From assembly GCF_024213555.1 (NCBI RefSeq), contig NZ_JANAVO010000001.1, forward strand, positions 992,001 to 1,056,000: a stretch of 64,000 bases of DNA, given 5' to 3'. Positions 1 through 64,000 of this stretch are shown here, piece by piece. Position 1 is the stretch's first letter; each line of letters opens with the position of its first letter. A program made the position numbers and the translations under genes. Under the pieces are notes generated by a model. It worked only from the letters and a program-made list of their open reading frames with translations, did not search any database and was not told the DNA's origin. Origin of the DNA: Allokutzneria sp. A3M-2-11 16. GTDB lineage: Bacteria > Actinomycetota > Actinomycetes > Mycobacteriales > Pseudonocardiaceae.

Positions 1-1
1 G

Positions 2-448
2 CGGATCGCGCGGTTCCTCGGCACCGGCACGTTCCTGTTCTGGCAGACGGTGCTGGTGATCGTGTGGATCACGGTGAACCTGCTCGCGGTCTCGTTGCAG
101 TGGGACCCGTACCCGTTCATCCTGCTCAACCTGGCCTTCTCCACCCAGGCGGCGTACGCCGCGCCGCTGATCCTGCTGGCGCAGAACCGCCAGGACGACC
201 GGGACCGGGTCTCGTTGGAGGAGGACCGGGCGCGGGCGGAGCGCACGAAAGCCGATACGGAGTACCTGGCGCGGGAGTTGGCGGCGCTGCGCCTGGCCGT
301 TGGCGAGTCGGTGACGCGGGACTTCCTGCGCTCCGAGCTGGACCGGCTGCGCGGGGATCTGCTTGAGGGAAAAGCCAAGCGGGGCAAGCGCTCTCACGCC
401 GTCGACGACACCGCGCGATGGGACGGCGAACCCGCCGAGACGCGTTAG
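2..448 (+). CDS. DUF1003 family membrane protein (5' truncated)
   Basis: The reading frame is open from the window edge, so the N-terminus is missing. The visible part has two hydrophobic segments (around FWQTVLVIVWITVNLLAV and PLILLAQNRQDDRDR, with FILLNLAFSTQAAYAAP between), followed by a charged, coiled-coil-like tail of about 70 residues rich in Arg, Glu and Leu. The NRQDDRDR motif just after the second segment is typical of DUF1003 proteins, whose function is unknown. The internal ATG at 50 is not the real start, because the hydrophobic core begins before it. The stop overlaps the last codon of the convergent MarR gene by 4 bp. Family assignment is from recognised sequence pattern only. 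Confidence 0.8.
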   Translation, partial: RIARFLGTGTFLFWQTVLVIVWITVNLLAVSLQWDPYPFILLNLAFSTQAAYAAPLILLAQNRQDDRDRVSLEEDRARAERTKADTEYLARELAALRLAVGESVTRDFLRSELDRLRGDLLEGKAKRGKRSHAVDDTARWDGEPAETR

Positions 449-936
449 GCCTGCGCCCGTTTGGGTTGCGTGACGGGGAGTTCGCCGTCGGCGAGCCTGC
501 CGCAGGTGTGCCCGAGCAGGTCGAGCTCCTTGTTGTCCAGCAAGGCGACGAAGTGCCGCGCGATGCCGCGCATGTGCGTCGCCGCGGCGGCGCGCAACCG
601 CTCCAGCCCGCGCTCGGTGAGCACGGCGACGACACCGCGGCCGTCGCAGTCCGCGCGCTCCCGGCTGACCAGTCCCGCGCGCTCGAGGCGGTCCACCAAC
701 CGGGTCACCCCCGACCTGGACAGCAGGACCAGCTCCGCGAGCTCGGTCATCCTGAGCTTGTACTCAGGGGCCCCGGCCAGCTGCACGAGAACGTCGTAGG
801 CCGCCAGGGAAAGCCGCTGCTCCGCGATGAGCTCCGTTTCAAGCCATCGCGTCACGCGTGCGTGCGCCCGCAGGAACGAGCGCCAGGCGGTCAGTTCCCC
901 ACTGGTCGGTAATCGAGCAGTTCCCGAATCTGACAC
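445..936 (-). CDS. MarR family transcriptional regulator
   Basis: 163 residues, GTG start, the usual MarR length. The winged helix-turn-helix is clear: a recognition region around ELAELVLLSRSGVTRLVDRL, followed by the wing residues RADCDGRGVVAVLTERG. MarR proteins are dimeric repressors that respond to small ligands. No linked target gene is obvious: upstream lies the divergent mrp gene and downstream the convergent DUF1003 gene. The gap between its start and mrp is about 150 bp, enough for divergent promoters, and self-regulation there would be usual for the family. The ligand cannot be inferred. Confidence 0.88.
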   Translation of the reverse strand: MSDSGTARLPTSGELTAWRSFLRAHARVTRWLETELIAEQRLSLAAYDVLVQLAGAPEYKLRMTELAELVLLSRSGVTRLVDRLERAGLVSRERADCDGRGVVAVLTERGLERLRAAAATHMRGIARHFVALLDNKELDLLGHTCGRLADGELPVTQPKRAQA

Positions 937-1087
937 GAATCCATGTTACGGAGCGCGTCCTTCCGGTCGCTCAACGCCCCCGTGCCGCAAGGCACACAGC
1001 CGGTGAGCAACGGGTAGCTGAACCGGCCGTAGCATGGTCCGAGCGGGGGTAAGCCGCTCCAGCAAGCCAATCGGTACCGGAAGGTCG

Positions 1088-2233
1088 GTGTCCGCACTCG
1101 TGACCACCATCGACATCGAGGCCGTTCGCACGGCCGCGGGACGCGTCCAGGACCCGGAGATCCGCAAGCCGTTCGCGGAACTGGGCATGATCAAGGACGT
1201 CTCCGTCGTCGCCGACGGGGTGGTGTCGGTCGTGGTGTGGCTGACCGTCGCGGGCTGCCCGTTGCGCGACAAGATCACCAAGGACGTCACCGCCGAGGTG
1301 TCCCAGGTGCCCGGCGTCCGCGAGGTCCGGGTGAGCCTGGACGTGATGGGCGACCAGCAGCGCACCGAGCTGCGGCAGAAGCTGCGCGGCGACGCCAAGG
1401 AGCCGGTCATCCCGTTCGCCCAGCCGGGCTCGCTGACCAGGGTCTACTGCGTCGCCTCCGGCAAGGGCGGGGTCGGCAAGTCCAGCGTGACGGTGAACCT
1501 GGCCGCGGCGCTGGCCCAGCGCGGGCTGTCGGTCGGAGTGGTCGACGCGGACATCTACGGCCACTCGGTGCCCAGGATGCTCGGCGCGGACGGCAAGCCC
1601 ACCCAGGTGGAGAAGATGATCATGCCGCCGCAGGCGCACGGCGTGAAGGTCATCTCCATCGGCATGTTCACCCCCGGCAACACCCCGGTGGTCTGGCGCG
1701 GGCCGATGCTGCACCGCGCGCTGCAGCAGTTCCTCGCCGACGTGTTCTGGGGCGACCTCGACGTGCTGCTGCTCGACCTGCCCCCGGGCACCGGCGACGT
1801 GGCGATCTCGGTGGCGCAGCTGATCCCCAACGCGGAGATCCTGGTGGTGACCACCCCGCAGCAGGCGGCGGCCGAGGTCGCGGAGCGGGCGGGCGCGATC
1901 GCGCTGCAGACCCGCCAGCGCGTGGTCGGCGTCGTGGAGAACATGTCCTGGCTGGAGATGCCCGACGGCTCCCGCATGGACATCTTCGGCACCGGCGGCG
2001 GTCAGACCGTCGCGGACTCCCTCAGCCGCGCCGTCGGCTCCGACGTCCCGCTGCTGGGCCAGGTCCCCCTCGACACCCGCCTCCGCGAAGCAGGCGACGC
2101 GGGCGTGCCCCTGGTGATCTCCGATCCCGAGGCCCCCGCGGCTCAGGTCCTGCGCGACGTCGCCAAGCGCCTGGGCACCCGCGCGCGCGGCCTCGCCGGA
2201 CGCATGCTCTCCGTCACCCCCGCCGGCCGCTAG
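1088..2233 (+). CDS. mrp: Mrp/NBP35-type Fe-S cluster carrier ATPase
   Basis: 381 residues from a GTG start preceded by GGAAGG; a second GTG at 1100 is possible. The N-terminal MIP18/DUF59 domain (about residues 5-85) is followed by a deviant Walker A, SGKGGVGKSS, at about residue 124, then VVDADIYGHSVPRML and the Walker B-like LLLDLPPGTGD. Mrp ApbC-type ATPases bind and hand over iron-sulfur clusters. The paired CxxC cysteines usual after the NMS motif are absent (here NMSWLEMPDG), which I recall as normal for actinobacterial Mrp. Convergent with tatB, with a palindromic repeat between them. In mycobacteria mrp lies in the same tatB-htrA-sigE neighbourhood. Confidence 0.93.
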   Translation: MSALVTTIDIEAVRTAAGRVQDPEIRKPFAELGMIKDVSVVADGVVSVVVWLTVAGCPLRDKITKDVTAEVSQVPGVREVRVSLDVMGDQQRTELRQKLRGDAKEPVIPFAQPGSLTRVYCVASGKGGVGKSSVTVNLAAALAQRGLSVGVVDADIYGHSVPRMLGADGKPTQVEKMIMPPQAHGVKVISIGMFTPGNTPVVWRGPMLHRALQQFLADVFWGDLDVLLLDLPPGTGDVAISVAQLIPNAEILVVTTPQQAAAEVAERAGAIALQTRQRVVGVVENMSWLEMPDGSRMDIFGTGGGQTVADSLSRAVGSDVPLLGQVPLDTRLREAGDAGVPLVISDPEAPAAQVLRDVAKRLGTRARGLAGRMLSVTPAGR

Positions 2234-2254
2234 TCCCGTCCCAGCGTGGTTGTG

Positions 2255-2317
2255 CCCGTTTCGTACTCTTAGCCGCCCATGGGAGCGCTCTCTGTACGGC
2301 TATGAGTACGAAACGGG
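2255..2317. repeat. 63-bp palindromic intergenic element, family 1, copy 1
   Basis: Perfect 14-bp outer arms CCCGTTTCGTACTC (2255-2268) and GAGTACGAAACGGG (2304-2317) enclose a centre containing GGGAGCGCTCTCT (2281-2293). A second copy of exactly the same length, in inverted orientation, lies at 29565-29627. It fills the gap between the convergent mrp and tatB genes, so it could act as a bidirectional terminator, a REP-like element, or both. There is no T-tract. Confidence 0.85.
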
Positions 2318-2333
2318 ATACCCCTGGGGGGTG

Positions 2334-2756
2334 TTAGGTGGCGTCGGGGTCGTAGGGCGGGCGTTCGCCGTAGGAGAGGGGGCGTTGCTGTGGGGATGAA
2401 GAAGGGGACGAGGAGGAGGGCGGGGTGGGGTCCCCGGAGGGGGCGGGCGCGGCGTAGCTGCCGTTGCCGTTGCCCCGGTAGTCGTGACCGTCGTCCTCGA
2501 AGAAGTTGCGCACCGCCTGCCGCGGGTTGAGGTTGTTCCGCAGGTCGCGCAGGTCCTCGATCGGCTTGCGGAACTCGTCGAAGTCCGAGCCCATCTCCGA
2601 CTTCAGCTGCTGACGGGCGCCCGTGGCGTAGTCGCGGACCTTGCGCATGTTGCGGGCGAGCCAGCTCGCCGCCTCCGGCAGCCGCTCCGGCCCGAGGATG
2701 AACAGGGCCGCGATCACCAGGACCAGGATCTCCAGCCAACCGATGCTCTCGAACAA
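2334..2756 (-). CDS. tatB: Sec-independent protein translocase subunit TatB
   Basis: 140 residues from a TTG start that has a strong GAGGAGGTG site 7-8 nt upstream. One N-terminal membrane helix (residues 5-20, core EILVLVIAALFILGP) is followed by the conserved PERLPEAASWLAR hinge and an amphipathic helix. The tail is disordered and rich in Pro and Ser. TatB with TatC forms the receptor for folded twin-arginine substrates in the inner membrane. It is the last gene of the sigE-rseA-htrA-tatB run, an order shared with mycobacteria. A possible Tat substrate in this window is the PhoX-like protein at 54.6-55.8 kb. Confidence 0.95.
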   Translation of the reverse strand: MFESIGWLEILVLVIAALFILGPERLPEAASWLARNMRKVRDYATGARQQLKSEMGSDFDEFRKPIEDLRDLRNNLNPRQAVRNFFEDDGHDYRGNGNGSYAAPAPSGDPTPPSSSSPSSSPQQRPLSYGERPPYDPDAT

Positions 2757-2821
2757 CCCCGCACCTCCTCATCACCGACCCGGTCAGCCTAGTTGGCGCA
2801 CCGGTCGAGGTCAGCCGCCGC

Positions 2822-4318
2822 TCAGTCCGACTTCAGCGTCACGCTCAGGGTCAGCTGGCGCCCCTGCCGCACGATCTGCACCGGCACCGTCTCGTCGATC
2901 TTGCGCTGCCGCACCGCCACCACCAGGTCGTCGGCGTTGGCGATGGCGCGCTCGCCGACCTTGGTGATCACGTCGCCCTCCTGGATGCCCGCGGCCGCCG
3001 CGGCCCCGCCCTGGCGCACGTTCTGCACCTGGGCGCCGCTGGAGGTGTCCGCGGTCACCGACTTGGAGTCCACACCCATGTCGGCGTGCTTCACCGAGCC
3101 GGTCCGGATCAGCGACTGCGCGATCTGCGTCGCCTCGTCCATCGGAATGGCGAAGCCGAGGCCGATGGAGCCCTTCGACGTGCTGTAGATCGCGGTGTTG
3201 ATGCCGATCAGCGCGCCGCGCGAGTCGATGAGCGCGCCGCCGGAGTTGCCGGGGTTGATCGCCGCGTCGGTCTGGATCGCGTTGATCACCAGGTCGGTGT
3301 CCAGCCGGATCGCCCGGTTCTTGGCGCTGACGATGCCCGTGGTGACCGTACCCGCGAGGCCGTGCGGGGCGCCGACGGCGATCACCGCGTCGCCCACCTG
3401 GAGGTCGGCGGAGCGGCCGAGGAGGGCCACGGTCGGGTTGCGCACCTCGACCTTGATCACCGCGAGGTCGGTCTTCGGATCGGCGCCGACGACCCTGGCG
3501 GGCACCCGGCTGCCGTCGGAGAAGATCGCCTCGACCTTGGCGGCCGGGGCGTTCACCGCCATGTCCACGACGTGGTTGTTGGTCAGCACGTAGCCCTGGC
3601 CGTCGATCACCACGCCGGAGCCGGTCCCGCCCTTGTCGCCGAGCACGACCTCGATCGAGACCACCGAGGGCAGCACCCGCTTGGCCACGTCGGAGACCGA
3701 GCCGGGTGGCCGTTCGACGCCGGGGCCGACCGGCGAGAGCGTGACGCCGGAGCTGGTCAGCACGCCGCCGTCCTCGGCGGTGAGCCGTCCGACGACTCCG
3801 CCGATCGCGGCGATCAGCAGCACGATCCCGGCCAGCGCGAGCGTGCCCGAGGTGGACAGCCTGCGGCCGAAGAGCAGTTCGCGGGCGGAGAGCCGGGCGC
3901 CGTGTTCGCGGACGACCACCGGCTCGGGCTTCTCGTCGGTGGACACGGCGGGTGGGCCGAGGGCCGCGCCCGCGGTGGGATCGCGCCAGCCGCCACCGTT
4001 GCCCGCCCACAGCGCCTGCTCCGGGTCTGCCTCGGGCGCGACACCGCCGGTGTCGCCCGGCGGGCGCTGGAGCAGTTCCCCGTTGCCCGGCGGGCGGCTG
4101 AACGCCTTCGCCAGGGCCTCGGGCGGTGGGGCGACGAGCTGGAAGTTGCCGTTGCGCTCCCGGTCGGCCCTGGGGGCGAACGCGCTGTCCACCCCGGCCG
4201 GACGCCCGAAAGCGGTCGCCTGCGTCGGATCGACGGGCGGCTGCTCCAGCGGACGCGGTCCGAGGCGGTTGTGCCCGCGGGCGTTCGGCGGCTGGCGGTG
4301 GTTGGGCTGCTGGCTCAT
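2822..4318 (-). CDS. htrA: HtrA-type membrane-anchored serine protease with PDZ domain
   Basis: 498 residues. A long Pro/Arg-rich cytoplasmic N-terminus is followed by one membrane helix (about residues 155-178, GTLALAGIVLLIAAIGG). The trypsin-like domain carries the catalytic triad His249 (in TNNHVVD), Asp284 (in KTDLAVI) and Ser359 (in NPGNSGGAL), and a C-terminal PDZ domain spans about 395-485. The active site would face outside, consistent with degrading misfolded envelope proteins. The gene lies downstream of sigE and rseA and upstream of tatB on the same strand, matching the mycobacterial sigE-rseA-htrA-tatB cluster. Control through the SigE response is inferred from this context. Confidence 0.95.
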   Translation of the reverse strand: MSQQPNHRQPPNARGHNRLGPRPLEQPPVDPTQATAFGRPAGVDSAFAPRADRERNGNFQLVAPPPEALAKAFSRPPGNGELLQRPPGDTGGVAPEADPEQALWAGNGGGWRDPTAGAALGPPAVSTDEKPEPVVVREHGARLSARELLFGRRLSTSGTLALAGIVLLIAAIGGVVGRLTAEDGGVLTSSGVTLSPVGPGVERPPGSVSDVAKRVLPSVVSIEVVLGDKGGTGSGVVIDGQGYVLTNNHVVDMAVNAPAAKVEAIFSDGSRVPARVVGADPKTDLAVIKVEVRNPTVALLGRSADLQVGDAVIAVGAPHGLAGTVTTGIVSAKNRAIRLDTDLVINAIQTDAAINPGNSGGALIDSRGALIGINTAIYSTSKGSIGLGFAIPMDEATQIAQSLIRTGSVKHADMGVDSKSVTADTSSGAQVQNVRQGGAAAAAGIQEGDVITKVGERAIANADDLVVAVRQRKIDETVPVQIVRQGRQLTLSVTLKSD

Positions 4319-4408
4319 CGTTCCCCGGGCGTGCGGCGCGGTCCTGACAGGGCTGAAGCGCCCCTAGCGTGCCTGGTGGGCGGTGAAGTCCGCGTAGCGG
4401 GGGTCGCC

Positions 4409-5059
4409 TCAGCGCCCCAGGAGCCCGCCGAAGGACGTGGCCGCGCTCGGGGACAGGGAGTTCAGCGACGACAGGACACCTGGCGCGGGTTCCGGCGCGC
4501 GGGCTCCTGGCTGCGGCGGGGTCGACCACTGGTTGTCGACCAGATCGCTGACGGCGGGACTGACCAGGGCGAGGACGCCGAGCACCAGCCCGGACACCAC
4601 CACCCCGGTGCCCTGACGGCGGCGGCCGAGCACCGAGGAGCCCTCGCCCAGCATCGGCGAGGAACCCAGCATCGGCGAAGATCCCAGCCCGGCGGGCGGC
4701 TCGCTCGCGCGCATCCGGGACGGCCGGAGCACCGCGACGAGCTGGCCGTCCGGGGTGACCGCGAGCTCGTCGGGCCCCTGCGGGAGCTCGACCTGCTGCG
4801 GGATGGAACGCAGGCTGTCCAGCAGCCCGGAGGGCAGGCCCGGCATGTGCGCCGTGCGCACCGCGGCACGAGCCTGACGCTGCGCGGCGGCCTCCGCGGC
4901 ACAGCAGGAGCACCGCGCGAGGTGCGCGGACGCCCTGTCGTGCGCGAGCGCCGAGAGCTCACCGTCGACGAACGCGACCAGCGCGTCCGGGTTCAGGTGC
5001 TGCTCGGCGAAAGCCCAAGCGCGCAGATCGCTCATGACGAGATCTCCGGGGTCATGCAA
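4409..5059 (-). CDS. rseA: Anti-sigma factor RseA-like (zinc anti-sigma domain)
   Basis: 216 residues. The start overlaps the sigE stop (ATGA) and has a near-perfect AGGAGG seven bases upstream, inside sigE, indicating translational coupling. A second start at 5035 is possible. The N-terminal zinc anti-sigma domain shows HLARCSCC within [20 protein letters not shown], the His-Cys-Cys signature that binds an ECF sigma factor. A hydrophobic segment (about residues 145-165, [18 protein letters not shown]) may make it membrane-bound. An exact 18-bp tandem duplication (4647-4682) encodes a repeated LGSSPM unit before that segment. By neighbourhood it controls SigE. Confidence 0.9.
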
Positions 5060-5660
5060 AGTCCTCCTGGGCCCGACGGCGTTCCAGCGCCGCCTTCAGC
5101 GCCTGCCGTCCACGGTGGATGCGGGACCGGACGGTGCCCAGCTTCACGCCGAGCGTCGCGCCGATCTCCTCATAGGACAGACCTTCCACGTCACACAGTA
5201 CGACCGCGGCGCGGAACTCCGGCGGAAGCTCGTCGAGCGCCGCCTGCAGGTCCGGGCTGAGGTGCGTGTCGGAGTAGACCTGCTCCGGCGACGGGTCGTT
5301 GCCCGCGAGCCGGTCGGTGTCCTCCGGGAGCCCCTCCATCCGCAGCCGGGTGCGCCTGCGCGCCATGTCCAGGAACAGGTTCGTGGTGATCCGGTGCAGC
5401 CACCCCTCGAACGTCCCCGGCTTGTAGGAGGCGAGCGAGCGGAAGACCCGGATGAAGGTCTCCTGGGTGAGGTCCTCGGCGTCGTGCTGGTTGCCGGTGA
5501 GGCGGTAGGCCAGCCGGTAGACGCGGTCCGCATGCTCCCGGACCACGTCGTCCCACGACGGCGGCGTCCAGTTGGCCGGGTCGGGAGTCACGGTCGTCGC
5601 ACCGGCTGTCGTCGCCGGGGTCAAAGGCTGCGTTCGCATCGGGCGGGAAGGCACCTCCAT
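5052..5660 (-). CDS. sigE: ECF RNA polymerase sigma factor SigE
   Basis: 202 residues. Region 2 contains [14 protein letters not shown] and [13 protein letters not shown]; region 4 contains [19 protein letters not shown] and then IHRGRQAL. From about residue 40 it matches mycobacterial SigE almost motif for motif, so the symbol is well supported. The N-terminal extension is shorter than in Mycobacterium. Starts at 5660 and 5639 are both possible. It directs transcription under envelope stress and is followed by its anti-sigma factor, HtrA and TatB. Three heptamers phased at 11 bp lie 147 bp upstream and may be response-regulator sites. Confidence 0.95.
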
Positions 5661-5678
5661 GGCGGGCTTGTCTGCCCT

Positions 5679-5740
5679 ACTCGTGAACGTTGAGGAGACC
5701 CGCTGTGTTCCCGTGAGTGACCGGTGCCATGTTCACGAGT
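5679..5740. promoter_or_regulatory. Inverted repeat in the sigE upstream region
   Basis: ACTCGTGAAC (5679-5688) and GTTCACGAGT (5731-5740) form a perfect 10-bp inverted repeat with a 42-bp spacer, 19-80 bp upstream of the sigE start. It could be an operator or the stem of a sigE leader RNA. I cannot assign a binding protein. Confidence 0.55.
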
Positions 5741-5806
5741 GAGGCAGAGCCGAGTTCTCTTCGCTCTTCTACACGGCTTACGGTGCCCCACTCTGGTGTG
5801 GCGATG

Positions 5807-5835
5807 TTGAGAGTCGGCTGAGAGCAGCCTGAGAA
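5807..5835 (-). promoter_or_regulatory. Triple 11-bp-phased CTCTCAG boxes upstream of sigE
   Basis: Read on the plus strand, TTGAGAG (5807), CTGAGAG (5818) and CTGAGAA (5829) start exactly 11 bp apart. On the minus strand, toward sigE, they read as CTCTCAG-type heptamers in direct orientation. The same heptamer, with the same phasing and the same orientation to the downstream gene, occurs upstream of the LolA-like gene at 47435-47482. OmpR-family regulators typically bind such 11-bp direct repeats. In mycobacteria the OmpR-type regulator MprA controls sigE, which makes a comparable link plausible here. Confidence 0.7.
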
Positions 5836-5891
5836 AGCCGGACCGGTGACGTTCGTCAACGGGGTGCGGGTGGCGGCGCTAACCTGCACGC

Positions 5892-6539
5892 GTGGCAGCC
5901 GACACCCCGTCCCTTTTCGCGCCGGCGGTTCGCGAGTACGTGGAGGACTACCTCGTGGAGGACGAGGTGCTCAGCCTCGCCCGGCAGCGGGGCTGCCAGC
6001 TCGGGTGCTCCCCGATCGGTGCGACGGGCGGCGCCGCGCTGAGCTTCCTGGCGGCGGCGTTGCAGGCGAAGGCGGTCGTCGAGGTCGGGACGGGCGCGGG
6101 CACCAGCGGGATCTGGCTGCTGCGCGGCATGGTCGAGGACGGCGTGCTCACCTCGATCGACATCCAGCCGGAGCACCAGCGCGCCGCGCGCCAGGCGTTC
6201 GCCGCCGCGGGCTTCCCCGCCGGGCGGACCCGGCTCATCCACGGCGAGGCGCTGGACGTGCTGCCTCGGCTCACCGACGGCGGCTACGACCTGGTCTTCG
6301 TGGACGGGGCGAAGGCGGAGTACCCGAAGTACCTCGAAGAGGGCGTCCGCCTGCTCCGCCCCGGTGGAGTGATCGTCTTCGACAACGCGCTGTGGGGCGG
6401 CCGCGTCGCGGACCCCACGGAGCAGGACCTGGCCACGAACGCGCTGCGCGAGGTCGCGCGGCTCGCGCGCGAGGACGAACGCGTGGTCCCGGTGCTCCTG
6501 CCGGTCGGCGACGGGCTCCTGGCCGCGGCGAAGCGCTGA
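5892..6539 (+). CDS. Class I SAM-dependent O-methyltransferase (catechol OMT-like)
   Basis: 215 residues from GTG. The SAM-binding motif I is EVGTGAGTSGIWLL (about residues 59-72). The acidic residue after strand 2 (SIDIQPEHQRAAR), the FVDGAKAEYPKYLE metal and catalytic region and the DNALWGGRV segment place it in the methyltransferase family that includes Rv1220c, which is likewise divergent from sigE in mycobacteria. The substrate is unknown. It is divergent from sigE and shares a 231-bp intergenic region holding the phased heptamers, so co-regulation is possible. It ends 1 bp before the convergent glgC. Confidence 0.9.
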   Translation: MAADTPSLFAPAVREYVEDYLVEDEVLSLARQRGCQLGCSPIGATGGAALSFLAAALQAKAVVEVGTGAGTSGIWLLRGMVEDGVLTSIDIQPEHQRAARQAFAAAGFPAGRTRLIHGEALDVLPRLTDGGYDLVFVDGAKAEYPKYLEEGVRLLRPGGVIVFDNALWGGRVADPTEQDLATNALREVARLAREDERVVPVLLPVGDGLLAAAKR

Positions 6540-6540
6540 A

Positions 6541-7758
6541 CTACTCGGCGCGGACGCCCTTGCCGAGGACCACGACGCCTCCGTTGCTGACGGTGTAGCG
6601 CTCGCGGTCGGTCGTCAGGTCGACGCCGATCTGCGCGCCGTCCGGGACGATCACGTTCTTGTCCAGGATCGTGCGGCGCACCACCGCGCCCTTGCCGATG
6701 TGCACGCCGGGGAGCAGCACGCTGCCGTCCACCTGCGCGCCCGCCTCGATCATCACGCCGGCGCCCACCACCGAGTTGGTGACCTGGGCGCCGGAGATGA
6801 TCGTGCCGGGTCCGACGATCGAGTCCTGCGCCATCCCGCCCTGGACGAACTTGGCGGGGGCCAGCGGCGGCGTCGCCGTGCGGATCGGCCACGCCTGGTT
6901 GTAGAGGTTGAAGACCGGGTGCACGGACACGAGGTCCATGTGCGAGTCGTAGTAGGCGTCGATGGTCCCCACGTCGCGCCAGTAGCCGCGGTCGCGCTCG
7001 GTCTCCCCGGGGACCACGTTGTCGGCGAAGTCGTAGACGGCGGCCCGGCCCGCGGCGACCAGCGCTGGGATGATGTCGCCGCCCATGTCGTGGTCGGAGT
7101 CGGGGTTGGCCGCGTCCTCCCGCAGCGCGTCGAGCAGCGCGTCGGTGCTGAAGACGTAGTTGCCCATGGAGGCGAAGGTGACCTCGGGGTCGTCGGGCGT
7201 CCCCGGCGGGTCCGCGGGCTTCTCCAGGAAGCGGGTGATCTGGCCGCTGGCGTCGGAGTCGATGCAGCCGAACGCCTTGGCCTCGGCGCGCGGGACGCGG
7301 ATGCCCGCGACGGTCACGCCCGCGTCCGTCGCGATGTGCTGCTCCAGCATCTGGGACGGGTCCATGCGGTACACGTGGTCCGCGCCGAAGACCACGATGT
7401 AGTCCGGCTTCTCGTCGTAGACCAGGTTCAGCGACTGGTAGATCGCGTCCGCGCTGCCGGTGTACCAGCGGGGGCCGAGCCGCTGCTGCGCCGGGACCGG
7501 GGTGATGTACTGCCCGAGCACGCTGGAGAGCCGCCAGGTGGTGGAGATGTGCCGGTCCAGCGAGTGCGATTTGTACTGGGTGAGCACGCATATCTGCGTC
7601 AGACCCGCGTTGACCAGGTTGGAGAGCACGAAGTCGATGAGCCGGTAGTTGCCGCCGAAGGGCACCGCAGGTTTGGCCCGGTCGGCGGTCAGCGGCCACA
7701 GCCGCTTCCCTTCGCCACCGGCCAGCACGATCCCGAGGACGTGAGGCTGCCCCTTCAC
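6541..7758 (-). CDS. glgC: Glucose-1-phosphate adenylyltransferase
   Basis: 405 residues, the full family length. The nucleotidyltransferase domain begins with the pyrophosphorylase signature [19 protein letters not shown], followed by YKSHSLDRH and [12 protein letters not shown]; a C-terminal left-handed beta-helix starts near residue 290. It makes ADP-glucose from ATP and glucose-1-phosphate, the donor for alpha-glucan synthesis. Divergent from glgA across about 115 bp, as in mycobacteria. Together with gpgS at 19 kb this region carries precursors for glycogen-type and glucosylglycerate-type polysaccharides. Confidence 0.96.
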
Positions 7759-7872
7759 AGTCGGTGACCCTATCCGGGCAGATCACCGGATGGCCACCGC
7801 ATCGGGTCACGGCTTCGCCAGGTGTCGCGCCACGTTCACCCGGCTGCCGCAGAGCGGCTAGCGTTTCCCGGC

Positions 7873-9036
7873 GTGCGCATCGGACTGCTGACCCGCGAGT
7901 ACCCGCCGGAGGTCTACGGCGGGGCCGGGGTACACGTCGGTTTCCTTGTTCCTCGGCTGCGCGAGCTCATCGACGTGGACGTGCACTGCTTCGGCGGCGC
8001 CCGCGCGGACGCTCACGCCCACACCGCCGCGGCGGGCCTGGAGCGGGCCAACGCGGCGTTGCAGACGCTGTCGGTGGACCTGTCCATGGTCGCCGCGGTC
8101 GAAGGCGCGGACCTGGTGCACTCGCACACCTGGTACGCGAACATGGCGGGCCAGATAGCCAAGGTGCTGCACGGGATTCCGCACGTGGTGACGGCGCACT
8201 CGCTTGAGCCGCGGCGGCCGTGGAAGGCCGAGCAGCTCGGCGGTGGCTACCAGCTCTCCTCGTGGGTGGAGCGGACCGCGTACGAGTCGGCCGACGCGAT
8301 CATCGCGGTGAGCGCGGGCATGCGCGCCGACGTGCTCGACTGCTACCCCGCGCTGGACCCGGCCCGCGTGCACGTGGTGCGCAACGGCATCGACACCCAG
8401 GCATACCACCCGGTCGCCGAGCACGACGCGCTGCGCGCCTACGGGGTGGACCCGGACCGGCCGACCGTGGTCTTCGTCGGCCGGATCACCAGGCAGAAGG
8501 GCGTCGGCCACCTGATCGCCGCGGCGCACCGGATCGACCAGGACGCGCAGATCGTGCTGTGCGCGGGCGCCCCGGACACCCCGGAGATCGCCGCGGAGAC
8601 CGAGCGCGCCGTCTCCGAGCTCGCGGCCGCGCGGCCGGGGATCTTCTGGATCCAGAAGATGCTCCAGCCCGCCGAGGTCCGGCAGTTCCTCTCGCACGCC
8701 ACGGTCTTCGTCTGCCCCTCGGTCTACGAGCCGCTGGGCATCGTGAACCTGGAGGCGATGGCGTGCGGGACCGCCGTGGTGGCCTCCGACGTCGGCGGCA
8801 TCCCCGAGGTGGTCGACCACGGCCGCACCGGACTGCTCGCGCATTACGACGAGCACGACACCGAGACGTTCCACACACAACTCGCGGATTCGGTGAACGA
8901 ACTGCTCGGCGACCGGGACCGCGCGGGCGAAATGGGCGCGGCCGGGCGCGAGCGCGCTGTGCAGGAGTTTTCCTGGGCGAGCGTGGCCGAGCAGACGGTC
9001 GCCGTTTACCACGCGGCGAACTCCGGCCGCAAATAG
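7873..9036 (+). CDS. glgA: Actinobacterial GT4 glycogen synthase / alpha-maltose-1-phosphate synthase
   Basis: 387 residues from a GTG at 7873, where the family's first strand begins (VRIGLLTREYPPEVYGG); the frame is open upstream but that part is not conserved in composition. The C-terminal GT-B domain has VVFVGRITRQKG, the catalytic CPSVYEPLGIVNLEAMACG region and VASDVGGIPEVV. In mycobacteria the homologue at this position (387 residues) uses ADP-glucose to build alpha-glucan or maltose-1-phosphate, so the exact product is uncertain. The divergent neighbour glgC supplies ADP-glucose. Confidence 0.93.
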   Translation: MRIGLLTREYPPEVYGGAGVHVGFLVPRLRELIDVDVHCFGGARADAHAHTAAAGLERANAALQTLSVDLSMVAAVEGADLVHSHTWYANMAGQIAKVLHGIPHVVTAHSLEPRRPWKAEQLGGGYQLSSWVERTAYESADAIIAVSAGMRADVLDCYPALDPARVHVVRNGIDTQAYHPVAEHDALRAYGVDPDRPTVVFVGRITRQKGVGHLIAAAHRIDQDAQIVLCAGAPDTPEIAAETERAVSELAAARPGIFWIQKMLQPAEVRQFLSHATVFVCPSVYEPLGIVNLEAMACGTAVVASDVGGIPEVVDHGRTGLLAHYDEHDTETFHTQLADSVNELLGDRDRAGEMGAAGRERAVQEFSWASVAEQTVAVYHAANSGRK

Positions 9037-9132
9037 AGATCAGGAAGTTTGGCGCGGTGCAACCGGAGAGGGCTCTCGCGCGCATTGAGGTAGTCGGGTT
9101 CCTTTTCCCACTCGCTACCGGAGAGCTCCTTG

Positions 9133-10605
9133 GTGTCGCGTCCTCGTCACGGCCAGGCGGTGCTCGTGCTGCTGTTGGCACTGGCCGGGGGCTGCGGCCT
9201 CCCCCAGGAGCCCACGCCTCCGCCGACGCCGCAGCCGGCCCCGAAGCCGAGCGGGCCCATCGAGGTGACCTTGCAGGGGCATCGCCTGCCGAACGCGGAC
9301 GCCCTGCTGCGGGCGGGCGAATCGGCCGTCGCCACGGCGATCGAGCAGCAGCGCGTGGCCAGGTCCGGCGACGGCACGGTGCAGTGCTGGTTCGCCCGCG
9401 CCGAAGCGGAGGAGGGCGAGTACTACGTGCCCGTCGAGCCGAAGCTGTGGTGCGGGCCGATCCAGGTCCCCGGAACCGGACCCGCGCCGGACTGGATCCC
9501 GATCCCGGTGCTGACGAAGGGCGACCGGATCGAACTGGACGAGCCCAAGGTGCCCGCTCCCGGCCAGGCCACGACGCCGGGAACGGATATCGTGCGGCCG
9601 GACGGCGCCACGCGGAAACCCAATGCGCAGAGCGAACGCAATGCCGGTCCGGGTTATCTGGCCGTGCTGCCCGATGACGGAAAGCGCAGCAACGTCGAAC
9701 TCGGTCTGAACGACGCCGCGGCCATTCACCTGCGCGACGATTTCGCCTCGGTGGAAGGCAAGGGCTGGGGTATGCCCGGCAGTTTCCCGTTGCCGGACAA
9801 CGGCGGGCTGCTGCACCCGGAGCGCGGGCAGCGGCTGTGGGTGCTGCGCCTGCACGTGGACCGCAAGCGGCTCGACGAGGACCTCAAGTCGGCCCCGTGG
9901 GTCAACGGGGGCGCGCCGGTGCCGGGGATCGCGCTGGACCTGCCCGGGGGCTGGCGCGACCTGCCCAAGGCGCAGCTGCCGGACGCCGGGTCGATCTTCG
10001 TCGTGTTCACCCTGCCCGAGCAGGGCGACGGGGCACCGCCGAAGCTGGTCCTCAACTCCAACGTCCAGTCGCTGCTGGAGCAGGCCGTCGAGCTGCCGAG
10101 CGGCAAGCCCGCCTACGACCTGCCCGCGGTGCTGCGCCGGAAGCTGGGCCCGACGAAGTCCCCGGACGCGACGCAGTCGCTGTCCTTCAAGGCCCGCGGC
10201 GGTTCGGGCACGGCCAGTCTGCGCATCGGCGGGGTCCGGCTCGGCTGGCAGCGCCCCGTGCGGCAGCCGGAGTCGGGCAAGCTCGGCCTGATCGCGCCCG
10301 CGGCCACCGACAAGGCCCTGCTGGAGGTCCAGCTCCAGGTGACCGGCAACGGCCTGCCCGAGGAACTCGCCGGGTACCTGACCGCGGACCGCATCGCGCT
10401 GCTGCTGCCCGGCGGGGGCAAGGCGAAGATCGCGGGCAAGCGCTACGACGGCGGCCTGTTCCCGTCCGCCGTCGTCTTCGAGGTGCCCGCGGACCTCGCG
10501 TCCGCGCAGGTCACCATCGACACCGGCTCGGTCACCCTGCCCGCGCTGGGGAAGCTGGAGCTGGCGCCGACCGGGGCGCCGATCGACCTGCGGCTCGAAC
10601 CGTGA
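9133..10605 (+). CDS. Secreted lipoprotein of unknown function
   Basis: About 490 residues. The N-terminus has a positive RPRHGQ region, a hydrophobic stretch AVLVLLLALAGG and a lipobox LAGGC, so it should be a diacylglyceryl lipoprotein. A Pro-rich linker follows the cysteine, and the rest is a large soluble domain with no motif I recognise. Starts at TTG 9130 or GTG 9133 are possible; GGAGAG fits 9133 better. The last 74 bp overlap the 3' end of the convergent MFS gene. I cannot assign a function, and the lipoprotein call itself rests on the N-terminal pattern. Confidence 0.75.
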   Translation: MSRPRHGQAVLVLLLALAGGCGLPQEPTPPPTPQPAPKPSGPIEVTLQGHRLPNADALLRAGESAVATAIEQQRVARSGDGTVQCWFARAEAEEGEYYVPVEPKLWCGPIQVPGTGPAPDWIPIPVLTKGDRIELDEPKVPAPGQATTPGTDIVRPDGATRKPNAQSERNAGPGYLAVLPDDGKRSNVELGLNDAAAIHLRDDFASVEGKGWGMPGSFPLPDNGGLLHPERGQRLWVLRLHVDRKRLDEDLKSAPWVNGGAPVPGIALDLPGGWRDLPKAQLPDAGSIFVVFTLPEQGDGAPPKLVLNSNVQSLLEQAVELPSGKPAYDLPAVLRRKLGPTKSPDATQSLSFKARGGSGTASLRIGGVRLGWQRPVRQPESGKLGLIAPAATDKALLEVQLQVTGNGLPEELAGYLTADRIALLLPGGGKAKIAGKRYDGGLFPSAVVFEVPADLASAQVTIDTGSVTLPALGKLELAPTGAPIDLRLEP

Positions 10606-11746
10606 GGACGGCCAGCCCGGCCAGCACCAGCCAGCCGCAACCGACCACGGCCACCGGCGTCCACCCGCCCGCGCCGTACACCCAGCCCGCGACCGACGCG
10701 CCCATGCTGCTGCCGAGGTAGTAGGCCAGCAGGTACACACCCGACGCCTGCGCCCGTGCTCCGGGCGCGGCGCGGGCGCCGATCCAGCTGCTCGCGACGG
10801 CGTGCGCGGCGAAGAACCCCGCCGACAGCAGCGCGATGCCCGGCAGTACGAGAAAGAGGTTGTCCGGCAACGTCATCAGCATGCCGACGACCGCGGTTCC
10901 CAGTGCCGCGAGCAAGACCGGCGGCTTGCCGAGCCGGTCGGCCATGCGGCCCGCGATCGCGGAAGCGACTCCGCCGAACAGGTAGCCGAGGAAGACCATC
11001 GCGACGAGGCCGGGCGTGAGCCGGAACGGGTCCGCGATCAACCGGAACGCGATCACGTTGTACACCGCGACCGTCGCCGCCATACCGAGGAATGCCACGG
11101 CGTACGGCCCGTAGAGCCCAGAATCCCTTGTGGCTCCACGTAATCCGGTGAGCAGTGAGCTCCGTTGCGCCTGCGCACGGGAGGCGGGCATCAGCAGCGC
11201 CATCGCCACCGCGCACAACGCGGCGAGCACCGCGACCGCGAACAGCCCGGCCCGCCAGTCGACGACATCGCCGAGCACTCCGGCCAGCAACCTGCCGGAC
11301 ATGCCTCCCGTGGTGTTCCCCGCGACGTACAGCCCCATCACCGCGCCGAGGCCCGCGAGTCCGATTTCCTCTGCCATGTAAGCCATTGCGACTCCGGGCA
11401 ACCCCGCGATCGCGACCCCCTGCACCGCGCGGAGCGCGATGAGCGTGCCGAAGTCCGGCGCGAGCGGCAGCGCGAGCCCGATCAGCACGGCGGCGGCCAC
11501 CGACGCGAGCATCATCGGCCGACGGCCCAGGAGCTCCGACAGCGCGGCCATCGGCAGCACGGCCAGCGCGAGGCTCAGCGTCGCCACGCTCAGCACCGCG
11601 GAGACCTCACCCGGGCCGAGCCGGAACTCGGCGGCGAGCAGCGGGAGGACCGGCTGCGGCGCGTAGAGCACGGCGAAGGTCGCAAGACCGGCCGCGAGAA
11701 CGGCCAGACCGATGCGTCGATTCCTCTGCTGAACCACGACAAACAC
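10532..11746 (-). CDS. MFS transporter (drug:H+ antiporter-like)
   Basis: 404 residues from GTG with about twelve hydrophobic helices. The loop after helix 2 reads LSELLGRRPMML, a variant of the MFS motif A, with a related ADRLGKPP motif in the second half. This suggests a proton-driven exporter of the DHA1/AraJ type; the substrate is unknown. It is divergent from a LysR regulator across only 57 bp, a common arrangement in which the LysR protein controls the transporter. Its disordered Pro/Ala-rich C-terminus is encoded antisense to the end of the upstream lipoprotein gene. Confidence 0.9.
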   Translation of the reverse strand: MFVVVQQRNRRIGLAVLAAGLATFAVLYAPQPVLPLLAAEFRLGPGEVSAVLSVATLSLALAVLPMAALSELLGRRPMMLASVAAAVLIGLALPLAPDFGTLIALRAVQGVAIAGLPGVAMAYMAEEIGLAGLGAVMGLYVAGNTTGGMSGRLLAGVLGDVVDWRAGLFAVAVLAALCAVAMALLMPASRAQAQRSSLLTGLRGATRDSGLYGPYAVAFLGMAATVAVYNVIAFRLIADPFRLTPGLVAMVFLGYLFGGVASAIAGRMADRLGKPPVLLAALGTAVVGMLMTLPDNLFLVLPGIALLSAGFFAAHAVASSWIGARAAPGARAQASGVYLLAYYLGSSMGASVAGWVYGAGGWTPVAVVGCGWLVLAGLAVLTVRAAGRSAPRSAPAPASPARAG

Positions 11747-11803
11747 GCTGGCAGGCGAGCTTTAATACGTCCAATACTGAATTCGACGGTAAATTACTCA
11801 TTC

Positions 11804-12706
11804 ATGGATGATCGGGTGGAACGGCTGGTCACCGAGCTGGCACCGCGACTGCGCCTGCTCCGCGCCCTCGCCGAAGAGCAGCACATCACCCGCGTGGCCG
11901 AGCGCCTCGGGGTCCCGCAGCCCACGGTCAGCCGCTGGCTCGCCGAACTGGGCCGTTCCCTGGGCGCCCCGGTCGTGGTGCGCTCCGGTCGCGGCGTCCA
12001 GCTGACCCGCGCGGGCCGCATGCTCGTCGACGCGGCAACCCAGTCGCTCGGCGCCTTGGAACCGGGCTGCCGCCGCGCCGCCGAGGAGGCCGACCCCAAG
12101 GGCGGTCACGTGGCTTTCGGCTTCCTGCGGACGATGTCGCCGTGGGTGCCCGCGCTGCTGCGGGAGTTCAAGCTCCGCAGGCCGACCGTCCGCTTCACCC
12201 TGATGCAGGGCGCCCACCCGACGGTGCTGGAGAAGCTGCGGGAAGGCGCCATCGACCTCGCGCTGACCTCACCGATGCCGGTGGACGAGCCCGACCTGGA
12301 GACCCGCCCCTGGGTGGAACAGGAACTCGTGCTCGCCGTCCCCGCCGATCACCGCCTCGCGGCCCGGCGCAGGGTGCGCCTGCGCGAGGTCTCCGACGAC
12401 GCGTTCGTCACGACGCGGCCCGGCTACGGCCTGCGCCAGATCACCGACAAGGTCTGCGCCGCAGCGGGTTTCACCCCTCGGCTGGCCTTCGAGGGCGATG
12501 ACGTGGACACCGTGCGCGGCCTGGTCAGCGCGAGCCTCGGAGTGGCCGTGCTGCCCCGCGCGGACCCGCCCGCCCGGGGCGTCGTCGAGCTGGCGATCAC
12601 TCCGCGCCCCACGCGCACCGTCGGCCTGGCCTGGGTGGCCGGCCGCCCCATCCCCGCCGCGGGCCGGGCCTTCCGCGACTTCGCCGTCTCCCACGCCCAC
12701 CCCTGA
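11804..12706 (+). CDS. LysR family transcriptional regulator
   Basis: 300 residues from the ATG at 11804. The N-terminal winged helix-turn-helix (HITRVAERLGVPQPTVSRWL, about residues 26-45) is followed by a periplasmic-binding-protein-like effector domain with LREGAIDLALTSP and SLGVAVLPRADPPA. The frame is open far upstream, but that stretch is antisense to the MFS gene and lacks family similarity. The 57-bp gap to the divergent MFS gene is unusually A/T-rich (TTTAATACGTCC) and probably holds both promoters and the operator. It is the likely regulator of that transporter; the inducer is unknown. Confidence 0.92.
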   Translation: MDDRVERLVTELAPRLRLLRALAEEQHITRVAERLGVPQPTVSRWLAELGRSLGAPVVVRSGRGVQLTRAGRMLVDAATQSLGALEPGCRRAAEEADPKGGHVAFGFLRTMSPWVPALLREFKLRRPTVRFTLMQGAHPTVLEKLREGAIDLALTSPMPVDEPDLETRPWVEQELVLAVPADHRLAARRRVRLREVSDDAFVTTRPGYGLRQITDKVCAAAGFTPRLAFEGDDVDTVRGLVSASLGVAVLPRADPPARGVVELAITPRPTRTVGLAWVAGRPIPAAGRAFRDFAVSHAHP

Positions 12707-12733
12707 CCACTCTCAGCAACCCCCACCCCCAGC

Positions 12734-12790
12734 GGTTACGTACCCAATGTGGCATTTGTTTCGTCAGACGTAACCGATGCCACATTGGGT
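12734..12790. repeat. Interleaved inverted repeats between convergent genes
   Basis: ACCCAATGTGGCAT (12742-12755) pairs perfectly with ATGCCACATTGGGT (12777-12790). GGTTACGT (12734-12741) pairs perfectly with ACGTAACC (12768-12775). The order is a-b-a'-b', so the two helices could only coexist as a pseudoknot. It lies between the 3' ends of the LysR and pepA genes and could be a bidirectional terminator, though no T-tract follows. Confidence 0.75.
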
Positions 12791-12819
12791 CGGTAAGGGG
12801 TGGTGACGGAGGGTGGGAG

Positions 12820-14304
12820 TCAGGGGAGGTAGGAGGCGGCGAGGTTGATCAAGGTGCGGGCGGCGAAGCCGGTGCCGCCGGGGTTCACCTCGTCGTAGGG
12901 CTTCTCCGCGCGCGCCGGGCCCGCGATGTCCAGGTGCGCCCACGGCAGGTCGGCGGCGAACTCGCGGAGGAACAGCGCGGCGGTGACTCCACCGGGGCCG
13001 GGCGGGCACTGCCGGAGGTCGGCGATCTCGCTGCGGACGTCGGCGGCGTGCGCCTCCAGCAGCGGCATCTCCCACCACGATTCGCCCGCGTCGGCGCCCG
13101 CGGTGGTGATCCGCTTGGCCAGCTCGGGGGAGGTCGCGAAGAGACCACCGGTGCGCAGGCCGAGCGCGACCTTCATCGCCCCGGTCAGCGTGGCCACGTC
13201 GACGAGCACGTCCGGGTCGTGCTTGCGCACGGCGTAGGCCAGCGCGTCGGCGAGCACCATGCGGCCCTCGGCGTCGGTGTTGGTGACCTCGGTGGTGGTC
13301 CCGCCGTAGTGGCGCACGACGTCGCCGGGGCGGTAGGCCGAGCCGGACACGTGGTTCTCCGCGCACGGCACGAGACCGGTCACCCGGATCGGCAGTCCGA
13401 GCGCCGCGATACCGCGCAGCGCGGCGATCACCGCGGCGCCGCCGGACATGTCGGTGCGCATCAGGTGCATGCCCTCGGCGGGCTTGATCGAGATGCCGCC
13501 GGTGTCGAAGGTGATGCCCTTGCCGACGAGCACCAGGTGCGGGGTGTCCTTCGCCGCGGCCGGGTTCCAGGAGAGCTCGATCAGTCGGGGCGGGCGGACC
13601 GAGCCGCCGCCGACCGCGAGGACACCGCCGAAGCCGTGCTTGGCCAGCCACGCCTCGTCGCGGATCTTCACGTCCAGTGCGGCGCACGTCTTGCGCGCGG
13701 TCTCGGCCAGCCAGGCCGGGTCCTTCACGTTGGAGGGAGTGCCCGCGAGATCGCGGGCGAGCGCGGTCGCCTCCGCGAGGACCACCGCGCGGGCGACGGC
13801 CTCGGCCACCGCAGGGGAGTCGCTGAGCAGCTCGACGGCCTTCACCCGGTGCGGGCGCTCACCGCTGATCTTCAGCTCGTGCCCGCCGAGGGTGGCGCCG
13901 AGGGCGAACTCGGCCGCCAGCTCCGGCTCAAGATCACCTGGAAGCGCGACCTGGACCGGGCGTGGCGCCTCGTCCAGCTCGCGGGCTCGCGCGGTGGCGG
14001 CGCGCACCAGTGCGGCACCGGCGGCGCGCCAGTCGCGCGGGGCGCCGTCGCCGACGCCGACCAGCCAGCCGGGCCCCTTGGTCAACGGGAGCGGGTTGAC
14101 CTCGGCCGCGGCGCCGGTCACCGCGAGCGCGCCGAGCAGGTCCACGTCCAGGGCGCCGGACCGCAGCTCCGGGCCCGCGGCCGCGATCAAAGCGCGCAGG
14201 CCGTCACGGCGGGCCTTGGTGGTCACCGACACACGCGGCAAGGGGGTGGGCACGGACGGCGACACCGGGGGCACGGGCACTCCTCGAGAGCGGGACGACT
14301 TCAC
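12820..14304 (-). CDS. pepA: Leucyl (cytosol) aminopeptidase, M17 family
   Basis: 494 residues. The M17 catalytic C-terminal half is clear: VGKGITFDTGG with the metal-binding Lys and Asp, DMSGGAAVI, and the family signature NTDAEGRMVLADAL. The N-terminal domain is more variable, as usual. It removes N-terminal amino acids in the cytoplasm using two metal ions. Convergent with the LysR gene across the interleaved inverted repeat. Upstream on the same strand is a small DUF3117 gene; a 94-bp gap separates them. Confidence 0.96.
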   Translation of the reverse strand: MKSSRSRGVPVPPVSPSVPTPLPRVSVTTKARRDGLRALIAAAGPELRSGALDVDLLGALAVTGAAAEVNPLPLTKGPGWLVGVGDGAPRDWRAAGAALVRAATARARELDEAPRPVQVALPGDLEPELAAEFALGATLGGHELKISGERPHRVKAVELLSDSPAVAEAVARAVVLAEATALARDLAGTPSNVKDPAWLAETARKTCAALDVKIRDEAWLAKHGFGGVLAVGGGSVRPPRLIELSWNPAAAKDTPHLVLVGKGITFDTGGISIKPAEGMHLMRTDMSGGAAVIAALRGIAALGLPIRVTGLVPCAENHVSGSAYRPGDVVRHYGGTTTEVTNTDAEGRMVLADALAYAVRKHDPDVLVDVATLTGAMKVALGLRTGGLFATSPELAKRITTAGADAGESWWEMPLLEAHAADVRSEIADLRQCPPGPGGVTAALFLREFAADLPWAHLDIAGPARAEKPYDEVNPGGTGFAARTLINLAASYLP

Positions 14305-14398
14305 GACAACGAGTCCCCGGGTCGCGTGCGGGACGCGCCGGGGACTCGGTGGACTGCGGGGTGGCCGGGCCGCGCCCAGCCAGGACTGGGCGGTGGGA

Positions 14399-14566
14399 TC
14401 AGCCGGCGGCTGCCTTCAGTGCGTCGCCTAGATCGCTGGCCTCCTCTGCCGACATCTCAACGACGAGCCTGCCCCCACCTTCCAGCGGAACGCGCATCAC
14501 AATGCCGCGTCCTTCCTTGGTGACCTCAAGGGGACCGTCGCCGGTCCGGGGCTTCATGGCCGCCAT
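14399..14566 (-). CDS. DUF3117 domain protein (55 aa)
   Basis: This 55-residue protein begins MAAMKPRTGDGPLEVTKEG and ends GDALKAAAG. Its middle segment, GRGIVMRVPLEGGGRLVVEM, is characteristic of the very conserved DUF3117 proteins found across actinobacteria, whose function is unknown. An upstream GGAGG site supports the ATG at 14566. It lies upstream of pepA on the same strand and is divergent from the PaaX-like gene. No membrane segment or cysteine motif is present. Confidence 0.92.
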   Translation of the reverse strand: MAAMKPRTGDGPLEVTKEGRGIVMRVPLEGGGRLVVEMSAEEASDLGDALKAAAG

Positions 14567-14762
14567 AGCGTGCTCCCTCCGTCAACTTCTTCCCCACGAC
14601 ACATCCCCCGACGTGCCGCTTATGGCGCTCATTCTCCCCCATATGGCCGCACGGGAGAAACCGAACCGATCACTTCGTGTCTTCGTCGATGCACAAGGCC
14701 ACGGCGCGCGTCCGTTCCGGGGTGGTGGCCGAGCAGGCAATTCACTGCCAAAATCGCCCTTC

Positions 14763-15560
14763 GTGCGGGCACGTTCGGCGTTGTTCGATGTCTACGGTGG
14801 ACACCTCAGACAGCGGGGTGGCACCGCGACCATTGCCGCCCTGGTGCGGTTACTCGAACCACTGGGATTCGCACCACCAGCCGTGCGCACCGCGGTCTCG
14901 CGCACCGTCCGGCAGGGCTGGCTGCGGCCGGTGCGGCTGCCCGCGGGACCGGGCTACGCGATGACCGCTCGCGCGGAGAAACGCCTGGACGAGGCCAGCG
15001 CCAGGGTGTTCCGCACTCGACCGTCCACTTGGGATGGTCGGTGGCACGTGGTCGTGCTCGAAGACCTCCCGGCCCGGCCGAGGCGAGACCAGCTCACCTC
15101 CTCGCTGAAGCTGATCGGCTACGGCGAACTCGGTCCGGTCACCTGGATTTCCCCACGCCCGTCACCGGAACTGACCGATCTGCTCGCGGTCGAGGGCGCG
15201 GCGGCGCGGATCTTCCACGGCGAGCACGACGGCGACGACGCCGAGCTCGCCGGGCGGGCCTGGGACCTCAACGCGCTCGGAGCGGACTACCAGCGCTTCG
15301 TCGAGGACTGGTCCGGCCGAGTGTCCACAGTGGACACGGAGAGCCAGCCCGCCGCCTTCGCCGTGTCCCAGGAACTGTTGCACGCCTGGCGAAAGTTCCT
15401 CTTCCGCGATCCCAGCCTGCCCCCGGAACTGCTGCCGCCGGACTGGCCGGGGCACACCGCGGCGCGGTTCTTCGACCAGCAGACCGAACGGCTCGCGGTG
15501 GCCACGAACGAATTCATCGAGAGCTGTCTGGGCAACACCCGAACATCATCGAGCGCCTGA
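14763..15560 (+). CDS. PaaX family transcriptional regulator
   Basis: About 265 residues if translation begins at the GTG at 14763, where the family pattern starts (VRARSALFDVYGGHL). In-frame ATGs at 14622 and 14644 would add a poorly conserved extension. The N-terminal winged helix (about residues 20-60, LEPLGFAPPAVRTAVSRTVR) and the central domain around WDGRWHVVVLEDL match PaaX, a repressor of phenylacetate catabolism that responds to phenylacetyl-CoA. The adjacent enoyl-CoA hydratase gene starts 20 bp after its stop, so the pair is probably one operon. No other paa genes are present here. Confidence 0.85.
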   Translation: MRARSALFDVYGGHLRQRGGTATIAALVRLLEPLGFAPPAVRTAVSRTVRQGWLRPVRLPAGPGYAMTARAEKRLDEASARVFRTRPSTWDGRWHVVVLEDLPARPRRDQLTSSLKLIGYGELGPVTWISPRPSPELTDLLAVEGAAARIFHGEHDGDDAELAGRAWDLNALGADYQRFVEDWSGRVSTVDTESQPAAFAVSQELLHAWRKFLFRDPSLPPELLPPDWPGHTAARFFDQQTERLAVATNEFIESCLGNTRTSSSA

Positions 15561-15579
15561 GCGGAAAACGGAGATCAGC

Positions 15580-16392
15580 GTGGGACTGGACCGTGAGAAT
15601 AATCACGATGCCGAACTTCTGGTCGGCGACAGCGACGGCGTCCGAACGCTCACCCTGAATCGGCCGGATGCCTTCAATTCGCTCACCGTCGGGCTGAAGG
15701 AACAGTTGCTCGCGGCATTGCACGACGCGGCGGGCGATCCCGCGGTGCGGGCACTCGTGCTGACCGGAGCGGGCCGGGCGTTCTGCGCGGGCCAGGACCT
15801 CAAGGAGCACGTGCGGCTGCTCTCGGACGGCGATCCCGCGCCGCTGAGCACGGTCGAGAAGCACTACAACCCGTTGACCCAGGCGCTTTTCCGGATGCCG
15901 AAGCCGGTGATCGCCGCGGTGAACGGGACCGCGGCGGGTGCCGGTGCCTCGCTGAGCTACGCGTGCGATCTGCGCGTCGCGGCGCGCTCGGCGAAGTTCC
16001 TGCTCGCCTTCGCCAACGTCGGGCTGGCCGCGGACTCGGGCGCGTCGTGGACGCTGCCGAGGCTGATCGGCTACGGCCGGGCGATGGAACTGATGCTGCT
16101 GGCGCAACCGGTCGGCGCGGAGGAGGCGCTGCGGATCGGCATGGTCACCCGCGTCGTCGACGACGGAGAAGTGCTTGCGGAGGCGCAGAAACTGGCCGCG
16201 CGGATGGCCGCGGGACCGACCACCGCCTACGCCAGGATCAAGCAGGAGATGCTGACCGCCGCGAGCGCGGACCTCACCGAAGCGCTGGCCGAGGAGGCCG
16301 CCGCACAAGCCGCCGCCGGGCAGACCGCCGACCACCGCGAGGCCGTGGAAGCCTTCGTCGGCAAACGTGAGGCCCGCTTCACCGGCCAGTGA
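15580..16392 (+). CDS. Enoyl-CoA hydratase/isomerase family protein
   Basis: 270 residues from GTG. Crotonase-fold motifs are present: LTGAGRAFCAGQDLKE with the oxyanion-hole region, AVNGTAAGAGASLSYACD, and a FANVGLAADSGASWTLPRL helix typical of PaaG/PaaB-type hydratases, where the Asp of DSGA may be the catalytic acid. It would act on acyl-CoA intermediates in the cytoplasm. The upstream PaaX-like gene suggests a role in aromatic or phenylacetyl-CoA breakdown, but this rests on context. A tandem hairpin element begins 13 bp after its stop. Confidence 0.9.
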   Translation: MGLDRENNHDAELLVGDSDGVRTLTLNRPDAFNSLTVGLKEQLLAALHDAAGDPAVRALVLTGAGRAFCAGQDLKEHVRLLSDGDPAPLSTVEKHYNPLTQALFRMPKPVIAAVNGTAAGAGASLSYACDLRVAARSAKFLLAFANVGLAADSGASWTLPRLIGYGRAMELMLLAQPVGAEEALRIGMVTRVVDDGEVLAEAQKLAARMAAGPTTAYARIKQEMLTAASADLTEALAEEAAAQAAAGQTADHREAVEAFVGKREARFTGQ

Positions 16393-16405
16393 CCCGGGTT
16401 CCCCC

Positions 16406-16632
16406 GTCTTCAAGACCCACCAACCCCCTCCCCAGCGATCGTCAACCACCACACACCCCCGGTGCCGCTCAGGGTTCGTGGTGGTTGACGACACGCAGGG
16501 CACGGGTTCCCCCGTCTTCAAGACCACCGAACCCCCGCTCCAACGATCGCAAACGACGACCAACCTCCGGTGCCGCTCGGGGTTGGTGGTGGTTTGCGAT
16601 GCGTGGGAGGGGGGTCGGGGGTACTTGAAGAC
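16406..16632. repeat. Tandem nested-hairpin intergenic elements, family 2
   Basis: Two copies lie head to tail. Outer left arms GTCTTCAAG occur at 16406-16414 and 16514-16522, and a single outer right arm CTTGAAGAC at 16624-16632. Each copy has its own inner stem: CGTCAACCACCAC (16440-16452) with GTGGTGGTTGACG (16478-16490), and ATCGCAAACGACGACCAACC (16546-16565) with the near-complementary 16581-16600. The region fills the gap between the convergent enoyl-CoA hydratase and tag genes. Related single elements occur at 40617-40710 and 50528-50647. Confidence 0.85.
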
Positions 16633-16649
16633 GCCCCAACTCCGGTCGG

Positions 16650-17201
16650 TCAGGCGCGCCAGCAGGTGGTCACGTGGTCGTTGACCATGCCGGTGGCCTG
16701 CATCAGCGCGTAGCACGTTGTCGGGCCGACGAAGCGGAAGCCACGTCGCTTCAGCTCTTTCGCCATCGCCTTGGACTCGGCCGTCACGGCGGGCACATCG
16801 GCCAAAGTGGACGGTCGCGGTGAGGTCGGCGGGGCGAAGGACCAGAGCAGCTCGTCCAGCGGGACGTCGAGCCCGGCGACGGCCCGCGCGTTGCCGATCG
16901 TCGCGTCGATCTTGGCTCTGTTGCGCACGATTCCCGCGTCGGCGAGCAGGCGTGCCACGTCGTCGTCACCGAACTCCGCGACGACGGCGGGGTCGAACCC
17001 GGCGAACGCGGTGCGGAAGTTCTCCCGCTTGCGCAGGATCACCAACCACGACAACCCGGACTGGAATGCCTCCAGGCTGACCCGTTCGAACAGTTCGCGC
17101 TCCCCGCGCAGCGGAACGCCCCATTCGGTGTCGTGGTAGGCGATGTACTCCGGTGCTGAGGTAACCCATCCGCAGCGCGTCCGGACGTCGGTGGCACTCA
17201 C
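16650..17201 (-). CDS. tag: DNA-3-methyladenine glycosylase I
   Basis: 183 residues from a GTG that overlaps the SRPBCC stop (GTGA). The N-terminal CGWVTSAPEYIAYHDTEWG and the C-terminal NDHVTTCW carry the cysteine and histidine residues of the Tag zinc snap, with the LSWLVILRKRENFRTAF helix between. It excises 3-methyladenine from alkylated DNA. It is the last gene of a coupled run (gpgS, PadR, HAAS, DivIVA, SRPBCC, tag). In mycobacteria tagA also sits beside the DivIVA-domain gene. A second alkylation-repair locus (alkA-ogt) lies at 57-59 kb. Confidence 0.95.
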   Translation of the reverse strand: MSATDVRTRCGWVTSAPEYIAYHDTEWGVPLRGERELFERVSLEAFQSGLSWLVILRKRENFRTAFAGFDPAVVAEFGDDDVARLLADAGIVRNRAKIDATIGNARAVAGLDVPLDELLWSFAPPTSPRPSTLADVPAVTAESKAMAKELKRRGFRFVGPTTCYALMQATGMVNDHVTTCWRA

Positions 17202-17641
17202 GTGTACTCCTCGCAGAACTCGGCGAACCGGTTCAAGGAGTACCGCACACCACCGACAACCAACGGCCGCACGACCGGCCAGCCGAGGAGGCCCAGCACG
17301 CCGAGGGGCAGGTGCAGGTCCTCGCCCCACACGAACCGGGACCGCCCCGCCCCGTCCGGCCGCACCGCGAAGACGCCCGGTCCGCGTACCGGCCAGCCGG
17401 TGTGCAGAACGTGGCAGCGGTGCGGCGGATCCCACACCGTGATCTCCATGTGGTCGGTGAAGCCGACGCCCGCCCTGCCGGTGAACGCGGCGAGCGTGGA
17501 ACCGACGCTCCGGCCGTCTCCCTTGGTGACGCGCACGGTCGTGCCGAGCATCCACTCGTGCTGCCGGTCCCAGTCGGTTGCCGCCGCCCAGACGGTCTCC
17601 ACCGGCGCGGCGATGCCGACCTGGCGAACGAGCCTGGTCAC
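17198..17641 (-). CDS. SRPBCC family protein (polyketide cyclase/dehydrase-like)
   Basis: 147 residues, starting at a GTG overlapping the DivIVA gene stop and ending in a GTGA overlap with tag, so all three are translationally coupled. The START-like fold is suggested by an N-terminal strand followed by APVETVWAAATDWDRQHEW, and by the pattern of strands ending in a long C-terminal helix (RYSLNRFAEFCEEY). Such proteins bind hydrophobic ligands in a deep pocket; some are cyclases, many are of unknown role. No ligand can be named. Confidence 0.82.
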   Translation of the reverse strand: MTRLVRQVGIAAPVETVWAAATDWDRQHEWMLGTTVRVTKGDGRSVGSTLAAFTGRAGVGFTDHMEITVWDPPHRCHVLHTGWPVRGPGVFAVRPDGAGRSRFVWGEDLHLPLGVLGLLGWPVVRPLVVGGVRYSLNRFAEFCEEYT

Positions 17642-17964
17642 TGCCGGGCGTCCTCCGAGAACTCCGGGGCCGCGGGCAGCTGCCGCTCCAGCTCGTCCAC
17701 GCGCGCCCGGAGCGCGTCGATCTCCCCGGCCACCCGGTCGAGCACCCAGTCCACCTCGGACATCTTGTAACCGCGCACGGCCTGCTGGAACCGCAAAGCG
17801 CGCAGGTCGTCGCCACGCGCGCCCGCGGCGGGCAGCTGGGTCGGCGACGCGCCCGGGGGCAGCGGGGCCAGTTCCTCGCCGCGGCCGAAAACCAGTGATG
17901 CCAGCAGGAACACCACTGCGGCCACGAGGATCATGATCAGGAGGTAGATCAGAGCGGTGGTCAC
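17638..17964 (-). CDS. DivIVA-domain small membrane protein
   Basis: 108 residues. One N-terminal membrane helix (residues 5-26, IYLLIMILVAAVVFLLASLVFG) precedes the conserved LRALRFQQAVRGYKMSEVDWV segment of DivIVA-domain proteins and a short coiled coil (IDALRARVDELERQL). The GYKMSEVDWVLDR motif is shared with the mycobacterial protein encoded between gpgS and tagA. It is probably a polar or septal envelope-associated protein, but a specific role cannot be read from sequence. It is coupled to the SRPBCC gene and preceded by a 39-bp gap. Confidence 0.85.
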   Translation of the reverse strand: MTTALIYLLIMILVAAVVFLLASLVFGRGEELAPLPPGASPTQLPAAGARGDDLRALRFQQAVRGYKMSEVDWVLDRVAGEIDALRARVDELERQLPAAPEFSEDARQ

Positions 17965-18003
17965 GCCGAAGATCGTGGCACGAACGACCGCGGCAGGCAG
18001 CCC

Positions 18004-18648
18004 TCAGGCCGCGGCCGACACGGTGAAACATCGGCGGGTCATCCCGACCAGCCGCACCATCACCACGAGGCCGATGCCGAGCGTCGCCAGGATCGCCGGG
18101 GACAGCAGCAGGCCGAGGTTGAAGTACGCGGTCGCGGTGATCAACGTGCCTTGGAGCACCACGCAGGCGGTCAGCGCCCCGGTGCTGAACGATCCGGCGA
18201 GCCGCCCGAAGGACCGCCCGGACCGCTGGCACCGGCGCAACCGCGGACCGCCGACGAGCGCGAGCACGCCGAGCACGGCCACCACGACCCACGCGTAGTT
18301 CACCGCCGTGGCCAGCACTGGAACCCACGACGGCGAGGTGGGCCAACGCCCCATGAAGAGCACGTGCACCACCAGCATCGCCGCCAGCAGCGCCCGCATC
18401 GTGCGCGCGCCCTGCGCCACCGCCAGCTCTTCCTGGTACTCGTCGGCGATCAGCGGCAGCGGGCCGAACTCGGCGACCGCGCGGGCCTGCGCGGTGGCGT
18501 CGGGGAAACCCGCGTCCCGGTAGCAGGACGCGGCGTCCTCCAGGCCGTTCCTGGCCTCGGCCAGCAGGTCGGCCTTCGCGCCCCGGGGCCCGTCCAACCG
18601 GGCTCCGAGTCGATCGAGGTAGTCGTCGATCAGGCTTTGGCCGGCCAT
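18004..18648 (-). CDS. HAAS-type regulatory-domain membrane protein
   Basis: 214 residues from the ATG at 18648, which lies inside the end of the PadR gene (19-bp overlap). The N-terminal 80 residues (SLIDDYLDRLGARLDGPRG, then a helical segment with AVAEFGP) resemble the HAAS signalling domain, and four hydrophobic segments follow. HAAS proteins are typically encoded next to PadR regulators and are thought to sense the membrane state and control PadR activity, which fits the overlap here. The ligand or signal is unknown. Confidence 0.8.
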   Translation of the reverse strand: MAGQSLIDDYLDRLGARLDGPRGAKADLLAEARNGLEDAASCYRDAGFPDATAQARAVAEFGPLPLIADEYQEELAVAQGARTMRALLAAMLVVHVLFMGRWPTSPSWVPVLATAVNYAWVVVAVLGVLALVGGPRLRRCQRSGRSFGRLAGSFSTGALTACVVLQGTLITATAYFNLGLLLSPAILATLGIGLVVMVRLVGMTRRCFTVSAAA

Positions 18649-18968
18649 GGGCCGCTCCCGAGCACGCCTTCGATGGCCACGGTGAACTCCCGCCACGCCG
18701 TGCGCTGGTTGGCCAGTTCGCGTTCGCCGGACGAGGTGAGCTTGTAGGTGCGCCGGTGCCTGCCGGAGACGGTGCTCCACTCGCTGCGCACGAAACCCGC
18801 GCGCTCCAGGCGGCGCAACGCCGGGTAGACGGTTCCGGTGGGTAGGTCGAGCGCTCCGCCGCTGCGCAGCTGCAACGCCTCGATGATCGCGTATCCGTGC
18901 AGTTCCCTGCCGTCCAGGGTGGCCAGCAGCAGAGCGTCCAAATGCCCGCGCAAGGCGTCTGACTTCAC
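18630..18968 (-). CDS. PadR family transcriptional regulator
   Basis: 112 residues from GTG. The winged helix is clear: LLLATLDGRELHGYAIIEAL, then LPTGTVYPALRRLERAGFV and the wing RRTYKLTSSGEREL. PadR proteins are small dimeric repressors. Its start overlaps the gpgS stop (GTGA) and its end overlaps the HAAS-type gene, so it is expressed with both. The PadR-HAAS pair is an insertion relative to the mycobacterial gene order gpgS-DivIVA-tag, suggesting local acquisition. Confidence 0.92.
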   Translation of the reverse strand: MKSDALRGHLDALLLATLDGRELHGYAIIEALQLRSGGALDLPTGTVYPALRRLERAGFVRSEWSTVSGRHRRTYKLTSSGERELANQRTAWREFTVAIEGVLGSGPWPAKA

Positions 18969-19909
18969 ACCGGGAAGTGTAGTGCTCCGCGCTCGTTCAG
19001 GGTAGCTCCGCTACTTATCCCGAGGACGGCACGCATTGGCGGCCGGTCGGCGAGCGGGACGATCGTGGTGTCCGGCAGCCACTCCCCCGCGTTCTGAGCG
19101 AACTGGACGAAGTCCGCGCTGTCGGTTTCCGGGACCCCGCAGCGGGACAACGCGGCGCCGAGGATCTGCCGCGCCATCACGCCGAGCTGCGCCAGCGATC
19201 GGTTGCGGTGCTTGCGCACCCCCAGGTTGACCTGCGCGAGCCCGGGGAGGCCGAAGCGGGTGTGCGCGTCCAGCAGCAGGCCGATCTCCACGCCGTAGCC
19301 CGCCGCGAACGGCACCGACTCAAGGAACGACCTGCGCGCCGCGTACTCACCGCCGAGCGGCTGGATGATCCCGGAGAGCTCGGGGCGCAGCGCGGAGAGC
19401 ACCGGCCGGGCCAGCAGTTCGGTGACGCGCCCGCCGCCGGAGCTCTCCAGGCGCAGCGGGCGGCGGTAGAACCCTTTGACCAGGTGGACGTCCGGGCGGG
19501 TGAGCAGCGGCCCGAGCAGCGCGACGACGAAGCCCGGGTCGAAGTCGACCAGGTCGGAGTCCAGGAACACCACGAGGTCACCGGAGGTCGCGGCGAGCGA
19601 GCGCCACAGCACCTCCCCCTTGCCGGGAACGGGTGGCAGGTCCGGCAGCACGTCCTCGCGGCGCACCACGCGAGCGCCCGCCGCCGCGGCGATCTCCACC
19701 GTGCGGTCGGTGGAACCGGAGTCCACCACGACCAGCTCGTCGACAAGGCCGCGCAGCGGCACCAGCGCGGTGACGATCGCGCCGACCGTGGCCTCCTCGT
19801 CCAGCGCGGGGAGCACGACGCTGATCCGCTGAGAACCCTTGCGGGCCAACAGGTCCTCAACCGTCCACTGTGGATCTTGCCAGGTGTTCTCGTCGAACCA
19901 GGGTTGCAC
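18965..19909 (-). CDS. gpgS: Glucosyl-3-phosphoglycerate synthase (GT81)
   Basis: 314 residues from GTG. The GT-A core shows VVLPALDEEATVGAIV, the ELVVVDSGSTDRT segment and the DxD-containing VFLDSDLVDFDP, followed by LVKGFYRRPL and AAGYGVEIGLLLD, all typical of GpgS. It transfers glucose from a nucleotide sugar to 3-phosphoglycerate, the first step to glucosylglycerate and, in mycobacteria, methylglucose lipopolysaccharide. It follows folP2 by 12 bp, the same order as in mycobacteria. Confidence 0.94.
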   Translation of the reverse strand: MQPWFDENTWQDPQWTVEDLLARKGSQRISVVLPALDEEATVGAIVTALVPLRGLVDELVVVDSGSTDRTVEIAAAAGARVVRREDVLPDLPPVPGKGEVLWRSLAATSGDLVVFLDSDLVDFDPGFVVALLGPLLTRPDVHLVKGFYRRPLRLESSGGGRVTELLARPVLSALRPELSGIIQPLGGEYAARRSFLESVPFAAGYGVEIGLLLDAHTRFGLPGLAQVNLGVRKHRNRSLAQLGVMARQILGAALSRCGVPETDSADFVQFAQNAGEWLPDTTIVPLADRPPMRAVLGISSGATLNERGALHFPV

Positions 19910-19921
19910 GGGCCAACCCTG

Positions 19922-20791
19922 TCACGCGAGCGCGCGCAGGACCCCGGCGGGCGGCCTGGTCCCGGCGATGCTGGCCACCATGTCCACCACCTGACGGGTC
20001 CTGGCGACCTCGTGCGCCCGGAACACCCGCGCGCCGGACCACGCGGCGACCGCGGTGGCGGCGAGCGTGCCGTCGATCCGCTCGCGCAGGCCGACGCCCA
20101 GGGTCTCGCCGACGAAGTCCTTGTTGGACAAGGCCATCAGCACCGGCCAGCCGGTCGCGACCAGTTCGTCCAGCCGCCGCAGCAGCTCCAGCCCGTGCCA
20201 GGTGTTCTTGCCGAAGTCGTGCGTCGGGTCGATCAGGATGCCCTCCTTGGGCACGCCCAGCCCGGCCGTCCGCTCGGCCAGCGCGACCACCTCGTCGGCG
20301 ACCTCGGCGACCACGTCGCGGTAGCGCACGCGGTGCGGGTCGGTGCGCGGCGCGAGGCCGCCGGTGTGCGAGCAGACGATGCCGACGCCGAACTCCGCCG
20401 CGACCTCGGCCAGCTGGGGATCGGCGCCCGCCCAGGTGTCGTTGAGCAGGTCGGCCCCCTCGGCGCAGACCGCCCGGCCGACCTCGTGCCGCCAGGTGTC
20501 CACGCTGATCACCACGCCCGGGTGGCGCTCGCGGACCGCGGCGACGAAGGGCACCACCCGGCGGGCCTCCTCGGCGGCGTTCACGTCCTCCCCGTGGGAC
20601 CCCGCTCTGACCCCGCCGATGTCGACGATGTCCGCGCCCTCGGCGATCGCCCTGTCCACCGCGGCCATCGCGGTGTCATCGGTGAAGGTCGCGCCACGGT
20701 CGTAGAAGGAATCCCTGGTGCGGTTGACGATCGCCATCACCAGCGCGCGATTCCCCGGCACCTCGCGGGTGCCGAACTTCAACGGAGTCAC
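19922..20791 (-). CDS. folP2: Dihydropteroate synthase homologue (FolP2-type)
   Basis: 289 residues from GTG. The TIM-barrel DHPS pattern is present: ALVMAIVNRTRDSFYD, ADIVDIGGVRAG, VVISVDTWRHEV and DPTHDFGKN. In true FolP the second motif reads DIGGESTRPG; the GGVRAG form and the link to gpgS identify the FolP2 subtype. In mycobacteria FolP2 is reported not to replace FolP1 in folate synthesis, so its reaction is uncertain. First gene of the coupled minus-strand run. Confidence 0.9.
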   Translation of the reverse strand: MTPLKFGTREVPGNRALVMAIVNRTRDSFYDRGATFTDDTAMAAVDRAIAEGADIVDIGGVRAGSHGEDVNAAEEARRVVPFVAAVRERHPGVVISVDTWRHEVGRAVCAEGADLLNDTWAGADPQLAEVAAEFGVGIVCSHTGGLAPRTDPHRVRYRDVVAEVADEVVALAERTAGLGVPKEGILIDPTHDFGKNTWHGLELLRRLDELVATGWPVLMALSNKDFVGETLGVGLRERIDGTLAATAVAAWSGARVFRAHEVARTRQVVDMVASIAGTRPPAGVLRALA

Positions 20792-20943
20792 CCGCCCGAT
20801 CGTGCCAGGCGGCGCTATCCCCCGATCGGGCCGCGGTGAACGTGAAGCGGGTCACACGTTCTTGCTACTTGCCAGTAGGTAGCCGTGTACTGCTCAGACC
20901 ACTGTGACTCACGTCACCGGCGACAAGTCACCAGGAGAATCCC

Positions 20944-22521
20944 GTGCGACGCCTGTCCTCCCTGCTCACGGCAGCGTTACTCACCTTCGGCCTGACCACC
21001 GCCCTCGCCCCGCAGGCGACGGCGGCCGGACTCACCGCGCGGTACGACCGAATCCCCACCGGCGACGGGGTCGCGCTCACCGCCCGCGTCTACACCCCGG
21101 CAAGTACCGGAAAACATCCCCTTGTCGTATTACCGGCGAGCTGGGCCGCGCCCACGCTGGAGTACGAGATCCCCGCCCGCAAGCTCGCCGAGCGCGGCTA
21201 CGTGGTGGTCTCCTACACCGCCCGCGGCTTCTACACCTCCGGCGGCGAGGTCGAGGTCGGCAGCGCCAACGACGTGGCCGACGCCCGCGCGGTGATCGAT
21301 TGGGCGCTGGCCAACACGCCCGCCTCCGCCACCAGGATCGGCATGGCGGGCATCTCCTACGGCGCGGGCTTCAGCCTGCTGACCGCGGCGGCCGACCCGA
21401 GGATCAAGGCCGTCGCCGCGCTGAGCACCTGGTCGGACCTGGAGAAGTCGTTGGGCGCCAACGACACCTGGAGCGCGCAGGGCATCGCGATGCTCGGTGC
21501 CGCCGGCAAGCTCACCGGCCGCTTCGGCCCGGAGCTGGACGCGATGCTGGCCAACGTGCTCGCCAACGAGCGGGAGCCGGTGAAGACCTGGGCGGCCCCG
21601 CGCAGCCCCGGCCGGAAACTGGCGCAGCTCAACGCCAACAAGCCCGCCGTGCTGATCGCCAACGCGTGGCAGGACGGCCTGTTCCCGCCCGACCAGGTGG
21701 TGGAGCTGTTCAACGGCCTCCGGGGTCCGAAGCGGCTCGAACTGGCTCCCGGCGACCACGCCACGCCGGAGGCGGTCGGCCTCGCGGGACTGCCCAACGA
21801 CACCTGGGAGACGACCTACCGCTGGCTCGACCACTACCTCCGCGGCACCGACAACGGCGTCGACGCGGAGCCGCCGGTGCGCCTGAAGCCGACCATCGGT
21901 GGTGCCGCGCGCAACTTCACCAGCTGGTCCGCCCTGACCGCCTCGACCAGCAGGCGCTACCTCGGCGACGTGAACCCGCTGATCGGACGCACCGGCGAGC
22001 TGGCGACGAGCGCGAAGACCGGCTGGACGCACACGGCCAACGGCGGCATCGACACGGTCGCGGACTCCGGCCCGCTGCTGCTCGCCGGGGGCGCGACGCA
22101 GATCGGCCTGCCGATCGCAGGCTGGCTGCCCGCGGTGAGCAGGCTCAACGCCGGGGTCTGGCAGACCGAGCAGATGTCAAGGCGCACAACGGTTTCCGGT
22201 ACGCCGAAGCTGCACGTGACGGTCACCCCGAGCGCGCCGGACACCTCGCTGTTCGCCTACCTCTACGACGTCGACGGGGCCGGGATCGGGCGGCTGCTCT
22301 CGCACAAGCCGGTCACGCTCGTCGACCGCACGGCCGGTGCGGCCCAGCAGCTGGACTTCACGTTGCAGCCGGTCCTGCACGACCTCGACGCGGGGCACCG
22401 GCTGGTTCTCGTGATCGACACGAAGGACCCGAGGTACTCGTCGGAGACCGCGCTCGGCGAGCGGCTGACGTTCACCTCGCCCGCCGCCTCACCTTCCTAC
22501 CTGGACATCCCGCTCGGCTGA
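20944..22521 (+). CDS. Secreted CocE/NonD family hydrolase
   Basis: 525 residues from GTG with an AGGAGAA site. A signal peptide (RRLSSLLTAALLTFGLTTAL, cleavage near ATAAG) indicates export. The alpha/beta-hydrolase domain has VVVSYTARGFYTSGG and the nucleophile elbow GISYGAG; a later WQDGLFPPDQ segment and GDHAT carry the likely Asp and His. The C-terminal part is a beta-sandwich like that of X-prolyl dipeptidyl peptidases and CocE-type esterases. Substrate unknown. Regulation is not evident; the 152-bp upstream gap separates it from the divergent folP2. Confidence 0.88.
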   Translation: MRRLSSLLTAALLTFGLTTALAPQATAAGLTARYDRIPTGDGVALTARVYTPASTGKHPLVVLPASWAAPTLEYEIPARKLAERGYVVVSYTARGFYTSGGEVEVGSANDVADARAVIDWALANTPASATRIGMAGISYGAGFSLLTAAADPRIKAVAALSTWSDLEKSLGANDTWSAQGIAMLGAAGKLTGRFGPELDAMLANVLANEREPVKTWAAPRSPGRKLAQLNANKPAVLIANAWQDGLFPPDQVVELFNGLRGPKRLELAPGDHATPEAVGLAGLPNDTWETTYRWLDHYLRGTDNGVDAEPPVRLKPTIGGAARNFTSWSALTASTSRRYLGDVNPLIGRTGELATSAKTGWTHTANGGIDTVADSGPLLLAGGATQIGLPIAGWLPAVSRLNAGVWQTEQMSRRTTVSGTPKLHVTVTPSAPDTSLFAYLYDVDGAGIGRLLSHKPVTLVDRTAGAAQQLDFTLQPVLHDLDAGHRLVLVIDTKDPRYSSETALGERLTFTSPAASPSYLDIPLG

Positions 22522-22540
22522 CCCGTCCTACGCTGGACCG

Positions 22541-23101
22541 GTGATCACGACGGAAAGGCTGGTCCTGCGGGTCTTCCAGCGCACCGACGCCGACGACGTG
22601 TGGGCCTACCAACGCCTGCCGGAAGTCTCGCGGCACATGCGCTGGGAGCCCCGCGGCCGGGGACAGGTGCGGGACGCCGTCGAGCGGCTCGTGAGCGAGA
22701 ACGAGCTGCGCGAGGAAGGCGACTGCCTCAGCCTCGCCGTGGTCCTCACCGGCCCCGGAACCGTGATCGGCCAGGTCGAACTCGTCTGGCGCAGCAAGGA
22801 GAACCGTCAGGGCGAGATCGGCTACATCCTCAATCCCGCTTACCAGGGCAAGGGATTCGCGACGGAGGCCGCCCGCGCGGCACTGCGGTACGGCTTCGAG
22901 GAGCTGGACCTGTACCGGATCGTCGGGCGGTGCTCGGCGCGCAACACCGCATCGGCGAACCTGTTGGCACGACTGGGAATGCGCCGCGAAGCGCATTTCA
23001 TCGGAACCGCGCTCGACGAGGACGGGTGGCGCGAGGAGTACGTCTTCGCGATGGTGCTGGACGAGTGGCGGGCGCGGTCCGCGCCCGCCGCGCGTCCTTA
23101 G
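22541..23101 (+). CDS. GNAT acetyltransferase, RimJ/RimL type
   Basis: 186 residues from GTG, 20 bp after the hydrolase gene. The acetyl-CoA binding region is visible: GEIGYILNPAYQGKGFATEA, then LDLYRIVGRCSARNTASANLLARLGM and the terminal WREEYVFAMVLDEW, a layout typical of RimJ/RimL-like acetyltransferases. The acceptor may be a protein N-terminus or a small amine; the sequence does not decide. Its stop overlaps the convergent LOG gene by 4 bp. Confidence 0.9.
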   Translation: MITTERLVLRVFQRTDADDVWAYQRLPEVSRHMRWEPRGRGQVRDAVERLVSENELREEGDCLSLAVVLTGPGTVIGQVELVWRSKENRQGEIGYILNPAYQGKGFATEAARAALRYGFEELDLYRIVGRCSARNTASANLLARLGMRREAHFIGTALDEDGWREEYVFAMVLDEWRARSAPAARP

Positions 23102-23892
23102 TGCGCGTCCTCCCACGCCTTGTAGGCGTCCTTCACGATCTGGAGGGCTTCGTCGACGTCGTCGGTGACGTGGACCAGGCCGAGGTCCTTCTCGCCGATC
23201 TTGCCGCTCTTGAACACGCTGTCCCGCAACCAGTCCGCCAGGCCGCCCCAGTACTCGCTGCCGAAGAGCACCACCGGGAACTTGGTGACCTTCTTGGTCT
23301 GCACCAGGGTCAGCGCCTCGAACAGCTCGTCCAGCGTGCCGAACCCGCCCGGCAGGCAGATGAACGCCTGCGAGTACTTCACGAACATCGTCTTGCGGAC
23401 GAAGAAGTAGCGGAAGTTCACCCCGAGGTCGACCCACGGGTTGAGGCCCTGCTCGAAGGGCAGCTCGATGCCGAGGCCGACGGAGAGCCCGCCCGCCTCC
23501 TGGGCACCGCGGTTGACCGCCTCCATCGCGCCGGGACCGCCGCCGGTCATCACCGCGAACCCGGCCTCGGCCAGCGCCTTGCCCAGCGTCTGGCCGATCG
23601 CGTACTCCGGGTGGCCCTCGCGGGTGCGGGCGGAACCGAACACCGTCACCGCGCGGGGCAGCTCGGCCAGCGCGCCGAAGCCCTCCACGAACTCGGCCTG
23701 GATGCGCATGACCCGCCACGGGTCGGTGTGCACCCAGTCGGACGGACCTCGGGAGTCGAGCAGCCGCTGGTCGGTCGTGGTGGCCTCGACACGGGACTCG
23801 CCGCGCAAGGTCACCGGCCCCCGCTGCCGTTCCGGGGGATTCCCGCCACTGCGGGACTTCGCGTTGTCGTTGGTCATCTCGTTCACCCTCAT
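23098..23892 (-). CDS. LOG family protein (TIGR00730-type, cytokinin riboside monophosphate phosphoribohydrolase-like)
   Basis: 264 residues. The Rossmann-like LOG fold is marked by VMTGGGPGAMEAVNRGA and by the PGGFGTLDELFE motif that forms the nucleotide-binding active site. LOG enzymes hydrolyse nucleoside 5'-monophosphates to base and ribose-5-phosphate; in mycobacteria a relative at this location (between folP2 and dapE) is linked to cytokinin production. An N-terminal extension of about 60 residues precedes the catalytic core, and the start could be the ATG at 23877. It sits upstream of dapE in mycobacterial order. Confidence 0.9.
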   Translation of the reverse strand: MRVNEMTNDNAKSRSGGNPPERQRGPVTLRGESRVEATTTDQRLLDSRGPSDWVHTDPWRVMRIQAEFVEGFGALAELPRAVTVFGSARTREGHPEYAIGQTLGKALAEAGFAVMTGGGPGAMEAVNRGAQEAGGLSVGLGIELPFEQGLNPWVDLGVNFRYFFVRKTMFVKYSQAFICLPGGFGTLDELFEALTLVQTKKVTKFPVVLFGSEYWGGLADWLRDSVFKSGKIGEKDLGLVHVTDDVDEALQIVKDAYKAWEDAH

Positions 23893-23958
23893 GACGCTAG
23901 AGCCGGTTGATCACGAAGAAAGCCGCTCCGCGCCATCACTTCGGTGGAATTGGTGGAG

Positions 23959-25038
23959 TCAGCTGACGAACTTTCGCAGCACGTCCGAGCAGTGGGTGAT
24001 CTGCCACGCCGGGACGTGCTCCTCCTGGGTGTGCGCCAGCTTCGGGTCGCCGGGGCCGAAGTTCACCGCGGGCATGCCGAGCGCGGCGAAGCGGGACACG
24101 TCGGTCCAGCCGAGCTTGGCCACCGGCTGCGCACCGCCGGAGGCGGCGATCAGCTCCCGCGTGACCGGCGCGCCCAACCCGGGCAGCGCGCCCTGCGCGC
24201 CGTCGGTGCGGGTCAGCTCGAAACCCTCCAGGACCTCGCTGACGTGCGCGAACGCCTGGTCGAGGCTGCGATCCGGGGCGAAGCGGTGGTTCACGCTGAC
24301 CACGCACTCGTCCGGGACGACGTTGCCCGCGACACCGCCGGTGATCTTCACGGCTTGCAGGCCCTCGTGGTAGCGGCAGCCGTCGATCTCCGGCTGGCGC
24401 GGCTCGTACGCGCTGAGCCTGCGCAGCACCTCGCCCGCGCCGTGGATCGCGTTGACGCCCATCCAGCCGCGCGCGGTGTGCGCCCGCCGCCCCGGCACGC
24501 GCACGTCGACGCGCAGGGTGCCCTGGCAGCCCGCCTCGATCGCCGCGGCGGTCGGCTCGCAGACCACGGCCAGGTCGCCGCGCAGCCACTCCGGCAGGTC
24601 GCGCTCGATCCGGGTGAGCCCGTTGAGCTCCGCCGCGATCTCCTCGCAGTCGTAGAACACGAAGGTGAGGTCGAAGCGCGGTTCGGTGACGGTGGCCGCG
24701 AGGTTGAGCATGACCGCGTCACCGCCCTTCATGTCCACCGTGCCCAGGCCGTGCAGCACCAGCTCGTCGCCGTCGCCGGACCGCGAGTGCGGCATGTTCT
24801 GGTTGACCGGCACCGTGTCCAGGTGCCCCGCGAGCACCACGCGGGAGGAGCGGCCGAGGTTGGTCCTGGCGAGCACCGCGTTGCCGCTGCGGACGATCTC
24901 CAGATGTCCTGCCTGGGCGCGCAGCGCCGCCTCGACGGCGTCCGCGATCACCGCCTCGTCGCGGGACACGCTGGGGATGTCCACCAGTGCGGCGGTCAGC
25001 TCGATGGGGTCGGCGGTGAGGTCAAGAGGCGGGATCAC
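23959..25038 (-). CDS. dapE: Succinyl-diaminopimelate desuccinylase
   Basis: 359 residues from a GTG at 25038; the frame is open much further upstream but that part is antisense to dapD. M20 metallopeptidase motifs are present: [22 protein letters not shown] with the bridging Asp, and VFYDCEEI with the catalytic Glu pair. It removes succinate from N-succinyl-LL-DAP, giving LL-diaminopimelate for peptidoglycan and lysine. It is divergent from dapD across 63 bp, so the two steps probably share a regulatory region. Confidence 0.95.
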
Positions 25039-25101
25039 ACCGGGCACGCTACCGAGAAGGTCACGTCGCCCGCACGCTGCTTCGGCGACTACCGTGCAGG
25101 C

Positions 25102-26085
25102 GTGACGCACACTCCTGACCCGCACACGACCGGCGCACTGGGCGTCGGCCTCGCCACGATCGCCGCCGACGGCACCGTGCTGGACACCTGGTTCCCCGCG
25201 CCCGCGCTGACCGACTCCGGCGAGTCCGGCAGCAAACGCCTCACCAGCGAGGAGACCATCGAGGCCCTGGGTGATGCGGCGCGCACCGTGCTCGGCCCGG
25301 ACCCCGAGCGCGGCGTCGAGGTCGTCGGCGTCCGCACCGCGATCGGCAGGCTCGGCGACGCCCCGGTCGACGCGCACGACGTCTACCTGCGGCTGCACCT
25401 GCTCTCGCACCGCCTCGTCCGCCCGCACGGCCAGAGCCTGGACGGCATCTTCGGCCTGCTCGCCAACGTCGTGTGGACCAACCACGGCCCTTGCGCGGTC
25501 GAGGGCTTCGAGCTGACCCGGCTGCGGCTGCGCGCGCGTGGCCCGGTGACCGTGTACAGCGTGGACAAGTTCCCGCGCATGGTCGACTACGTGCTGCCGA
25601 CCGGTGTCCGCATCGGTGACGCCGACCGCGTCCGGCTCGGCGCGCACCTGGCGAGCGGCACGACCGTGATGCACGAGGGCTTCGTGAACTTCAACGCGGG
25701 CACGCTGGGCGCGTCCATGGTCGAGGGCCGGATCTCCGCGGGCGTGGCGCTCGGCGACGGCTCCGACCTCGGCGGCGGCGCGTCGATCATGGGCACCCTC
25801 TCCGGCGGCGGCAAGCAGGTCGTCTCGGTCGGTGAGCGCTGTTTGATTGGTGCCAACGCCGGAGTGGGTATCTCTCTCGGTGACGACACCGTCGTCGAGG
25901 CCGGGCTCTACGTCACCGCGGGCACCAAGGTGACTGCGGAGGACGGCAGCGTGGTCAAGGCGCGCGAGCTCTCCGGCGTCTCCGGCCTGCTGTTCATCCG
26001 CGACTCGGTCTCCGGCGCGGTGAAGGTGAAGTCGCGCACGCCTGGCGGCTTCGAGCTGAACGCGGTGTTGCACGCCAACGATTAG
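25102..26085 (+). CDS. dapD: 2,3,4,5-tetrahydropyridine-2,6-dicarboxylate N-succinyltransferase
   Basis: 327 residues from a GTG at 25102. It has the actinobacterial DapD form: an N-terminal domain followed by a left-handed beta-helix with hexapeptide repeats ([20 protein letters not shown], then [18 protein letters not shown]). It transfers succinate from succinyl-CoA to tetrahydrodipicolinate, ahead of DapC and DapE, both encoded nearby. The G of its stop codon is the first base of an 18-bp inverted end of the 163-bp element that follows. Confidence 0.95.
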
Positions 26086-26247
26086 GGTGTGTTTCAGGGG
26101 TCTCGTTCGATGAGAGCCGGGATCGGGGTCGTTCCTGGCAAGACTCGGGGGAGGACGCGTACCGGTGTTGTACGTGGCCTTCGCCGAGACGCCGCCAGGG
26201 GCGGGCTCGGCCCGGCTATCGCGAACACGGACCCCTGAAACACACCC
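26085..26247. mobile_element. 163-bp MITE-like element with 18-bp terminal inverted repeats
   Basis: GGGTGTGTTTCAGGGGTC (26085-26102) and its exact reverse complement (26230-26247) bound a non-coding segment with further internal complementarity, such as CCTGGC near the left and GCCAGG near the right. The left end begins with the G of the dapD stop codon, and the right end abuts the AAGGAGGT ribosome-binding site of the CHAD gene. No target-site duplication is visible. It may be a miniature transposon remnant, or alternatively a large intercistronic hairpin; no transposase is present. Confidence 0.65.
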
Positions 26248-26259
26248 AAGGAGGTCCCG

Positions 26260-27177
26260 ATGTCCCGGCTTCGTGTTGTGAAGGTCCGTCGAAGCCGGGA
26301 TGTCGGTGCCCTCGGCCTGCCCGATGAGCCGCGTAGTGCGGCGCCGGATGCCCCAGTCGCCGAGCACGTGCACGCGGCGATCGATCGTTGGCTGCGGGTG
26401 ATCGTCAAGCGTGAGCCCGGTGTCCGCCGGGGCAAGGACGCCGAAGAGCTGCACAAGATGCGCGTGGCCGTGCGCCGCCTTCGCGCGGTGCTCCGCGCGG
26501 CTCGACCGCTGCTCAAGGGCTCAGAGCACAAGGCGCTCCGCGATGATCTGAAGACGGTCGGGCGCGTGCTCGGCCCTGTGCGCGATATGGACGTGCTGCT
26601 GGCGCGGCTCGACGAGCAGGCGTTGCCCCCGGCGGAACGTCTCGCGATCGAGGCTCTGATGGGCGACATCGAGGCGGAGCGCACGATCGCGCGGCAACGG
26701 ATCACCGCCCTGTTCGACAGCAAGCGCTACGACGAGCTGTTGCACCGGCTCGCCCGCTTCACCCCATCGTCCACTTCGGACAGTGATGCGTTGGTCTCCT
26801 TGGTGCGCAAGCAGTTCTCCAAGCTCGCCGATGCGGTCGACGAGGCGGGCGAAGATCCGGAAGACGATGTGCTGCACGCGCTGCGCATTCAGGGCAAGCG
26901 GCTGCGCTACACCGCCGATCTCGCGAAACCGTTGGTGGGCAAGCCGATGCGCAAGCTGATCAAGGCCACGAAGGCGTTCCAGGACGTGCTCGGCGAACAC
27001 CAGGACGCGTGCGTCGCCGAAGACCGCGTCCGCGAGCTGCTCGCCGCGCGCAAGCGCGTCGACGTCGACATGGCCTTCGCCGCCGGGCGCCTGGTTGAGC
27101 GGGAACAGCTCCGCAAAGCCGAAAACCGCGCACAGTGGCTCTCCGCCTGGACCGAAGTCCAGGCGCGCGCCATCTGA
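26260..27177 (+). CDS. CHAD domain-containing protein
   Basis: 305 residues from an ATG with a strong AAGGAGGT site. The CHAD domain, an all-alpha fold with conserved basic and histidine residues that binds inorganic polyphosphate, is shown by [19 protein letters not shown] and by [17 protein letters not shown], separated by a [18 protein letters not shown] segment. Many CHAD genes sit near polyphosphate or adenylate-cyclase-like CYTH genes, but here it lies between dapD and dapC with a MITE-like element in front, which may be an insertion in the DAP region. Function beyond likely polyphosphate binding is unknown. Confidence 0.92.
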
Positions 27178-27183
27178 GAACGG

Positions 27184-28296
27184 TCAGGCGGAGAGGCGGT
27201 CGGCGGCAGCGGCCACGCGTTCGTCCGTGGCGGTGAGGGCCACTCGAACGTGCTTGGCGCCGTTCGGACCGTAGAAGGTGCCCGGAGCGACGAGGATGCC
27301 GCGCTCCGCGAGCCAGGCGACCGTCGCCCACGCGTCCTCGTCCCTGGTCGCCCAGAGATAGAGACCGGCGTCCGAGTGCTCCACACGGAAACCGTTGCTC
27401 TGCAAGGCGTCCAGCAGGACCTTGCGTCGTCCTGCATAGCGGTCCCGTTGCGCCGCAACGTGTTTATCGTCGTTCAGCGCCGCGGTCATCGCCGCCTGCA
27501 CGGGCCGGGGCATCATCATGCCCGCGTGCCTCCGCGCCTCCAGCAACCGCTTGACCAGCACCGGGTCCCCGGTGACGAACCCGGCCCGGTATCCGGCCAG
27601 GCTGGAGGTCTTGGACAGCGAGTGCGCCGCGACGATGTCCGCAAGGTCGCCGCCGTGCACCTCCGGTGCCAGCACCGACGCCGGACGGGCCGTCCACGGC
27701 AGGTCCAGGTAGCACTCGTCGGAGGCGATGAACGCGCCGACCTCGCGGGCCGCGCGGACCAGCTCGGCGAGCGCCTCCGCGGAGAGCACTCGGCCCGTCG
27801 GGTTGGACGGGGAGTTCAGCCACAGCAGGGTGGTGCCCGCCGGGGGCAGCTCGCCGTGACCCAGCCGGACCACCTCGGCCCCGGCCAGCCGGGCGCCGAC
27901 CTCGTAGGTCGGGTAGGCCAGCTCGGGGATCGCGACGACGTCGCCGGGGCGGACGCCGAGCAGCGTCGGCAGCCACGCCACCAGCTCCTTGGAGCCGATG
28001 GTCGGCAGCACCGCGTCGTGGTGGAGACCGGTGATGCCGTGCCGCCGCTCCAGCGCGCCGAGCACCGCGGCCCGCAGCGCGGGGGTGCCGTGCGTCAGCG
28101 GGTAGCCGGGCACGTCGGCGACGGAGCTCAGCGCCGTGGAGATGACCGGGGCGACCGGGTCGACGGGCGTGCCGACCGAGAGGTCGACGATGCCGCCGGG
28201 GTGCGCGCCCGCGGTGGCCTTGGGGCCCGCGAGCGCGTCCCAGGGGAAGTCGGGCAGGTCAGGACCGCCCCGGAGCGCCGATGCCGGGCCGATCAA
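27184..28296 (-). CDS. dapC: Succinyldiaminopimelate transaminase
   Basis: 370 residues starting at a TTG that overlaps the ferredoxin stop (TTGA). Fold-type I PLP aminotransferase motifs are present: [26 protein letters not shown] and the Schiff-base lysine in [16 protein letters not shown]. The actinobacterial DapC family, next to a ferredoxin gene as in mycobacteria, matches this protein in order and length. It aminates N-succinyl-L-2-amino-6-oxopimelate between the DapD and DapE steps. The family name relies on context as well as motifs. Confidence 0.93.
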
Positions 28297-28619
28297 TGCT
28301 CCGACGCCTGCGGCGGCAGCGCGGCGACCATCTTGTCGTCGGAGTTGATCTTGCCGACCTTGGAGGCGCCGCCCGGCGAGCCGAGCTCGTTGAAGAAGTC
28401 GACGTTCGCCCTGGTGTAGTCGGCCCACTGCTCCGGGACGTCGTCCTCGTAGTAGATGGCCTCGACGGGGCAGACCGGCTCGCACGCACCGCAGTCGACG
28501 CACTCGTCGGGGTGGATGTAGAGCATCCGATCACCCTCGTAGATGCAGTCGACGGGGCATTCCTCGATGCATGCCTTGTCCAGCACGTCGACGCAGGGTA
28601 GGGCGATCACGTAGGTCAC
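28293..28619 (-). CDS. fdxA: Seven-iron type ferredoxin
   Basis: 108 residues. Cysteines fall in two groups, one spaced for a 3Fe-4S cluster ([17 protein letters not shown]) and the other [12 protein letters not shown] for a 4Fe-4S cluster, the 7Fe ferredoxin pattern. The C-terminal segment [19 protein letters not shown] is shared with mycobacterial FdxA/FdxC. It carries electrons for redox enzymes such as cytochromes P450; none is encoded nearby. It overlaps the start of dapC, so the two are probably cotranscribed, and it is divergent from the GNAT gene across 75 bp. Confidence 0.94.
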
Positions 28620-28694
28620 AGCGGTCTCCTGCTCCTTGTCAGTTCGGTCGCGCGGTTCGGGAGCACGCGACCCCTCAAGTATCCCCCGGGGACC

Positions 28695-29501
28695 ATGAAG
28701 AGTGTCACCCGGTGCCGCTTCTCACAAAGAAGTCGCATGCGATCCCGCCAGGTGAACATCGAGGATGCGTGGGTGCGCCACGACGACGAAGCACTCGAAC
28801 AGTTGTGCGCCCGTGCTTGGCCCGCGGTGGCCGAACTGCGCATCGGTGGTTGGCGCGCTCGCACCGCGGGTGGCTTCACCGGCCGCGCCAACTCCACGCT
28901 GCTGCTCGGTTCCCCGGACATGCCCGTGCCGGACGCTCTCGCGAAGGCCGCCGCGTTTGCCAGGGAGCACGGCCAGCCGCCCCGGGCGCACGTGATCACC
29001 GGCAGCCGTTGGGAGCCTTCACTGGTCGCGGCGGGGTGGCGCCTGGAGGTGGAGTACGCCGGGATGCCGTCTTTGGTGCAGGTAGGCCCTTTGGACGCAC
29101 TCGTGGCTCCGCATCGCGCCGAAGTCCGCTCGACTCCCTGGGACGCGTGGTGGCCGCTGATCGTCGGCCGCGCCGCACCAACTCCGGCTGAGCACCACGT
29201 GCTGACGTCCGCCGATGCCGTCGGCTATGGCGCGGTGACCGTGGACGGTTCCGTGCTGGCCGTCGTGCGAGGCGCGGTCGTGGAGGACTACCTGCACTTC
29301 GCCCGCCTCACCGTGCACCCCGACGCCAGGCGCCGCGGCCTGGCTCGCGACCTGCTCGCCGGACTGGCCACATGGGCCCAATCCCTTGGCGCACAACGCT
29401 ATGTACTCCAAGTGTCCGAGAACAACGCCCCCGCCATCCGCCTCTACCAAACCCTGGGCGCCCACATCCACCACGGCTACTGCTATTGGATCCCGAGCTA
29501 A
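28695..29501 (+). CDS. GNAT family N-acetyltransferase with N-terminal extension
   Basis: 268 residues from the ATG at 28695; ATG 28737 or GTG 28752 would shorten it by 14 or 19 residues and none has a strong ribosome-binding site. The C-terminal GNAT domain shows the acetyl-CoA motif [17 protein letters not shown] and [20 protein letters not shown]. The N-terminal 130 residues form a separate domain similar to that in other actinobacterial two-part acetyltransferases. The substrate is unknown; mshB is nearby, but this is not MshD as I recognise it, which carries two complete GNAT halves. Confidence 0.85.
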
Positions 29502-29564
29502 GATGCCCTCATACGCCCCGTCCTCCGCGCCCACTCATCGCAGGCCGACGTGGTCCAAACCAAT

Positions 29565-29627
29565 CCCGTTTCGTACTCATAGCGGGAAAGAGAGCGCTCC
29601 CAAATCCCAACAAGAGTACGAAACGGG
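29565..29627. repeat. 63-bp palindromic intergenic element, family 1, copy 2
   Basis: CCCGTTTCGTACTC (29565-29578) and GAGTACGAAACGGG (29614-29627) are perfect 14-bp arms. The centre AGAGAGCGCTCCC (29589-29601) is the reverse complement of that in copy 1 at 2281-2293, and its distance to each end is swapped, so this copy is inverted relative to the first. It also lies between convergent genes (GNAT and a membrane protein). Confidence 0.85.
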
Positions 29628-29642
29628 AAACAGCGCTGGGAG

Positions 29643-30041
29643 TTAGGCGTGGGCTGGAGGGGTGCCCAGGACTCCGCCGAGGACTACGGCGCCGGGGAGG
29701 GCGCCCACGGCGAGCAGTGCGAGGGCGCGCCAGTCGTTGGTGAGCATCAGGTCGCCGCCGGGACCGGCGATGCCGATACCGATCACGGTGGCGAGCCAGA
29801 GCAGCAGCGGGGCGCCCGCGATCGACATCCGCGTTGACAGTCCCGCCGCCAGCTTGACCAGCAGGGGCATGGTCAGCCCGGCGGCCAGCACCGAGACGGG
29901 CAGTGGCCAGTTCCCGTCGACGCCGACGCCGGGCGCGAGGTCGCGCACCCGCAACGGCAGGAACGCCAGCTCGGCCACGGCCAGCAGGACCGCGTCGATG
30001 AGCAGGACCACGAAGAACAGTCGGTCTCCGGCAGAGCGCAC
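29643..30041 (-). CDS. Small four-helix membrane protein of unknown function
   Basis: 132 residues from a GTG that shares one base with the mshB stop. Four hydrophobic segments are visible (RLFFVVLLIDAVLLAVAELA, VLAAGLTMPLLVKLAAGL, LLLWLATVIGIGIAG, ALLAVGALPGAVVLGGVLG) with short polar loops, so it is an integral membrane protein. In mycobacteria a similar small membrane-protein gene lies beside mshB. No catalytic motif is seen and I do not recognise a function. Confidence 0.85.
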   Translation of the reverse strand: MRSAGDRLFFVVLLIDAVLLAVAELAFLPLRVRDLAPGVGVDGNWPLPVSVLAAGLTMPLLVKLAAGLSTRMSIAGAPLLLWLATVIGIGIAGPGGDLMLTNDWRALALLAVGALPGAVVLGGVLGTPPAHA

Positions 30042-30922
30042 TAGCGTCCGGCCCCTCCCTGCGCAGTGTCCTGAACGGCGGAGACGCCGAACAGGTCAGT
30101 CTCGGCGCCTTCGGCACTGCCCTTGGCCAGCACGTAGTACTCCGTGGTGACCAGCGGCTGGGCGATGCCGTTGGACAGCGCGTATGCCGCCGTCCCGTCG
30201 CCAGCCTGCCAGACCTGCACCTGGGTCGCGTGCGCGCGCAGCGCACCGAGCTTGGCCGTGAGGTTCTCGGAGAAGTCCACGGTGGTGGTGATCTCGGCGT
30301 CCTCGGTCACCGGCAGCTCCCCGGGCGCGGGCAGCCGGAACGGCAGGCCGTCGGCGTCGGCGAGCGCCGCGACCCCGGCCTCGGTGGCCGCGCGGGAGGT
30401 CACCGCGTAGAACACCCGGTCGACCTCGGGGACCCGCTCGGTGGCGGCCATGGTGACCTGGTGCGCGCGGATGTGGTCGGGGTGGCCGTAGCCGCCGTTG
30501 GGGTCGTAGGTGACCACGACCTGCGGCCGCAGTTCGCGCAGCACCGCCTCCAACGTCGCGACCTGCTCCTCGAAGTCACCGTTGACGAAGGCCCTGGGGT
30601 GGGCGTTCGCCGCGGTGTCGACCATGCCGGAGTCGCGCCAGCGGCCGGGGCCGCCGAGGAAGCGGTGGTCGGCGATGCCGAGCGCGCCGCAGGCGGAGCG
30701 GAGCTCACCGACCCGGTAGCCCCCGAGCTGGTCGGCCGCGTCGGGGCCGAGCCCGCGCAGGCCCTCCGGGATGACCTCACCCTCTTCGCCGAGGGTGCAG
30801 GTGATCACGGTGACGTGCACGCCGTGTGCCGCGTAACGCGCGATCGTGCCGCCGGTCCAGAGACTTTCGTCGTCCGGGTGCGCATGGACCAGCAGCAGCC
30901 GGGGTGGAGCCGTCAGTGTCAC
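30041..30922 (-). CDS. mshB: N-acetyl-1-D-myo-inositol-2-amino-2-deoxy-alpha-D-glucopyranoside deacetylase (mycothiol)
   Basis: 293 residues. The LmbE/PIG-L family zinc-binding motif AHPDDE is at residues 14-19, and the partner HPDH motif lies in YGHPDHIRAHQV. ITCTLGEEGEVI and the RAFVNGDFEEQ region match MshB, which deacetylates GlcNAc-Ins in mycothiol biosynthesis. Mycothiol is the low-molecular-weight thiol of actinobacteria. It precedes the membrane-protein gene and is separated from the peptide-transporter operon by a 258-bp gap that contains that operon's terminator and no gene. Confidence 0.94.
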   Translation of the reverse strand: MTLTAPPRLLLVHAHPDDESLWTGGTIARYAAHGVHVTVITCTLGEEGEVIPEGLRGLGPDAADQLGGYRVGELRSACGALGIADHRFLGGPGRWRDSGMVDTAANAHPRAFVNGDFEEQVATLEAVLRELRPQVVVTYDPNGGYGHPDHIRAHQVTMAATERVPEVDRVFYAVTSRAATEAGVAALADADGLPFRLPAPGELPVTEDAEITTTVDFSENLTAKLGALRAHATQVQVWQAGDGTAAYALSNGIAQPLVTTEYYVLAKGSAEGAETDLFGVSAVQDTAQGGAGR

Positions 30923-31131
30923 CGGATCAGCCTAGTGGCGGGGTTGTCAACGCTTCGCACCGTGGTCACCCCCGGTCGAGGGGAATATTCGCCCCCATGG
31001 CTGGATCGGGTCCTCTTTGCAGGTGAATGCCTAGATCCCGAAGATCGAATGCGCCCGGTCGTTCATACTCCCCCACCCTTGCGCGCCCACCCATCCGAAG
31101 ATCGACATGACGCACAGCGACCGGACGCACG

Positions 31132-31159
31132 AGCGCCCCCTACGAAAGCAGGGGGCGCT
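31132..31159 (-). terminator. Hairpin terminator downstream of the peptide transporter operon
   Basis: AGCGCCCCCT (31132-31141) pairs perfectly with AGGGGGCGCT (31150-31159) across an 8-nt loop. It lies 22 bp beyond the stop of the last operon gene on the minus strand. No T-tract follows, as is common in high-G+C actinomycetes. Confidence 0.8.
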
Positions 31160-31180
31160 TGTGCGTGCGTGGTGCGAGGA

Positions 31181-32218
31181 CTACACGACTTCCTTCACCT
31201 CGGCGAAGTGGCAGGCGGAGAGCGTGCCGCCGGCCCGGTGCTCCAGCTTCGGCTCCTCGACCGCGCAGATGTCCTGAGCCTTCCAGCAGCGCGTGCGGAA
31301 CCGGCAGCCCGAAGGCGGGTTGACCGGGCTCGGCACGTCACCGGTGAGCACGATCCGCTGGCGCTGCCGCTCGGCCTGCGGGTCCGGCAGCGGCACCGCG
31401 GACAGCAGCGCCTGGGTGTACGGGTGCGTCGGCTGGGAGTAGATGTGCTCCCGCGCGCCGATCTCCACGATCTTGCCCAGGTACATCACCGCGACCCGGT
31501 GCGAGATGTGCCGCACCACCGACAGGTCGTGCGCGACGAACAGGTACGCCAGCCCGAACCGCTCCTGCAGCTCCTCCAGCAGGTTCACCACACCGGCCTG
31601 CACCGAGACGTCCAGCGCGGACACCGGCTCGTCCAGCACCACCAGCTTGGGGTTGAGCGCCAGCGCGCGGGCGATGCCGATGCGCTGCCGCTGCCCGCCG
31701 GAGAACTCGTGCGCGTAGCGGTTGCGGTGCTCCGGGTTGAGCCCGACCAGCTCCAGCAGCTCGTCGACCCGGCCCTGGACGTCGCCGTCGAAGCCGTGGA
31801 TCTGGAACGGCTCGGAGACGATGTCGTTGATCGACCACCTCGGGTTCAGCGAGGCGTAGGGGTCCTGGAACACGATCTGCATGTCCCGGCGGACCGGCCG
31901 CAGCTGCTTGGTGGTCAGCGAGGTCAGCTCGCGCCCCTCGAACTTCACCGAGCCCGAGGTGGGCTTGTGCAGCTGGAGGATCGCCCGCCCGGTGGTGGAC
32001 TTGCCGCAGCCGGACTCGCCGACCAGGCCGAGGGTCTCCCGCGCGGCCAGGTCGAAGGTCAGCCCGGAGACCGCCTGCACCTGCCCGACGGTGCGCGGGA
32101 TGACCCCGCCACCGCGGATCGGGAAGGACTTCACCAGGTCCTTGACCTGGAGCAGCGGTTCCGTCGCCGGGCCGCCGTCGAGCGCGCCCTGCGCGGCGGA
32201 ATCAGTGTGGACGCTCAT
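31181..32218 (-). CDS. Oligopeptide ABC transporter ATP-binding protein (OppF/DppF-type)
   Basis: 345 residues, start overlapping the OppD stop (ATGA). Walker A is [15 protein letters not shown], the ABC signature [14 protein letters not shown], Walker [14 protein letters not shown], and the H-loop [10 protein letters not shown]. The C-terminus has the Opp/Dpp-specific cysteine-rich segment ([16 protein letters not shown]), which in this family can bind a 4Fe-4S cluster. It pairs with the OppD-type subunit to power peptide import through the permease pair. Last gene of the oppA-B-C-D-F order, followed by a hairpin terminator. Confidence 0.95.
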
Positions 32219-33348
32219 GAGGTCTTCTCCTCCTCAGCCGCGATGCGGGCCTCCACCGTCGCCAGGTCCTCGGCGACGGGCAGGCTCGGGTCGGCCTCGG
32301 TCAGCGCGGCGGGGTTCTCCACCGTGCCGATCTCGCTGTGCGCGAACAACTTCTTCGGGTCCGGGTGCTCGGCCAGCTGCTCCCAGCGGATGCAGCGGGC
32401 GGAGTGCCCGTTGCTGCCGACCCGCAGCAGCGACGGCTCCGCCGACGTGCAGTCGTCGATCGCCAGCGGGCACCTCGGGCTGAACGCGCAGCCCGGCGGC
32501 AGGTTCATCAGCGAGGGCGGCGCGCCCTTGATCGGGGTGAGCCGCTGGCCGAGGAGCCCCGCGTGCGGGATCGAGCCGAGCAGCCCCACGGTGTAGGGCA
32601 TCCTCGGCGCCTCGAAGACGTCGTTGACCGGGCCGGACTCCACCACGGTCCCGCCGTACATCACCTGGACCCGGTCCACCATGCCCGCGACGACACCGAG
32701 GTCGTGGGTGATCATCATGATCGCGGCGCCGGTCAGGTCGCGGATCTGCAGCAGCGTCTCCAGCACCTGGGCCTGCACCGTCACGTCCAGCGCGGTGGTC
32801 GGCTCGTCGGCGATGATCAGCTCCGGGTCGTTGATGATCGCCATCGCGATCATCGCCCGCTGCCGCATACCGCCGGAGAACTCGTGCGGGTACTGCTTGG
32901 CCCGCCGGTCCGGCTGCGGGATGCCGACCTGCTCCAGCGCGGCGATGGCCTTGTCCCACGCGGTCTTCTTCGGCACCGCGTGGTGCGCCCGGTAGGCCTC
33001 GGCCAGCTGCCAGCCCACGGTGTAGACCGGGTTCAGCGAGGTCATCGGGTCCTGGAAGATCATCGCGATGTCGTTGCCGCGGATCTTCTCCAGCGCGCGG
33101 CCCTTCAACCCGACGATCTCGGTGCCCTTGAACGTGATCGAGCCGGAGATCCTCGCGGTCTTGGGCAGCAGTCCCATGATCGCCGAGGAGGAGACGGACT
33201 TGCCCGAGCCGGACTCGCCGACGATGCCGAGCACCTCGCCGCGCTCCAGCTCGAAGGACACGCCGCGGACCGCGTGCACGACGCCGTCCTCGGTCGGGAA
33301 GTCCACGCCGAGACCGTCGACGGTGAGCAGTTTCTCGGAAGTGGTCAT
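32215..33348 (-). CDS. Oligopeptide ABC transporter ATP-binding protein (OppD/DppD-type)
   Basis: 377 residues from ATG 33348, which overlaps the OppC stop (ATGA); the frame is open upstream but that is antisense or other-frame sequence of the permease gene. Walker [17 protein letters not shown], signature [14 protein letters not shown], Walker [14 protein letters not shown], and the family C-terminal cysteine cluster ([15 protein letters not shown]) are all present. The tail of about 50 residues beyond it is acidic. It heterodimerises with the OppF-type subunit. Confidence 0.95.
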
Positions 33349-34268
33349 CAGGCACGCACCTTCGTCTGCCTCGGGTCGAACGCGTCGCGCAGACCGTCGC
33401 CGATGAAGTTGATCGTCAACGAGATCAGCACGATCACCACGAACGGCGCGTAGAACAGCCACGGCCGGTCCTGGAACTGCGAGTAGTTCTCGATGATGAT
33501 CAGGCCGAGCGAGGTGTCCGGCGGCTTCACGCCGAGGCCGATGAACGACAGCGCGGCCTCCGACAGCACCGCCGTCGCCACCGCGAGGGTGGCGTTGACC
33601 GTGATGATGCCGGTCAGGTTCGGCAGGATGTGCTTGAAGATGATCCGGCTGTTGCTCGCGCCGAGCGCCTTGGCCGCCTCGATGAACTCCCGTTCGGACA
33701 GCGACAGCGTCTGGCCGCGGTTGATCCGGGCCACCTGCATCCAGCTGAACAGGCCGAGCACGATGGCCACGGTGAACCAGCTGGACGGGAAGGCGCGCGC
33801 GGCGATGGCGACCAGGGCCAGCTGCGGCACGATCAGGAACAGGTCGACCAGCCGCATGACGAACGTGTCGACGGCTCCGCGCAGGAACCCGGCGACCGCG
33901 CCGAGGACCACGCCGATGATCGTCGCCATGAACGCCACGACCAGCGCGATCAGCAGCGAGTACTGGGTGCCCTGGAAGATCAGGGCGAGCATGTCCTTGC
34001 CGATCTGGCTGGTGCCCAGCGGGTGTTCGGCGCTCGGCGGGGCGAAGGACGAGCCACCGGTGTAGGTGACGTCGTACTTCCAGAACGCCGCGCCGACGAC
34101 CGCGCCGAGGGTGAGCAGCACGAGGACGATGAGGCTGACCATGGCCAGGCGGTGCCGGGTGAAGCGCCGCAGGATGGTCTGCCACTGCTTGCGGGCACCG
34201 GTGCCGAACTCGTAGCTCGACGAGGCCGCGCCCGCGGCGGGCGTCTCGGTGATCTGTGGATTAGCCAA
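33348..34268 (-). CDS. Oligopeptide ABC transporter permease (OppC/DppC-type)
   Basis: About 306 residues from the TTG at 34268, which has GAGGA 6 nt upstream and overlaps the OppB stop; a TTG at 34310 would add 14 residues. The N-terminus has a cytoplasmic segment and the OppC N-domain (WQTILRRFTRHRLAMVSLIV), followed by about six membrane helices. The EAA loop that contacts the ATPases is EFIEAAKALGASNSRIIFKHILPN. It forms the membrane pore with the OppB-type protein. Confidence 0.92.
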   Translation of the reverse strand: MANPQITETPAAGAASSSYEFGTGARKQWQTILRRFTRHRLAMVSLIVLVLLTLGAVVGAAFWKYDVTYTGGSSFAPPSAEHPLGTSQIGKDMLALIFQGTQYSLLIALVVAFMATIIGVVLGAVAGFLRGAVDTFVMRLVDLFLIVPQLALVAIAARAFPSSWFTVAIVLGLFSWMQVARINRGQTLSLSEREFIEAAKALGASNSRIIFKHILPNLTGIITVNATLAVATAVLSEAALSFIGLGVKPPDTSLGLIIIENYSQFQDRPWLFYAPFVVIVLISLTINFIGDGLRDAFDPRQTKVRA

Positions 34269-35259
34269 GGCGGATCCTCGGGTCCAGGATGCCGTAGAGG
34301 ATGTCGGCAACGAGGTTGAAGACGACGACGAGGATGGCGGTGATCATCAGCCATCCCATCAGCATCGGCGGGTCGAACTGCTGGACCGCGCTGACCAGCA
34401 GCTTGCCCATGCCGTTCCAGCCGAAGACCGTCTCGGTGATGATGGCGCCGCTGAACACCGCGCCGATGTTGAGCGCGGCCAGGGTGGTCACCGGGATCAG
34501 CGCGTTGCGGAAGGCGTGCCGGAAGATCACCCGCATCGGGCGCAGGCCCTTGGCGTGGGCGGTGCGCACGTAGTCCGAGCTCAGCGTCTCCAGCATGGCC
34601 GCGCGCTGGAACCGGCTGTACGCGGCGAAGCTGATCGCGCCGAGGGCGATGGTCGGCAGCAGGAAGGTTCCCGTGTAGCGCCAGACCTGGTCGAACACGT
34701 CACCCTTGAAGCCGCCGACGGGTGGGCCCGCGGTGGTCAGCCACCTGTCCATGCCCATACCGGTCAGCACGTTGTTGAACTGGATGCCGTAGGTCTTGAC
34801 CACGATCGCGACGCAGAACACCGGCATCGAGAACATCACGAACGCCGTGGACGTCGCGAGGTAGTCGAAGATGGAGTACTGCTTCACGGCCGCGAGCACA
34901 CCGACGGCGATGCCCAGCGTGACCGCCAGGACCTCGGCGCCGAGCACCAGTTTGAACGTGGTGCCGAAGGCCGTGGTGACCCGGTCGAAGACATCGGCCC
35001 GCGCCTGGCCCAGCGCGACGCTGGTCCCCCAGTCGCCGGACAAAAATGAGGTGAGCCAGTCCCAGTAACGTGCCAGGATCGGCTTGTCGAGCCCGAGTTC
35101 GATTGCCAGGTTCTGGACGTCCGCCTCGGTGCTGCCGGGACGGCCGCGCAGTTCGGCCAGGGGGTCACCTGCCGAGGCGACCATGAGATAGGCGAGGAAA
35201 GATCCGATGCCGAGGATCGGGATCGAGACCAGTAGTCGCCGAATGATGTAGCGGACCAC
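34261..35259 (-). CDS. Oligopeptide ABC transporter permease (OppB/DppB-type)
   Basis: 332 residues, starting MVRYIIRRLLVSIPILGIGS, the typical first helix of OppB/DppB permeases. Six membrane helices and the ATPase-contacting loop DYVRTAHAKGLRPMRVIFRHAF identify it. The GSTEADVQNLAIELGLDKPI segment, a periplasmic loop, is also family-typical. It lies 213 bp downstream of oppA across a hairpin that may attenuate read-through, so the permeases would be made in smaller amounts than the binding protein. Confidence 0.94.
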   Translation of the reverse strand: MVRYIIRRLLVSIPILGIGSFLAYLMVASAGDPLAELRGRPGSTEADVQNLAIELGLDKPILARYWDWLTSFLSGDWGTSVALGQARADVFDRVTTAFGTTFKLVLGAEVLAVTLGIAVGVLAAVKQYSIFDYLATSTAFVMFSMPVFCVAIVVKTYGIQFNNVLTGMGMDRWLTTAGPPVGGFKGDVFDQVWRYTGTFLLPTIALGAISFAAYSRFQRAAMLETLSSDYVRTAHAKGLRPMRVIFRHAFRNALIPVTTLAALNIGAVFSGAIITETVFGWNGMGKLLVSAVQQFDPPMLMGWLMITAILVVVFNLVADILYGILDPRIRLG

Positions 35260-35396
35260 GTTGTCTTCCTTGGTGGGAGCGAGTTCGGGGCGAACACACC
35301 GCTTGTGGCGGCTCCGGGACGCCGTTCCGCAAGACGCGCAGCGCGACCATACTCGTTGGTAACCCGATTACGGCCGGATCGACAAAGCTTCGAATG

Positions 35397-35436
35397 CGAA
35401 GCGGGCCGGAACCAGGTGAAGTCCCGACCCGCTTCG
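35397..35436 (-). terminator. Attenuator-like hairpin between oppA and oppB
   Basis: CGAAGCGGG (35397-35405) pairs with CCCGCTTCG (35428-35436); CGAAGC can alternatively pair with GCTTCG at 35388-35393. It lies just downstream of the oppA stop and upstream of the permease genes, a typical place for a partial terminator that raises binding-protein level over the membrane subunits. Confidence 0.6.
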
Positions 35437-35471
35437 AGTTCTCTACATCGTTCTACTGCGGAACCGCGAGG

Positions 35472-37244
35472 TCAGGAGACCTCCCACTCCCACGCGTTCC
35501 AGGTGGAACCGTTGCGCGAGTGGTAGCCGACGTTGGTCACGTTGTCGTTGAACGAGATCAGGTTGGCCAGCGAGAACAGCGGCAGCGAGGCGTAGTCATC
35601 GGCCATCGCCTTGTTCGCACGCTGCAGCGCGGCGTCACGAACGGACTCGTCGAACTCGGTGTCGACCTTCGGCATCTCCGCGTCGACGTTCTTGTTCGAG
35701 TAGCCCTGCCAGTTCTGGCCGCCACCGGTGATGTAGATCGGCTTCTTCTCCGCCTTGAACGGCGAGCCGACCCAGGCGAACAGCGCCACGTCGTAGTCGC
35801 CGTTGCTCACCCGCTCGTCGAGGAAGTTCGGGTCGGTGTCGTCCTCGATCTGGATACCGGCCTGACGGCAGGAGGACTGGATCAGCTCCACGGTCTGCTT
35901 GCGGCGCGGGATGTCGGTGTGGCTGATCTTGAAGGCCGCCTTCTGGCCGCCCTTCGCGTAGATGCCGTCCGCACCCTTGGCCCAACCAGCGGCCTCCAGC
36001 GTCTTGCCCGCCTTCGCCGGGTCCGCGGGCATGACCGCGGAGAAGTCGTCCTTGTAACCGGCCTCTTCCGCCATGAACAGCAGGCTGCCCAGCGGCTTGG
36101 CGGTCGGGTCGACGCCCTTGACCAGCTTGTCGACGATCTCGTTGCGGTTGACGCACTCCGCGAACGCCTGCCGGAACGCCTTGTCCTGGAACAGCGGGCG
36201 CTTGAAGTTCAGGTCCAGGTGCTCGAACGTCGCGCCCGGCTTGGCGGAGAACTTCACGCCCTGGGAGGACAACTCGCGCAGCTGACCGGCCAGCACCGGC
36301 TCGGCCTGCGGGGCGATGATGTTCATCTCGCCGTTCTGCAGCGCCTGCTTCTGCGCGGTCGGGTCGGAGATGCTCTTCATCGTGACGGCCTCGGGACCGG
36401 CCGGGTTGCCGCCCCACTTGTCGTTGCGCACGACGCGCACGTACTGGCCCTGCTGCCAGGAGTCGAACTTGAACGGGCCCGACGCCGGCATGAGCTCCTT
36501 CTTGAACCCGTTCCAGCCGGTGTTCCAGAAGGTGGCGACCTTCTCCACGTCCGGCGAGGTCGGGGTCACCTTGGTGACGTCCGCGACGCCGGTCTCCTTC
36601 TCCAGGATGTGCGCGGGGAGCATCGAGGCCTTGTCGAAGATGCCCTTGTAGTCCGCGTACGGCTGGCTGTACGTGGTGACGAAGGTCAGGTCGTCCTTGC
36701 ACTCCGGGGTGATGTACTCGTACCCGTTGGTGCCGGCCGGGGTGAAGTAGGTGGACTTGCCGTCCGGCTTCTTCGCCTTACCGCTCTGCGAGAGCCAGGC
36801 CAGGTAGAAGTCGTCGCAGTCCCAGGCGGCGCCGTCGGACCACTGCACGCCCTTCTTGATCTTGTACGTGATGACCTGCGGACTCTTCGAGGTCTCCTCG
36901 ACGGCGTCCATCACATCGCCGTTCAGCAGAACCTTGTTGTTGATGTCGACGAAGAAGGGCTCCGTCAGCACCAGGTTCGCGATCAGCGTGTTGTTGAAGT
37001 TGTTGCCGTCCGCGGTCTGGTTGTTGAACGTGGTGTACGGGGCATCGTGACCGACGACGACTTCCTTGCCCGACTTCACCTTGGGCGCCTTGTAGATGCC
37101 GTCCGGCTGCGAACCCTTGGCAGCTGTCAGGACACCTCCGCCCTCGGTACCGCCGCCGTTACCGCCACCTCCGCCGCAGGCGCTCAGCGCGAGGACCCCA
37201 ACGGTCATCACGGCGAGCGCGGAGACGGCTTTCGATCTCCTCAT
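35472..37244 (-). CDS. Oligopeptide ABC transporter substrate-binding lipoprotein (OppA/DppA-type)
   Basis: 590 residues from the ATG at 37244, ten bases after an AGGAGG site; a GTG two codons upstream is possible. The signal peptide KAVSALAVMTVGVLALSAC ends in a lipobox LSAC, so it is a lipoprotein tethered to the outside of the membrane. The SBP_bac_5 fold is shown by KKGVQWSDGAAWDCDDFYLAW and by AFAECVNRNEIVDKLVKG. It binds peptides and delivers them to the OppB-OppC pore. The 379-bp upstream region has no gene and carries a possible operator. Confidence 0.94.
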   Translation of the reverse strand: MRRSKAVSALAVMTVGVLALSACGGGGGNGGGTEGGGVLTAAKGSQPDGIYKAPKVKSGKEVVVGHDAPYTTFNNQTADGNNFNNTLIANLVLTEPFFVDINNKVLLNGDVMDAVEETSKSPQVITYKIKKGVQWSDGAAWDCDDFYLAWLSQSGKAKKPDGKSTYFTPAGTNGYEYITPECKDDLTFVTTYSQPYADYKGIFDKASMLPAHILEKETGVADVTKVTPTSPDVEKVATFWNTGWNGFKKELMPASGPFKFDSWQQGQYVRVVRNDKWGGNPAGPEAVTMKSISDPTAQKQALQNGEMNIIAPQAEPVLAGQLRELSSQGVKFSAKPGATFEHLDLNFKRPLFQDKAFRQAFAECVNRNEIVDKLVKGVDPTAKPLGSLLFMAEEAGYKDDFSAVMPADPAKAGKTLEAAGWAKGADGIYAKGGQKAAFKISHTDIPRRKQTVELIQSSCRQAGIQIEDDTDPNFLDERVSNGDYDVALFAWVGSPFKAEKKPIYITGGGQNWQGYSNKNVDAEMPKVDTEFDESVRDAALQRANKAMADDYASLPLFSLANLISFNDNVTNVGYHSRNGSTWNAWEWEVS

Positions 37245-37406
37245 GGACACGAGCCCTCCTAGCGCTGGGACAACGCACAGCCGATCGGGGCCATGCTGAC
37301 CCATCATCAAAGGACGCGCCTCTCACTGCCCTCGACCGGCGCGTCGGGTTGCACGCTAGGAACCCGACTCGGCGACGGTCATCCTCCACCCGCTGATCGT
37401 GACCAA

Positions 37407-37478
37407 AGGGTAACTCGGATCTCACAGAGAGTGACGAGTCGGTTACCGAACGGCAGAGTTCGTTTTCCGAACGGTAAC
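37407..37478 (-). promoter_or_regulatory. Repeat-rich oppA upstream region, candidate operator
   Basis: The 379 bp between oppA and the pseudogene (37245-37623) contains no gene. It holds GTTACCG (37442-37448) facing CGGTAAC (37472-37478), and CCGAACGG twice (37446-37453 and 37467-37474), the copies 21 bp apart or about two helical turns. A GGGTAAC lies at 37407-37413. The stretch is markedly less G+C-rich than its surroundings. This suggests a regulator-binding site, but the regulator is unknown and no promoter boxes are certain. Confidence 0.5.
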
Positions 37479-37623
37479 TTACACAGATTTTCCATCGTCA
37501 GTACGTAATCTTCAACAAGGCATCCACCCATTCGAACTACAGGTCACAACACGTTCGGACCGGCCTGTGACGGCCACATGGACAGATGGTCACTGCTCCG
37601 GGTGGATGCGGTGACAGGTCGGA

Positions 37624-38561
37624 CTAGCGGCTCGGACCGCCGGGCAGGCCCATATCCGACCACAGAGAGTGAGCTTCGGCGAGGTCCCGCGCGCCGTCCT
37701 CGCCACCGCGAACCTCGCCGAGAACGAGCAGCGATCGGGCGAGTTCGAGGCGCTGCGCGAAGCCCCGGTTCAGCTCAACCGCTTCCCGCGCACGGACCAG
37801 CGCCACCTCGTCCTCGCCCAGCGCAAGGTGCGCCTTCGCCATCATCACGAGCACACGGCCGAGACCACGCCGACATCCGGTCTGCTGCGCCAGTATCAGC
37901 GCCTCTGTCTCCTGCTTGCGATCGTTTGTCTCCCTGGCGACTGCTGAGACACGTCACTTCTCCGATGTACGAGCCGACCTGGCGCCACAGCACCAAAGAT
38001 CGTTCGAAGTGCACCATCGCCTCCGGCCGTCTTGCCGACGCCGGGCGGGCCGGGCAGCAGCACCCTGTCCTCTTGGGACAACCGGCTCAGCAAGGCTGTG
38101 CGCCCGACGAATCCTGGCCATGCGCACTGTCCAACAAGGACTTCGACGGCACGTCCGCCAGCAGGTCGCCGCGCCACAGGCCGAGGGCTTCGGTGTACGC
38201 GCAGCATCGCGGTTTCCCTGTGCCGCCTCGTGAAGTCCTTGCCGGGCAAGGCGTTCGAAGTCCTCGACGTCGAGCGCGCCGGACGGGAGCCGGATGAGGA
38301 AGCCGTCGGGAACAGCACCGATCAGGTCTCGGTCGCCCAGCGACTTCCGCAGGCGGGTCACGTAGGTGTGCACCGTCCGCGTCGCGTTGGCGGGCGGATT
38401 CTCCGCCCAGAGAAAGCCGATCAGTTCGCCGGTCGGCACGACCCTGTTGGCGCGCAACAACAACGCTGCCAGGAGTACGCGCTGTTTGCCGAACGGATCG
38501 GAACTTCGGCCTCGTCGACCACGACCCGGAGCGGGCCGAGCACGCCGAAGCGGGCGCTCAC
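37624..38561 (-). pseudogene. Decayed SARP/AfsR-type transcriptional regulator
   Basis: Read on the minus strand from GTG 38561, three frames together encode parts of one SARP/AfsR protein. The N-terminal DNA-binding domain (RFGVLGPLRVVVDEAEVP) shifts frame into GKQRVLLAALLLRANRVVP and TVHTYVTRLRKSLGD, then again into EALGLWRGDLLADVP. Later fragments are FVGRTALLSRLS followed by GPPGVGKT, a P-loop of the NB-ARC ATPase, and a TPR segment (ALGEDEVALVRAREAVELN). Most of the transcriptional-activation and ATPase regions are missing. Intact members are usually over 900 residues; about 310 codons remain here. Its start overlaps the lpqW stop (GTGA), so it was once coupled to that gene. Confidence 0.8.
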
Positions 38562-40336
38562 TTCGTCGGAGGCGTCGGGGTCGTGCTGCTGGAGGTGGTG
38601 ACAGGCACCCGTTTCCAGTCGGCCGCCTCGACGAACGGCCCGGCCAGCGGCGGTCCCGCCGTCACCCCGGACACCTCCGGCCGGGTCACCAGGGTGTCGC
38701 TGAGCTGGAACAACGGGATCGACACCGCCTGCTGCCAGAGCGCGGCCTCGATTCCGGGCAGCGCGTCGGCCAGGGGCATCGAGCCGGTCAGCGCACCGTC
38801 GATCACCGGTTGCAGCGCGCGGTCGCAGAAGCTCGCCGGGTTCGGCCGACCCGCCGGAACCGCCCCGTCGCCGTCGTTCTCGGTCCAGCAGCCGAAGTTC
38901 GAGGCCAGCACCGTCGCCGGGTCGTCGCCGAAGACCTGTGGCACCACCGCGATGTCCACGCCGCTGTCCACCGGAACACCTGGCTGCGGCGCCACGGGCG
39001 AGAGCATGTCGCCGTAGAGCTGGTCGCCGACCGAGGTGACCACGCGCGCCGGGATCGAGGCGCCCGCGAGCTGGCGCTGGAGCTGGTGGGCGACCATCAC
39101 GTACGGCTCGTTCTCCGCGGGCGCGGCGATGATCAGGTTGAGCTGCTGGCCGTTGCGCATCCACGCGCCCGCCTGCTGCGCGTACCCGGCCTCGACCATC
39201 AACCGCTCGACCGCGGCCAGGTCCGGCTTGCCGCTGCCCGGAATGCCCGGGGGCATGGTCGGTTTGTAGCCGCGCTGCGAGGGCGCGTAGACGTGCGCGT
39301 CGGCGCGCAGCTGGGCGGACGGGCCACCGCCGGTACCGACGCCGATGAGCGCGTCGCGGTCGATCGCCGCCGCGACGGCGGCGCGAACCCGGGAGTCGGC
39401 GAGGCGAGCGCTCGCGGGACGCAGCAGCAACTGGAGCACGGTCGGCCGCGGCACCGTGGTCAGCGAGACGGTCTTGCCGAGCTCCTTCAGCGACTCCATC
39501 GCGATCTGGTCCGGGCGCAGCAACGACATCTGGTCGTTCCCGTTGCGCAGCGCCGAGACCAGGCCGTTGTGGTCGCTCTTGCGGAGCACGATGCGGTCGA
39601 GCACCGCGGGCTGGTCCCAGTAGCGGTCGTTGCGTTCGAGGACGACCTCACCGCGGTCGACGTCGACGCTCTTCAGCGTGAACGGGCCGCCGGAGGCCGG
39701 GAAGCTGCTGTCCATCGCGCCGAGCCAGCCGCCGGGAGCGTCCTTGAGCAGGTGCGCGGGCAGGAGGTTGGCGAACAGGGAACGCCACCCCGGGTAGGGC
39801 TTGCGGAAGGCGACCTCGACGGTCTTGCCGCTGTCCCGGGAGGCGACACCGGAGATCAACCGGTAGCCCGCCGCGTTGACCACGCCCGGCGCGGTGCGCA
39901 TCTGCTGCCAGAGGTAGTCGAAGTCCTCGGCCGCGATCGGCGCGCCGTCGGACCAGGAGGCGTCGCGGCGCAGCGTGTAGGTGACCGTGAACGGCTCGGT
40001 CTTGGTGACCTGGGCGGAGCTGGCGATCGTGCGGTCCAGCACCGGTGTGCCGTCCGGGCCGGGCCGGTGCACCGAGGGCAGCAGCAGCGCGCCCAGGGTG
40101 CTGGTCAGCGCGGACTGGTCGGCCAGGGCGTGCGGGTTGAACCCGCGGTTGAGGGTGTCGATCCCGACGACGACCTCGGTCAGGTTCGGCGTCTTCGACG
40201 GCGTGATGGTCGGGGTGGAGGTCACCAGCTGGGGCGGCGGCAGGTCGGTGCACGCGGTGGCCGCGGTCAGGGCCGCGCACAGCAAGGCGAGCAGCCGCCT
40301 CGATCTACCCGGTCTCTTCTCCCCTGGGGAGCCCAC
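38558..40336 (-). CDS. lpqW: LpqW-like lipoprotein (SBP_bac_5 family)
   Basis: About 592 residues from GTG 40336, preceded by GGAGG at 8 nt; a GTG three codons upstream is less well placed. The signal peptide (RRLLALLCAALTAAT) ends in a cysteine (ATAC), giving a lipoprotein with a Pro/Thr linker. The rest has the peptide-binding SBP fold (TYTLRRDASWSDGAPIAAED). No ABC permease is attached. It lies upstream of typA, the same pair as mycobacterial lpqW-typA, where LpqW modulates phosphatidylinositol mannoside and lipomannan synthesis rather than transport. That role is inferred for this organism. Confidence 0.88.
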   Translation of the reverse strand: MGSPGEKRPGRSRRLLALLCAALTAATACTDLPPPQLVTSTPTITPSKTPNLTEVVVGIDTLNRGFNPHALADQSALTSTLGALLLPSVHRPGPDGTPVLDRTIASSAQVTKTEPFTVTYTLRRDASWSDGAPIAAEDFDYLWQQMRTAPGVVNAAGYRLISGVASRDSGKTVEVAFRKPYPGWRSLFANLLPAHLLKDAPGGWLGAMDSSFPASGGPFTLKSVDVDRGEVVLERNDRYWDQPAVLDRIVLRKSDHNGLVSALRNGNDQMSLLRPDQIAMESLKELGKTVSLTTVPRPTVLQLLLRPASARLADSRVRAAVAAAIDRDALIGVGTGGGPSAQLRADAHVYAPSQRGYKPTMPPGIPGSGKPDLAAVERLMVEAGYAQQAGAWMRNGQQLNLIIAAPAENEPYVMVAHQLQRQLAGASIPARVVTSVGDQLYGDMLSPVAPQPGVPVDSGVDIAVVPQVFGDDPATVLASNFGCWTENDGDGAVPAGRPNPASFCDRALQPVIDGALTGSMPLADALPGIEAALWQQAVSIPLFQLSDTLVTRPEVSGVTAGPPLAGPFVEAADWKRVPVTTSSSTTPTPPTK

Positions 40337-40616
40337 GCGGCACACCTCCCATGGCTCGTGTCATGAACCGGCATCCCCGCAGCCGTTGTCCCGGCCATGT
40401 CAGAAGGACATGTCGCACACGAGGTTGCCAGACGGGGCACGCGGCTTCGTCGGCGGTACCCCGACCACCGGCCACCAACCTACTTGGGGTTGGCCCCTCT
40501 CCTGCTGACGTGCCACCCGGGCTCCGGTTGCCCTCACCGATGCTCTTGGTCGTGAAAGGGCCCCGCCGGGTGTCATCCAGCGGAGACGACACCTCGCGGC
40601 GCGCCAGGGTTGGGCA
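40337..40616. other. Intergenic region upstream of lpqW without recognisable gene
   Basis: These 280 bp lie between the lpqW start and the hairpin element. I see no coding frame with family similarity, tRNA or riboswitch. It presumably contains the lpqW promoter. Short ACATGTC/GACATG-type symmetry is present near 40395-40415 but is too weak to call an operator. Confidence 0.4.
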
Positions 40617-40710
40617 GTCTTCAAGCCCCACAGCATCGCTAACCACCCCCGACCCGGCGGTTGGGGGTGGTTAGCGATAACGGGAGAGGGGGTCGGTGGT
40701 ACTTGAAGAC
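40617..40710. repeat. Nested-hairpin intergenic element, family 2
   Basis: Outer arms GTCTTCAAG (40617-40625) and CTTGAAGAC (40702-40710) enclose an inner stem ATCGCTAACCACCCCC (40635-40650) with TGGGGGTGGTTAGCGAT (40662-40678). It is located 16 bp downstream of the typA stop (minus strand) and so could terminate typA transcription. The same arrangement occurs at 16406-16632 and 50528-50647. Confidence 0.85.
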
Positions 40711-40726
40711 CACCACACCCGGCCGT

Positions 40727-42637
<1,911 letters not shown>

Positions 42638-42808
42638 GCGGGGGCTCCTTGAGTGAAATGCCAGGGGGCGGCCACCGGCTCCTACGCGCACGTGACCCAC
42701 TTGGAGGATAGCCGCTGACGGAGCGTGGTCCCTACCGCCCACAAGATCAGGCAAGCCTATCCTATCCTGTCTCCCACGGCACCGGACGACACGGGAGGGA
42801 GGGCGCGC

Positions 42809-42925
42809 GTGGGCAAGGGAAAGCTCAAGAAGAAGTGCTGCCGCTCGAAACCGCGATGCAAGCGTTGCCCAGTCCTCGCGTTATTGAAGGACAAAGAGAA
42901 GGCAAAGAAAAAGAAGAAGGGTTAA
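42809..42925 (+). CDS. Small Lys- and Cys-rich protein (38 aa), unknown function
   Basis: 38 residues from GTG 42809, with a GGGAGGGAGGG ribosome-binding site. The product begins MGKGKLKKKCCRSKPRCKRC and ends AKKKKKG: about 40% Lys, with four cysteines in the pattern CC-x5-C-x2-C. Such a motif could bind a metal ion, and the basic ends could bind nucleic acid. I recall similar micro-proteins annotated as hypothetical in actinobacteria, without known function. It is divergent from typA. Confidence 0.7.
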   Translation: MGKGKLKKKCCRSKPRCKRCPVLALLKDKEKAKKKKKG

Positions 42926-42995
42926 AGGGTTCCCGCCGACCCCCGACCCCGGGAAAACCGGCGGGACACGCGACCCGTGTGGCATGGGCGGACCT

Positions 42996-43301
42996 TTACG
43001 AGGCGGCGCCGAGCGCCTCGTTGTAGGCGAGCATCCCCTTGTCCGTCCTGGTACAGCTGAACTCGATCACCTGGTACCGGGCCATCCTGCGCAGTACCAA
43101 CGGATCTCCGGCGAGCAGGGCGTCCAGTCTGCCCCGGGCCATCGGCCGCGCGATGATCACCCGGCCCTCGTCGCCAGGGCGCCTGCCGGAGGCCAGGAAA
43201 CAGCCCGATTCGTACTGTTTGTTCGCCCACTCGATGTGTTCCGCCAGCAGATAGTCGATCTCGTCAATGGGGGCCGTGTAGGAGAGCATCGCTATATACA
43301 T
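42996..43301 (-). CDS. YciI-like family protein
   Basis: 101 residues from an ATG at 43301; a further upstream start adds 13 residues. MYIAMLSYTAPIDEIDYLLA, followed by HIEWANKQYESG and GRRPGDEGRVIIARP, resembles the YciI family of small ferredoxin-like fold proteins, which have a conserved His-Asp pair and unknown cellular roles. It is divergent from the trpS leader peptide across 63 bp of relatively A/T-rich DNA that must contain both promoters. Confidence 0.8.
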   Translation of the reverse strand: MYIAMLSYTAPIDEIDYLLAEHIEWANKQYESGCFLASGRRPGDEGRVIIARPMARGRLDALLAGDPLVLRRMARYQVIEFSCTRTDKGMLAYNEALGAAS

Positions 43302-43364
43302 GCCGTAAAGGGTACGACCACCCGACAGCTTCGGCGACATTTGTCCATGCTAGGGTCCCAAAGT

Positions 43365-43409
43365 ATGCACATTCTTGATCTGTGGTGGTGCCGCTCCCGG
43401 CGGCCATAA
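43365..43409 (+). CDS. trpS leader peptide with tandem Trp codons
   Basis: A 14-codon frame, MHILDLWWCRSRRP, with two adjacent Trp codons, starts 140 bp upstream of trpS. Its last codons form one arm of the following hairpin set (43397-43405). Tandem Trp codons in a short upstream frame are the signature of ribosome-mediated attenuation: stalling when charged tRNA-Trp is scarce changes which hairpin forms. In Streptomyces the auxiliary trpRS1 gene is regulated by such a leader. The start ATG has no strong ribosome-binding site, which lowers confidence slightly. Confidence 0.8.
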   Translation: MHILDLWWCRSRRP

Positions 43410-43498
43410 GGATCAATTGCGCATTCCTGACACCTCGGCCGCCGCGCAGGCGGCCTTCGCTGTGTCGAGGGTCTCCTCGCGGCCCACCCCTTGAGGAG
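43397..43498 (+). promoter_or_regulatory. trpS attenuator: mutually exclusive hairpins
   Basis: CGGCGGCC (43398-43405, end of the leader peptide) can pair with GGCCGCCG (43437-43444); that same segment can instead pair with GGCGGCC (43449-43455) in a 7-bp stem with a 5-nt loop. Farther down, CTCCTC (43473-43478) pairs with GAGGAG (43493-43498), which is the likely ribosome-binding site of trpS. A ribosome stalled at the Trp codons would cover the first arm and favour the second pairing. Whether control is on transcription or on translation cannot be decided from sequence. Confidence 0.7.
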
Positions 43499-43504
43499 CC
43501 TGTA

Positions 43505-44476
43505 GTGACCGAACTCTCCGGCATCAGGACGAGCGGCCCCGCGCACCTGGGCAACTACCTCGGCGCGGTACGGCGGTGGGCCGCCGGTCAACGGCCGGAT
43601 GACGTGTTCCTCGTCGCCGACCTGCACGGCATGACCACCACGCACAACCCGCACCGCCTGCGCCAGTACGCCAGGCAGGCGTTCGCGCTGCTCATCGCCT
43701 CCGGCGTGGACCCGGCGCGCGCCCTGGTGTTCGTCCAGTCCGACCTCGTCCGCGAGCACGCGGCGCTGACCTGGGTGCTGGAGTGCACGTGCACCTACGG
43801 CGAGGCCAAACGCATGCGCCAGTTCCGGGAGAAGTCCGGCGGCCAGGACTCGGTGCGCCTGGGGCTGCTGACCTACCCGGTGCTCCAGGCGGCGGACATC
43901 CTGCTCTACGGCGCGGACCGGGTGCCGGTCGGCGAGGACCAGCACGAGCACATCGAGCTGGCGCGAGCACTGGCCAACCGCTTCAACGGCAACTACGGCG
44001 AGGTGTTCGTGGTGCCCGAGGGCGTGTTACCCGCGGTCGGCGCGGGCATCAAGGACCTGGCCGAGCCGACGCGCACGATGGCGAAGTCCTCCGGGGAGAC
44101 GCCGGGCGTGGTGTTCGTGCTGGACTCCCCCGAGCTGATCCGGCGCAAGGTGGAGCGCGCGGCCACCGACGACCTCGGCACGGTCCGCTTCGCGCCGAAG
44201 GAGCAGCCCGGGGTCTCGAACCTGCTGGAGATCCTGGGCGCGTGCACCGGGGTGAGCCCGCGCGAGATCGGGGCGGACGTCGCCGACTACGAGCAGCTGA
44301 AGTCGACGGTGGCGGACGCAGTGGTGGAGGTGCTGCGGCCGGTCCGCGAGCGGATGACGGAGCTGCTCGACGATCCGGCTGAGCTGGACCGCCTGCGTGC
44401 GCTCGGTGCCGCCCGAGCCCGTGAGCGCGCGACGCCGCGCCTCGAAGCCGCGCTCAAGGTCGTCGGCCTGGGCTGA
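43505..44476 (+). CDS. trpS: Tryptophanyl-tRNA synthetase, divergent class I form
   Basis: 323 residues from a GTG with GAGGAG upstream. The HIGH-like motif is GPAHLGNYLGA, and the KMSKS loop is replaced by RTMAKSSGE. LLTYPVLQAADILLYGADRVPVGEDQHEHIEL-type residues are shared with bacterial TrpRS. It attaches Trp to tRNA-Trp in the cytoplasm. The divergent signature and the Trp leader upstream resemble the auxiliary, indolmycin-resistant TrpRS of Streptomyces, so this may be a second, induced copy; the rest of the genome would decide. A hairpin terminator follows. Confidence 0.92.
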   Translation: MTELSGIRTSGPAHLGNYLGAVRRWAAGQRPDDVFLVADLHGMTTTHNPHRLRQYARQAFALLIASGVDPARALVFVQSDLVREHAALTWVLECTCTYGEAKRMRQFREKSGGQDSVRLGLLTYPVLQAADILLYGADRVPVGEDQHEHIELARALANRFNGNYGEVFVVPEGVLPAVGAGIKDLAEPTRTMAKSSGETPGVVFVLDSPELIRRKVERAATDDLGTVRFAPKEQPGVSNLLEILGACTGVSPREIGADVADYEQLKSTVADAVVEVLRPVRERMTELLDDPAELDRLRALGAARARERATPRLEAALKVVGLG

Positions 44477-44538
44477 GCACTCCGACCTCAGGGCACTCCG
44501 ACCTCAGGGCGCTTCGGCCAGGAGCGCCCTGAGGTCGG
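44477..44538. terminator. Hairpin plus tandem 16-bp repeat between convergent genes
   Basis: The 16-bp unit GCACTCCGACCTCAGG is repeated at 44477-44492 and 44493-44508. The second copy takes part in a perfect 16-bp stem, CCGACCTCAGGGCGCT (44498-44513) with AGCGCCCTGAGGTCGG (44523-44538), 9-nt loop. The stem overlaps the last codons and stop of the convergent SRPBCC-NUDIX gene. It probably terminates trpS and perhaps the opposing gene. Confidence 0.75.
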
Positions 44539-45349
44539 GCAGCAGCGCGATGTCGGGGTCGAGCCAGTCCAGCTCCGCCAGGCGGTCGGCCGGAACCCAT
44601 TCCACGGCAAGGTGTTCCAGGGCTTCGGGCAGCTCGTCGGCGTCGGCGAGGGTCGCCGCGTAGGTGCGCATCAGGTAGCCCTTGGGCAGCGGCACGTCGG
44701 GGCCGATGCGCGCGCCGACCGCGATCCGCGCGCCCAGCTCCTCGACGCACTCGCGGACGAGCGCGGCATCGTCCGTCTCCCCAGCCTCGACGCGCCCGCC
44801 CGGCAGCTCCCACCGCCCGGCGAGGTGCTCGGGGTAGGACCGCTGCTGCGCGAGTATGTGTCCTTTGTGGACGATCGCGGCGGCGACAACGACCGGTGCG
44901 GCGCGAAGCTCGGCGACGCGCGCCCGCACAGCGGCTCCCCGTCGCTGCAACAGCCGCAGCACGAACCGCCGCATCAGCAGCACGTCGGCCACCGAACCGA
45001 TCGGCCCCCACGGCGAAAGCCAGCGCACGGAGTCGGTGATCAGCGTCCCCGCGCCGGTCTCCGCCAGCGTGATGTCGTGCCTGAGCGCGCGCACGAGCTG
45101 GTCCGGCGAAGCCAGCTCCGAGGACAGGCCGGTGTCGTCAACGCGCACGATCTTGGTACGCATCGGAACGCGGGCGCCGAGCGCCAGCGGGACCTCGAAG
45201 CTCAGCACGTCGCCGACGCAGAGCAGATCGCCACGCGCTGTGGTGCTGGCGCGCGGACCGGTCGCCTGGACGACGGTGACATCGCGAACCGCGGCCGCCA
45301 CCGTGCGGATCGGCGCGTCGACGAGCTGGGTGGACCTCAGAACCGGCAC
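44504..45349 (-). CDS. SRPBCC-NUDIX fusion protein
   Basis: 281 residues. The N-terminal 145 residues look like a SRPBCC ligand-binding domain (STQLVDAPIRTVAAAVRDV, ending in FVLRLLQRRGAAVRARV). The C-terminal part (about 150-281) has a NUDIX domain with the catalytic box GRVEAGETDDAALVRECVEE. NUDIX enzymes hydrolyse nucleoside diphosphates linked to another group; MutT-like ones clean the nucleotide pool. In mycobacteria a mutT gene lies in a comparable region, but I do not know the SRPBCC fusion elsewhere. Substrate unknown. The stop lies within the terminator hairpin shared with trpS. Confidence 0.85.
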   Translation of the reverse strand: MPVLRSTQLVDAPIRTVAAAVRDVTVVQATGPRASTTARGDLLCVGDVLSFEVPLALGARVPMRTKIVRVDDTGLSSELASPDQLVRALRHDITLAETGAGTLITDSVRWLSPWGPIGSVADVLLMRRFVLRLLQRRGAAVRARVAELRAAPVVVAAAIVHKGHILAQQRSYPEHLAGRWELPGGRVEAGETDDAALVRECVEELGARIAVGARIGPDVPLPKGYLMRTYAATLADADELPEALEHLAVEWVPADRLAELDWLDPDIALLPDLRALLAEAP

Positions 45350-45367
45350 GTGCCCGATCTTGGCACG

Positions 45368-46696
45368 TCAGAACTTGTGGGTGTGCCAGCGGATCTCCAG
45401 CCGGGCGCCGCCCTCCGGCGAGGCGCCCGCGCGCACGCTGCCCTCCCTGCGGTGCACGACATCGGCCACCATCGCCAGGCCGAGACCCGCTCCCCCGGAG
45501 TCGCGGTCCCGCGCGCCGTGCACCCGGTAGAACCGGTCGAACACGCGCTCCCGGTGCTCGGGCGGGATGCCTTCGCCGTCGTCGTCGACCACGAGACGCG
45601 CTTGTGGCCCGGCGGGCAGCACCATGACGCGCACCTGCGTCCTGGCGTAACGGCGAGCGTTGCGCAGCAGGTTGTCCAGGACCAGCTCCACCTCCTGCCC
45701 GGTGGCGCGCACCCACACGGGCACGAACGTCTCCACGCGGACCAGCGGCCCGTCGTCCGGCTGGCGGCGCACGACGTCGCGGACGAGGCCGGTCAGCTCG
45801 ACGGCGTCCACCGGCGGGAGCGCCGCCGTGTCGGAGCGGGCCAGCTTCAGCAGGTGGTCGACCACCTCGGAGAGCCGTTCCGCCTCGATGGCGACCTCTT
45901 CGAGGACTTCCTGCGCTTCGTCGGGATCGGGGTAGGCGACCGCGACCTCGGCCTGGGCGCGGATGGACGCGACCGGAGAACGGAGTTCGTGCGCGGCGGC
46001 GCCGCTGAACTGGCGCATCCGCTCCGCCGACTCGTCGCGGCGGGCGAGCAGGCTGTTCAGCGCCTCGGCCAGGGAGTGGAGTTCGTCGCGGGCTTCGGGA
46101 AGCGGCAGCCGCTCCCCCGCGGGCAGGGCTTGGGCGGCCGAGCGCATCCGTTCCACCGGCCGCAACGACCAGCGCACGGTGACCCACGCGGTGAACGCGA
46201 CCGCTGCGGTGCCGAGCAGGGCCACGGGCACGAACCAGACGGCGATGTTCTCGAACAGCCGCAGGTGATCGCCCGCGTCCAGCCCGGCCAGCACGAGCCG
46301 CGGCGAGCCGTCTGGCGCGCTGACGACGTTCGGCTTCCACCTGGTCGAGTTGTAGTTGCGGTACACCGTCATCGGCCCGCCCGCGAGCAACGAGCGGACC
46401 TCCGACGGGTAGAGGTCTACTGGACTGTTGCCGTCAAGGGGCTCCCCCGCCGTGTTGAGCACGCGCACCAGCACCGCGCCCTCCTGGGTCGGGGTGGGCT
46501 TGCCGTCCGCGACCGAGCTTGACGCGGCCAGCAGCACGCCCTGGAGCTGGTTGTCCATCTGATCGGTGAGGCCCTTGGTCAGCACCGTGGCCATCACCTG
46601 CGCGAGCACCAGGAAGCCGCCGAGCGCCGCCGCGGCGGCGACCATCGTGATGCGCCCGCGCAGACTGCGGCCGCGCCACCAGCGCAGAACCCTCAT
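45368..46696 (-). CDS. Sensor histidine kinase (HAMP, HisKA, HATPase)
   Basis: 442 residues, start overlapping the response-regulator stop (ATGA). Two membrane helices (about 18-40 and 165-188) flank an extracytoplasmic domain of about 120 residues. A HAMP linker leads to the H-box AAHELRSPVASIR, followed by the N-box ELVLDNLLRNARR and the ATP lid GGAGLGLAMVADVV. It autophosphorylates on the H-box His and passes phosphate to its partner. The signal is unknown; the overall type is similar to MprB or CutS kinases. The paired boxes at 47435-47482 and 5807-5835 are candidate targets of the system. Confidence 0.93.
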   Translation of the reverse strand: MRVLRWWRGRSLRGRITMVAAAAALGGFLVLAQVMATVLTKGLTDQMDNQLQGVLLAASSSVADGKPTPTQEGAVLVRVLNTAGEPLDGNSPVDLYPSEVRSLLAGGPMTVYRNYNSTRWKPNVVSAPDGSPRLVLAGLDAGDHLRLFENIAVWFVPVALLGTAAVAFTAWVTVRWSLRPVERMRSAAQALPAGERLPLPEARDELHSLAEALNSLLARRDESAERMRQFSGAAAHELRSPVASIRAQAEVAVAYPDPDEAQEVLEEVAIEAERLSEVVDHLLKLARSDTAALPPVDAVELTGLVRDVVRRQPDDGPLVRVETFVPVWVRATGQEVELVLDNLLRNARRYARTQVRVMVLPAGPQARLVVDDDGEGIPPEHRERVFDRFYRVHGARDRDSGGAGLGLAMVADVVHRREGSVRAGASPEGGARLEIRWHTHKF

Positions 46697-47400
46697 GTCT
46701 CGGCGGCGGTCTCGTCGACCGCGAGGTAGCCGTGACCCCGGACGGTGCGCACGAGGTGCCCGGCTCCTGCGGCGTCCAGCTTGCGGCGGAGGTAGCCCAC
46801 GTACACCTCGACGGCGTTGCGGGTGGCCGCCTGCTCGTCGCCCCAGACCGTGCGCAGCAGGTCGTCCTTGGCGACGACGGTGCCCGCGCGCCCGGCGAGC
46901 GCGGTGAGCAGGGCGTACTCCCGCGGGCTCAGCGGGACCGGCTCGCCGTCCCAGATCACCTCGCGCGCGGCCTGGTCGATCTCCAGTCGGCCCAGCCGGA
47001 GCCGGGACCGGCCAGAGCCGCCCTCGGCCGCGTTGCGCCGCAGCAGCGCCTTGACCTGCGCGACCAGCACCATGAACGAGAACGGTTTGACGATGTAGCC
47101 GTCAGCTCCGAGGTCGAGCCCGTCGGCCTGGTCCACCTCGCCGTCCTTCGCGGAGAGCATCAGCACCGGGGTGGTGACGCCGTCCGCGCGCAGGTGCTGG
47201 AGCACCCGGTAACCCGACAGCCCCGGCAACATGATGTCCAGCAGGACGAGGTCGAACGCGCCGGTCAGCGCCGCGCGCAGGCCGCTGGGCCCGTCCTCGG
47301 CGGTGACCACGTCCATGCCCTCGGCGCGCAGTCCCCGCTGGAGGGCCCTGCGCACTCCGACCTCGTCGTCCACTACGAGCACCCGTGGCTTCACGTGCAC
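46693..47400 (-). CDS. OmpR/PhoB-family response regulator
   Basis: 235 residues. The receiver domain has the acidic pocket (VVDDEVGVRRAL), the phosphoacceptor Asp in FDLVLLDIMLPG and the KPFSF lysine loop. The C-terminal winged helix reads PLSPREYALLTALAGRAGTV and ends VRTVRGHGYLAV. Such regulators bind direct repeats about 11 bp apart, which matches the heptamers found 34 bp upstream of its start and upstream of sigE. It is divergent from the LolA-like/ABC operon. Confidence 0.95.
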   Translation of the reverse strand: MHVKPRVLVVDDEVGVRRALQRGLRAEGMDVVTAEDGPSGLRAALTGAFDLVLLDIMLPGLSGYRVLQHLRADGVTTPVLMLSAKDGEVDQADGLDLGADGYIVKPFSFMVLVAQVKALLRRNAAEGGSGRSRLRLGRLEIDQAAREVIWDGEPVPLSPREYALLTALAGRAGTVVAKDDLLRTVWGDEQAATRNAVEVYVGYLRRKLDAAGAGHLVRTVRGHGYLAVDETAAET

Positions 47401-47413
47401 AGCATGCCCTTAG

Positions 47414-47482
47414 CTGAGAGTCTTGGGGTTCACCCTCTCAGTGCTCTCTCAGCCTGCGGCAGCGGTCTCAGGTCTATCTCAG
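47414..47482. promoter_or_regulatory. Paired 11-bp-phased CTCTCAG boxes
   Basis: CTCTCAG occurs at 47435-47441 and 47446-47452 (11 bp apart); GTCTCAG at 47465-47471 and ATCTCAG at 47476-47482 (11 bp apart). One inverted copy, CTGAGAG, lies at 47414-47420. All four forward copies point to the LolA-like gene at 47540. The region lies between that gene and the response-regulator gene, so it is the natural place for a PhoB-type protein to bind. The identical motif occurs in triplicate upstream of sigE. Confidence 0.75.
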
Positions 47483-47539
47483 CGTGGTGCGTGCACTGTC
47501 GTCATCACGGAGGGAAACCCGTCCGAGGAGGAGACGAAC

Positions 47540-48661
47540 ATGGATCGGAAGAAGGCCACAGTCGCCGCGGCCGCGGTCGGCGCGCTCGCCGGTGCGGTCG
47601 GGCTGACCGTGCTGGCCATGCCATCTGGTGCGGGTGCCGCCCCCGTGCTGCCCCCGGTGAACCCGGAGCAGCTGGTGCAGTCGGTGCTCAGCCAGAAGGA
47701 GATTCCGGCGCTGGGGGGCACCGTCGAGGGCAAGACCAACCTCGGTATCCCGGCGATCCCGAATCTCCCGCAGGAGCTCAGCGGGATGTCCGCGAAGGTC
47801 TGGTCGGACGGCACCGGCAAGTCCCGCGTGTCCACCAGCAAGACCGGCAGCGAGAAGATCGCGGTCAACGACGGCACCACCGCGTGGAGCTACGACTCCA
47901 GCACGAAGGTCGTCACGAAGCACACCTACGACAAGTCGAAGGCCCCGAAGGAACGCCCCTCGGAGCTCAACGACCCCGCCGCCGCGGCCAAGCAGATCAT
48001 CGACGTGATCCGGCCGAACAGCAGCATCTCGGTGGACGGCACGGCGAGCGTCGCCGGCCGTGACGCCTACGAGCTGGTGCTCGCCCCGGCCCCGACCGAG
48101 CGCACGCTGCTGCGCGAGGTCCGGATCGCCGTCGACGCCGAGAAGCGGATCCCGCTGCGGGTGGTCGTGCTGGCCAACGGCTCCAGCGACCCGGTCGCCC
48201 AGTTCGGCTTCACCAAGCTGGACATCGGCGCGCAGGACCCGAAGCTGTTCACCTTCACCCCGCCCGCGGGCGCGAAGGTCGAGGACTCCACCGGCAAGTT
48301 CAAGGACTTCGAGAACTCCCACCGCGAGGAGTTCGAGAAGAACCGCAAGCCGGGCGAGACCCCGAAGCTGCCGGACAACGACCTGTTCAAGGTCATCGGT
48401 GAGGGCTGGGACACCACCGTCGCCGGGCGGCTGCCCAAGCAGGACCAGCTGCCCAAGAACGACCCCAAGAACGACAAGGCCCAGGGGCAGAACCCGATGG
48501 ACCTGGTCAAGCAGTTCGGCACCAAGGTCGAGGGACCGTGGGGCAAGGGCTACCTGATCACGACCAAGGTCGGCACCGGCCTGCTCACCGAGGACGGCCG
48601 CTTCGCCGCGGGCGCCGTTCCGTCCCAGGTGCTCATCGAGGCGATCGGCACCGTGAAGTGA
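47540..48661 (+). CDS. LolA/RseB-like secreted protein
   Basis: 373 residues from ATG 47540 with AGGAGGAG upstream. The signal peptide (RKKATVAAAAVGALAGAVG, cleavage near GAGA) targets it outside. The fold is suggested by long beta strands with SAKVWSDGTGKSRVSTSK and RDAYELVLAPAPTERTLLR, typical of the LolA/RseB (DUF2092-like) family of lipid- or envelope-sensing proteins. It overlaps the following ABC gene (GTGA), so they are coupled. It may sense or carry a lipophilic envelope component. The two-component system next door likely controls it. Confidence 0.8.
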   Translation: MDRKKATVAAAAVGALAGAVGLTVLAMPSGAGAAPVLPPVNPEQLVQSVLSQKEIPALGGTVEGKTNLGIPAIPNLPQELSGMSAKVWSDGTGKSRVSTSKTGSEKIAVNDGTTAWSYDSSTKVVTKHTYDKSKAPKERPSELNDPAAAAKQIIDVIRPNSSISVDGTASVAGRDAYELVLAPAPTERTLLREVRIAVDAEKRIPLRVVVLANGSSDPVAQFGFTKLDIGAQDPKLFTFTPPAGAKVEDSTGKFKDFENSHREEFEKNRKPGETPKLPDNDLFKVIGEGWDTTVAGRLPKQDQLPKNDPKNDKAQGQNPMDLVKQFGTKVEGPWGKGYLITTKVGTGLLTEDGRFAAGAVPSQVLIEAIGTVK

Positions 48662-49647
48662 GCTTGAGCACCGAGCCGCTTGCGGCGACCGGTGCGGTGG
48701 GGGCGGCCCAGCAGGCCGCCCCCGCCCTCGCGGCCCGTACCAGCGGACTACGCAAGGTCTACGGACACACCGTCGCGGTCGACTGCGTCGACCTGGAGGT
48801 CCCGCAGGGCGCGGTGCTCGGCCTGCTGGGGCCCAACGGCTCCGGCAAGACCACAACGATCAGGATGCTGCTCGGCCTGACCCGGCCGAGCGCGGGCAGC
48901 GTCGAGCTGCTCGGGGTGCCCATGCCGGACGGCGCGGACCGCGCGCTGCCGCACGTGGGCGCGCTGGTGGAGGGGCCGGGGTTCCACCCGTTCCTGTCCG
49001 GGCGGGAGAACCTGCGCCGCTGCGCCGCCGCCGAACCGCTGCTGCCGACCGAGGGGATCTCCAGGGCCGTCGACGAGGCGCTGGAGCGGGTCGGGCTCGG
49101 GCACGCGGCGACGCGGAAGTACCGGGGGTACTCGCTCGGCATGAAGCAGCGGCTCGGCCTGGCCGCCGCGCTGCTGGTGCCGAGGCGGCTGGTGGTGCTC
49201 GACGAGCCCACGAACGGGCTGGATCCGGCGGGTACCAGGGAGATCCGCGCGGTGATGGCCGAGCTGCACGGGTCCGGGACCACGGTGGTCGTGTCCTCGC
49301 ACCTGCTCTCCGAGGTCGAGGCGACCTGCACGCACGTCGCCGTGCTGCACCAGGGCACCGCGGTGGCGCAGGGCTCGCTCGCCGAGCTGCTCGACGCCGG
49401 GACCCCAACCCTCACAGTGTCTACTGAGGACGTTCAGATCGCGGTGGACACTTTGCGGGACAACAGAATTCCATTTTGGTCCGATGTGGACAGTGTGCGG
49501 GTAGAGCTGGTGACGGCTACTCCGCAGCAGGTGATCGAGAAGCTCGTGCTCGCCGGGGTGGGCGTGCGTGAAGCGCGTCGTGAGCGGACCGGTCTTGAGG
49601 AGCTGTTCGCCCGGCTGACCGAGTCCGACGTGCGGGAGGGGTCATGA
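48658..49647 (+). CDS. ABC-type exporter ATP-binding protein
   Basis: 329 residues from a GTG overlapping the LolA-like stop (GTGA). Walker A is GPNGSGKTTTIRMLLG, the signature YSLGMKQRLGLAAAL, Walker B RLVVLDEPTNGLD, and the H-loop VVSSHLLSEVE. It belongs to the ABC-2 (CcmA/BceA-like) exporters and pairs with the permease encoded next. Such exporters move lipids, antibiotics or peptides; the envelope-related neighbours suggest a cell-surface role. Confidence 0.93.
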   Translation: MSLSTEPLAATGAVGAAQQAAPALAARTSGLRKVYGHTVAVDCVDLEVPQGAVLGLLGPNGSGKTTTIRMLLGLTRPSAGSVELLGVPMPDGADRALPHVGALVEGPGFHPFLSGRENLRRCAAAEPLLPTEGISRAVDEALERVGLGHAATRKYRGYSLGMKQRLGLAAALLVPRRLVVLDEPTNGLDPAGTREIRAVMAELHGSGTTVVVSSHLLSEVEATCTHVAVLHQGTAVAQGSLAELLDAGTPTLTVSTEDVQIAVDTLRDNRIPFWSDVDSVRVELVTATPQQVIEKLVLAGVGVREARRERTGLEELFARLTESDVREGS

Positions 49648-50507
49648 CGACGGCATCGATCGCTTCGCCGCAGCTGCTGGAGAGAACCCCTCGGGCACCG
49701 CTGGGCAGGCTGTTGGGGGCGGAGCTGCGGTGGGTGCTGCGGCGGCCGAGGACGCTGGCGGCGTTCGGGGTGCTCGCGCTGGTCCCGCTCGGGCTCGGCC
49801 TGCTGATGTCGATGATGGACTTCGGTGCCGCTCCGCTCCAGGGCCCACCGGTGCTGGCGTCGTTGCTGGGCAACGGGATGGTGCTGCCGCTGGCGGCGAT
49901 GGGCATGGCGATGCCGCTGCTGATGCCGATGATCGTCTCGATGACCGCGGCGGACGCGATCGCGGGCGAGTCGTCCCACGGCACGTTGCGCGGCCTGCTG
50001 ATCGCCCCGATCGGCCGCACCAGGCTGGTCGTCGTGAAGGCGGTCGGCGTCGCCGCGGTGACCGCGCTGGCAGTCGCGGTGCTCGCGCTGCTCGGCATCA
50101 CAGCGGGCGTGGCTTTCACCGGCACCACCGAGTTCACGTCGCTGTCGGGAACCTCGCTGACCTTCATGGAGGGCATCGGGCGCGTCGGCGTCGCGGCCGC
50201 GTGGGTGTGGCTGCAGATGTTCGCGGTGGCGGCAGTCGCGCTGGCGCTGTCCTCGCTCACCGACCACCCCCTCGTGGTGCTGGCGGTGATGATGGGCACG
50301 CTGATCGTGTTCGCCGTGCTCGGGGGGATCGGCGACCTGTCGTGGCTGCACCCGGTGTTGCTGACGACCGGGTGGATGTCGGTGATCGACGTGATCCGCG
50401 ACCCGATGGAATCGACCGCGCTCGTGGAGAGCTCGGTCCGCGCGCTCTGCTACATCGTGATCGGCCTGTCCGCCACGATCGCCCGCATGGCCACCAAGGA
50501 CAGCTGA
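49644..50507 (+). CDS. ABC-2 type permease
   Basis: 287 residues, start overlapping the ATPase stop (ATGA). Six hydrophobic segments, including TLAAFGVLALVPLGLGLLMS and AVTALAVAVLALLGITAGVA, make it the membrane half of the exporter. The conserved cytoplasmic loop ADAIAGESSHGTLRGLLIAP, typical of ABC-2 permeases, is present. Its stop is 21 bp before a nested hairpin element that also contains the end of the convergent thiQ. Confidence 0.9.
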   Translation: MTTASIASPQLLERTPRAPLGRLLGAELRWVLRRPRTLAAFGVLALVPLGLGLLMSMMDFGAAPLQGPPVLASLLGNGMVLPLAAMGMAMPLLMPMIVSMTAADAIAGESSHGTLRGLLIAPIGRTRLVVVKAVGVAAVTALAVAVLALLGITAGVAFTGTTEFTSLSGTSLTFMEGIGRVGVAAAWVWLQMFAVAAVALALSSLTDHPLVVLAVMMGTLIVFAVLGGIGDLSWLHPVLLTTGWMSVIDVIRDPMESTALVESSVRALCYIVIGLSATIARMATKDS

Positions 50508-50527
50508 CCCTCAGCCCGGGTTAGGGC

Positions 50528-50647
50528 GTCTTCAAGTACCCCCAACCCCCTCCCCAGCGATCGCTAACCACCCCCAACCCCCGTTCACTCGGGGAGGTTG
50601 GGGGTGGTTAGCGATGGGTGCAAGCGGGGTTCGGGGGACTTGAAGAC
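50528..50647. repeat. Nested-hairpin intergenic element, family 2, encoding the thiQ 3' end
   Basis: Outer arms GTCTTCAAG (50528-50536) and CTTGAAGAC (50639-50647) enclose a perfect 20-bp inner stem, ATCGCTAACCACCCCCAACC (50560-50579) with 50596-50615. The thiQ stop (50585-50587) lies in the inner loop, so the element supplies the last 20 or so residues of ThiQ. It also lies downstream of the convergent ABC-2 permease gene and may terminate both transcripts. Confidence 0.88.
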
Positions 50648-51403
50648 CTCCGAACCACAGTGCGGGCAGCGGACGGGCTCAGCCGAGGTGGTCTTGGTGC
50701 GGCCGAAGAATGCGGCGATGTCGGGGTCGGCGGGGTGGTGCCAGACTTCTTCGGGCGTGCCTGTCTGCACGATCTTTCCTTTGCGCATCAAAGCGATGCG
50801 GTCGGCCAAGGCGAACGCTTCGTCGTGATCGTGGGTGACCAGGAGCGCGGTCGCCCCAGCCCGGCGCAGAAGCACGGCGAGGTCCGCGGCGAGTTGCTCG
50901 CGCAGTGCGCGATCCAGCGCTGACAGAGGTTCATCGAGCAGCAACAGCTTCGGCCGCGGTGCGAGGGCGCGCGCCAACGCCACGCGCTGCTGTTCTCCCC
51001 CGGACAGCTCCGTGGTGCGCCGTGAGCCGTACCCGGGAAGGCCGACCAGGTCGAGGAGTTCCGCGACGCGCTCGGCCTGCGCCTTCTTGTCCGCGCCCCG
51101 CATGCGCAGCCCGAACGCGACGTTGCCCGCCACATCGCGATGCGGAAACAGTTGGCCGTCTTGGAAAACGAGACCGAAGCCGCGCTGGTGGACCGGCACG
51201 TCGGCCAGGTCCGCACCGTCCCACTGCACGGTGCCGGAGTGGGCGCGCTCCAGACCCGCGACGGCGCGCAGCAGCGTCGACTTGCCGCAGCCGGAGGGGC
51301 CGAGCAACGCGAGCACCTCTCCGTCCGCGATCTCCAGGTCCACATCGGACACGGCGACCGTTTGTCCATAGTGGACGTTCAAGGTGCTGAGCCGGAGGCC
51401 CAT
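50585..51403 (-). CDS. thiQ: Thiamine ABC transporter ATP-binding protein ThiQ
   Basis: 272 residues, start overlapping the thiP stop (ATGA). Walker A GPSGCGKSTLLRAVAG, signature ELSGGEQQRVALARAL, Walker B KLLLLDEPLSALD and the H-loop LLVTHDHDEAFAL are present. The gene belongs to the riboswitch-controlled thiamine operon. The C-terminal tail includes CPHCGSEVF and then a sequence encoded by the nested hairpin element, ending SLTTPNLPE; this tail is not part of the family core and has probably been replaced by insertion of the element. Confidence 0.9.
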   Translation of the reverse strand: MGLRLSTLNVHYGQTVAVSDVDLEIADGEVLALLGPSGCGKSTLLRAVAGLERAHSGTVQWDGADLADVPVHQRGFGLVFQDGQLFPHRDVAGNVAFGLRMRGADKKAQAERVAELLDLVGLPGYGSRRTTELSGGEQQRVALARALAPRPKLLLLDEPLSALDRALREQLAADLAVLLRRAGATALLVTHDHDEAFALADRIALMRKGKIVQTGTPEEVWHHPADPDIAAFFGRTKTTSAEPVRCPHCGSEVFKSPEPRLHPSLTTPNLPE

Positions 51404-52998
51404 CAGAACTCTCCAAGGGCTTCGGTGCCGACGCGGACACGCTCGATCAACGCGACGGCGGCGACTGTGACGATCATCAGCAGCACGCAGGACGCATAGG
51501 CCATCTGCACGTTCAGCTCACCCGGCCGGGAGATCAGCCGGGAGATCGCCACCGGCAGCGTCGGCGCGTCCGGCCGCACCAGGAAGCTGGTCGCCCCGAA
51601 CTCGCCGAGCGCGACCACGTAACCGAATCCCGCCGCGGCGAGCAGCGACCGCCCCACGAACGGCAGGTCGACCTCGCGCCACACCCGCAACGGCGAGGCG
51701 CCGAGCGTCGCGGCGGCCTGACGGAGGCGGTCGTCGATCGCCCGCAGCACGGGCAGCACCGTCCGGACGATCAACGGCATCACCACGAGCGCCTGCGCGA
51801 ACGGCACCAGGATCGGCGACGAGCGGAGATCACCGGGCAAGGCGTCCATGGTGACGAGGTAGCCGAAGCCAACGGTCACGGCGGACACCCCGAGCGGGAG
51901 CATCAGCGCCATGTCCATCGCCTCGGCGAGCCGTCCGCGACGCCGCCGGAGCTGAGACAGCACAACCGCCGCGAGGACCCCGAGGACCATCGCGAGGAGC
52001 GTCGCGTCGAAAGCGGTCCGCAGGGAGTTCAACGCGGCATCCAGACCCGACACGCCCAAGGTAGACCGCGCCGCATCGCCCGCGAGCGCCGCGTAACCGG
52101 CAAGACTCCAACCGTCCCTTGTGGACAGTGATTGACTGATCAACGAGAAGACGGGCAGCAGCAACAGCACTACGACAATGACTGCCGCCGCAACCACGAT
52201 CCACTCAGCGCCTTCGGGACGCCGAGCCGTCTCTGTACGGCTGCGCAGCGCCAGCGCGGTCTCGCGCTTGCGCCGCGCGATGGCTCCAACGAGAAGCGCG
52301 CCGACCACGGCGACGAGCTGCAGGAGCGAGAGAGCCGCGGCGCCGGGAAGGTCCAGCAACTGCACGGTGCGCAGGTAGATCTCGGTCTCCAGCGTCCGGT
52401 ACTCGGAACCCCCGAGCACCAGGACCACTCCGAAACTCGTTGCGCAGAACAGGAAAACGACGGCGAGGGCCGACCCTATCGCGGGCGCGAGCGCGGGCAA
52501 AGTCACCGAAGTGAAGGCGCGCCAACGGGAAGCACCCAGCGCACGCGCGGCGTCCTCGGCTCGGCGATCGAGGTTCGCCCACAGGCCGCCAACCGTCCGA
52601 GCGACCACTGCGACGTTGAAGAACGCGTTGGCCAGCACGATCGCGACCACACCGCCATCGCCGAACGTCGAGCGGAAAGCCATGCCCACCACCAATGTGG
52701 GCAGCACGAACGGGATCGTGACGATCAGCCGGACCAGCGCCCGCCCGCGCACCGCACAGCGCGCGAGCAGGTAGGCCACCGGAAGCCCGGCCAGCAGGGC
52801 GACCACTGTGGACGCTGCCGCCTGGCCGAGCGTGAAGGCCACGAGCTCCCAGGTCTGCGGGTCCGCGAGCACCGCGCCGACCCCGGACTCGCTCAGCCCC
52901 AGGCCGAGGATGGCCGCGACCGGCCAGGCGAAGAACACGACGAGGAACAGCAGCGGAACCACTGCTCCCACGCCGAGAAGAGCCTTCGTACCGCGCAC
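51403..52998 (-). CDS. thiP: Thiamine ABC transporter permease ThiP (two fused permease units)
   Basis: 531 residues from GTG 52998, 2 bp after the thiB stop; the frame is open upstream inside thiB but without permease similarity. About twelve membrane helices form two ABC permease halves, as in ThiP. ATPase-contacting loops are visible in both halves: ARALGASRWRAFTSVTLPAL and AATLGASPLRVWREVDLPF. It moves thiamine or a derivative across the membrane. The pairing with a TPP riboswitch upstream supports the substrate. Confidence 0.93.
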   Translation of the reverse strand: MRGTKALLGVGAVVPLLFLVVFFAWPVAAILGLGLSESGVGAVLADPQTWELVAFTLGQAAASTVVALLAGLPVAYLLARCAVRGRALVRLIVTIPFVLPTLVVGMAFRSTFGDGGVVAIVLANAFFNVAVVARTVGGLWANLDRRAEDAARALGASRWRAFTSVTLPALAPAIGSALAVVFLFCATSFGVVLVLGGSEYRTLETEIYLRTVQLLDLPGAAALSLLQLVAVVGALLVGAIARRKRETALALRSRTETARRPEGAEWIVVAAAVIVVVLLLLPVFSLISQSLSTRDGWSLAGYAALAGDAARSTLGVSGLDAALNSLRTAFDATLLAMVLGVLAAVVLSQLRRRRGRLAEAMDMALMLPLGVSAVTVGFGYLVTMDALPGDLRSSPILVPFAQALVVMPLIVRTVLPVLRAIDDRLRQAAATLGASPLRVWREVDLPFVGRSLLAAAGFGYVVALGEFGATSFLVRPDAPTLPVAISRLISRPGELNVQMAYASCVLLMIVTVAAVALIERVRVGTEALGEF

Positions 52999-53000
52999 CG

Positions 53001-54044
53001 TCAGCCCTGCACGATGGACCGCCACAGGGCGAGCCAGCGCTCGCGGTCGCGATCGACCTGCTGCGCGGGCAGCTCCAGCGCCTTGGTCGGCAGTGGCGCG
53101 GCGACCTGCCAGGACTGAGGCAGGGCAACGCCTTCGCGCGTCGGGTAGACGAACATCTGCTCGGCCAGCTGCGACTGCACCTTGTCCGACAACAGGAAGT
53201 CCACGACCTTGCGCGCGCCGTCCGCGTTCTTCGCGCCGTTGAGCACACCCGCGTACTCCACCTGCCGGTAGCACCCGTTGAGCAGCGCCTTGGTGCGCGG
53301 CTTGCCGTCCTGACCGACCTCGGCGGACGGCGATGAGGCGTAGGACACGACCAGCGGGCGCGGCCCCTTGCCGGAGGAACCGGAGAAGTCCTTGCTGTAG
53401 CTCTCCTCCCAGCCGCTGGCGACCTTGACGCCGTTGGCCTTGAGCTTCGTCCAGTACTCGGCCCAGCGCTCCTCGCCGAAGGTGGCGACGGTGGCGAACA
53501 GGAACGCGAGGCCGGGCGACGAGGTCGCCGGGTTCTGCACGACGAGCAGGTCCTTGAACCGCGGGTCGGTCAGGTCCGCGAGCGAGGTCGGCTCCGGAAT
53601 GCCGCGCTGGGCGAGGAAACCGGTGTCGATGTTGAGACACACGTCACCGACGTCGACCGCGCTGAGCCGGTCCTCACCGCCCGCGACGGCGTAGCGCTGC
53701 GCGCCCTTGGCAGCCTCCGGGCTCTTGTACGGCTGGAGCAGGTTCTGGCCGAGCGCGCGGGAGGCGTAGGTGGAGTCGATGCCGTAGACCGCGTCCGCCA
53801 GCGGGTTGCCCTTGGTGAGCACGAGCTGGTTGGTCATCTCGCCCGCGTCGCCGCGCCTGCTGATCTCGATGGTGATACCGGTGTTCTTGGTGAACTCGTC
53901 CAGCACCGGCTTCGGCAGCGCGAACGAGTTGTGCGTCACGAGGACGACCTTGTCACCGCCGGTCGCCGCTCCGTTGCCGCCCGTCAGCGAGCAGCCGCTG
54001 ACCAGCGCGAGCACCAGCAGCGCTCCGAGTGTTCTGCTCCGCAC
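53001..54044 (-). CDS. thiB: Thiamine ABC transporter substrate-binding lipoprotein ThiB
   Basis: 347 residues from GTG 54044 with AGGAGG 6 nt upstream; an upstream start (54077) would lie within the riboswitch-proximal leader. The signal peptide LGALLVLALVSGC has lipobox VSGC. KVVLVTHNSFALPKPVLDEF and GIDSTYASRAL are typical of thiamine-type type II binding proteins. It captures thiamine (or a phosphate) outside the cell for ThiP-ThiQ. The upstream TPP riboswitch makes the substrate call strong. Confidence 0.93.
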   Translation of the reverse strand: MRSRTLGALLVLALVSGCSLTGGNGAATGGDKVVLVTHNSFALPKPVLDEFTKNTGITIEISRRGDAGEMTNQLVLTKGNPLADAVYGIDSTYASRALGQNLLQPYKSPEAAKGAQRYAVAGGEDRLSAVDVGDVCLNIDTGFLAQRGIPEPTSLADLTDPRFKDLLVVQNPATSSPGLAFLFATVATFGEERWAEYWTKLKANGVKVASGWEESYSKDFSGSSGKGPRPLVVSYASSPSAEVGQDGKPRTKALLNGCYRQVEYAGVLNGAKNADGARKVVDFLLSDKVQSQLAEQMFVYPTREGVALPQSWQVAAPLPTKALELPAQQVDRDRERWLALWRSIVQG

Positions 54045-54097
54045 TTCGTCCCTCCTGGTCGCCGTTGTCGTGACCACGAGGCACCGCGAGCGGCGCG

Positions 54098-54200
54098 CAA
54101 CCTCCCTACACCGGCATGATCCGGATCAGGTTCGTACGGTCGAGGGCTGGCGGCCCTCCTCTCAGCCCGGCATACCGGGCTCCCGTGGCACCCCCAGCCT
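54098..54200 (-). promoter_or_regulatory. TPP riboswitch (THI element)
   Basis: On the minus strand the leader reads GGGGGTGCCACGGG, then GGGCTGAGAGG, an ACGAACCTGATCCGGATCAT block, and GCCGGTGTAGGGAGG, the conserved core of the TPP-sensing riboswitch. The variable stem between them is CCCGGTATGCCGGG-like. It ends about 54 bp upstream of the thiB start. Binding of thiamine diphosphate would reduce expression of thiBPQ. Confidence 0.95.
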
Positions 54201-54244
54201 ACGTCGGACTCGCGTGCGGCGGGAGCCAGGACCACCATGGACGC

Positions 54245-54538
54245 ATGGCCGAGCTGCTGAACGACGAACAGGTGACCGAGGCGCTGAGCACGCTCCCCGA
54301 CTGGCACCAGGCGGACCGGGAGCTGGTGCGCACCGCCGAACTGCCGAGCTTCACGGACGCGATCCGGGTGGTGAACCGCGTCGCGGAGATCGCGGAGAAC
54401 GACAACCACCACCCGGACATCGACATCCGCTGGCGCACGCTGACCTTCCGCTGCTCGACGCACTCCGAAGGCGGCATCACCGCGCTGGACGTGTCGCTGG
54501 CCGAGGAGATCGACGGCGTGCTGGACGCACTGAGCTGA
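54245..54538 (+). CDS. 4a-hydroxytetrahydrobiopterin dehydratase (PCD/DCoH)
   Basis: 97 residues from ATG 54245. The family signature with two histidines, ENDNHHPDIDIRWRTL, and the terminal LTFRCSTHSEGGITALDVSL are present. The enzyme recycles the pterin carbinolamine cofactor; mycobacteria have a homologue (Rv1159A-type) whose physiological role is unclear because phenylalanine hydroxylase is not obvious. It is divergent from the thiamine operon and ends at a perfect hairpin before the convergent PhoX-like gene. Confidence 0.93.
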   Translation: MAELLNDEQVTEALSTLPDWHQADRELVRTAELPSFTDAIRVVNRVAEIAENDNHHPDIDIRWRTLTFRCSTHSEGGITALDVSLAEEIDGVLDALS

Positions 54539-54550
54539 CCGTCCACATAG

Positions 54551-54585
54551 GACGCGCCAACGGCGAGACTCGCCGTTGGCGCGTC
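54551..54585. terminator. Perfect 17-bp hairpin between convergent genes
   Basis: GACGCGCCAACGGCGAG (54551-54567) is exactly complementary to CTCGCCGTTGGCGCGTC (54569-54585), with a single base between. It lies 12 bp after the pterin dehydratase stop and 12 bp before the end of the convergent gene, so it is likely a bidirectional terminator. A GTCCACWNNGGAC word directly precedes it. Confidence 0.85.
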
Positions 54586-54597
54586 CGTCACAGCAGA

Positions 54598-55773
54598 TCA
54601 GCGGCGGAACGGCCCCTTGACCTCGAAGGTGATCCCGTCGGTGACCGCACCGGAGAGCCCCCTCTGCGAGGAGAAGTAGAGCCGCGTGCCGTCCGGGCTG
54701 AAGGTCGGCCCGGTGACCTCAGAGCTCGCGTGCTGGCCGACCAGGCGCAGGAACGGCGCCACCACACCCTTGGGCGTGATGACGCACATCTCCATGTTGC
54801 CGCCGTCCTCGGCCACGTAGAGGTCGCCGCTGCCCGCCCGCGTGATGTTGTCGACGCCGAAGAGCAGCGGCGGCTGCTGGGGCTGGTCGGCGCCGTTGTA
54901 GGCGAGGTCGAGGCTGCTGTTGCGGGCGTCGTAGGTCCACACCCGGCTGTCCCCCGCGGTGGTGAACCAGCACGTGCCGTTGGCGTAGAAGCAGCCCTCT
55001 CCGCCGAAGAACTTCTTCATGCCCGGGACCTGGAAGCGGGTCTCCACCGGATCACCGAACGGATCGGGCACTGGTTTCCAGGTGACCGGGCCGCAGGTCA
55101 GGTCGTCCGGCGCGCACAGCACCTCGACGCGGCCGGAGGACAGGTTCGGCCAGGCGTCCGGGATGAAGCGGTAGAAGCCGCCCTCCAGCTGGTCCTCGGT
55201 CATGTAGATGACCTCGCGCTCCGGGTCGACCGCGCAGGCCTCGTGCATGAACGTGCCCATCGCGGGCCGCACGACCGCCTTCTTCCGGCCCCACGGGTCG
55301 GTCTCGTAGACCTGACCGCGCGGCACCTCCTCGCACGAGAGCCAGGTGTTCCACGGCGTCGCGCCGCCCGCGCAGTTGGTGTCCGTCCCGTGCAGCACGC
55401 TGTAGGCGTCGGCGACGCTGCCGTCCCCGCGGAACCGGATCGCGCTCACACCGCCGAGCAGCCCCTGCGACTTCGGCAGTTCGCTGTTGGCGACGTAGAT
55501 CCACCCGCCGCCGTCCCGGAAACAGGCACCCGCGTCCGGCGCCCCCGGCCAGACGTAGTCGGTGCCCGCCACCTTCTGCCCGGCCCGGCCGATCACCCGG
55601 CTGGCGAAGCCCTTCGGCAACATCACCCCGTTGGCGTCGGCGGGCAGCAGGTCACCGTACGGGCTCGGTCCGGGCTGCGCCCCCGCCGCGAGCGCCCCGT
55701 GCCACGACGCCCCACCGAAGGCGGCGGCTGTCGCGCCCACCACCGCCGCTCGAAGAAATCCTCGACGTTCCAC
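54598..55773 (-). CDS. PhoX/DUF839 family protein, Tat-exported
   Basis: About 391 residues from GTG 55773, with GGGGAG at 7 nt; a TTG two codons upstream is also possible. A twin-arginine signal (ERRGFLRAAVVGATAAAFGG) indicates export in folded form by TatBC; tatB is in this window. Motifs such as HEACAVDPEREVIYMTEDQ and RFIPDAWPNL, with repeated beta-propeller-like strands, match DUF839/PhoX proteins, calcium- and iron-dependent phosphatases. Whether this member has phosphatase activity is not shown. Confidence 0.87.
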   Translation of the reverse strand: MERRGFLRAAVVGATAAAFGGASWHGALAAGAQPGPSPYGDLLPADANGVMLPKGFASRVIGRAGQKVAGTDYVWPGAPDAGACFRDGGGWIYVANSELPKSQGLLGGVSAIRFRGDGSVADAYSVLHGTDTNCAGGATPWNTWLSCEEVPRGQVYETDPWGRKKAVVRPAMGTFMHEACAVDPEREVIYMTEDQLEGGFYRFIPDAWPNLSSGRVEVLCAPDDLTCGPVTWKPVPDPFGDPVETRFQVPGMKKFFGGEGCFYANGTCWFTTAGDSRVWTYDARNSSLDLAYNGADQPQQPPLLFGVDNITRAGSGDLYVAEDGGNMEMCVITPKGVVAPFLRLVGQHASSEVTGPTFSPDGTRLYFSSQRGLSGAVTDGITFEVKGPFRR

Positions 55774-55895
55774 GTGCAATCTCCCCAGATTCGTCGTCCG
55801 GCAGCTGCCGGACCGATCGATCCTGACAAGAGCGCGCGTGTGGCCACCACACGTTTCAAATCCCCTGACTCAGGGATACGCACGTCTCACATGTC

Positions 55896-56975
55896 TCACA
55901 CGTTGAAGCGGAAGTCCACCACGTCGCCGTCGGCCATCACGTAGTCCTTGCCCTCCATGCGGACCTTGCCCGCCGAGCGCGCCGCGGCCATCGAACCCGC
56001 GTCGACCAGGTCGGCGAAGGAGACGATCTCCGCCTTGATGAACCCGCGCTCGAAGTCGGTGTGGATGACCCCGGCCGCCTGCGGAGCGGTCCAGCCCTTG
56101 CGGATGGTCCACGCGCGGGACTCCTTCGGCCCCGCGGTGAGGTAGGTCTGCATGCCGAGCGTGTGGAAACCGGCGCGCGCCAGCGAGTACAGGCCGGGCT
56201 CGTCCTGGCCGATGGTCTCCAGCAGCTCGCGGGCGGACTCCTCGTCCAGCTCCAGCAGCTCGGCCTCGACCTTGGCGTCCAGGAAGACCGCGTCGGCCGG
56301 GGCGACCAGCTCGCACAGCTCCTTCTTGCGGGCCTCGTTGGTCAACACGCCCTCGTCGGCGTTGAAGACGTAGAGGAACGGCTTGGTGGTGAGCAGGTTC
56401 AGCTCGCGCAGCTCGGTGACGTCCACCTCGGCCTGCGCCGCGAAGAGGGTGCGACCGCCGTCGAGGATGTCCTTGGCCTGCTTGGCCGCCTCCAGCGCCG
56501 CGCGCCGGTCCTTCTGGACGCGGGCTTCCTTCTCCAGCCTGGTGAGCGCCTTCTCCAGGGTCTGCAGGTCGGCGAGGATCAGCTCGGTGTTGATCGTCTC
56601 GATATCGGACACCGGGTCGAAGTTGCCGTCGACGTGGATCACGTCCGGGTCCTCGAAGACGCGGACGACCTGGCAGATCGCGTTCGCCTCGCGGATGTTG
56701 GCGAGGAACTGGTTGCCGAGCCCCGCGCCCTCGGACGCGCCGCGCACGATGCCCGCGATGTCGACGAAGGACACGGTGGCGGGCACGATCCGTTCGCTGC
56801 CGAAGATCTTCGAGAGCTGGTCGAGCCGCGCGTCGGGCAGCGGGACCACACCGACGTTGGGCTCGATCGTGGCGAACGGGTAGTTCGCGGCGAGCACGTC
56901 GTTGCGGGTCAGCGCGTTGAACAGGGTGGACTTGCCCACGTTGGGCAGCCCGACGATGCCGAGGGTGAGACTCAC
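55896..56975 (-). CDS. ychF: Redox-regulated ATPase/GTPase YchF
   Basis: 359 residues. The G1 loop GLPNVGKSTLFNALT, the G3 FVDIAGIVRGASEG region, the coiled-coil insertion and the C-terminal TGS domain (TIRKGWTAPQAAGVIHTDFERG) identify YchF, an OLA1-family NTPase that binds ribosomes and prefers ATP. It helps cells respond to oxidative and translational stress. The final residues DGDVVDFRFNV are the conserved end of the family. In mycobacteria ychF also lies near rmuC. Confidence 0.96.
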   Translation of the reverse strand: MSLTLGIVGLPNVGKSTLFNALTRNDVLAANYPFATIEPNVGVVPLPDARLDQLSKIFGSERIVPATVSFVDIAGIVRGASEGAGLGNQFLANIREANAICQVVRVFEDPDVIHVDGNFDPVSDIETINTELILADLQTLEKALTRLEKEARVQKDRRAALEAAKQAKDILDGGRTLFAAQAEVDVTELRELNLLTTKPFLYVFNADEGVLTNEARKKELCELVAPADAVFLDAKVEAELLELDEESARELLETIGQDEPGLYSLARAGFHTLGMQTYLTAGPKESRAWTIRKGWTAPQAAGVIHTDFERGFIKAEIVSFADLVDAGSMAAARSAGKVRMEGKDYVMADGDVVDFRFNV

Positions 56976-57098
56976 GTCCAGGGAGTCTAGGTGCCCGCCC
57001 GAGCCCGTCCGGCCACGGGCGGCGCAACCGGGTCACCCCCGGTTATCGCCGCGGCCGTTTTCCGCCAGCCGGGCCTCGCCGGTGCTGGCAGCATCGGT

Positions 57099-58598
57099 GT
57101 GGTGCTGGTCGATTCAGAGCGTGCCTACCGGGCCGTCGCCTCTCGCGACGCCCGCTTCGACGGCTGCTTCGTGCTGGCCGTCCGCACCACGGGCATCTAC
57201 TGCCGTCCGTCGTGCCCGGCGATGACGCCGAAGCGCCGCAACGTCGAGTTCTTCCCGACCACAGCCGCGGCCCAGTCCTCCGGCTACCGGGCCTGTCGGC
57301 GCTGCCTGCCCGACGCGGTGCCCGGCTCCCCGGAGTGGAACCTGCGCGCCGACCTCGCGTCCAGGGCGATGCGGTTGATCGGCGACGGCGTCGTGGAGCG
57401 CGAGGGCGTGCCCGGCCTCGCCCGCAGGCTCGGCTACTCCGAGCGGCACCTGTCCCGGGTGCTCACCACCGAGCTCGGCGCCGGACCGCTCGCGCTCGCG
57501 CGGGCGCACCGGGCCCACGCCGCGCGCACGCTCATCGAGACGACGGCGCTGCCGTTCGCCGACATCGCCTTCGCCGCCGGGTTCTCCAGCGTGCGCCAGT
57601 TCAACGAGACCATCCAGGCCGTCTTCGCCGCCGCACCGTCCGCACTGCGCGCGGGCGCGCAGAAGCGCCGCAGGTCGGACGCACCGGCCGAGCCCAGGAC
57701 CGGAACGATCACCCTGCGCCTGCCGTTCCGCCCGCCGATGGACGCGGACGGCCTGCTGGCGTTCCTCGCCGCACGGGCGATTCCGGGCGTGGAGCACGTC
57801 GAAGCGGGCGTCTACGCCCGCGCGATCGCGCTGCCGCACGGCTCCGCGACCGTGCACCTGGAGCCCACGCCGACCCATGTGCACTGCCGCCTGCACCTGG
57901 TCGACCTGCGCGACCTGGGCGCGGCCGTGTCCAGGGTCCGCAGGCTGCTCGACCTCGACGCCGATCCGCTCGCCGTGGACGAGGTGCTCTCCGCCGACGC
58001 CTCCCTCCGCTCGCTCGTCGCCGCGACGCCCGGAATCCGGGTGCCGGGCACCATGGACGCGCACGAGATGCTGGTGCGCGCCCTGCTGGGGCAGCAGGTG
58101 TCCGTCGCCTCCGCCCGCACCGGCATCACCGCGCTGACCCGGGCGCTCGGAACGCCACTTCCCACCACCGAGGATCAGCTGACCACGCTGTTCCCCACCG
58201 CCGAGGCGATCGCCGCCCACGGCGCCGAGGTGCTCACCGGCCCGCGCAAACGCGTCGAGACGGTGATCGCTGCCTGCGCCGCCCTGGCCGACGGCTCGCT
58301 GGAGCTGCACATCGGCCGCGACGACACCGAACTGGTCGCCGAGCTCCGGGAACTGCCGGGCATCGGCCGGTGGACCGCCGACTACGTGGCCATGCGGGTC
58401 CTCGGCACACCGGACGTCCTGCTCGCCACGGACACGGCCATGCGCAAGGGCGCCGGAGTGCTCGGCCTACCGTCCGATGTGGACGGTCTCCGGACCCGTG
58501 CCAGGTCCTGGCGTCCCTGGCGGTCCTACGCCGGAATGCACCTGTGGCACGCCGCCGCGCTGGCCGCGTCCCCCTCGACAGCAAGGAGAACCGCATGA
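57099..58598 (+). CDS. alkA: Ada-AlkA fusion: DNA-3-methyladenine glycosylase II with Ada regulatory domain
   Basis: 499 residues from GTG 57099 or 57102; no strong ribosome-binding site is visible. Order of domains: an Ada N-terminal zinc domain with four cysteines (FDGCFVLAVRTTGIYCRPSC and CRRC), an AraC-type helix-turn-helix (GLARRLGYSERHLSRVL), then AlkA with the helix-hairpin-helix glycosylase motif LPGIGRWTADYVAMRVL and the catalytic Asp in LLATDTAMRKG. It removes alkylated bases and likely activates its own operon when the Ada cysteine is methylated. It overlaps ogt (ATGA). Confidence 0.94.
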   Translation: MVLVDSERAYRAVASRDARFDGCFVLAVRTTGIYCRPSCPAMTPKRRNVEFFPTTAAAQSSGYRACRRCLPDAVPGSPEWNLRADLASRAMRLIGDGVVEREGVPGLARRLGYSERHLSRVLTTELGAGPLALARAHRAHAARTLIETTALPFADIAFAAGFSSVRQFNETIQAVFAAAPSALRAGAQKRRRSDAPAEPRTGTITLRLPFRPPMDADGLLAFLAARAIPGVEHVEAGVYARAIALPHGSATVHLEPTPTHVHCRLHLVDLRDLGAAVSRVRRLLDLDADPLAVDEVLSADASLRSLVAATPGIRVPGTMDAHEMLVRALLGQQVSVASARTGITALTRALGTPLPTTEDQLTTLFPTAEAIAAHGAEVLTGPRKRVETVIAACAALADGSLELHIGRDDTELVAELRELPGIGRWTADYVAMRVLGTPDVLLATDTAMRKGAGVLGLPSDVDGLRTRARSWRPWRSYAGMHLWHAAALAASPSTARRTA

Positions 58599-59116
58599 GC
58601 ACGGCCACCAGGTCCACCACGGCCAGTACCGCCACCGTGGAGACGCCGATCGGGCCGTTCACCGCGATCACCGCCGAGGACGGCGTCGTGCTGGCCTCGG
58701 GCTGGACCGGTGCCGTCGACGACCTGCTCGTGGTGATCTCACCCGCGCTGCGCCCGACCGAGGTCACGCCCCGCGCCGAACTCGGGGCCGTCACCAGGGC
58801 CGTGCGCGACTACCACGCCGGTCAGTTGGACGCGGCGGCCGAAGTGCCGGTGCGGCAACGCGGCGGCGAGTTCATGGAGCACGCGTGGACCATGCTGCGC
58901 ACCGTGCCCGCGGGGAAACCGGTGACCTACGCCGACTACGCCACCCTGTCCGGGCGCCCCCAGGCGATCCGCGCCGCCGCGTCCGCGTGCGCTCGCAACG
59001 CCGCCGCGCTGTTCGTCCCGTGCCACCGGGTCCTGCGCACCGGTGGTGGGATCGGGGGCTTCCGGTGGGGAGTCGAGGCCAAGCGCTGGCTGCTGGACCA
59101 CGAGGACCGGGTGTGA
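58595..59116 (+). CDS. ogt: Methylated-DNA-[protein]-cysteine S-methyltransferase
   Basis: 173 residues, start overlapping the alkA stop (ATGA), with an AAGGAG site. The active site VPCHRVLRTGG contains the acceptor cysteine, and the preceding GKPVTYADYATLSGRPQAIR helix-turn-helix binds DNA. It moves the methyl group from O6-methylguanine onto itself. Operon position after the Ada-AlkA gene suggests joint induction by alkylation. The first 10 or so residues, rich in Ser and Thr, are non-conserved. Confidence 0.96.
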   Translation: MSTATRSTTASTATVETPIGPFTAITAEDGVVLASGWTGAVDDLLVVISPALRPTEVTPRAELGAVTRAVRDYHAGQLDAAAEVPVRQRGGEFMEHAWTMLRTVPAGKPVTYADYATLSGRPQAIRAAASACARNAAALFVPCHRVLRTGGGIGGFRWGVEAKRWLLDHEDRV

Positions 59117-59122
59117 CGTCGT

Positions 59123-62074
59123 TCAGCCGGTGACCACCTCCAGACTGGAGCCGGTGGTGTCCCGCGCCTTGCGCACCCGGAGCCGGGTGGGGATGCGCTG
59201 GCGCAGCTCCTCCACGTGCGAGACCAGCCCCACGACGCGGCCACCAGCCCGCAGCTCGTCGAGGGTGTCCATCACGAGGTCCAGGGTGTCCGCGTCGAGG
59301 GTGCCGAAGCCCTCGTCCACGAACAGCGTGTCCAGCAGCGCGCCGCCGGTCTCGGCCGCGACCACGTCGGCCAGGCCCAGCGCCAGGGCGAGCGAGGCGA
59401 GGAAGGACTCCCCGCCGGAGAGCGTTTTCGCGGGTCTGGTCCGCCCGGAGTAGCCGTCGAGCACGTCGAGCCCGAGCCCGCCGCGCGTCCCCCTGGCACC
59501 GGCGGCGTCGGAGTGGACGAAGGCGTAGCGCCCCTGGCTCATCCGTTGGAGGCGCGCGGTGGCCGCGACCGCGACCTCCTCCAGCCGGGCGGCGAGGACG
59601 TAGGACCGCAGCGACATCTTCCTGGTGTTCTGCCCACGTCCGTTGACGACGTCGGTGAGGGCGTTGAGCTCCGCGAACTCGGCCTCCAGCGGAGCCAGCA
59701 CCGTCCGGGCGGCGCGGAGTTCGGCGCCGAGCCTGACCACGTCGTCCCGTCGTCGCTGCGCCGCGTTCAGCTCGCTGAGCGCGAGCGCGGCGGCCCGACC
59801 GGCCTCCTGCGTCGCCACCTCGGCTTCGGCCACGTCAACCTGGGCACCGGGATCGACCTCGGCGAGTTCGGGCTCAGCCAGCACCGATCGCGCAGCCGCT
59901 TCCCGGCGGTCCAGCTCGCGGATGCGGTGCTCCAACTGCTCGCAGTCGGGGTCCTTCAACACCGCGTCCAGCGCGGCGTCGAGGCGGTCAAAACCCGCTT
60001 CGGCGACGGCGGAGAGCACCGCGGCGCGCTGGCGGTCCACGCGTTCCGCGGAGTCCACGAGCGCCATGCGGGCGTCGACGAGTGCGCTCAAGGACTTCGC
60101 CGTGTCGAGAAGACCGACCCGCCGCGCCGATACGTCCGGGTAGTCACCGCGCGCCTCGTCCAGCCGTGCCGCGCGACGTTCGATCGTTTCCGCGAGCGCG
60201 GCCTGTTCGGTGCTGCGAACCGCGACCGAGCGATCGGCCTCGGCGTGTTCCCGGCGAGCCTGGTCGAGCTTGCTCTCCAGCTGTTCCAGTTCCGCCACGC
60301 GCGTTCGCACCGCGGCCGCCGCGGCGTTGGCCGCCCGGTGCTGCGCCTCGACCTCGGCCAGCAGCTTCTTCAGTTCGTCGGCACCCCGGCCGTCGAGCCG
60401 CTCGCGGAGCGCCGCGACGCCTCGTTCGGCGGCCTGGACCGCCTCACTGGCCGCATCACGGCGGCGGAGTGCTTGCTGCTCAACGCTTTCCGCCCGGCGT
60501 TCGTCGGCTTCGGTGACCCGCTCAGCCGTGCCGCTCGCGGGTGCCGGGTGTTCCGCTCCACCGCACACCGGGCACGGCTGTCCATCGGCGAGACCTTCCG
60601 CCAACTCGGCCGCGATGCCCTGCAAGCGGCGTTGCCGCAGGTCGAGCAGGAGTTCGCGGGCGTTCTGGTGCTCATCGACCGCCCCTCGGAACGCCGTGGA
60701 CGCCCGCTCGTGGACGCTCTCCGCCTCTGGCAGCGCCTCCGCGTCGCGCACCAGTGAACGCAGTTGGTCGCGCTGCCCGGCGAGGTCGGGCAACCGGAGC
60801 GCCGCGGTCCTCGCCTGGTCGACGGCCGCCCGGCAGGCGGTGATCCGCTCGGGCAGACCGCTCACGATCTCGTCGAGCTCCTTGGCGCGCCTGCGGAAGG
60901 TCTCCAGCTCCCGGTCCAACCGCGCCACGCGGTCCTGATCGCGTTGCTGCTGCTCGGCCTCCACGGCGAGCTCGGCGAACTGACCGGCCAACTCCTGGTT
61001 CGCCGCCGCCCTGACCCGCAACTCCTCCACCGAGCTGCCTTCGTCGCCGACCCGGGCCGCCGCCCGCTGCACCGCGTCCTGCGCCCGCCGCAGCTCGGCT
61101 TCGGCCCTGGTGAGCACCGCGTGCGCCTCGCGGACCGGAACCGCCCTGCGCGCCGCGGTCAACGCCACGGCCCACGCCTGCCGCTCGAACCGCCTTTCGT
61201 CCACAGTGGACAGTTCGGCGGTGGCGACGCGGACCCGGCGGACCCGATCGGCGAGTTCACGGCGCCGGACGAGCTCCGCGTCCGCACGCTGGTGCGCGTG
61301 CTTCGCTGCCCGTTCCCGCTCGGTGGCCTGCTCGACGGCGGCCACGCAGGACGCGGTGAGCCCGTCGAGCCAGCCGTCCTCCTCCTCGGCGAACTCGGTC
61401 CCGGCAGCCTGCGCGATGCGCTCGGCCAGCAACCGCGCGCCGTGCTGCCGCTCTTCGAGCTTGCGCCCGGCGTCCCTGCGGTGCTCCATGAACCACAGCT
61501 CGACCTCGCGGAACCGTTCCGTGTCGAACAACCGCTCAAGCAGCTTCTCCCGCTCCGAGGTCTCGGCGCGCAGGAACCGGGCGAAATCCCCCTGCGGCAA
61601 CAGAACGACCTGGAAGAACTGCTCGGCGCTCATCCCGAGCAACCGCTCGACGGTCCTGGCCACCTCGTCGATCCGGGTGACGCCCTCGCTCGCGTGACCG
61701 GGCGGCACATCGCTGAGCCAGGTCAGCGACGCCTTGGCGTTCTGCGTCGTCTCGCCGCCACCGCGCCGCTTGGGCCGGAGGTACTCCGGGCTCCTGGTGA
61801 TCAGGAGCCGGTGCCCCTGGAGGCTGAAGTCGAGCACGACCTCCGTCGGGGTGTCCGCGTCGGCGTAGTCGCACCGCAGCCGCTTCGCCTCGTTCCGCGC
61901 GCCGGGCACCCGGCCGAACAGGGCGAACGCCACCGCGTCGAGGACAGTGGTCTTGCCCGCCCCGGTTTCCCCGTGCAGCAGGAACAGGCCGTCCTCGCCG
62001 AGCGCGTCGAAGTCGACCTCCTCGCGCCCCGGATAAGGGCCGAAAGCGGCGAGTTCGAGCCGGTGCAACCTCAT
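59123..62074 (-). CDS. sbcC: SbcC-type exonuclease subunit (SMC-like ATPase)
   Basis: 983 residues, start overlapping the sbcD stop (ATGA). Walker A LLHGETGAGKTTVLDAV at about residue 34 is at the N-terminus, and the signature LSGGESFLASLALALGLAD, with Walker B TLFVDEGFGTLD, is at the C-terminus. Between them is a long coiled coil interrupted by the zinc hook CPVC near residue 500, at the hinge. With SbcD it forms the Mre11-Rad50-like complex that opens hairpins and processes DNA ends. It is convergent with ogt. Confidence 0.96.
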   Translation of the reverse strand: MRLHRLELAAFGPYPGREEVDFDALGEDGLFLLHGETGAGKTTVLDAVAFALFGRVPGARNEAKRLRCDYADADTPTEVVLDFSLQGHRLLITRSPEYLRPKRRGGGETTQNAKASLTWLSDVPPGHASEGVTRIDEVARTVERLLGMSAEQFFQVVLLPQGDFARFLRAETSEREKLLERLFDTERFREVELWFMEHRRDAGRKLEERQHGARLLAERIAQAAGTEFAEEEDGWLDGLTASCVAAVEQATERERAAKHAHQRADAELVRRRELADRVRRVRVATAELSTVDERRFERQAWAVALTAARRAVPVREAHAVLTRAEAELRRAQDAVQRAAARVGDEGSSVEELRVRAAANQELAGQFAELAVEAEQQQRDQDRVARLDRELETFRRRAKELDEIVSGLPERITACRAAVDQARTAALRLPDLAGQRDQLRSLVRDAEALPEAESVHERASTAFRGAVDEHQNARELLLDLRQRRLQGIAAELAEGLADGQPCPVCGGAEHPAPASGTAERVTEADERRAESVEQQALRRRDAASEAVQAAERGVAALRERLDGRGADELKKLLAEVEAQHRAANAAAAAVRTRVAELEQLESKLDQARREHAEADRSVAVRSTEQAALAETIERRAARLDEARGDYPDVSARRVGLLDTAKSLSALVDARMALVDSAERVDRQRAAVLSAVAEAGFDRLDAALDAVLKDPDCEQLEHRIRELDRREAAARSVLAEPELAEVDPGAQVDVAEAEVATQEAGRAAALALSELNAAQRRRDDVVRLGAELRAARTVLAPLEAEFAELNALTDVVNGRGQNTRKMSLRSYVLAARLEEVAVAATARLQRMSQGRYAFVHSDAAGARGTRGGLGLDVLDGYSGRTRPAKTLSGGESFLASLALALGLADVVAAETGGALLDTLFVDEGFGTLDADTLDLVMDTLDELRAGGRVVGLVSHVEELRQRIPTRLRVRKARDTTGSSLEVVTG

Positions 62075-63222
62075 ACCTGGACCTCGGTTTCCCGGACCGA
62101 CTCGATCGCCGCGTCCAGCAGCCGCCGCTCCCGTTCGTTCGGTTCGGCGCCGCGGCAGTCATCGACGAAGCGACGGGAGATCTCGACATCACTGCGCCCG
62201 CGCACCGCTTCCACGTAGCGCAGCGGCGCGTCGTCCGCACCGGCCGGGCGGAAGTCGATGTGCACCGCGTGCGGAAAGCGCTGGTGCAGTCGCCGCATCG
62301 GGTCGAGCGGGCGCACCCGGTCGGTGAGCACGACGGACAGGTACCGGTCCTCCAGCTCCGAATACGCGGGATCGGCGAGGAGGTCGTCGATCGCACCGGA
62401 CACGGTGGCGAGCCGACGTGGCACCGGGAGTTCCGCGCGCCGCACCCCGGCCAGCCCCGAGGCGTCCAGGTCGACCAGCCACACCGATTTGCGGTGCGTC
62501 AGCTCGGAGAACGAGTACGCGAGCGGGCTGCCGGAGTAGCGGAGGTGGTCCGCGAGCACCTGTGGTCCGTGCAGGTGCCCGAGCGCGACGTAGTCGACAC
62601 CGTCGAAGACCGCGCCGGGAACCTGTTCGACACCGCCGACCGCGATCGTGCGCTCGGAGTCGCTGCCCGCGCCGCCGGTGACGAAGGCGTGCGCGACCAC
62701 CACCGACCGCGTCCCGGGAGCACGTCCACCCAGGTCCTCACGGACGCGACGCATCGCCTCGGTGAGGACGGCGGTGTGCCCCCGCCCCTCCGTCATTCCC
62801 AGTGCTCTGCGCGCGGGATCCGGATCGAGGTAGGGAATGCCGTAGAACGCAACGGCTCCGTGCTCGTCGGCGAGCAGAACCGGTTGGTGCAGCGAGGAAA
62901 TCCTGGTGCGCAGGTGCAGTCCGCCCGCCGCGGCGAACTCGGCGAACGCGCCCATCCTCGGCGCGGAGTCGTGGTTTCCCGAGGTGATCACGATCTGCGC
63001 ACCCGCGTCGCGCAGCGATCGCAGCACGAGCACGCACGTCTCGACCGCCTCGGCCGAGGGCACCGCACGGTCGTAGAGGTCACCCGCCACCACGACGACG
63101 TCGACCCGCTCCGCGGCCACCAGGTCGGCGAGACCGGTGAGCACGGCGGTCTGGTCGGCCAGCAGATCCCTTCCGTGGAAGGTGCGGCCGACGTGCCAGT
63201 CGGAGGTGTGCAGCACTCGCAT
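62071..63222 (-). CDS. sbcD: SbcD-type exonuclease subunit (Mre11-like)
   Basis: 383 residues from ATG 63222; a GTG three codons earlier is possible. Mre11-type metallophosphoesterase motifs are present: LHTSDWHVGRT, VVVAGDLYDRAVPS, ITSGNHDSAPR and VALGHLHGPQ. It carries the two-metal nuclease site of the SbcCD complex, acting on hairpins and blocked ends. The palindromic elements found in this window could be substrates of this activity if they extrude as cruciforms. It is coupled with sbcC. Confidence 0.95.
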   Translation of the reverse strand: MRVLHTSDWHVGRTFHGRDLLADQTAVLTGLADLVAAERVDVVVVAGDLYDRAVPSAEAVETCVLVLRSLRDAGAQIVITSGNHDSAPRMGAFAEFAAAGGLHLRTRISSLHQPVLLADEHGAVAFYGIPYLDPDPARRALGMTEGRGHTAVLTEAMRRVREDLGGRAPGTRSVVVAHAFVTGGAGSDSERTIAVGGVEQVPGAVFDGVDYVALGHLHGPQVLADHLRYSGSPLAYSFSELTHRKSVWLVDLDASGLAGVRRAELPVPRRLATVSGAIDDLLADPAYSELEDRYLSVVLTDRVRPLDPMRRLHQRFPHAVHIDFRPAGADDAPLRYVEAVRGRSDVEISRRFVDDCRGAEPNERERRLLDAAIESVRETEVQV

Positions 63223-63326
63223 GGCAGTCACGTTAGGCCCACCCGCCGAGAATTCCCGGCAATACCAAGGGCAAGTCGCGGCCTGGGTGGAATTCCTCTC
63301 ACGGGAGTTGTCCGGCCATCGACTCG

Positions 63327-63386
63327 CGTTTTGTACTCACAGCGCGCTTTCTGCCCGGTCAGGGACTGTGTTGTGAGCAGGAAACG
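63327..63386. repeat. Possible degenerate copy of the family 1 palindrome
   Basis: CGTTTTGTACTCACA (63327-63341) and TGTGAGCAGGAAACG (63372-63386) form an imperfect inverted repeat 60 bp long. The left arm differs from the family 1 arm mainly by TTTTG for TTTCG, and a TTTCT/GCGC-rich centre is shared only loosely. It lies in the 268-bp gap between divergent sbcD and rmuC genes, where I see no coding sequence. It may be coincidental. Confidence 0.35.
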
Positions 63387-63499
63387 TTGCTCTCAGCGGC
63401 GCTTCTGGCTTCGGGTCGTTGTCTAGACACGGTGAAACAAATTCCACCCACACCCCACCCCGGCTGCACTTTGTCGGTCCGGCGGTCCATCATCGCCGT

Positions 63500-64000
63500 G
63501 TGACCTCCGTTGTGATCACCGCTCTCGCCGTGCTGGCCCTGCTGATGGCCGGCGCGCTGTTCATGCTGTGGCGGCTCTACACCGACGGCGTTCGGCGCAC
63601 CGACATGGCGATGGCCATGGTGGAGACCGAACGCGGCCGGGGCCGGGAACAGCAGGCCGCCCTGCGCAGGTACGAGGTGGCCTTCTCCTCGGTCAGCGGC
63701 CGGGGTGAGCTCGGCGAGCAGGTGCTGGTCGAGACCGCGCGGGCGCTGGGCCTGCGCGAGGGGTTGCACTTCACGCTGCAGACCGACCTCGCCGGTGGTG
63801 GATCGGCGAAGCCGGACCTGTTGCTGCTGGTCGGCGGCGACCGCAGGGTCCCGGTCGACGCCAAGGCCAGCATGGCCTGCTGGGCCGAGGCGGTGGAGAC
63901 TGACGACGCCGCCGAGCGGGCCGACGCCCTCCGGGTGCACGTGCGCAACATCCGGTCGAGGGCGGCGGACCTCGCGGGCAAGGGTTACCAGCGGTGGGCC
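63500..64000 (+). CDS. rmuC: RmuC-like DNA recombination protein (3' truncated)
   Basis: The frame runs from GTG 63500 past the window end (167 codons visible). An N-terminal membrane helix (residues 4-24, VVITALAVLALLMAGALFMLW) is followed by a short charged segment and a restriction-like nuclease core with AKPDLLLLVGGDRRVPVDAKAS, a PD-D-AK pattern. RmuC proteins limit DNA inversions at short inverted repeats, an interesting neighbour to the palindromic elements. In mycobacteria a homologue also follows ychF. The C-terminus is outside the window. Confidence 0.85.
   Translation, partial: MTSVVITALAVLALLMAGALFMLWRLYTDGVRRTDMAMAMVETERGRGREQQAALRRYEVAFSSVSGRGELGEQVLVETARALGLREGLHFTLQTDLAGGGSAKPDLLLLVGGDRRVPVDAKASMACWAEAVETDDAAERADALRVHVRNIRSRAADLAGKGYQRWA

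What the first reader, a model, noticed from the sequence alone, without database searches (positions are those of the whole stretch)
15323..61211. GTCCACWNNGGAC: a strongly over-represented 13-bp word
Seen directly: ten exact matches, at 15323, 26769, 44860(-), 49479(-), 51337, 51364(-), 52114(-), 54541, 58472(-) and 61199. Near-matches occur at 15024, 17749, 19863 and 52800(-). Ten fixed bases plus one A/T choice, at about 70% G+C, predict well under one hit in 64 kb on both strands. The word occurs in at least two codon phases (such as TCC ACA GTG GAC and GTC CAC TAT GGA) and once between genes (54541). It often forces A/T-ending codons that are rare here (ACA, ACT, GAT), so selection appears to act on DNA rather than protein. 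The left half resembles the actinobacterial DnaA box (TTGTCCACA), but the NNGGAC half does not belong to it. It could be a site for a nucleoid, segregation or replication protein.
Basis: partly seen in the sequence, partly recalled or inferred. Interest (0 to 1): 0.8.

Follow-up and report, generated by a model that had tools for sequence, protein, structure and literature searches.

The report
Regulator binding site spread genome-wide
A 13-letter palindrome occurs over a thousand times, in exact or slightly altered form, across the chromosome of this soil actinobacterium and in lower numbers in much of its family; it matches the site that a small DNA-binding regulator appears to use at its own gene, so that regulator may help organise or control the whole chromosome.

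Summary
The window holds 10 exact sites. The genome (an Allokutzneria, Pseudonocardiaceae) holds 1,736 strand hits against 5 for the reversed word. The true word is a palindrome, GTCCACWGTGGAC: 405 perfect copies here, 10,236 in 150 family genomes, at most 2 per genome in 394 sampled genomes outside the family. Selection acts on DNA: synonymous-codon shuffling predicts 1.7 strand hits where 114 exist, and the S-centred form is depleted. Sites are kept between two species (50 of 65; control words 157 of 360). Rare copies in other families pointed to a PadR-family regulator. In 48 family loci of one PadR type, prfB is adjacent in 48 and 47 carry the word before the gene, usually twice, 22 bp apart. 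The one sampled genus without a close orthologue has no perfect palindrome in 5 of 5 genomes, but eight genera with the gene also have almost none. Best reading: a basic PadR protein whose own operator spread genome-wide, probably as a sequence-specific nucleoid-associated protein. Binding and function are untested.

The parts
15323..15335 (.). perfect palindrome GTCCACAGTGGAC, in a PaaX-like regulator gene, frame TCC ACA GTG GAC
   Evidence: in G001 as GTCCACTGTGGAC
26769..26781 (+). site GTCCACTTCGGAC in a CHAD-domain gene
   Evidence: identical in G001
44860..44872 (-). site GTCCACAAAGGAC in a NUDIX gene, frame 0
   Evidence: identical in G001
49479..49491 (-). site GTCCACATCGGAC in an ABC-transporter ATPase gene
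   Evidence: lost in G001
51338..51350 (+). site GTCCACATCGGAC in an ABC-transporter ATPase gene
   Evidence: lost in G001
51364..51376 (-). site GTCCACTATGGAC in the same ATPase gene, frame 0
   Evidence: kept in G001 with one change in the NN
52114..52126 (-). site GTCCACAAGGGAC in a transporter permease gene
   Evidence: identical in G001
54541..54553 (+). site GTCCACATAGGAC between a predicted pterin-4a-carbinolamine dehydratase gene and a predicted PhoX-like gene
   Evidence: not in the aligned part
58472..58484 (-). site GTCCACATCGGAC in an Ada/AlkA-like DNA-repair gene
   Evidence: identical in G001
61199..61211 (.). perfect palindrome GTCCACAGTGGAC in the sbcC-like gene
   Evidence: centre is G in G001
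15023..15035 (+). one-mismatch site GTCCACTTGGGAT
16800..16812 (-). one-mismatch site GTCCACTTTGGCC
17749..17761 (+). one-mismatch site with C at the centre, GTCCACCTCGGAC
19863..19875 (.). one-mismatch palindrome GTCCACTGTGGAT, between predicted genes
38067..38079 (+). one-mismatch site GTCCTCTTGGGAC, between predicted genes
49419..49431 (+). one-mismatch site GTCTACTGAGGAC
   Evidence: the G001 counterpart is a full site GTCCACAGAGGAC
52801..52813 (.). one-mismatch palindrome GACCACTGTGGAC

Best explanation
The word is the binding site of a PadR-family winged-helix protein encoded next to prfB (G000:C11:895874-896368 minus, about 96 kb left of the window). The protein first bound one or two copies of GTCCACWGTGGAC in front of its own gene (autoregulation). 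In the large-genome genera of Pseudonocardiaceae, single sites were then gained and kept by selection all over the chromosome, within genes and between them: about one per 6.6 kb here. The likeliest role is that of a sequence-specific nucleoid-associated protein that occupies, and perhaps bridges or bends, dispersed sites. Shown: the excess, the palindrome, the strict W centre and spacing, DNA-level selection, family restriction in the sample, and the same word before the padR gene in many genera. Inferred: that PadR binds it, as a dimer, and the architectural role.
For: Excess. Palindrome with strict W centre (64 W sites, 1 S site) and strict spacing (65 perfect-arm sites with 1 bp between the arms; none at 0, 2, 3 or 4 bp). 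DNA-level selection: 114 strand hits against 1.7 for codon shuffles, S-centred 2 against 11.9, and A/T at the wobble base of G-TCC-NNn-GTG-GAC in 100 of 110. Sites in both species 50 of 65 against 157 of 360 for letter-shuffled words, Fisher p = 7e-7; core identity 0.962, flanks 0.875. PadR link: 4 of 20 fetched out-of-family regions with a palindrome (17 of 20 such genomes, 22 of 25 palindromes) have it beside a PadR gene of one clade, in four families. In the family I read 50 loci (the 30 best-scoring and 20 that I chose): 48 are of one type ('FF[S/G/T]VTRSQ'). prfB is adjacent in 48 of 48. A site with at most 2 mismatches lies before the gene in 46 of 48 (read off), 47 after the start of L252 was corrected by reading; random 116-nt stretches of G000 hold one in 84 of 4000. 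Spacing is 22 bp in 34 of the 41 loci with two sites (up to 3 mismatches). Class search not using the word: 8 out-of-family PadR loci, 3 with a perfect palindrome, 1 with 2 mismatches. Genus g42 has only weak matches (best E 4e-24 to 1e-18) and 0 perfect palindromes in 5 of 5 genomes. Family protein basic (pI 9.6-9.8 in three high-count genomes), four out-of-family relatives acidic to neutral (4.9-6.6).
Against: No binding data exist. PadR plus operator is not sufficient: nine of 46 genera have a mean of at most 2 perfect palindromes (g3, g5, g6, g24, g25, g35, g38, g39, g42), and all but g42 match PadR strongly. In one genome each of g3, g24, g25, g38, g39 the operator is there too; of two g5 loci one has none. 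The 11-bp core is mildly in excess in g25, g38, g39 and perhaps g3 and g5, not in g24. Four of the 8 class-search loci have only 3-mismatch sites, and two of the three perfect ones were already known. Genome sites are mostly single and nearly randomly spaced, unlike the 22-bp pair at padR. The left arm of padR operators is degenerate at its first two bases. Low-count family members have basic PadR proteins too, and count does not follow pI. Non-palindromic coding sites lie 80:37 antisense to the gene; one variant is co-directional with replication in only 38 of 98 (p = 0.03). Both are unexplained, though codon constraint differs between orientations.
Confidence: 0.6

Rival explanations
1. The PadR protein binds the sites, but as a dispersed gene regulator or silencer that blocks transcription inside less conserved genes, not as a chromosome organiser.
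For: PadR proteins are transcription regulators (domain PF03551). Density falls from 344 to 70 strand hits per Mb from the least to the most conserved gene quartile, while letter-shuffled words do not fall. Site number rises with genome size (Spearman 0.77 over 150 genomes).
Against: No preference for intergenic DNA (184 of 212 sites coding, assumed share 0.83, p = 0.17) nor for gene starts. DNA not aligned to G001 has 2 sites in 26 kb, aligned DNA 60 in 436 kb.
Confidence: 0.2
2. Another protein binds the word and padR is only one of its targets.
For: The link to PadR is by position only. The NdgR (IclR-type) consensus of Streptomyces uses the same half-site GTCCAC (PMC4340878 passages).
Against: In other families the word sits beside a PadR of the same clade while other neighbours differ (RPE65-like, DUF1707); the genus without the orthologue lacks the word. 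The NdgR motif has 3 bp between the arms; that spacing has 0 hits with full arms in 1.264 Mb.
Confidence: 0.12
3. An HIP1-type word made and kept by DNA methylation and mismatch repair.
For: Same gross pattern: a palindrome at high frequency through genomes of one lineage (HIP1 paper PMC4390886, abstract and outline).
Against: 13 bp with a mandatory A/T centre is very long for a methyltransferase target (recalled). One-base deviations fall at arm position 1 (26) and at the innermost arm position (31) of 82, not only at the ends. The same sequence stands before PadR genes in families without genome-wide excess. No methyltransferase search was made.
Confidence: 0.05
4. A by-product of conserved peptides or codon usage.
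For: 54 of 67 coding palindromes share one codon phase.
Against: Codon shuffling keeps peptides and codon usage and predicts 1.7 strand hits against 114. 13 of 67 coding palindromes lie in the other two frames together, and 28 of 212 sites are intergenic.
Confidence: 0.01

Closest known systems
HIP1 (highly iterated palindrome GCGATCGC) of cyanobacteria
   Same: palindromic word at high frequency in most genomes of a lineage, nearly absent in some (PMC4390886, abstract seen)
   Different: HIP1 is 8 bp and linked to orphan methyltransferases; this is 13 bp, has an obligate A/T centre and is linked to a PadR-type operator
PadR-family regulators (PF03551), among them the mycobacterial nucleoid-associated protein NapM
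   Same: PadR domain; NapM shows that a PadR-family protein can be classed as nucleoid-associated, although that paper questions the class (PMC13340245 passages)
   Different: The protein here is linked to prfB, lacks a Vir_act_alpha_C match in Pfam, and has a precise genome-wide word. Kinship with NapM was not tested directly; PDB entry 8jxk, which I only recall as possibly NapM, scores E 0.41
Chromosome-organising site systems matS/MatP, SBS/SlmA, NBS/Noc (all recalled)
   Same: dispersed palindromes of about 13 bp read by a small dedicated DNA-binding protein
   Different: Those sites number tens and are confined to or excluded from macrodomains (recalled); here over a thousand sites lie over the whole chromosome
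NdgR operator of Streptomyces coelicolor (IclR family)
   Same: half-site GTCCAC (PMC4340878 passages)
   Different: 15-bp motif with 3 bp between the arms, found in 18 of 19 ChIP-seq loci; 0 matches with that spacing here

Membership tests
PadR-family regulator and operator | PadR domain (PF03551) | tested here: met
   Allokutzneria protein E 3.5e-7, above the curated cut-off; four out-of-family relatives E 1.5e-11 to 7.4e-9
PadR-family regulator and operator | palindromic operator in front of its own gene | tested here: met
   a site with at most 2 mismatches in 46 of 48 loci, 47 after reading L252; only the sequence was tested, not binding
PadR-family regulator and operator | Vir_act_alpha_C C-terminal domain (one PadR subfamily) | tested here: not met
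   not found at E 0.01 in the Allokutzneria protein; found in the four out-of-family relatives
PadR-family regulator and operator | the protein binds the word in vitro or in vivo | not testable with these tools
   needs EMSA, DAP-seq or ChIP-seq
HIP1-type iterated palindrome | palindrome strongly over-represented across the genome | tested here: met
HIP1-type iterated palindrome | methyltransferase specific for the word | not tested
   no methyltransferase search was made; no methylome data
HIP1-type iterated palindrome | one-base deviations biased to the outermost bases | tested here: not met
   26 of 82 at position 1, 31 of 82 at the innermost arm position
macrodomain sites (matS/SBS/NBS) | restricted to, or excluded from, a chromosome domain | tested here: not met
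   98 GTCCACATCGGAC sites along G001: KS p = 0.11; the eighth nearest the origin is low, 6 of 98
DnaA box | TTGTCCACA (recalled) | tested here: not met
   no TT before the arm: position -1 C 0.38, T 0.30; position -2 C 0.38, T 0.18
NdgR operator | GTCCAC-N3-GTGGAC | tested here: not met
   0 hits with a 3-bp spacer in 1.264 Mb

The most novel reading that the evidence does not exclude
A transcription regulator of the PadR family has become a true sequence-specific nucleoid-organising protein in one bacterial family: its autoregulatory operator has been spread by selection into more than a thousand dispersed single sites per genome, mostly inside genes, so that codon choice across the chromosome is partly dictated by chromatin.
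Probability: 0.45. Interest if true: 0.9.

Novelty: new variant of a known kind. Interest (0 to 1): 0.8.

Why it matters
To my knowledge (recalled) few bacterial chromosome proteins read a long, exact word at a thousand places. If the PadR link holds, this family gives a natural series, from genera with little more than an operator to genera with hundreds of sites, in which the birth of such a system from a local repressor can be followed. It also gives a concrete protein to delete and a concrete site to break, and a simple explanation for odd A/T-ending codons in GC-rich genes of a family that includes antibiotic producers such as Amycolatopsis.

Tried and rejected
DnaA box: rejected (flanks). 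RNA hairpin or coding-strand signal: not favoured, because the commonest sites are palindromes and the S-centred form, which would fold as well, is depleted; the 80:37 antisense bias of non-palindromic sites remains unexplained. Peptide motif: rejected. Terminus or origin domain: not seen, apart from a dip near the origin (1 site in 60 kb of G000; 85 per Mb in 200 kb of G001 against 125 at the terminus and 147 elsewhere), which may reflect conserved genes. Close pairs across the genome: 5 gaps of up to 200 bp among 148 sites with at most 1 mismatch, none of 22 bp. Mobile carriage: PadR gave one weak plasmid hit (30% identity) and no phage hit. Of the 20 fetched out-of-family regions, 16 showed no PadR of this clade at E 1e-6; in one, L202, the palindrome lies among DnaA-box-like words. 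PadR pI against site number: no correlation. Eight paper searches found no report of this word in bacterial genomes: 41 papers hold one of four forms of it, 30 were listed and none of those titles concerns bacterial genomes; the other 11 were not seen. Structure prediction was not used: its rule allows only proteins of the window or of certain fetched loci, and padR is in neither.
Full report
Check. GTCCACWNNGGAC has ten exact sites in the window (12 strand matches), against 0.17 expected from shuffles. In the window's own assembly (G000, 8.81 Mb, 43 contigs; window = C11:992001-1056000) there are 854 + 882 strand hits against 3 + 2 for the pattern read backwards. The two other held genomes of the genus give 699 + 720 and 790 + 854.

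Anatomy. In 1.264 Mb of G000 the word proves to be a palindrome, GTCCAC-W-GTGGAC. The spacing of GTCC and GGAC is strict (271 pairs at 5 bp; 12 to 82 at 0-4 and 6-8 bp). The centre is A or T in 64 of 65 perfect-arm sites. Full arms occur at no other distance tested (0, 2, 3, 4 bp).

Distribution over genomes. The perfect palindrome occurs 405 times in G000. In 150 genomes drawn from the family it totals 10,236 (sum) against 18 for the reversed control (added by hand); 131 of 150 have at least one, 74 at least 20 and 37 at least 100. A phylum sample of 396 genomes gave matches in 22, two of them of the family; the other 20 hold 1 or 2 each. Named relatives place the genus: the sbcC-like gene is 85% identical to that of Allokutzneria sp. 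NRRL B-24872, whose genome has the same size and count (426) as the same-genus genome G002. Crossiella has 473, five Lentzea genomes 84 to 129, eight Amycolatopsis genomes 6 to 154, and four genomes of other families 0. Count rises with genome size (Spearman 0.77).

Selection on DNA. Shuffling synonymous codons within 1,185 predicted genes predicts 1.7 palindrome strand hits where 114 are seen, and 11.9 S-centred hits where 2 are seen. In the frame G-TCC-NNn-GTG-GAC the wobble base is A/T in 100 of 110; with GCC or ACC in place of TCC it is 4 of 34, with GTC or TCG inside 0 of 10, and with only an outer base changed (C-TCC, or GAG) 18 of 30. Between G000 and G001 (93% identity) 50 of 65 sites are in both, against 157 of 360 letter-shuffled words (p = 7e-7); counted one way in an earlier, smaller stretch it was 32 of 38 against 97 of 156. 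Core identity is 0.962 and flank identity 0.875; for control words 0.942 and 0.930. A and T at the centre interchange. Sites lie in coding DNA about in proportion to its share (184 of 212 in stretches of G000 and G001; predicted genes cover 0.79 to 0.87). Coding palindromes use one codon phase in 54 of 67; I infer it is the one that costs least in this GC-rich code. Gaps fit an exponential (KS p 0.19 and 0.32), with mild clumping in one stretch (variance/mean 1.16 and 1.60 per 20 kb). Along G001 one variant (98 sites) shows no significant trend from the origin.

The binding protein. Twenty out-of-family genomes hold 25 palindromes; I fetched 20 regions with 22 of them from 17 genomes. In four regions, from four families, the palindrome lies beside a PadR-family gene (PF03551 with PF10400); in one there are two palindromes 33 bp apart. 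A model from these four found no PadR of this clade in the other 16 regions, but found the G001 homologue, with two copies about 22 bp apart before it and prfB directly downstream (prfB confirmed by TIGR00020). In the family 149 of 150 genomes match the PadR alignment at E 1e-12. I read 50 loci: the 30 best-scoring and 20 that I chose to add genera. 48 are of one type and two (L206, L222) are paralogues; prfB lies beside all 48. A site with at most 2 mismatches precedes the gene in 46; L252 adds one after its start was corrected by reading; L233, from genus g5, has none. Spacing is 22 bp in 34 of the 41 loci with two sites. In a search of 197 genomes of the class made without the word, 8 out-of-family PadR loci were found: three have a perfect palindrome before the gene (two of them already known), one a site with 2 mismatches, four only sites with 3, of which two share TTCCACTATGGA. 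Two of these last (L277, L279, another family of the order) are also next to prfB.

Correlation. Genus g42 has only weak PadR matches (best E 4e-24 to 1e-18), no perfect palindrome in 5 of 5 genomes, and one copy of the 11-bp core in 5 genomes. Eight other genera have a mean of at most 2 perfect palindromes although PadR is there. Of these, g25 (27, 35), g38 (11, 17), g39 (11, 9), and less clearly g3 (7, 10) and g5 (4, 7) have more cores than reversed controls (0 to 3); g24 (1, 1) does not; seven out-of-family genomes have 1 to 4. So the gene and its operator look older than the genome-wide spread. The gene may be necessary (one genus) and is not sufficient.

Mechanism. Shown: word, excess, selection, family limit in the sample, operator at padR. 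Inferred: PadR binds the word as a dimer; two dimers sit two helical turns apart at padR; single dimers sit at dispersed sites. The family protein is basic (pI 9.6 to 9.8 in three high-count genomes), unlike its out-of-family relatives (4.9 to 6.6), which suits a nucleoid protein; but low-count family members are basic too. Site density falls with gene conservation (344 to 70 strand hits per Mb), yet the codon-shuffled expectation falls as well, so the relative excess (19, 42, 82, 32) does not favour poorly conserved genes. Regulation and mere tolerance cannot be separated here.

Known systems. The gross pattern resembles HIP1 (PMC4390886, abstract and outline), but word, length and associated protein differ. 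A mycobacterial PadR-family protein, NapM, is described as nucleoid-associated (PMC13340245, passages), so the proposed role has a precedent in the family, not in the site. The Streptomyces NdgR operator shares the half-site but not the spacing (PMC4340878, passages).

Noticed in passing
window 16621, 40699, 50528 (first base of the word): An interspersed repeat, often about 110 bp with inverted ends GTCTTCAAGTAC...GTACTTGAAGAC; 90 word hits in 1.32 Mb of this genome, like a small palindromic mobile or REP-type element.
   Followed up: partly
window 2255-2317 and 29565-29627: A second interspersed palindromic repeat of about 60 bp (CCCGTTTCGTAC...GTACGAAACGGG); 49 word hits in 1.32 Mb.
   Followed up: partly
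window 54086-54196 (-): TPP riboswitch (RF00059, E 3.4e-9).
   Followed up: no
G000:C11, 60 kb round the parS cluster at 1.911 Mb: Only 1 site of the word in 60 kb; the neighbourhood of the presumed origin is poor in sites.
   Followed up: partly
L192 5036-7124: A Streptomyces PadR gene of the same clade, divergent from an RPE65-like carotenoid oxygenase gene, with the palindrome between them: a plausible ordinary regulon of the same operator.
   Followed up: no
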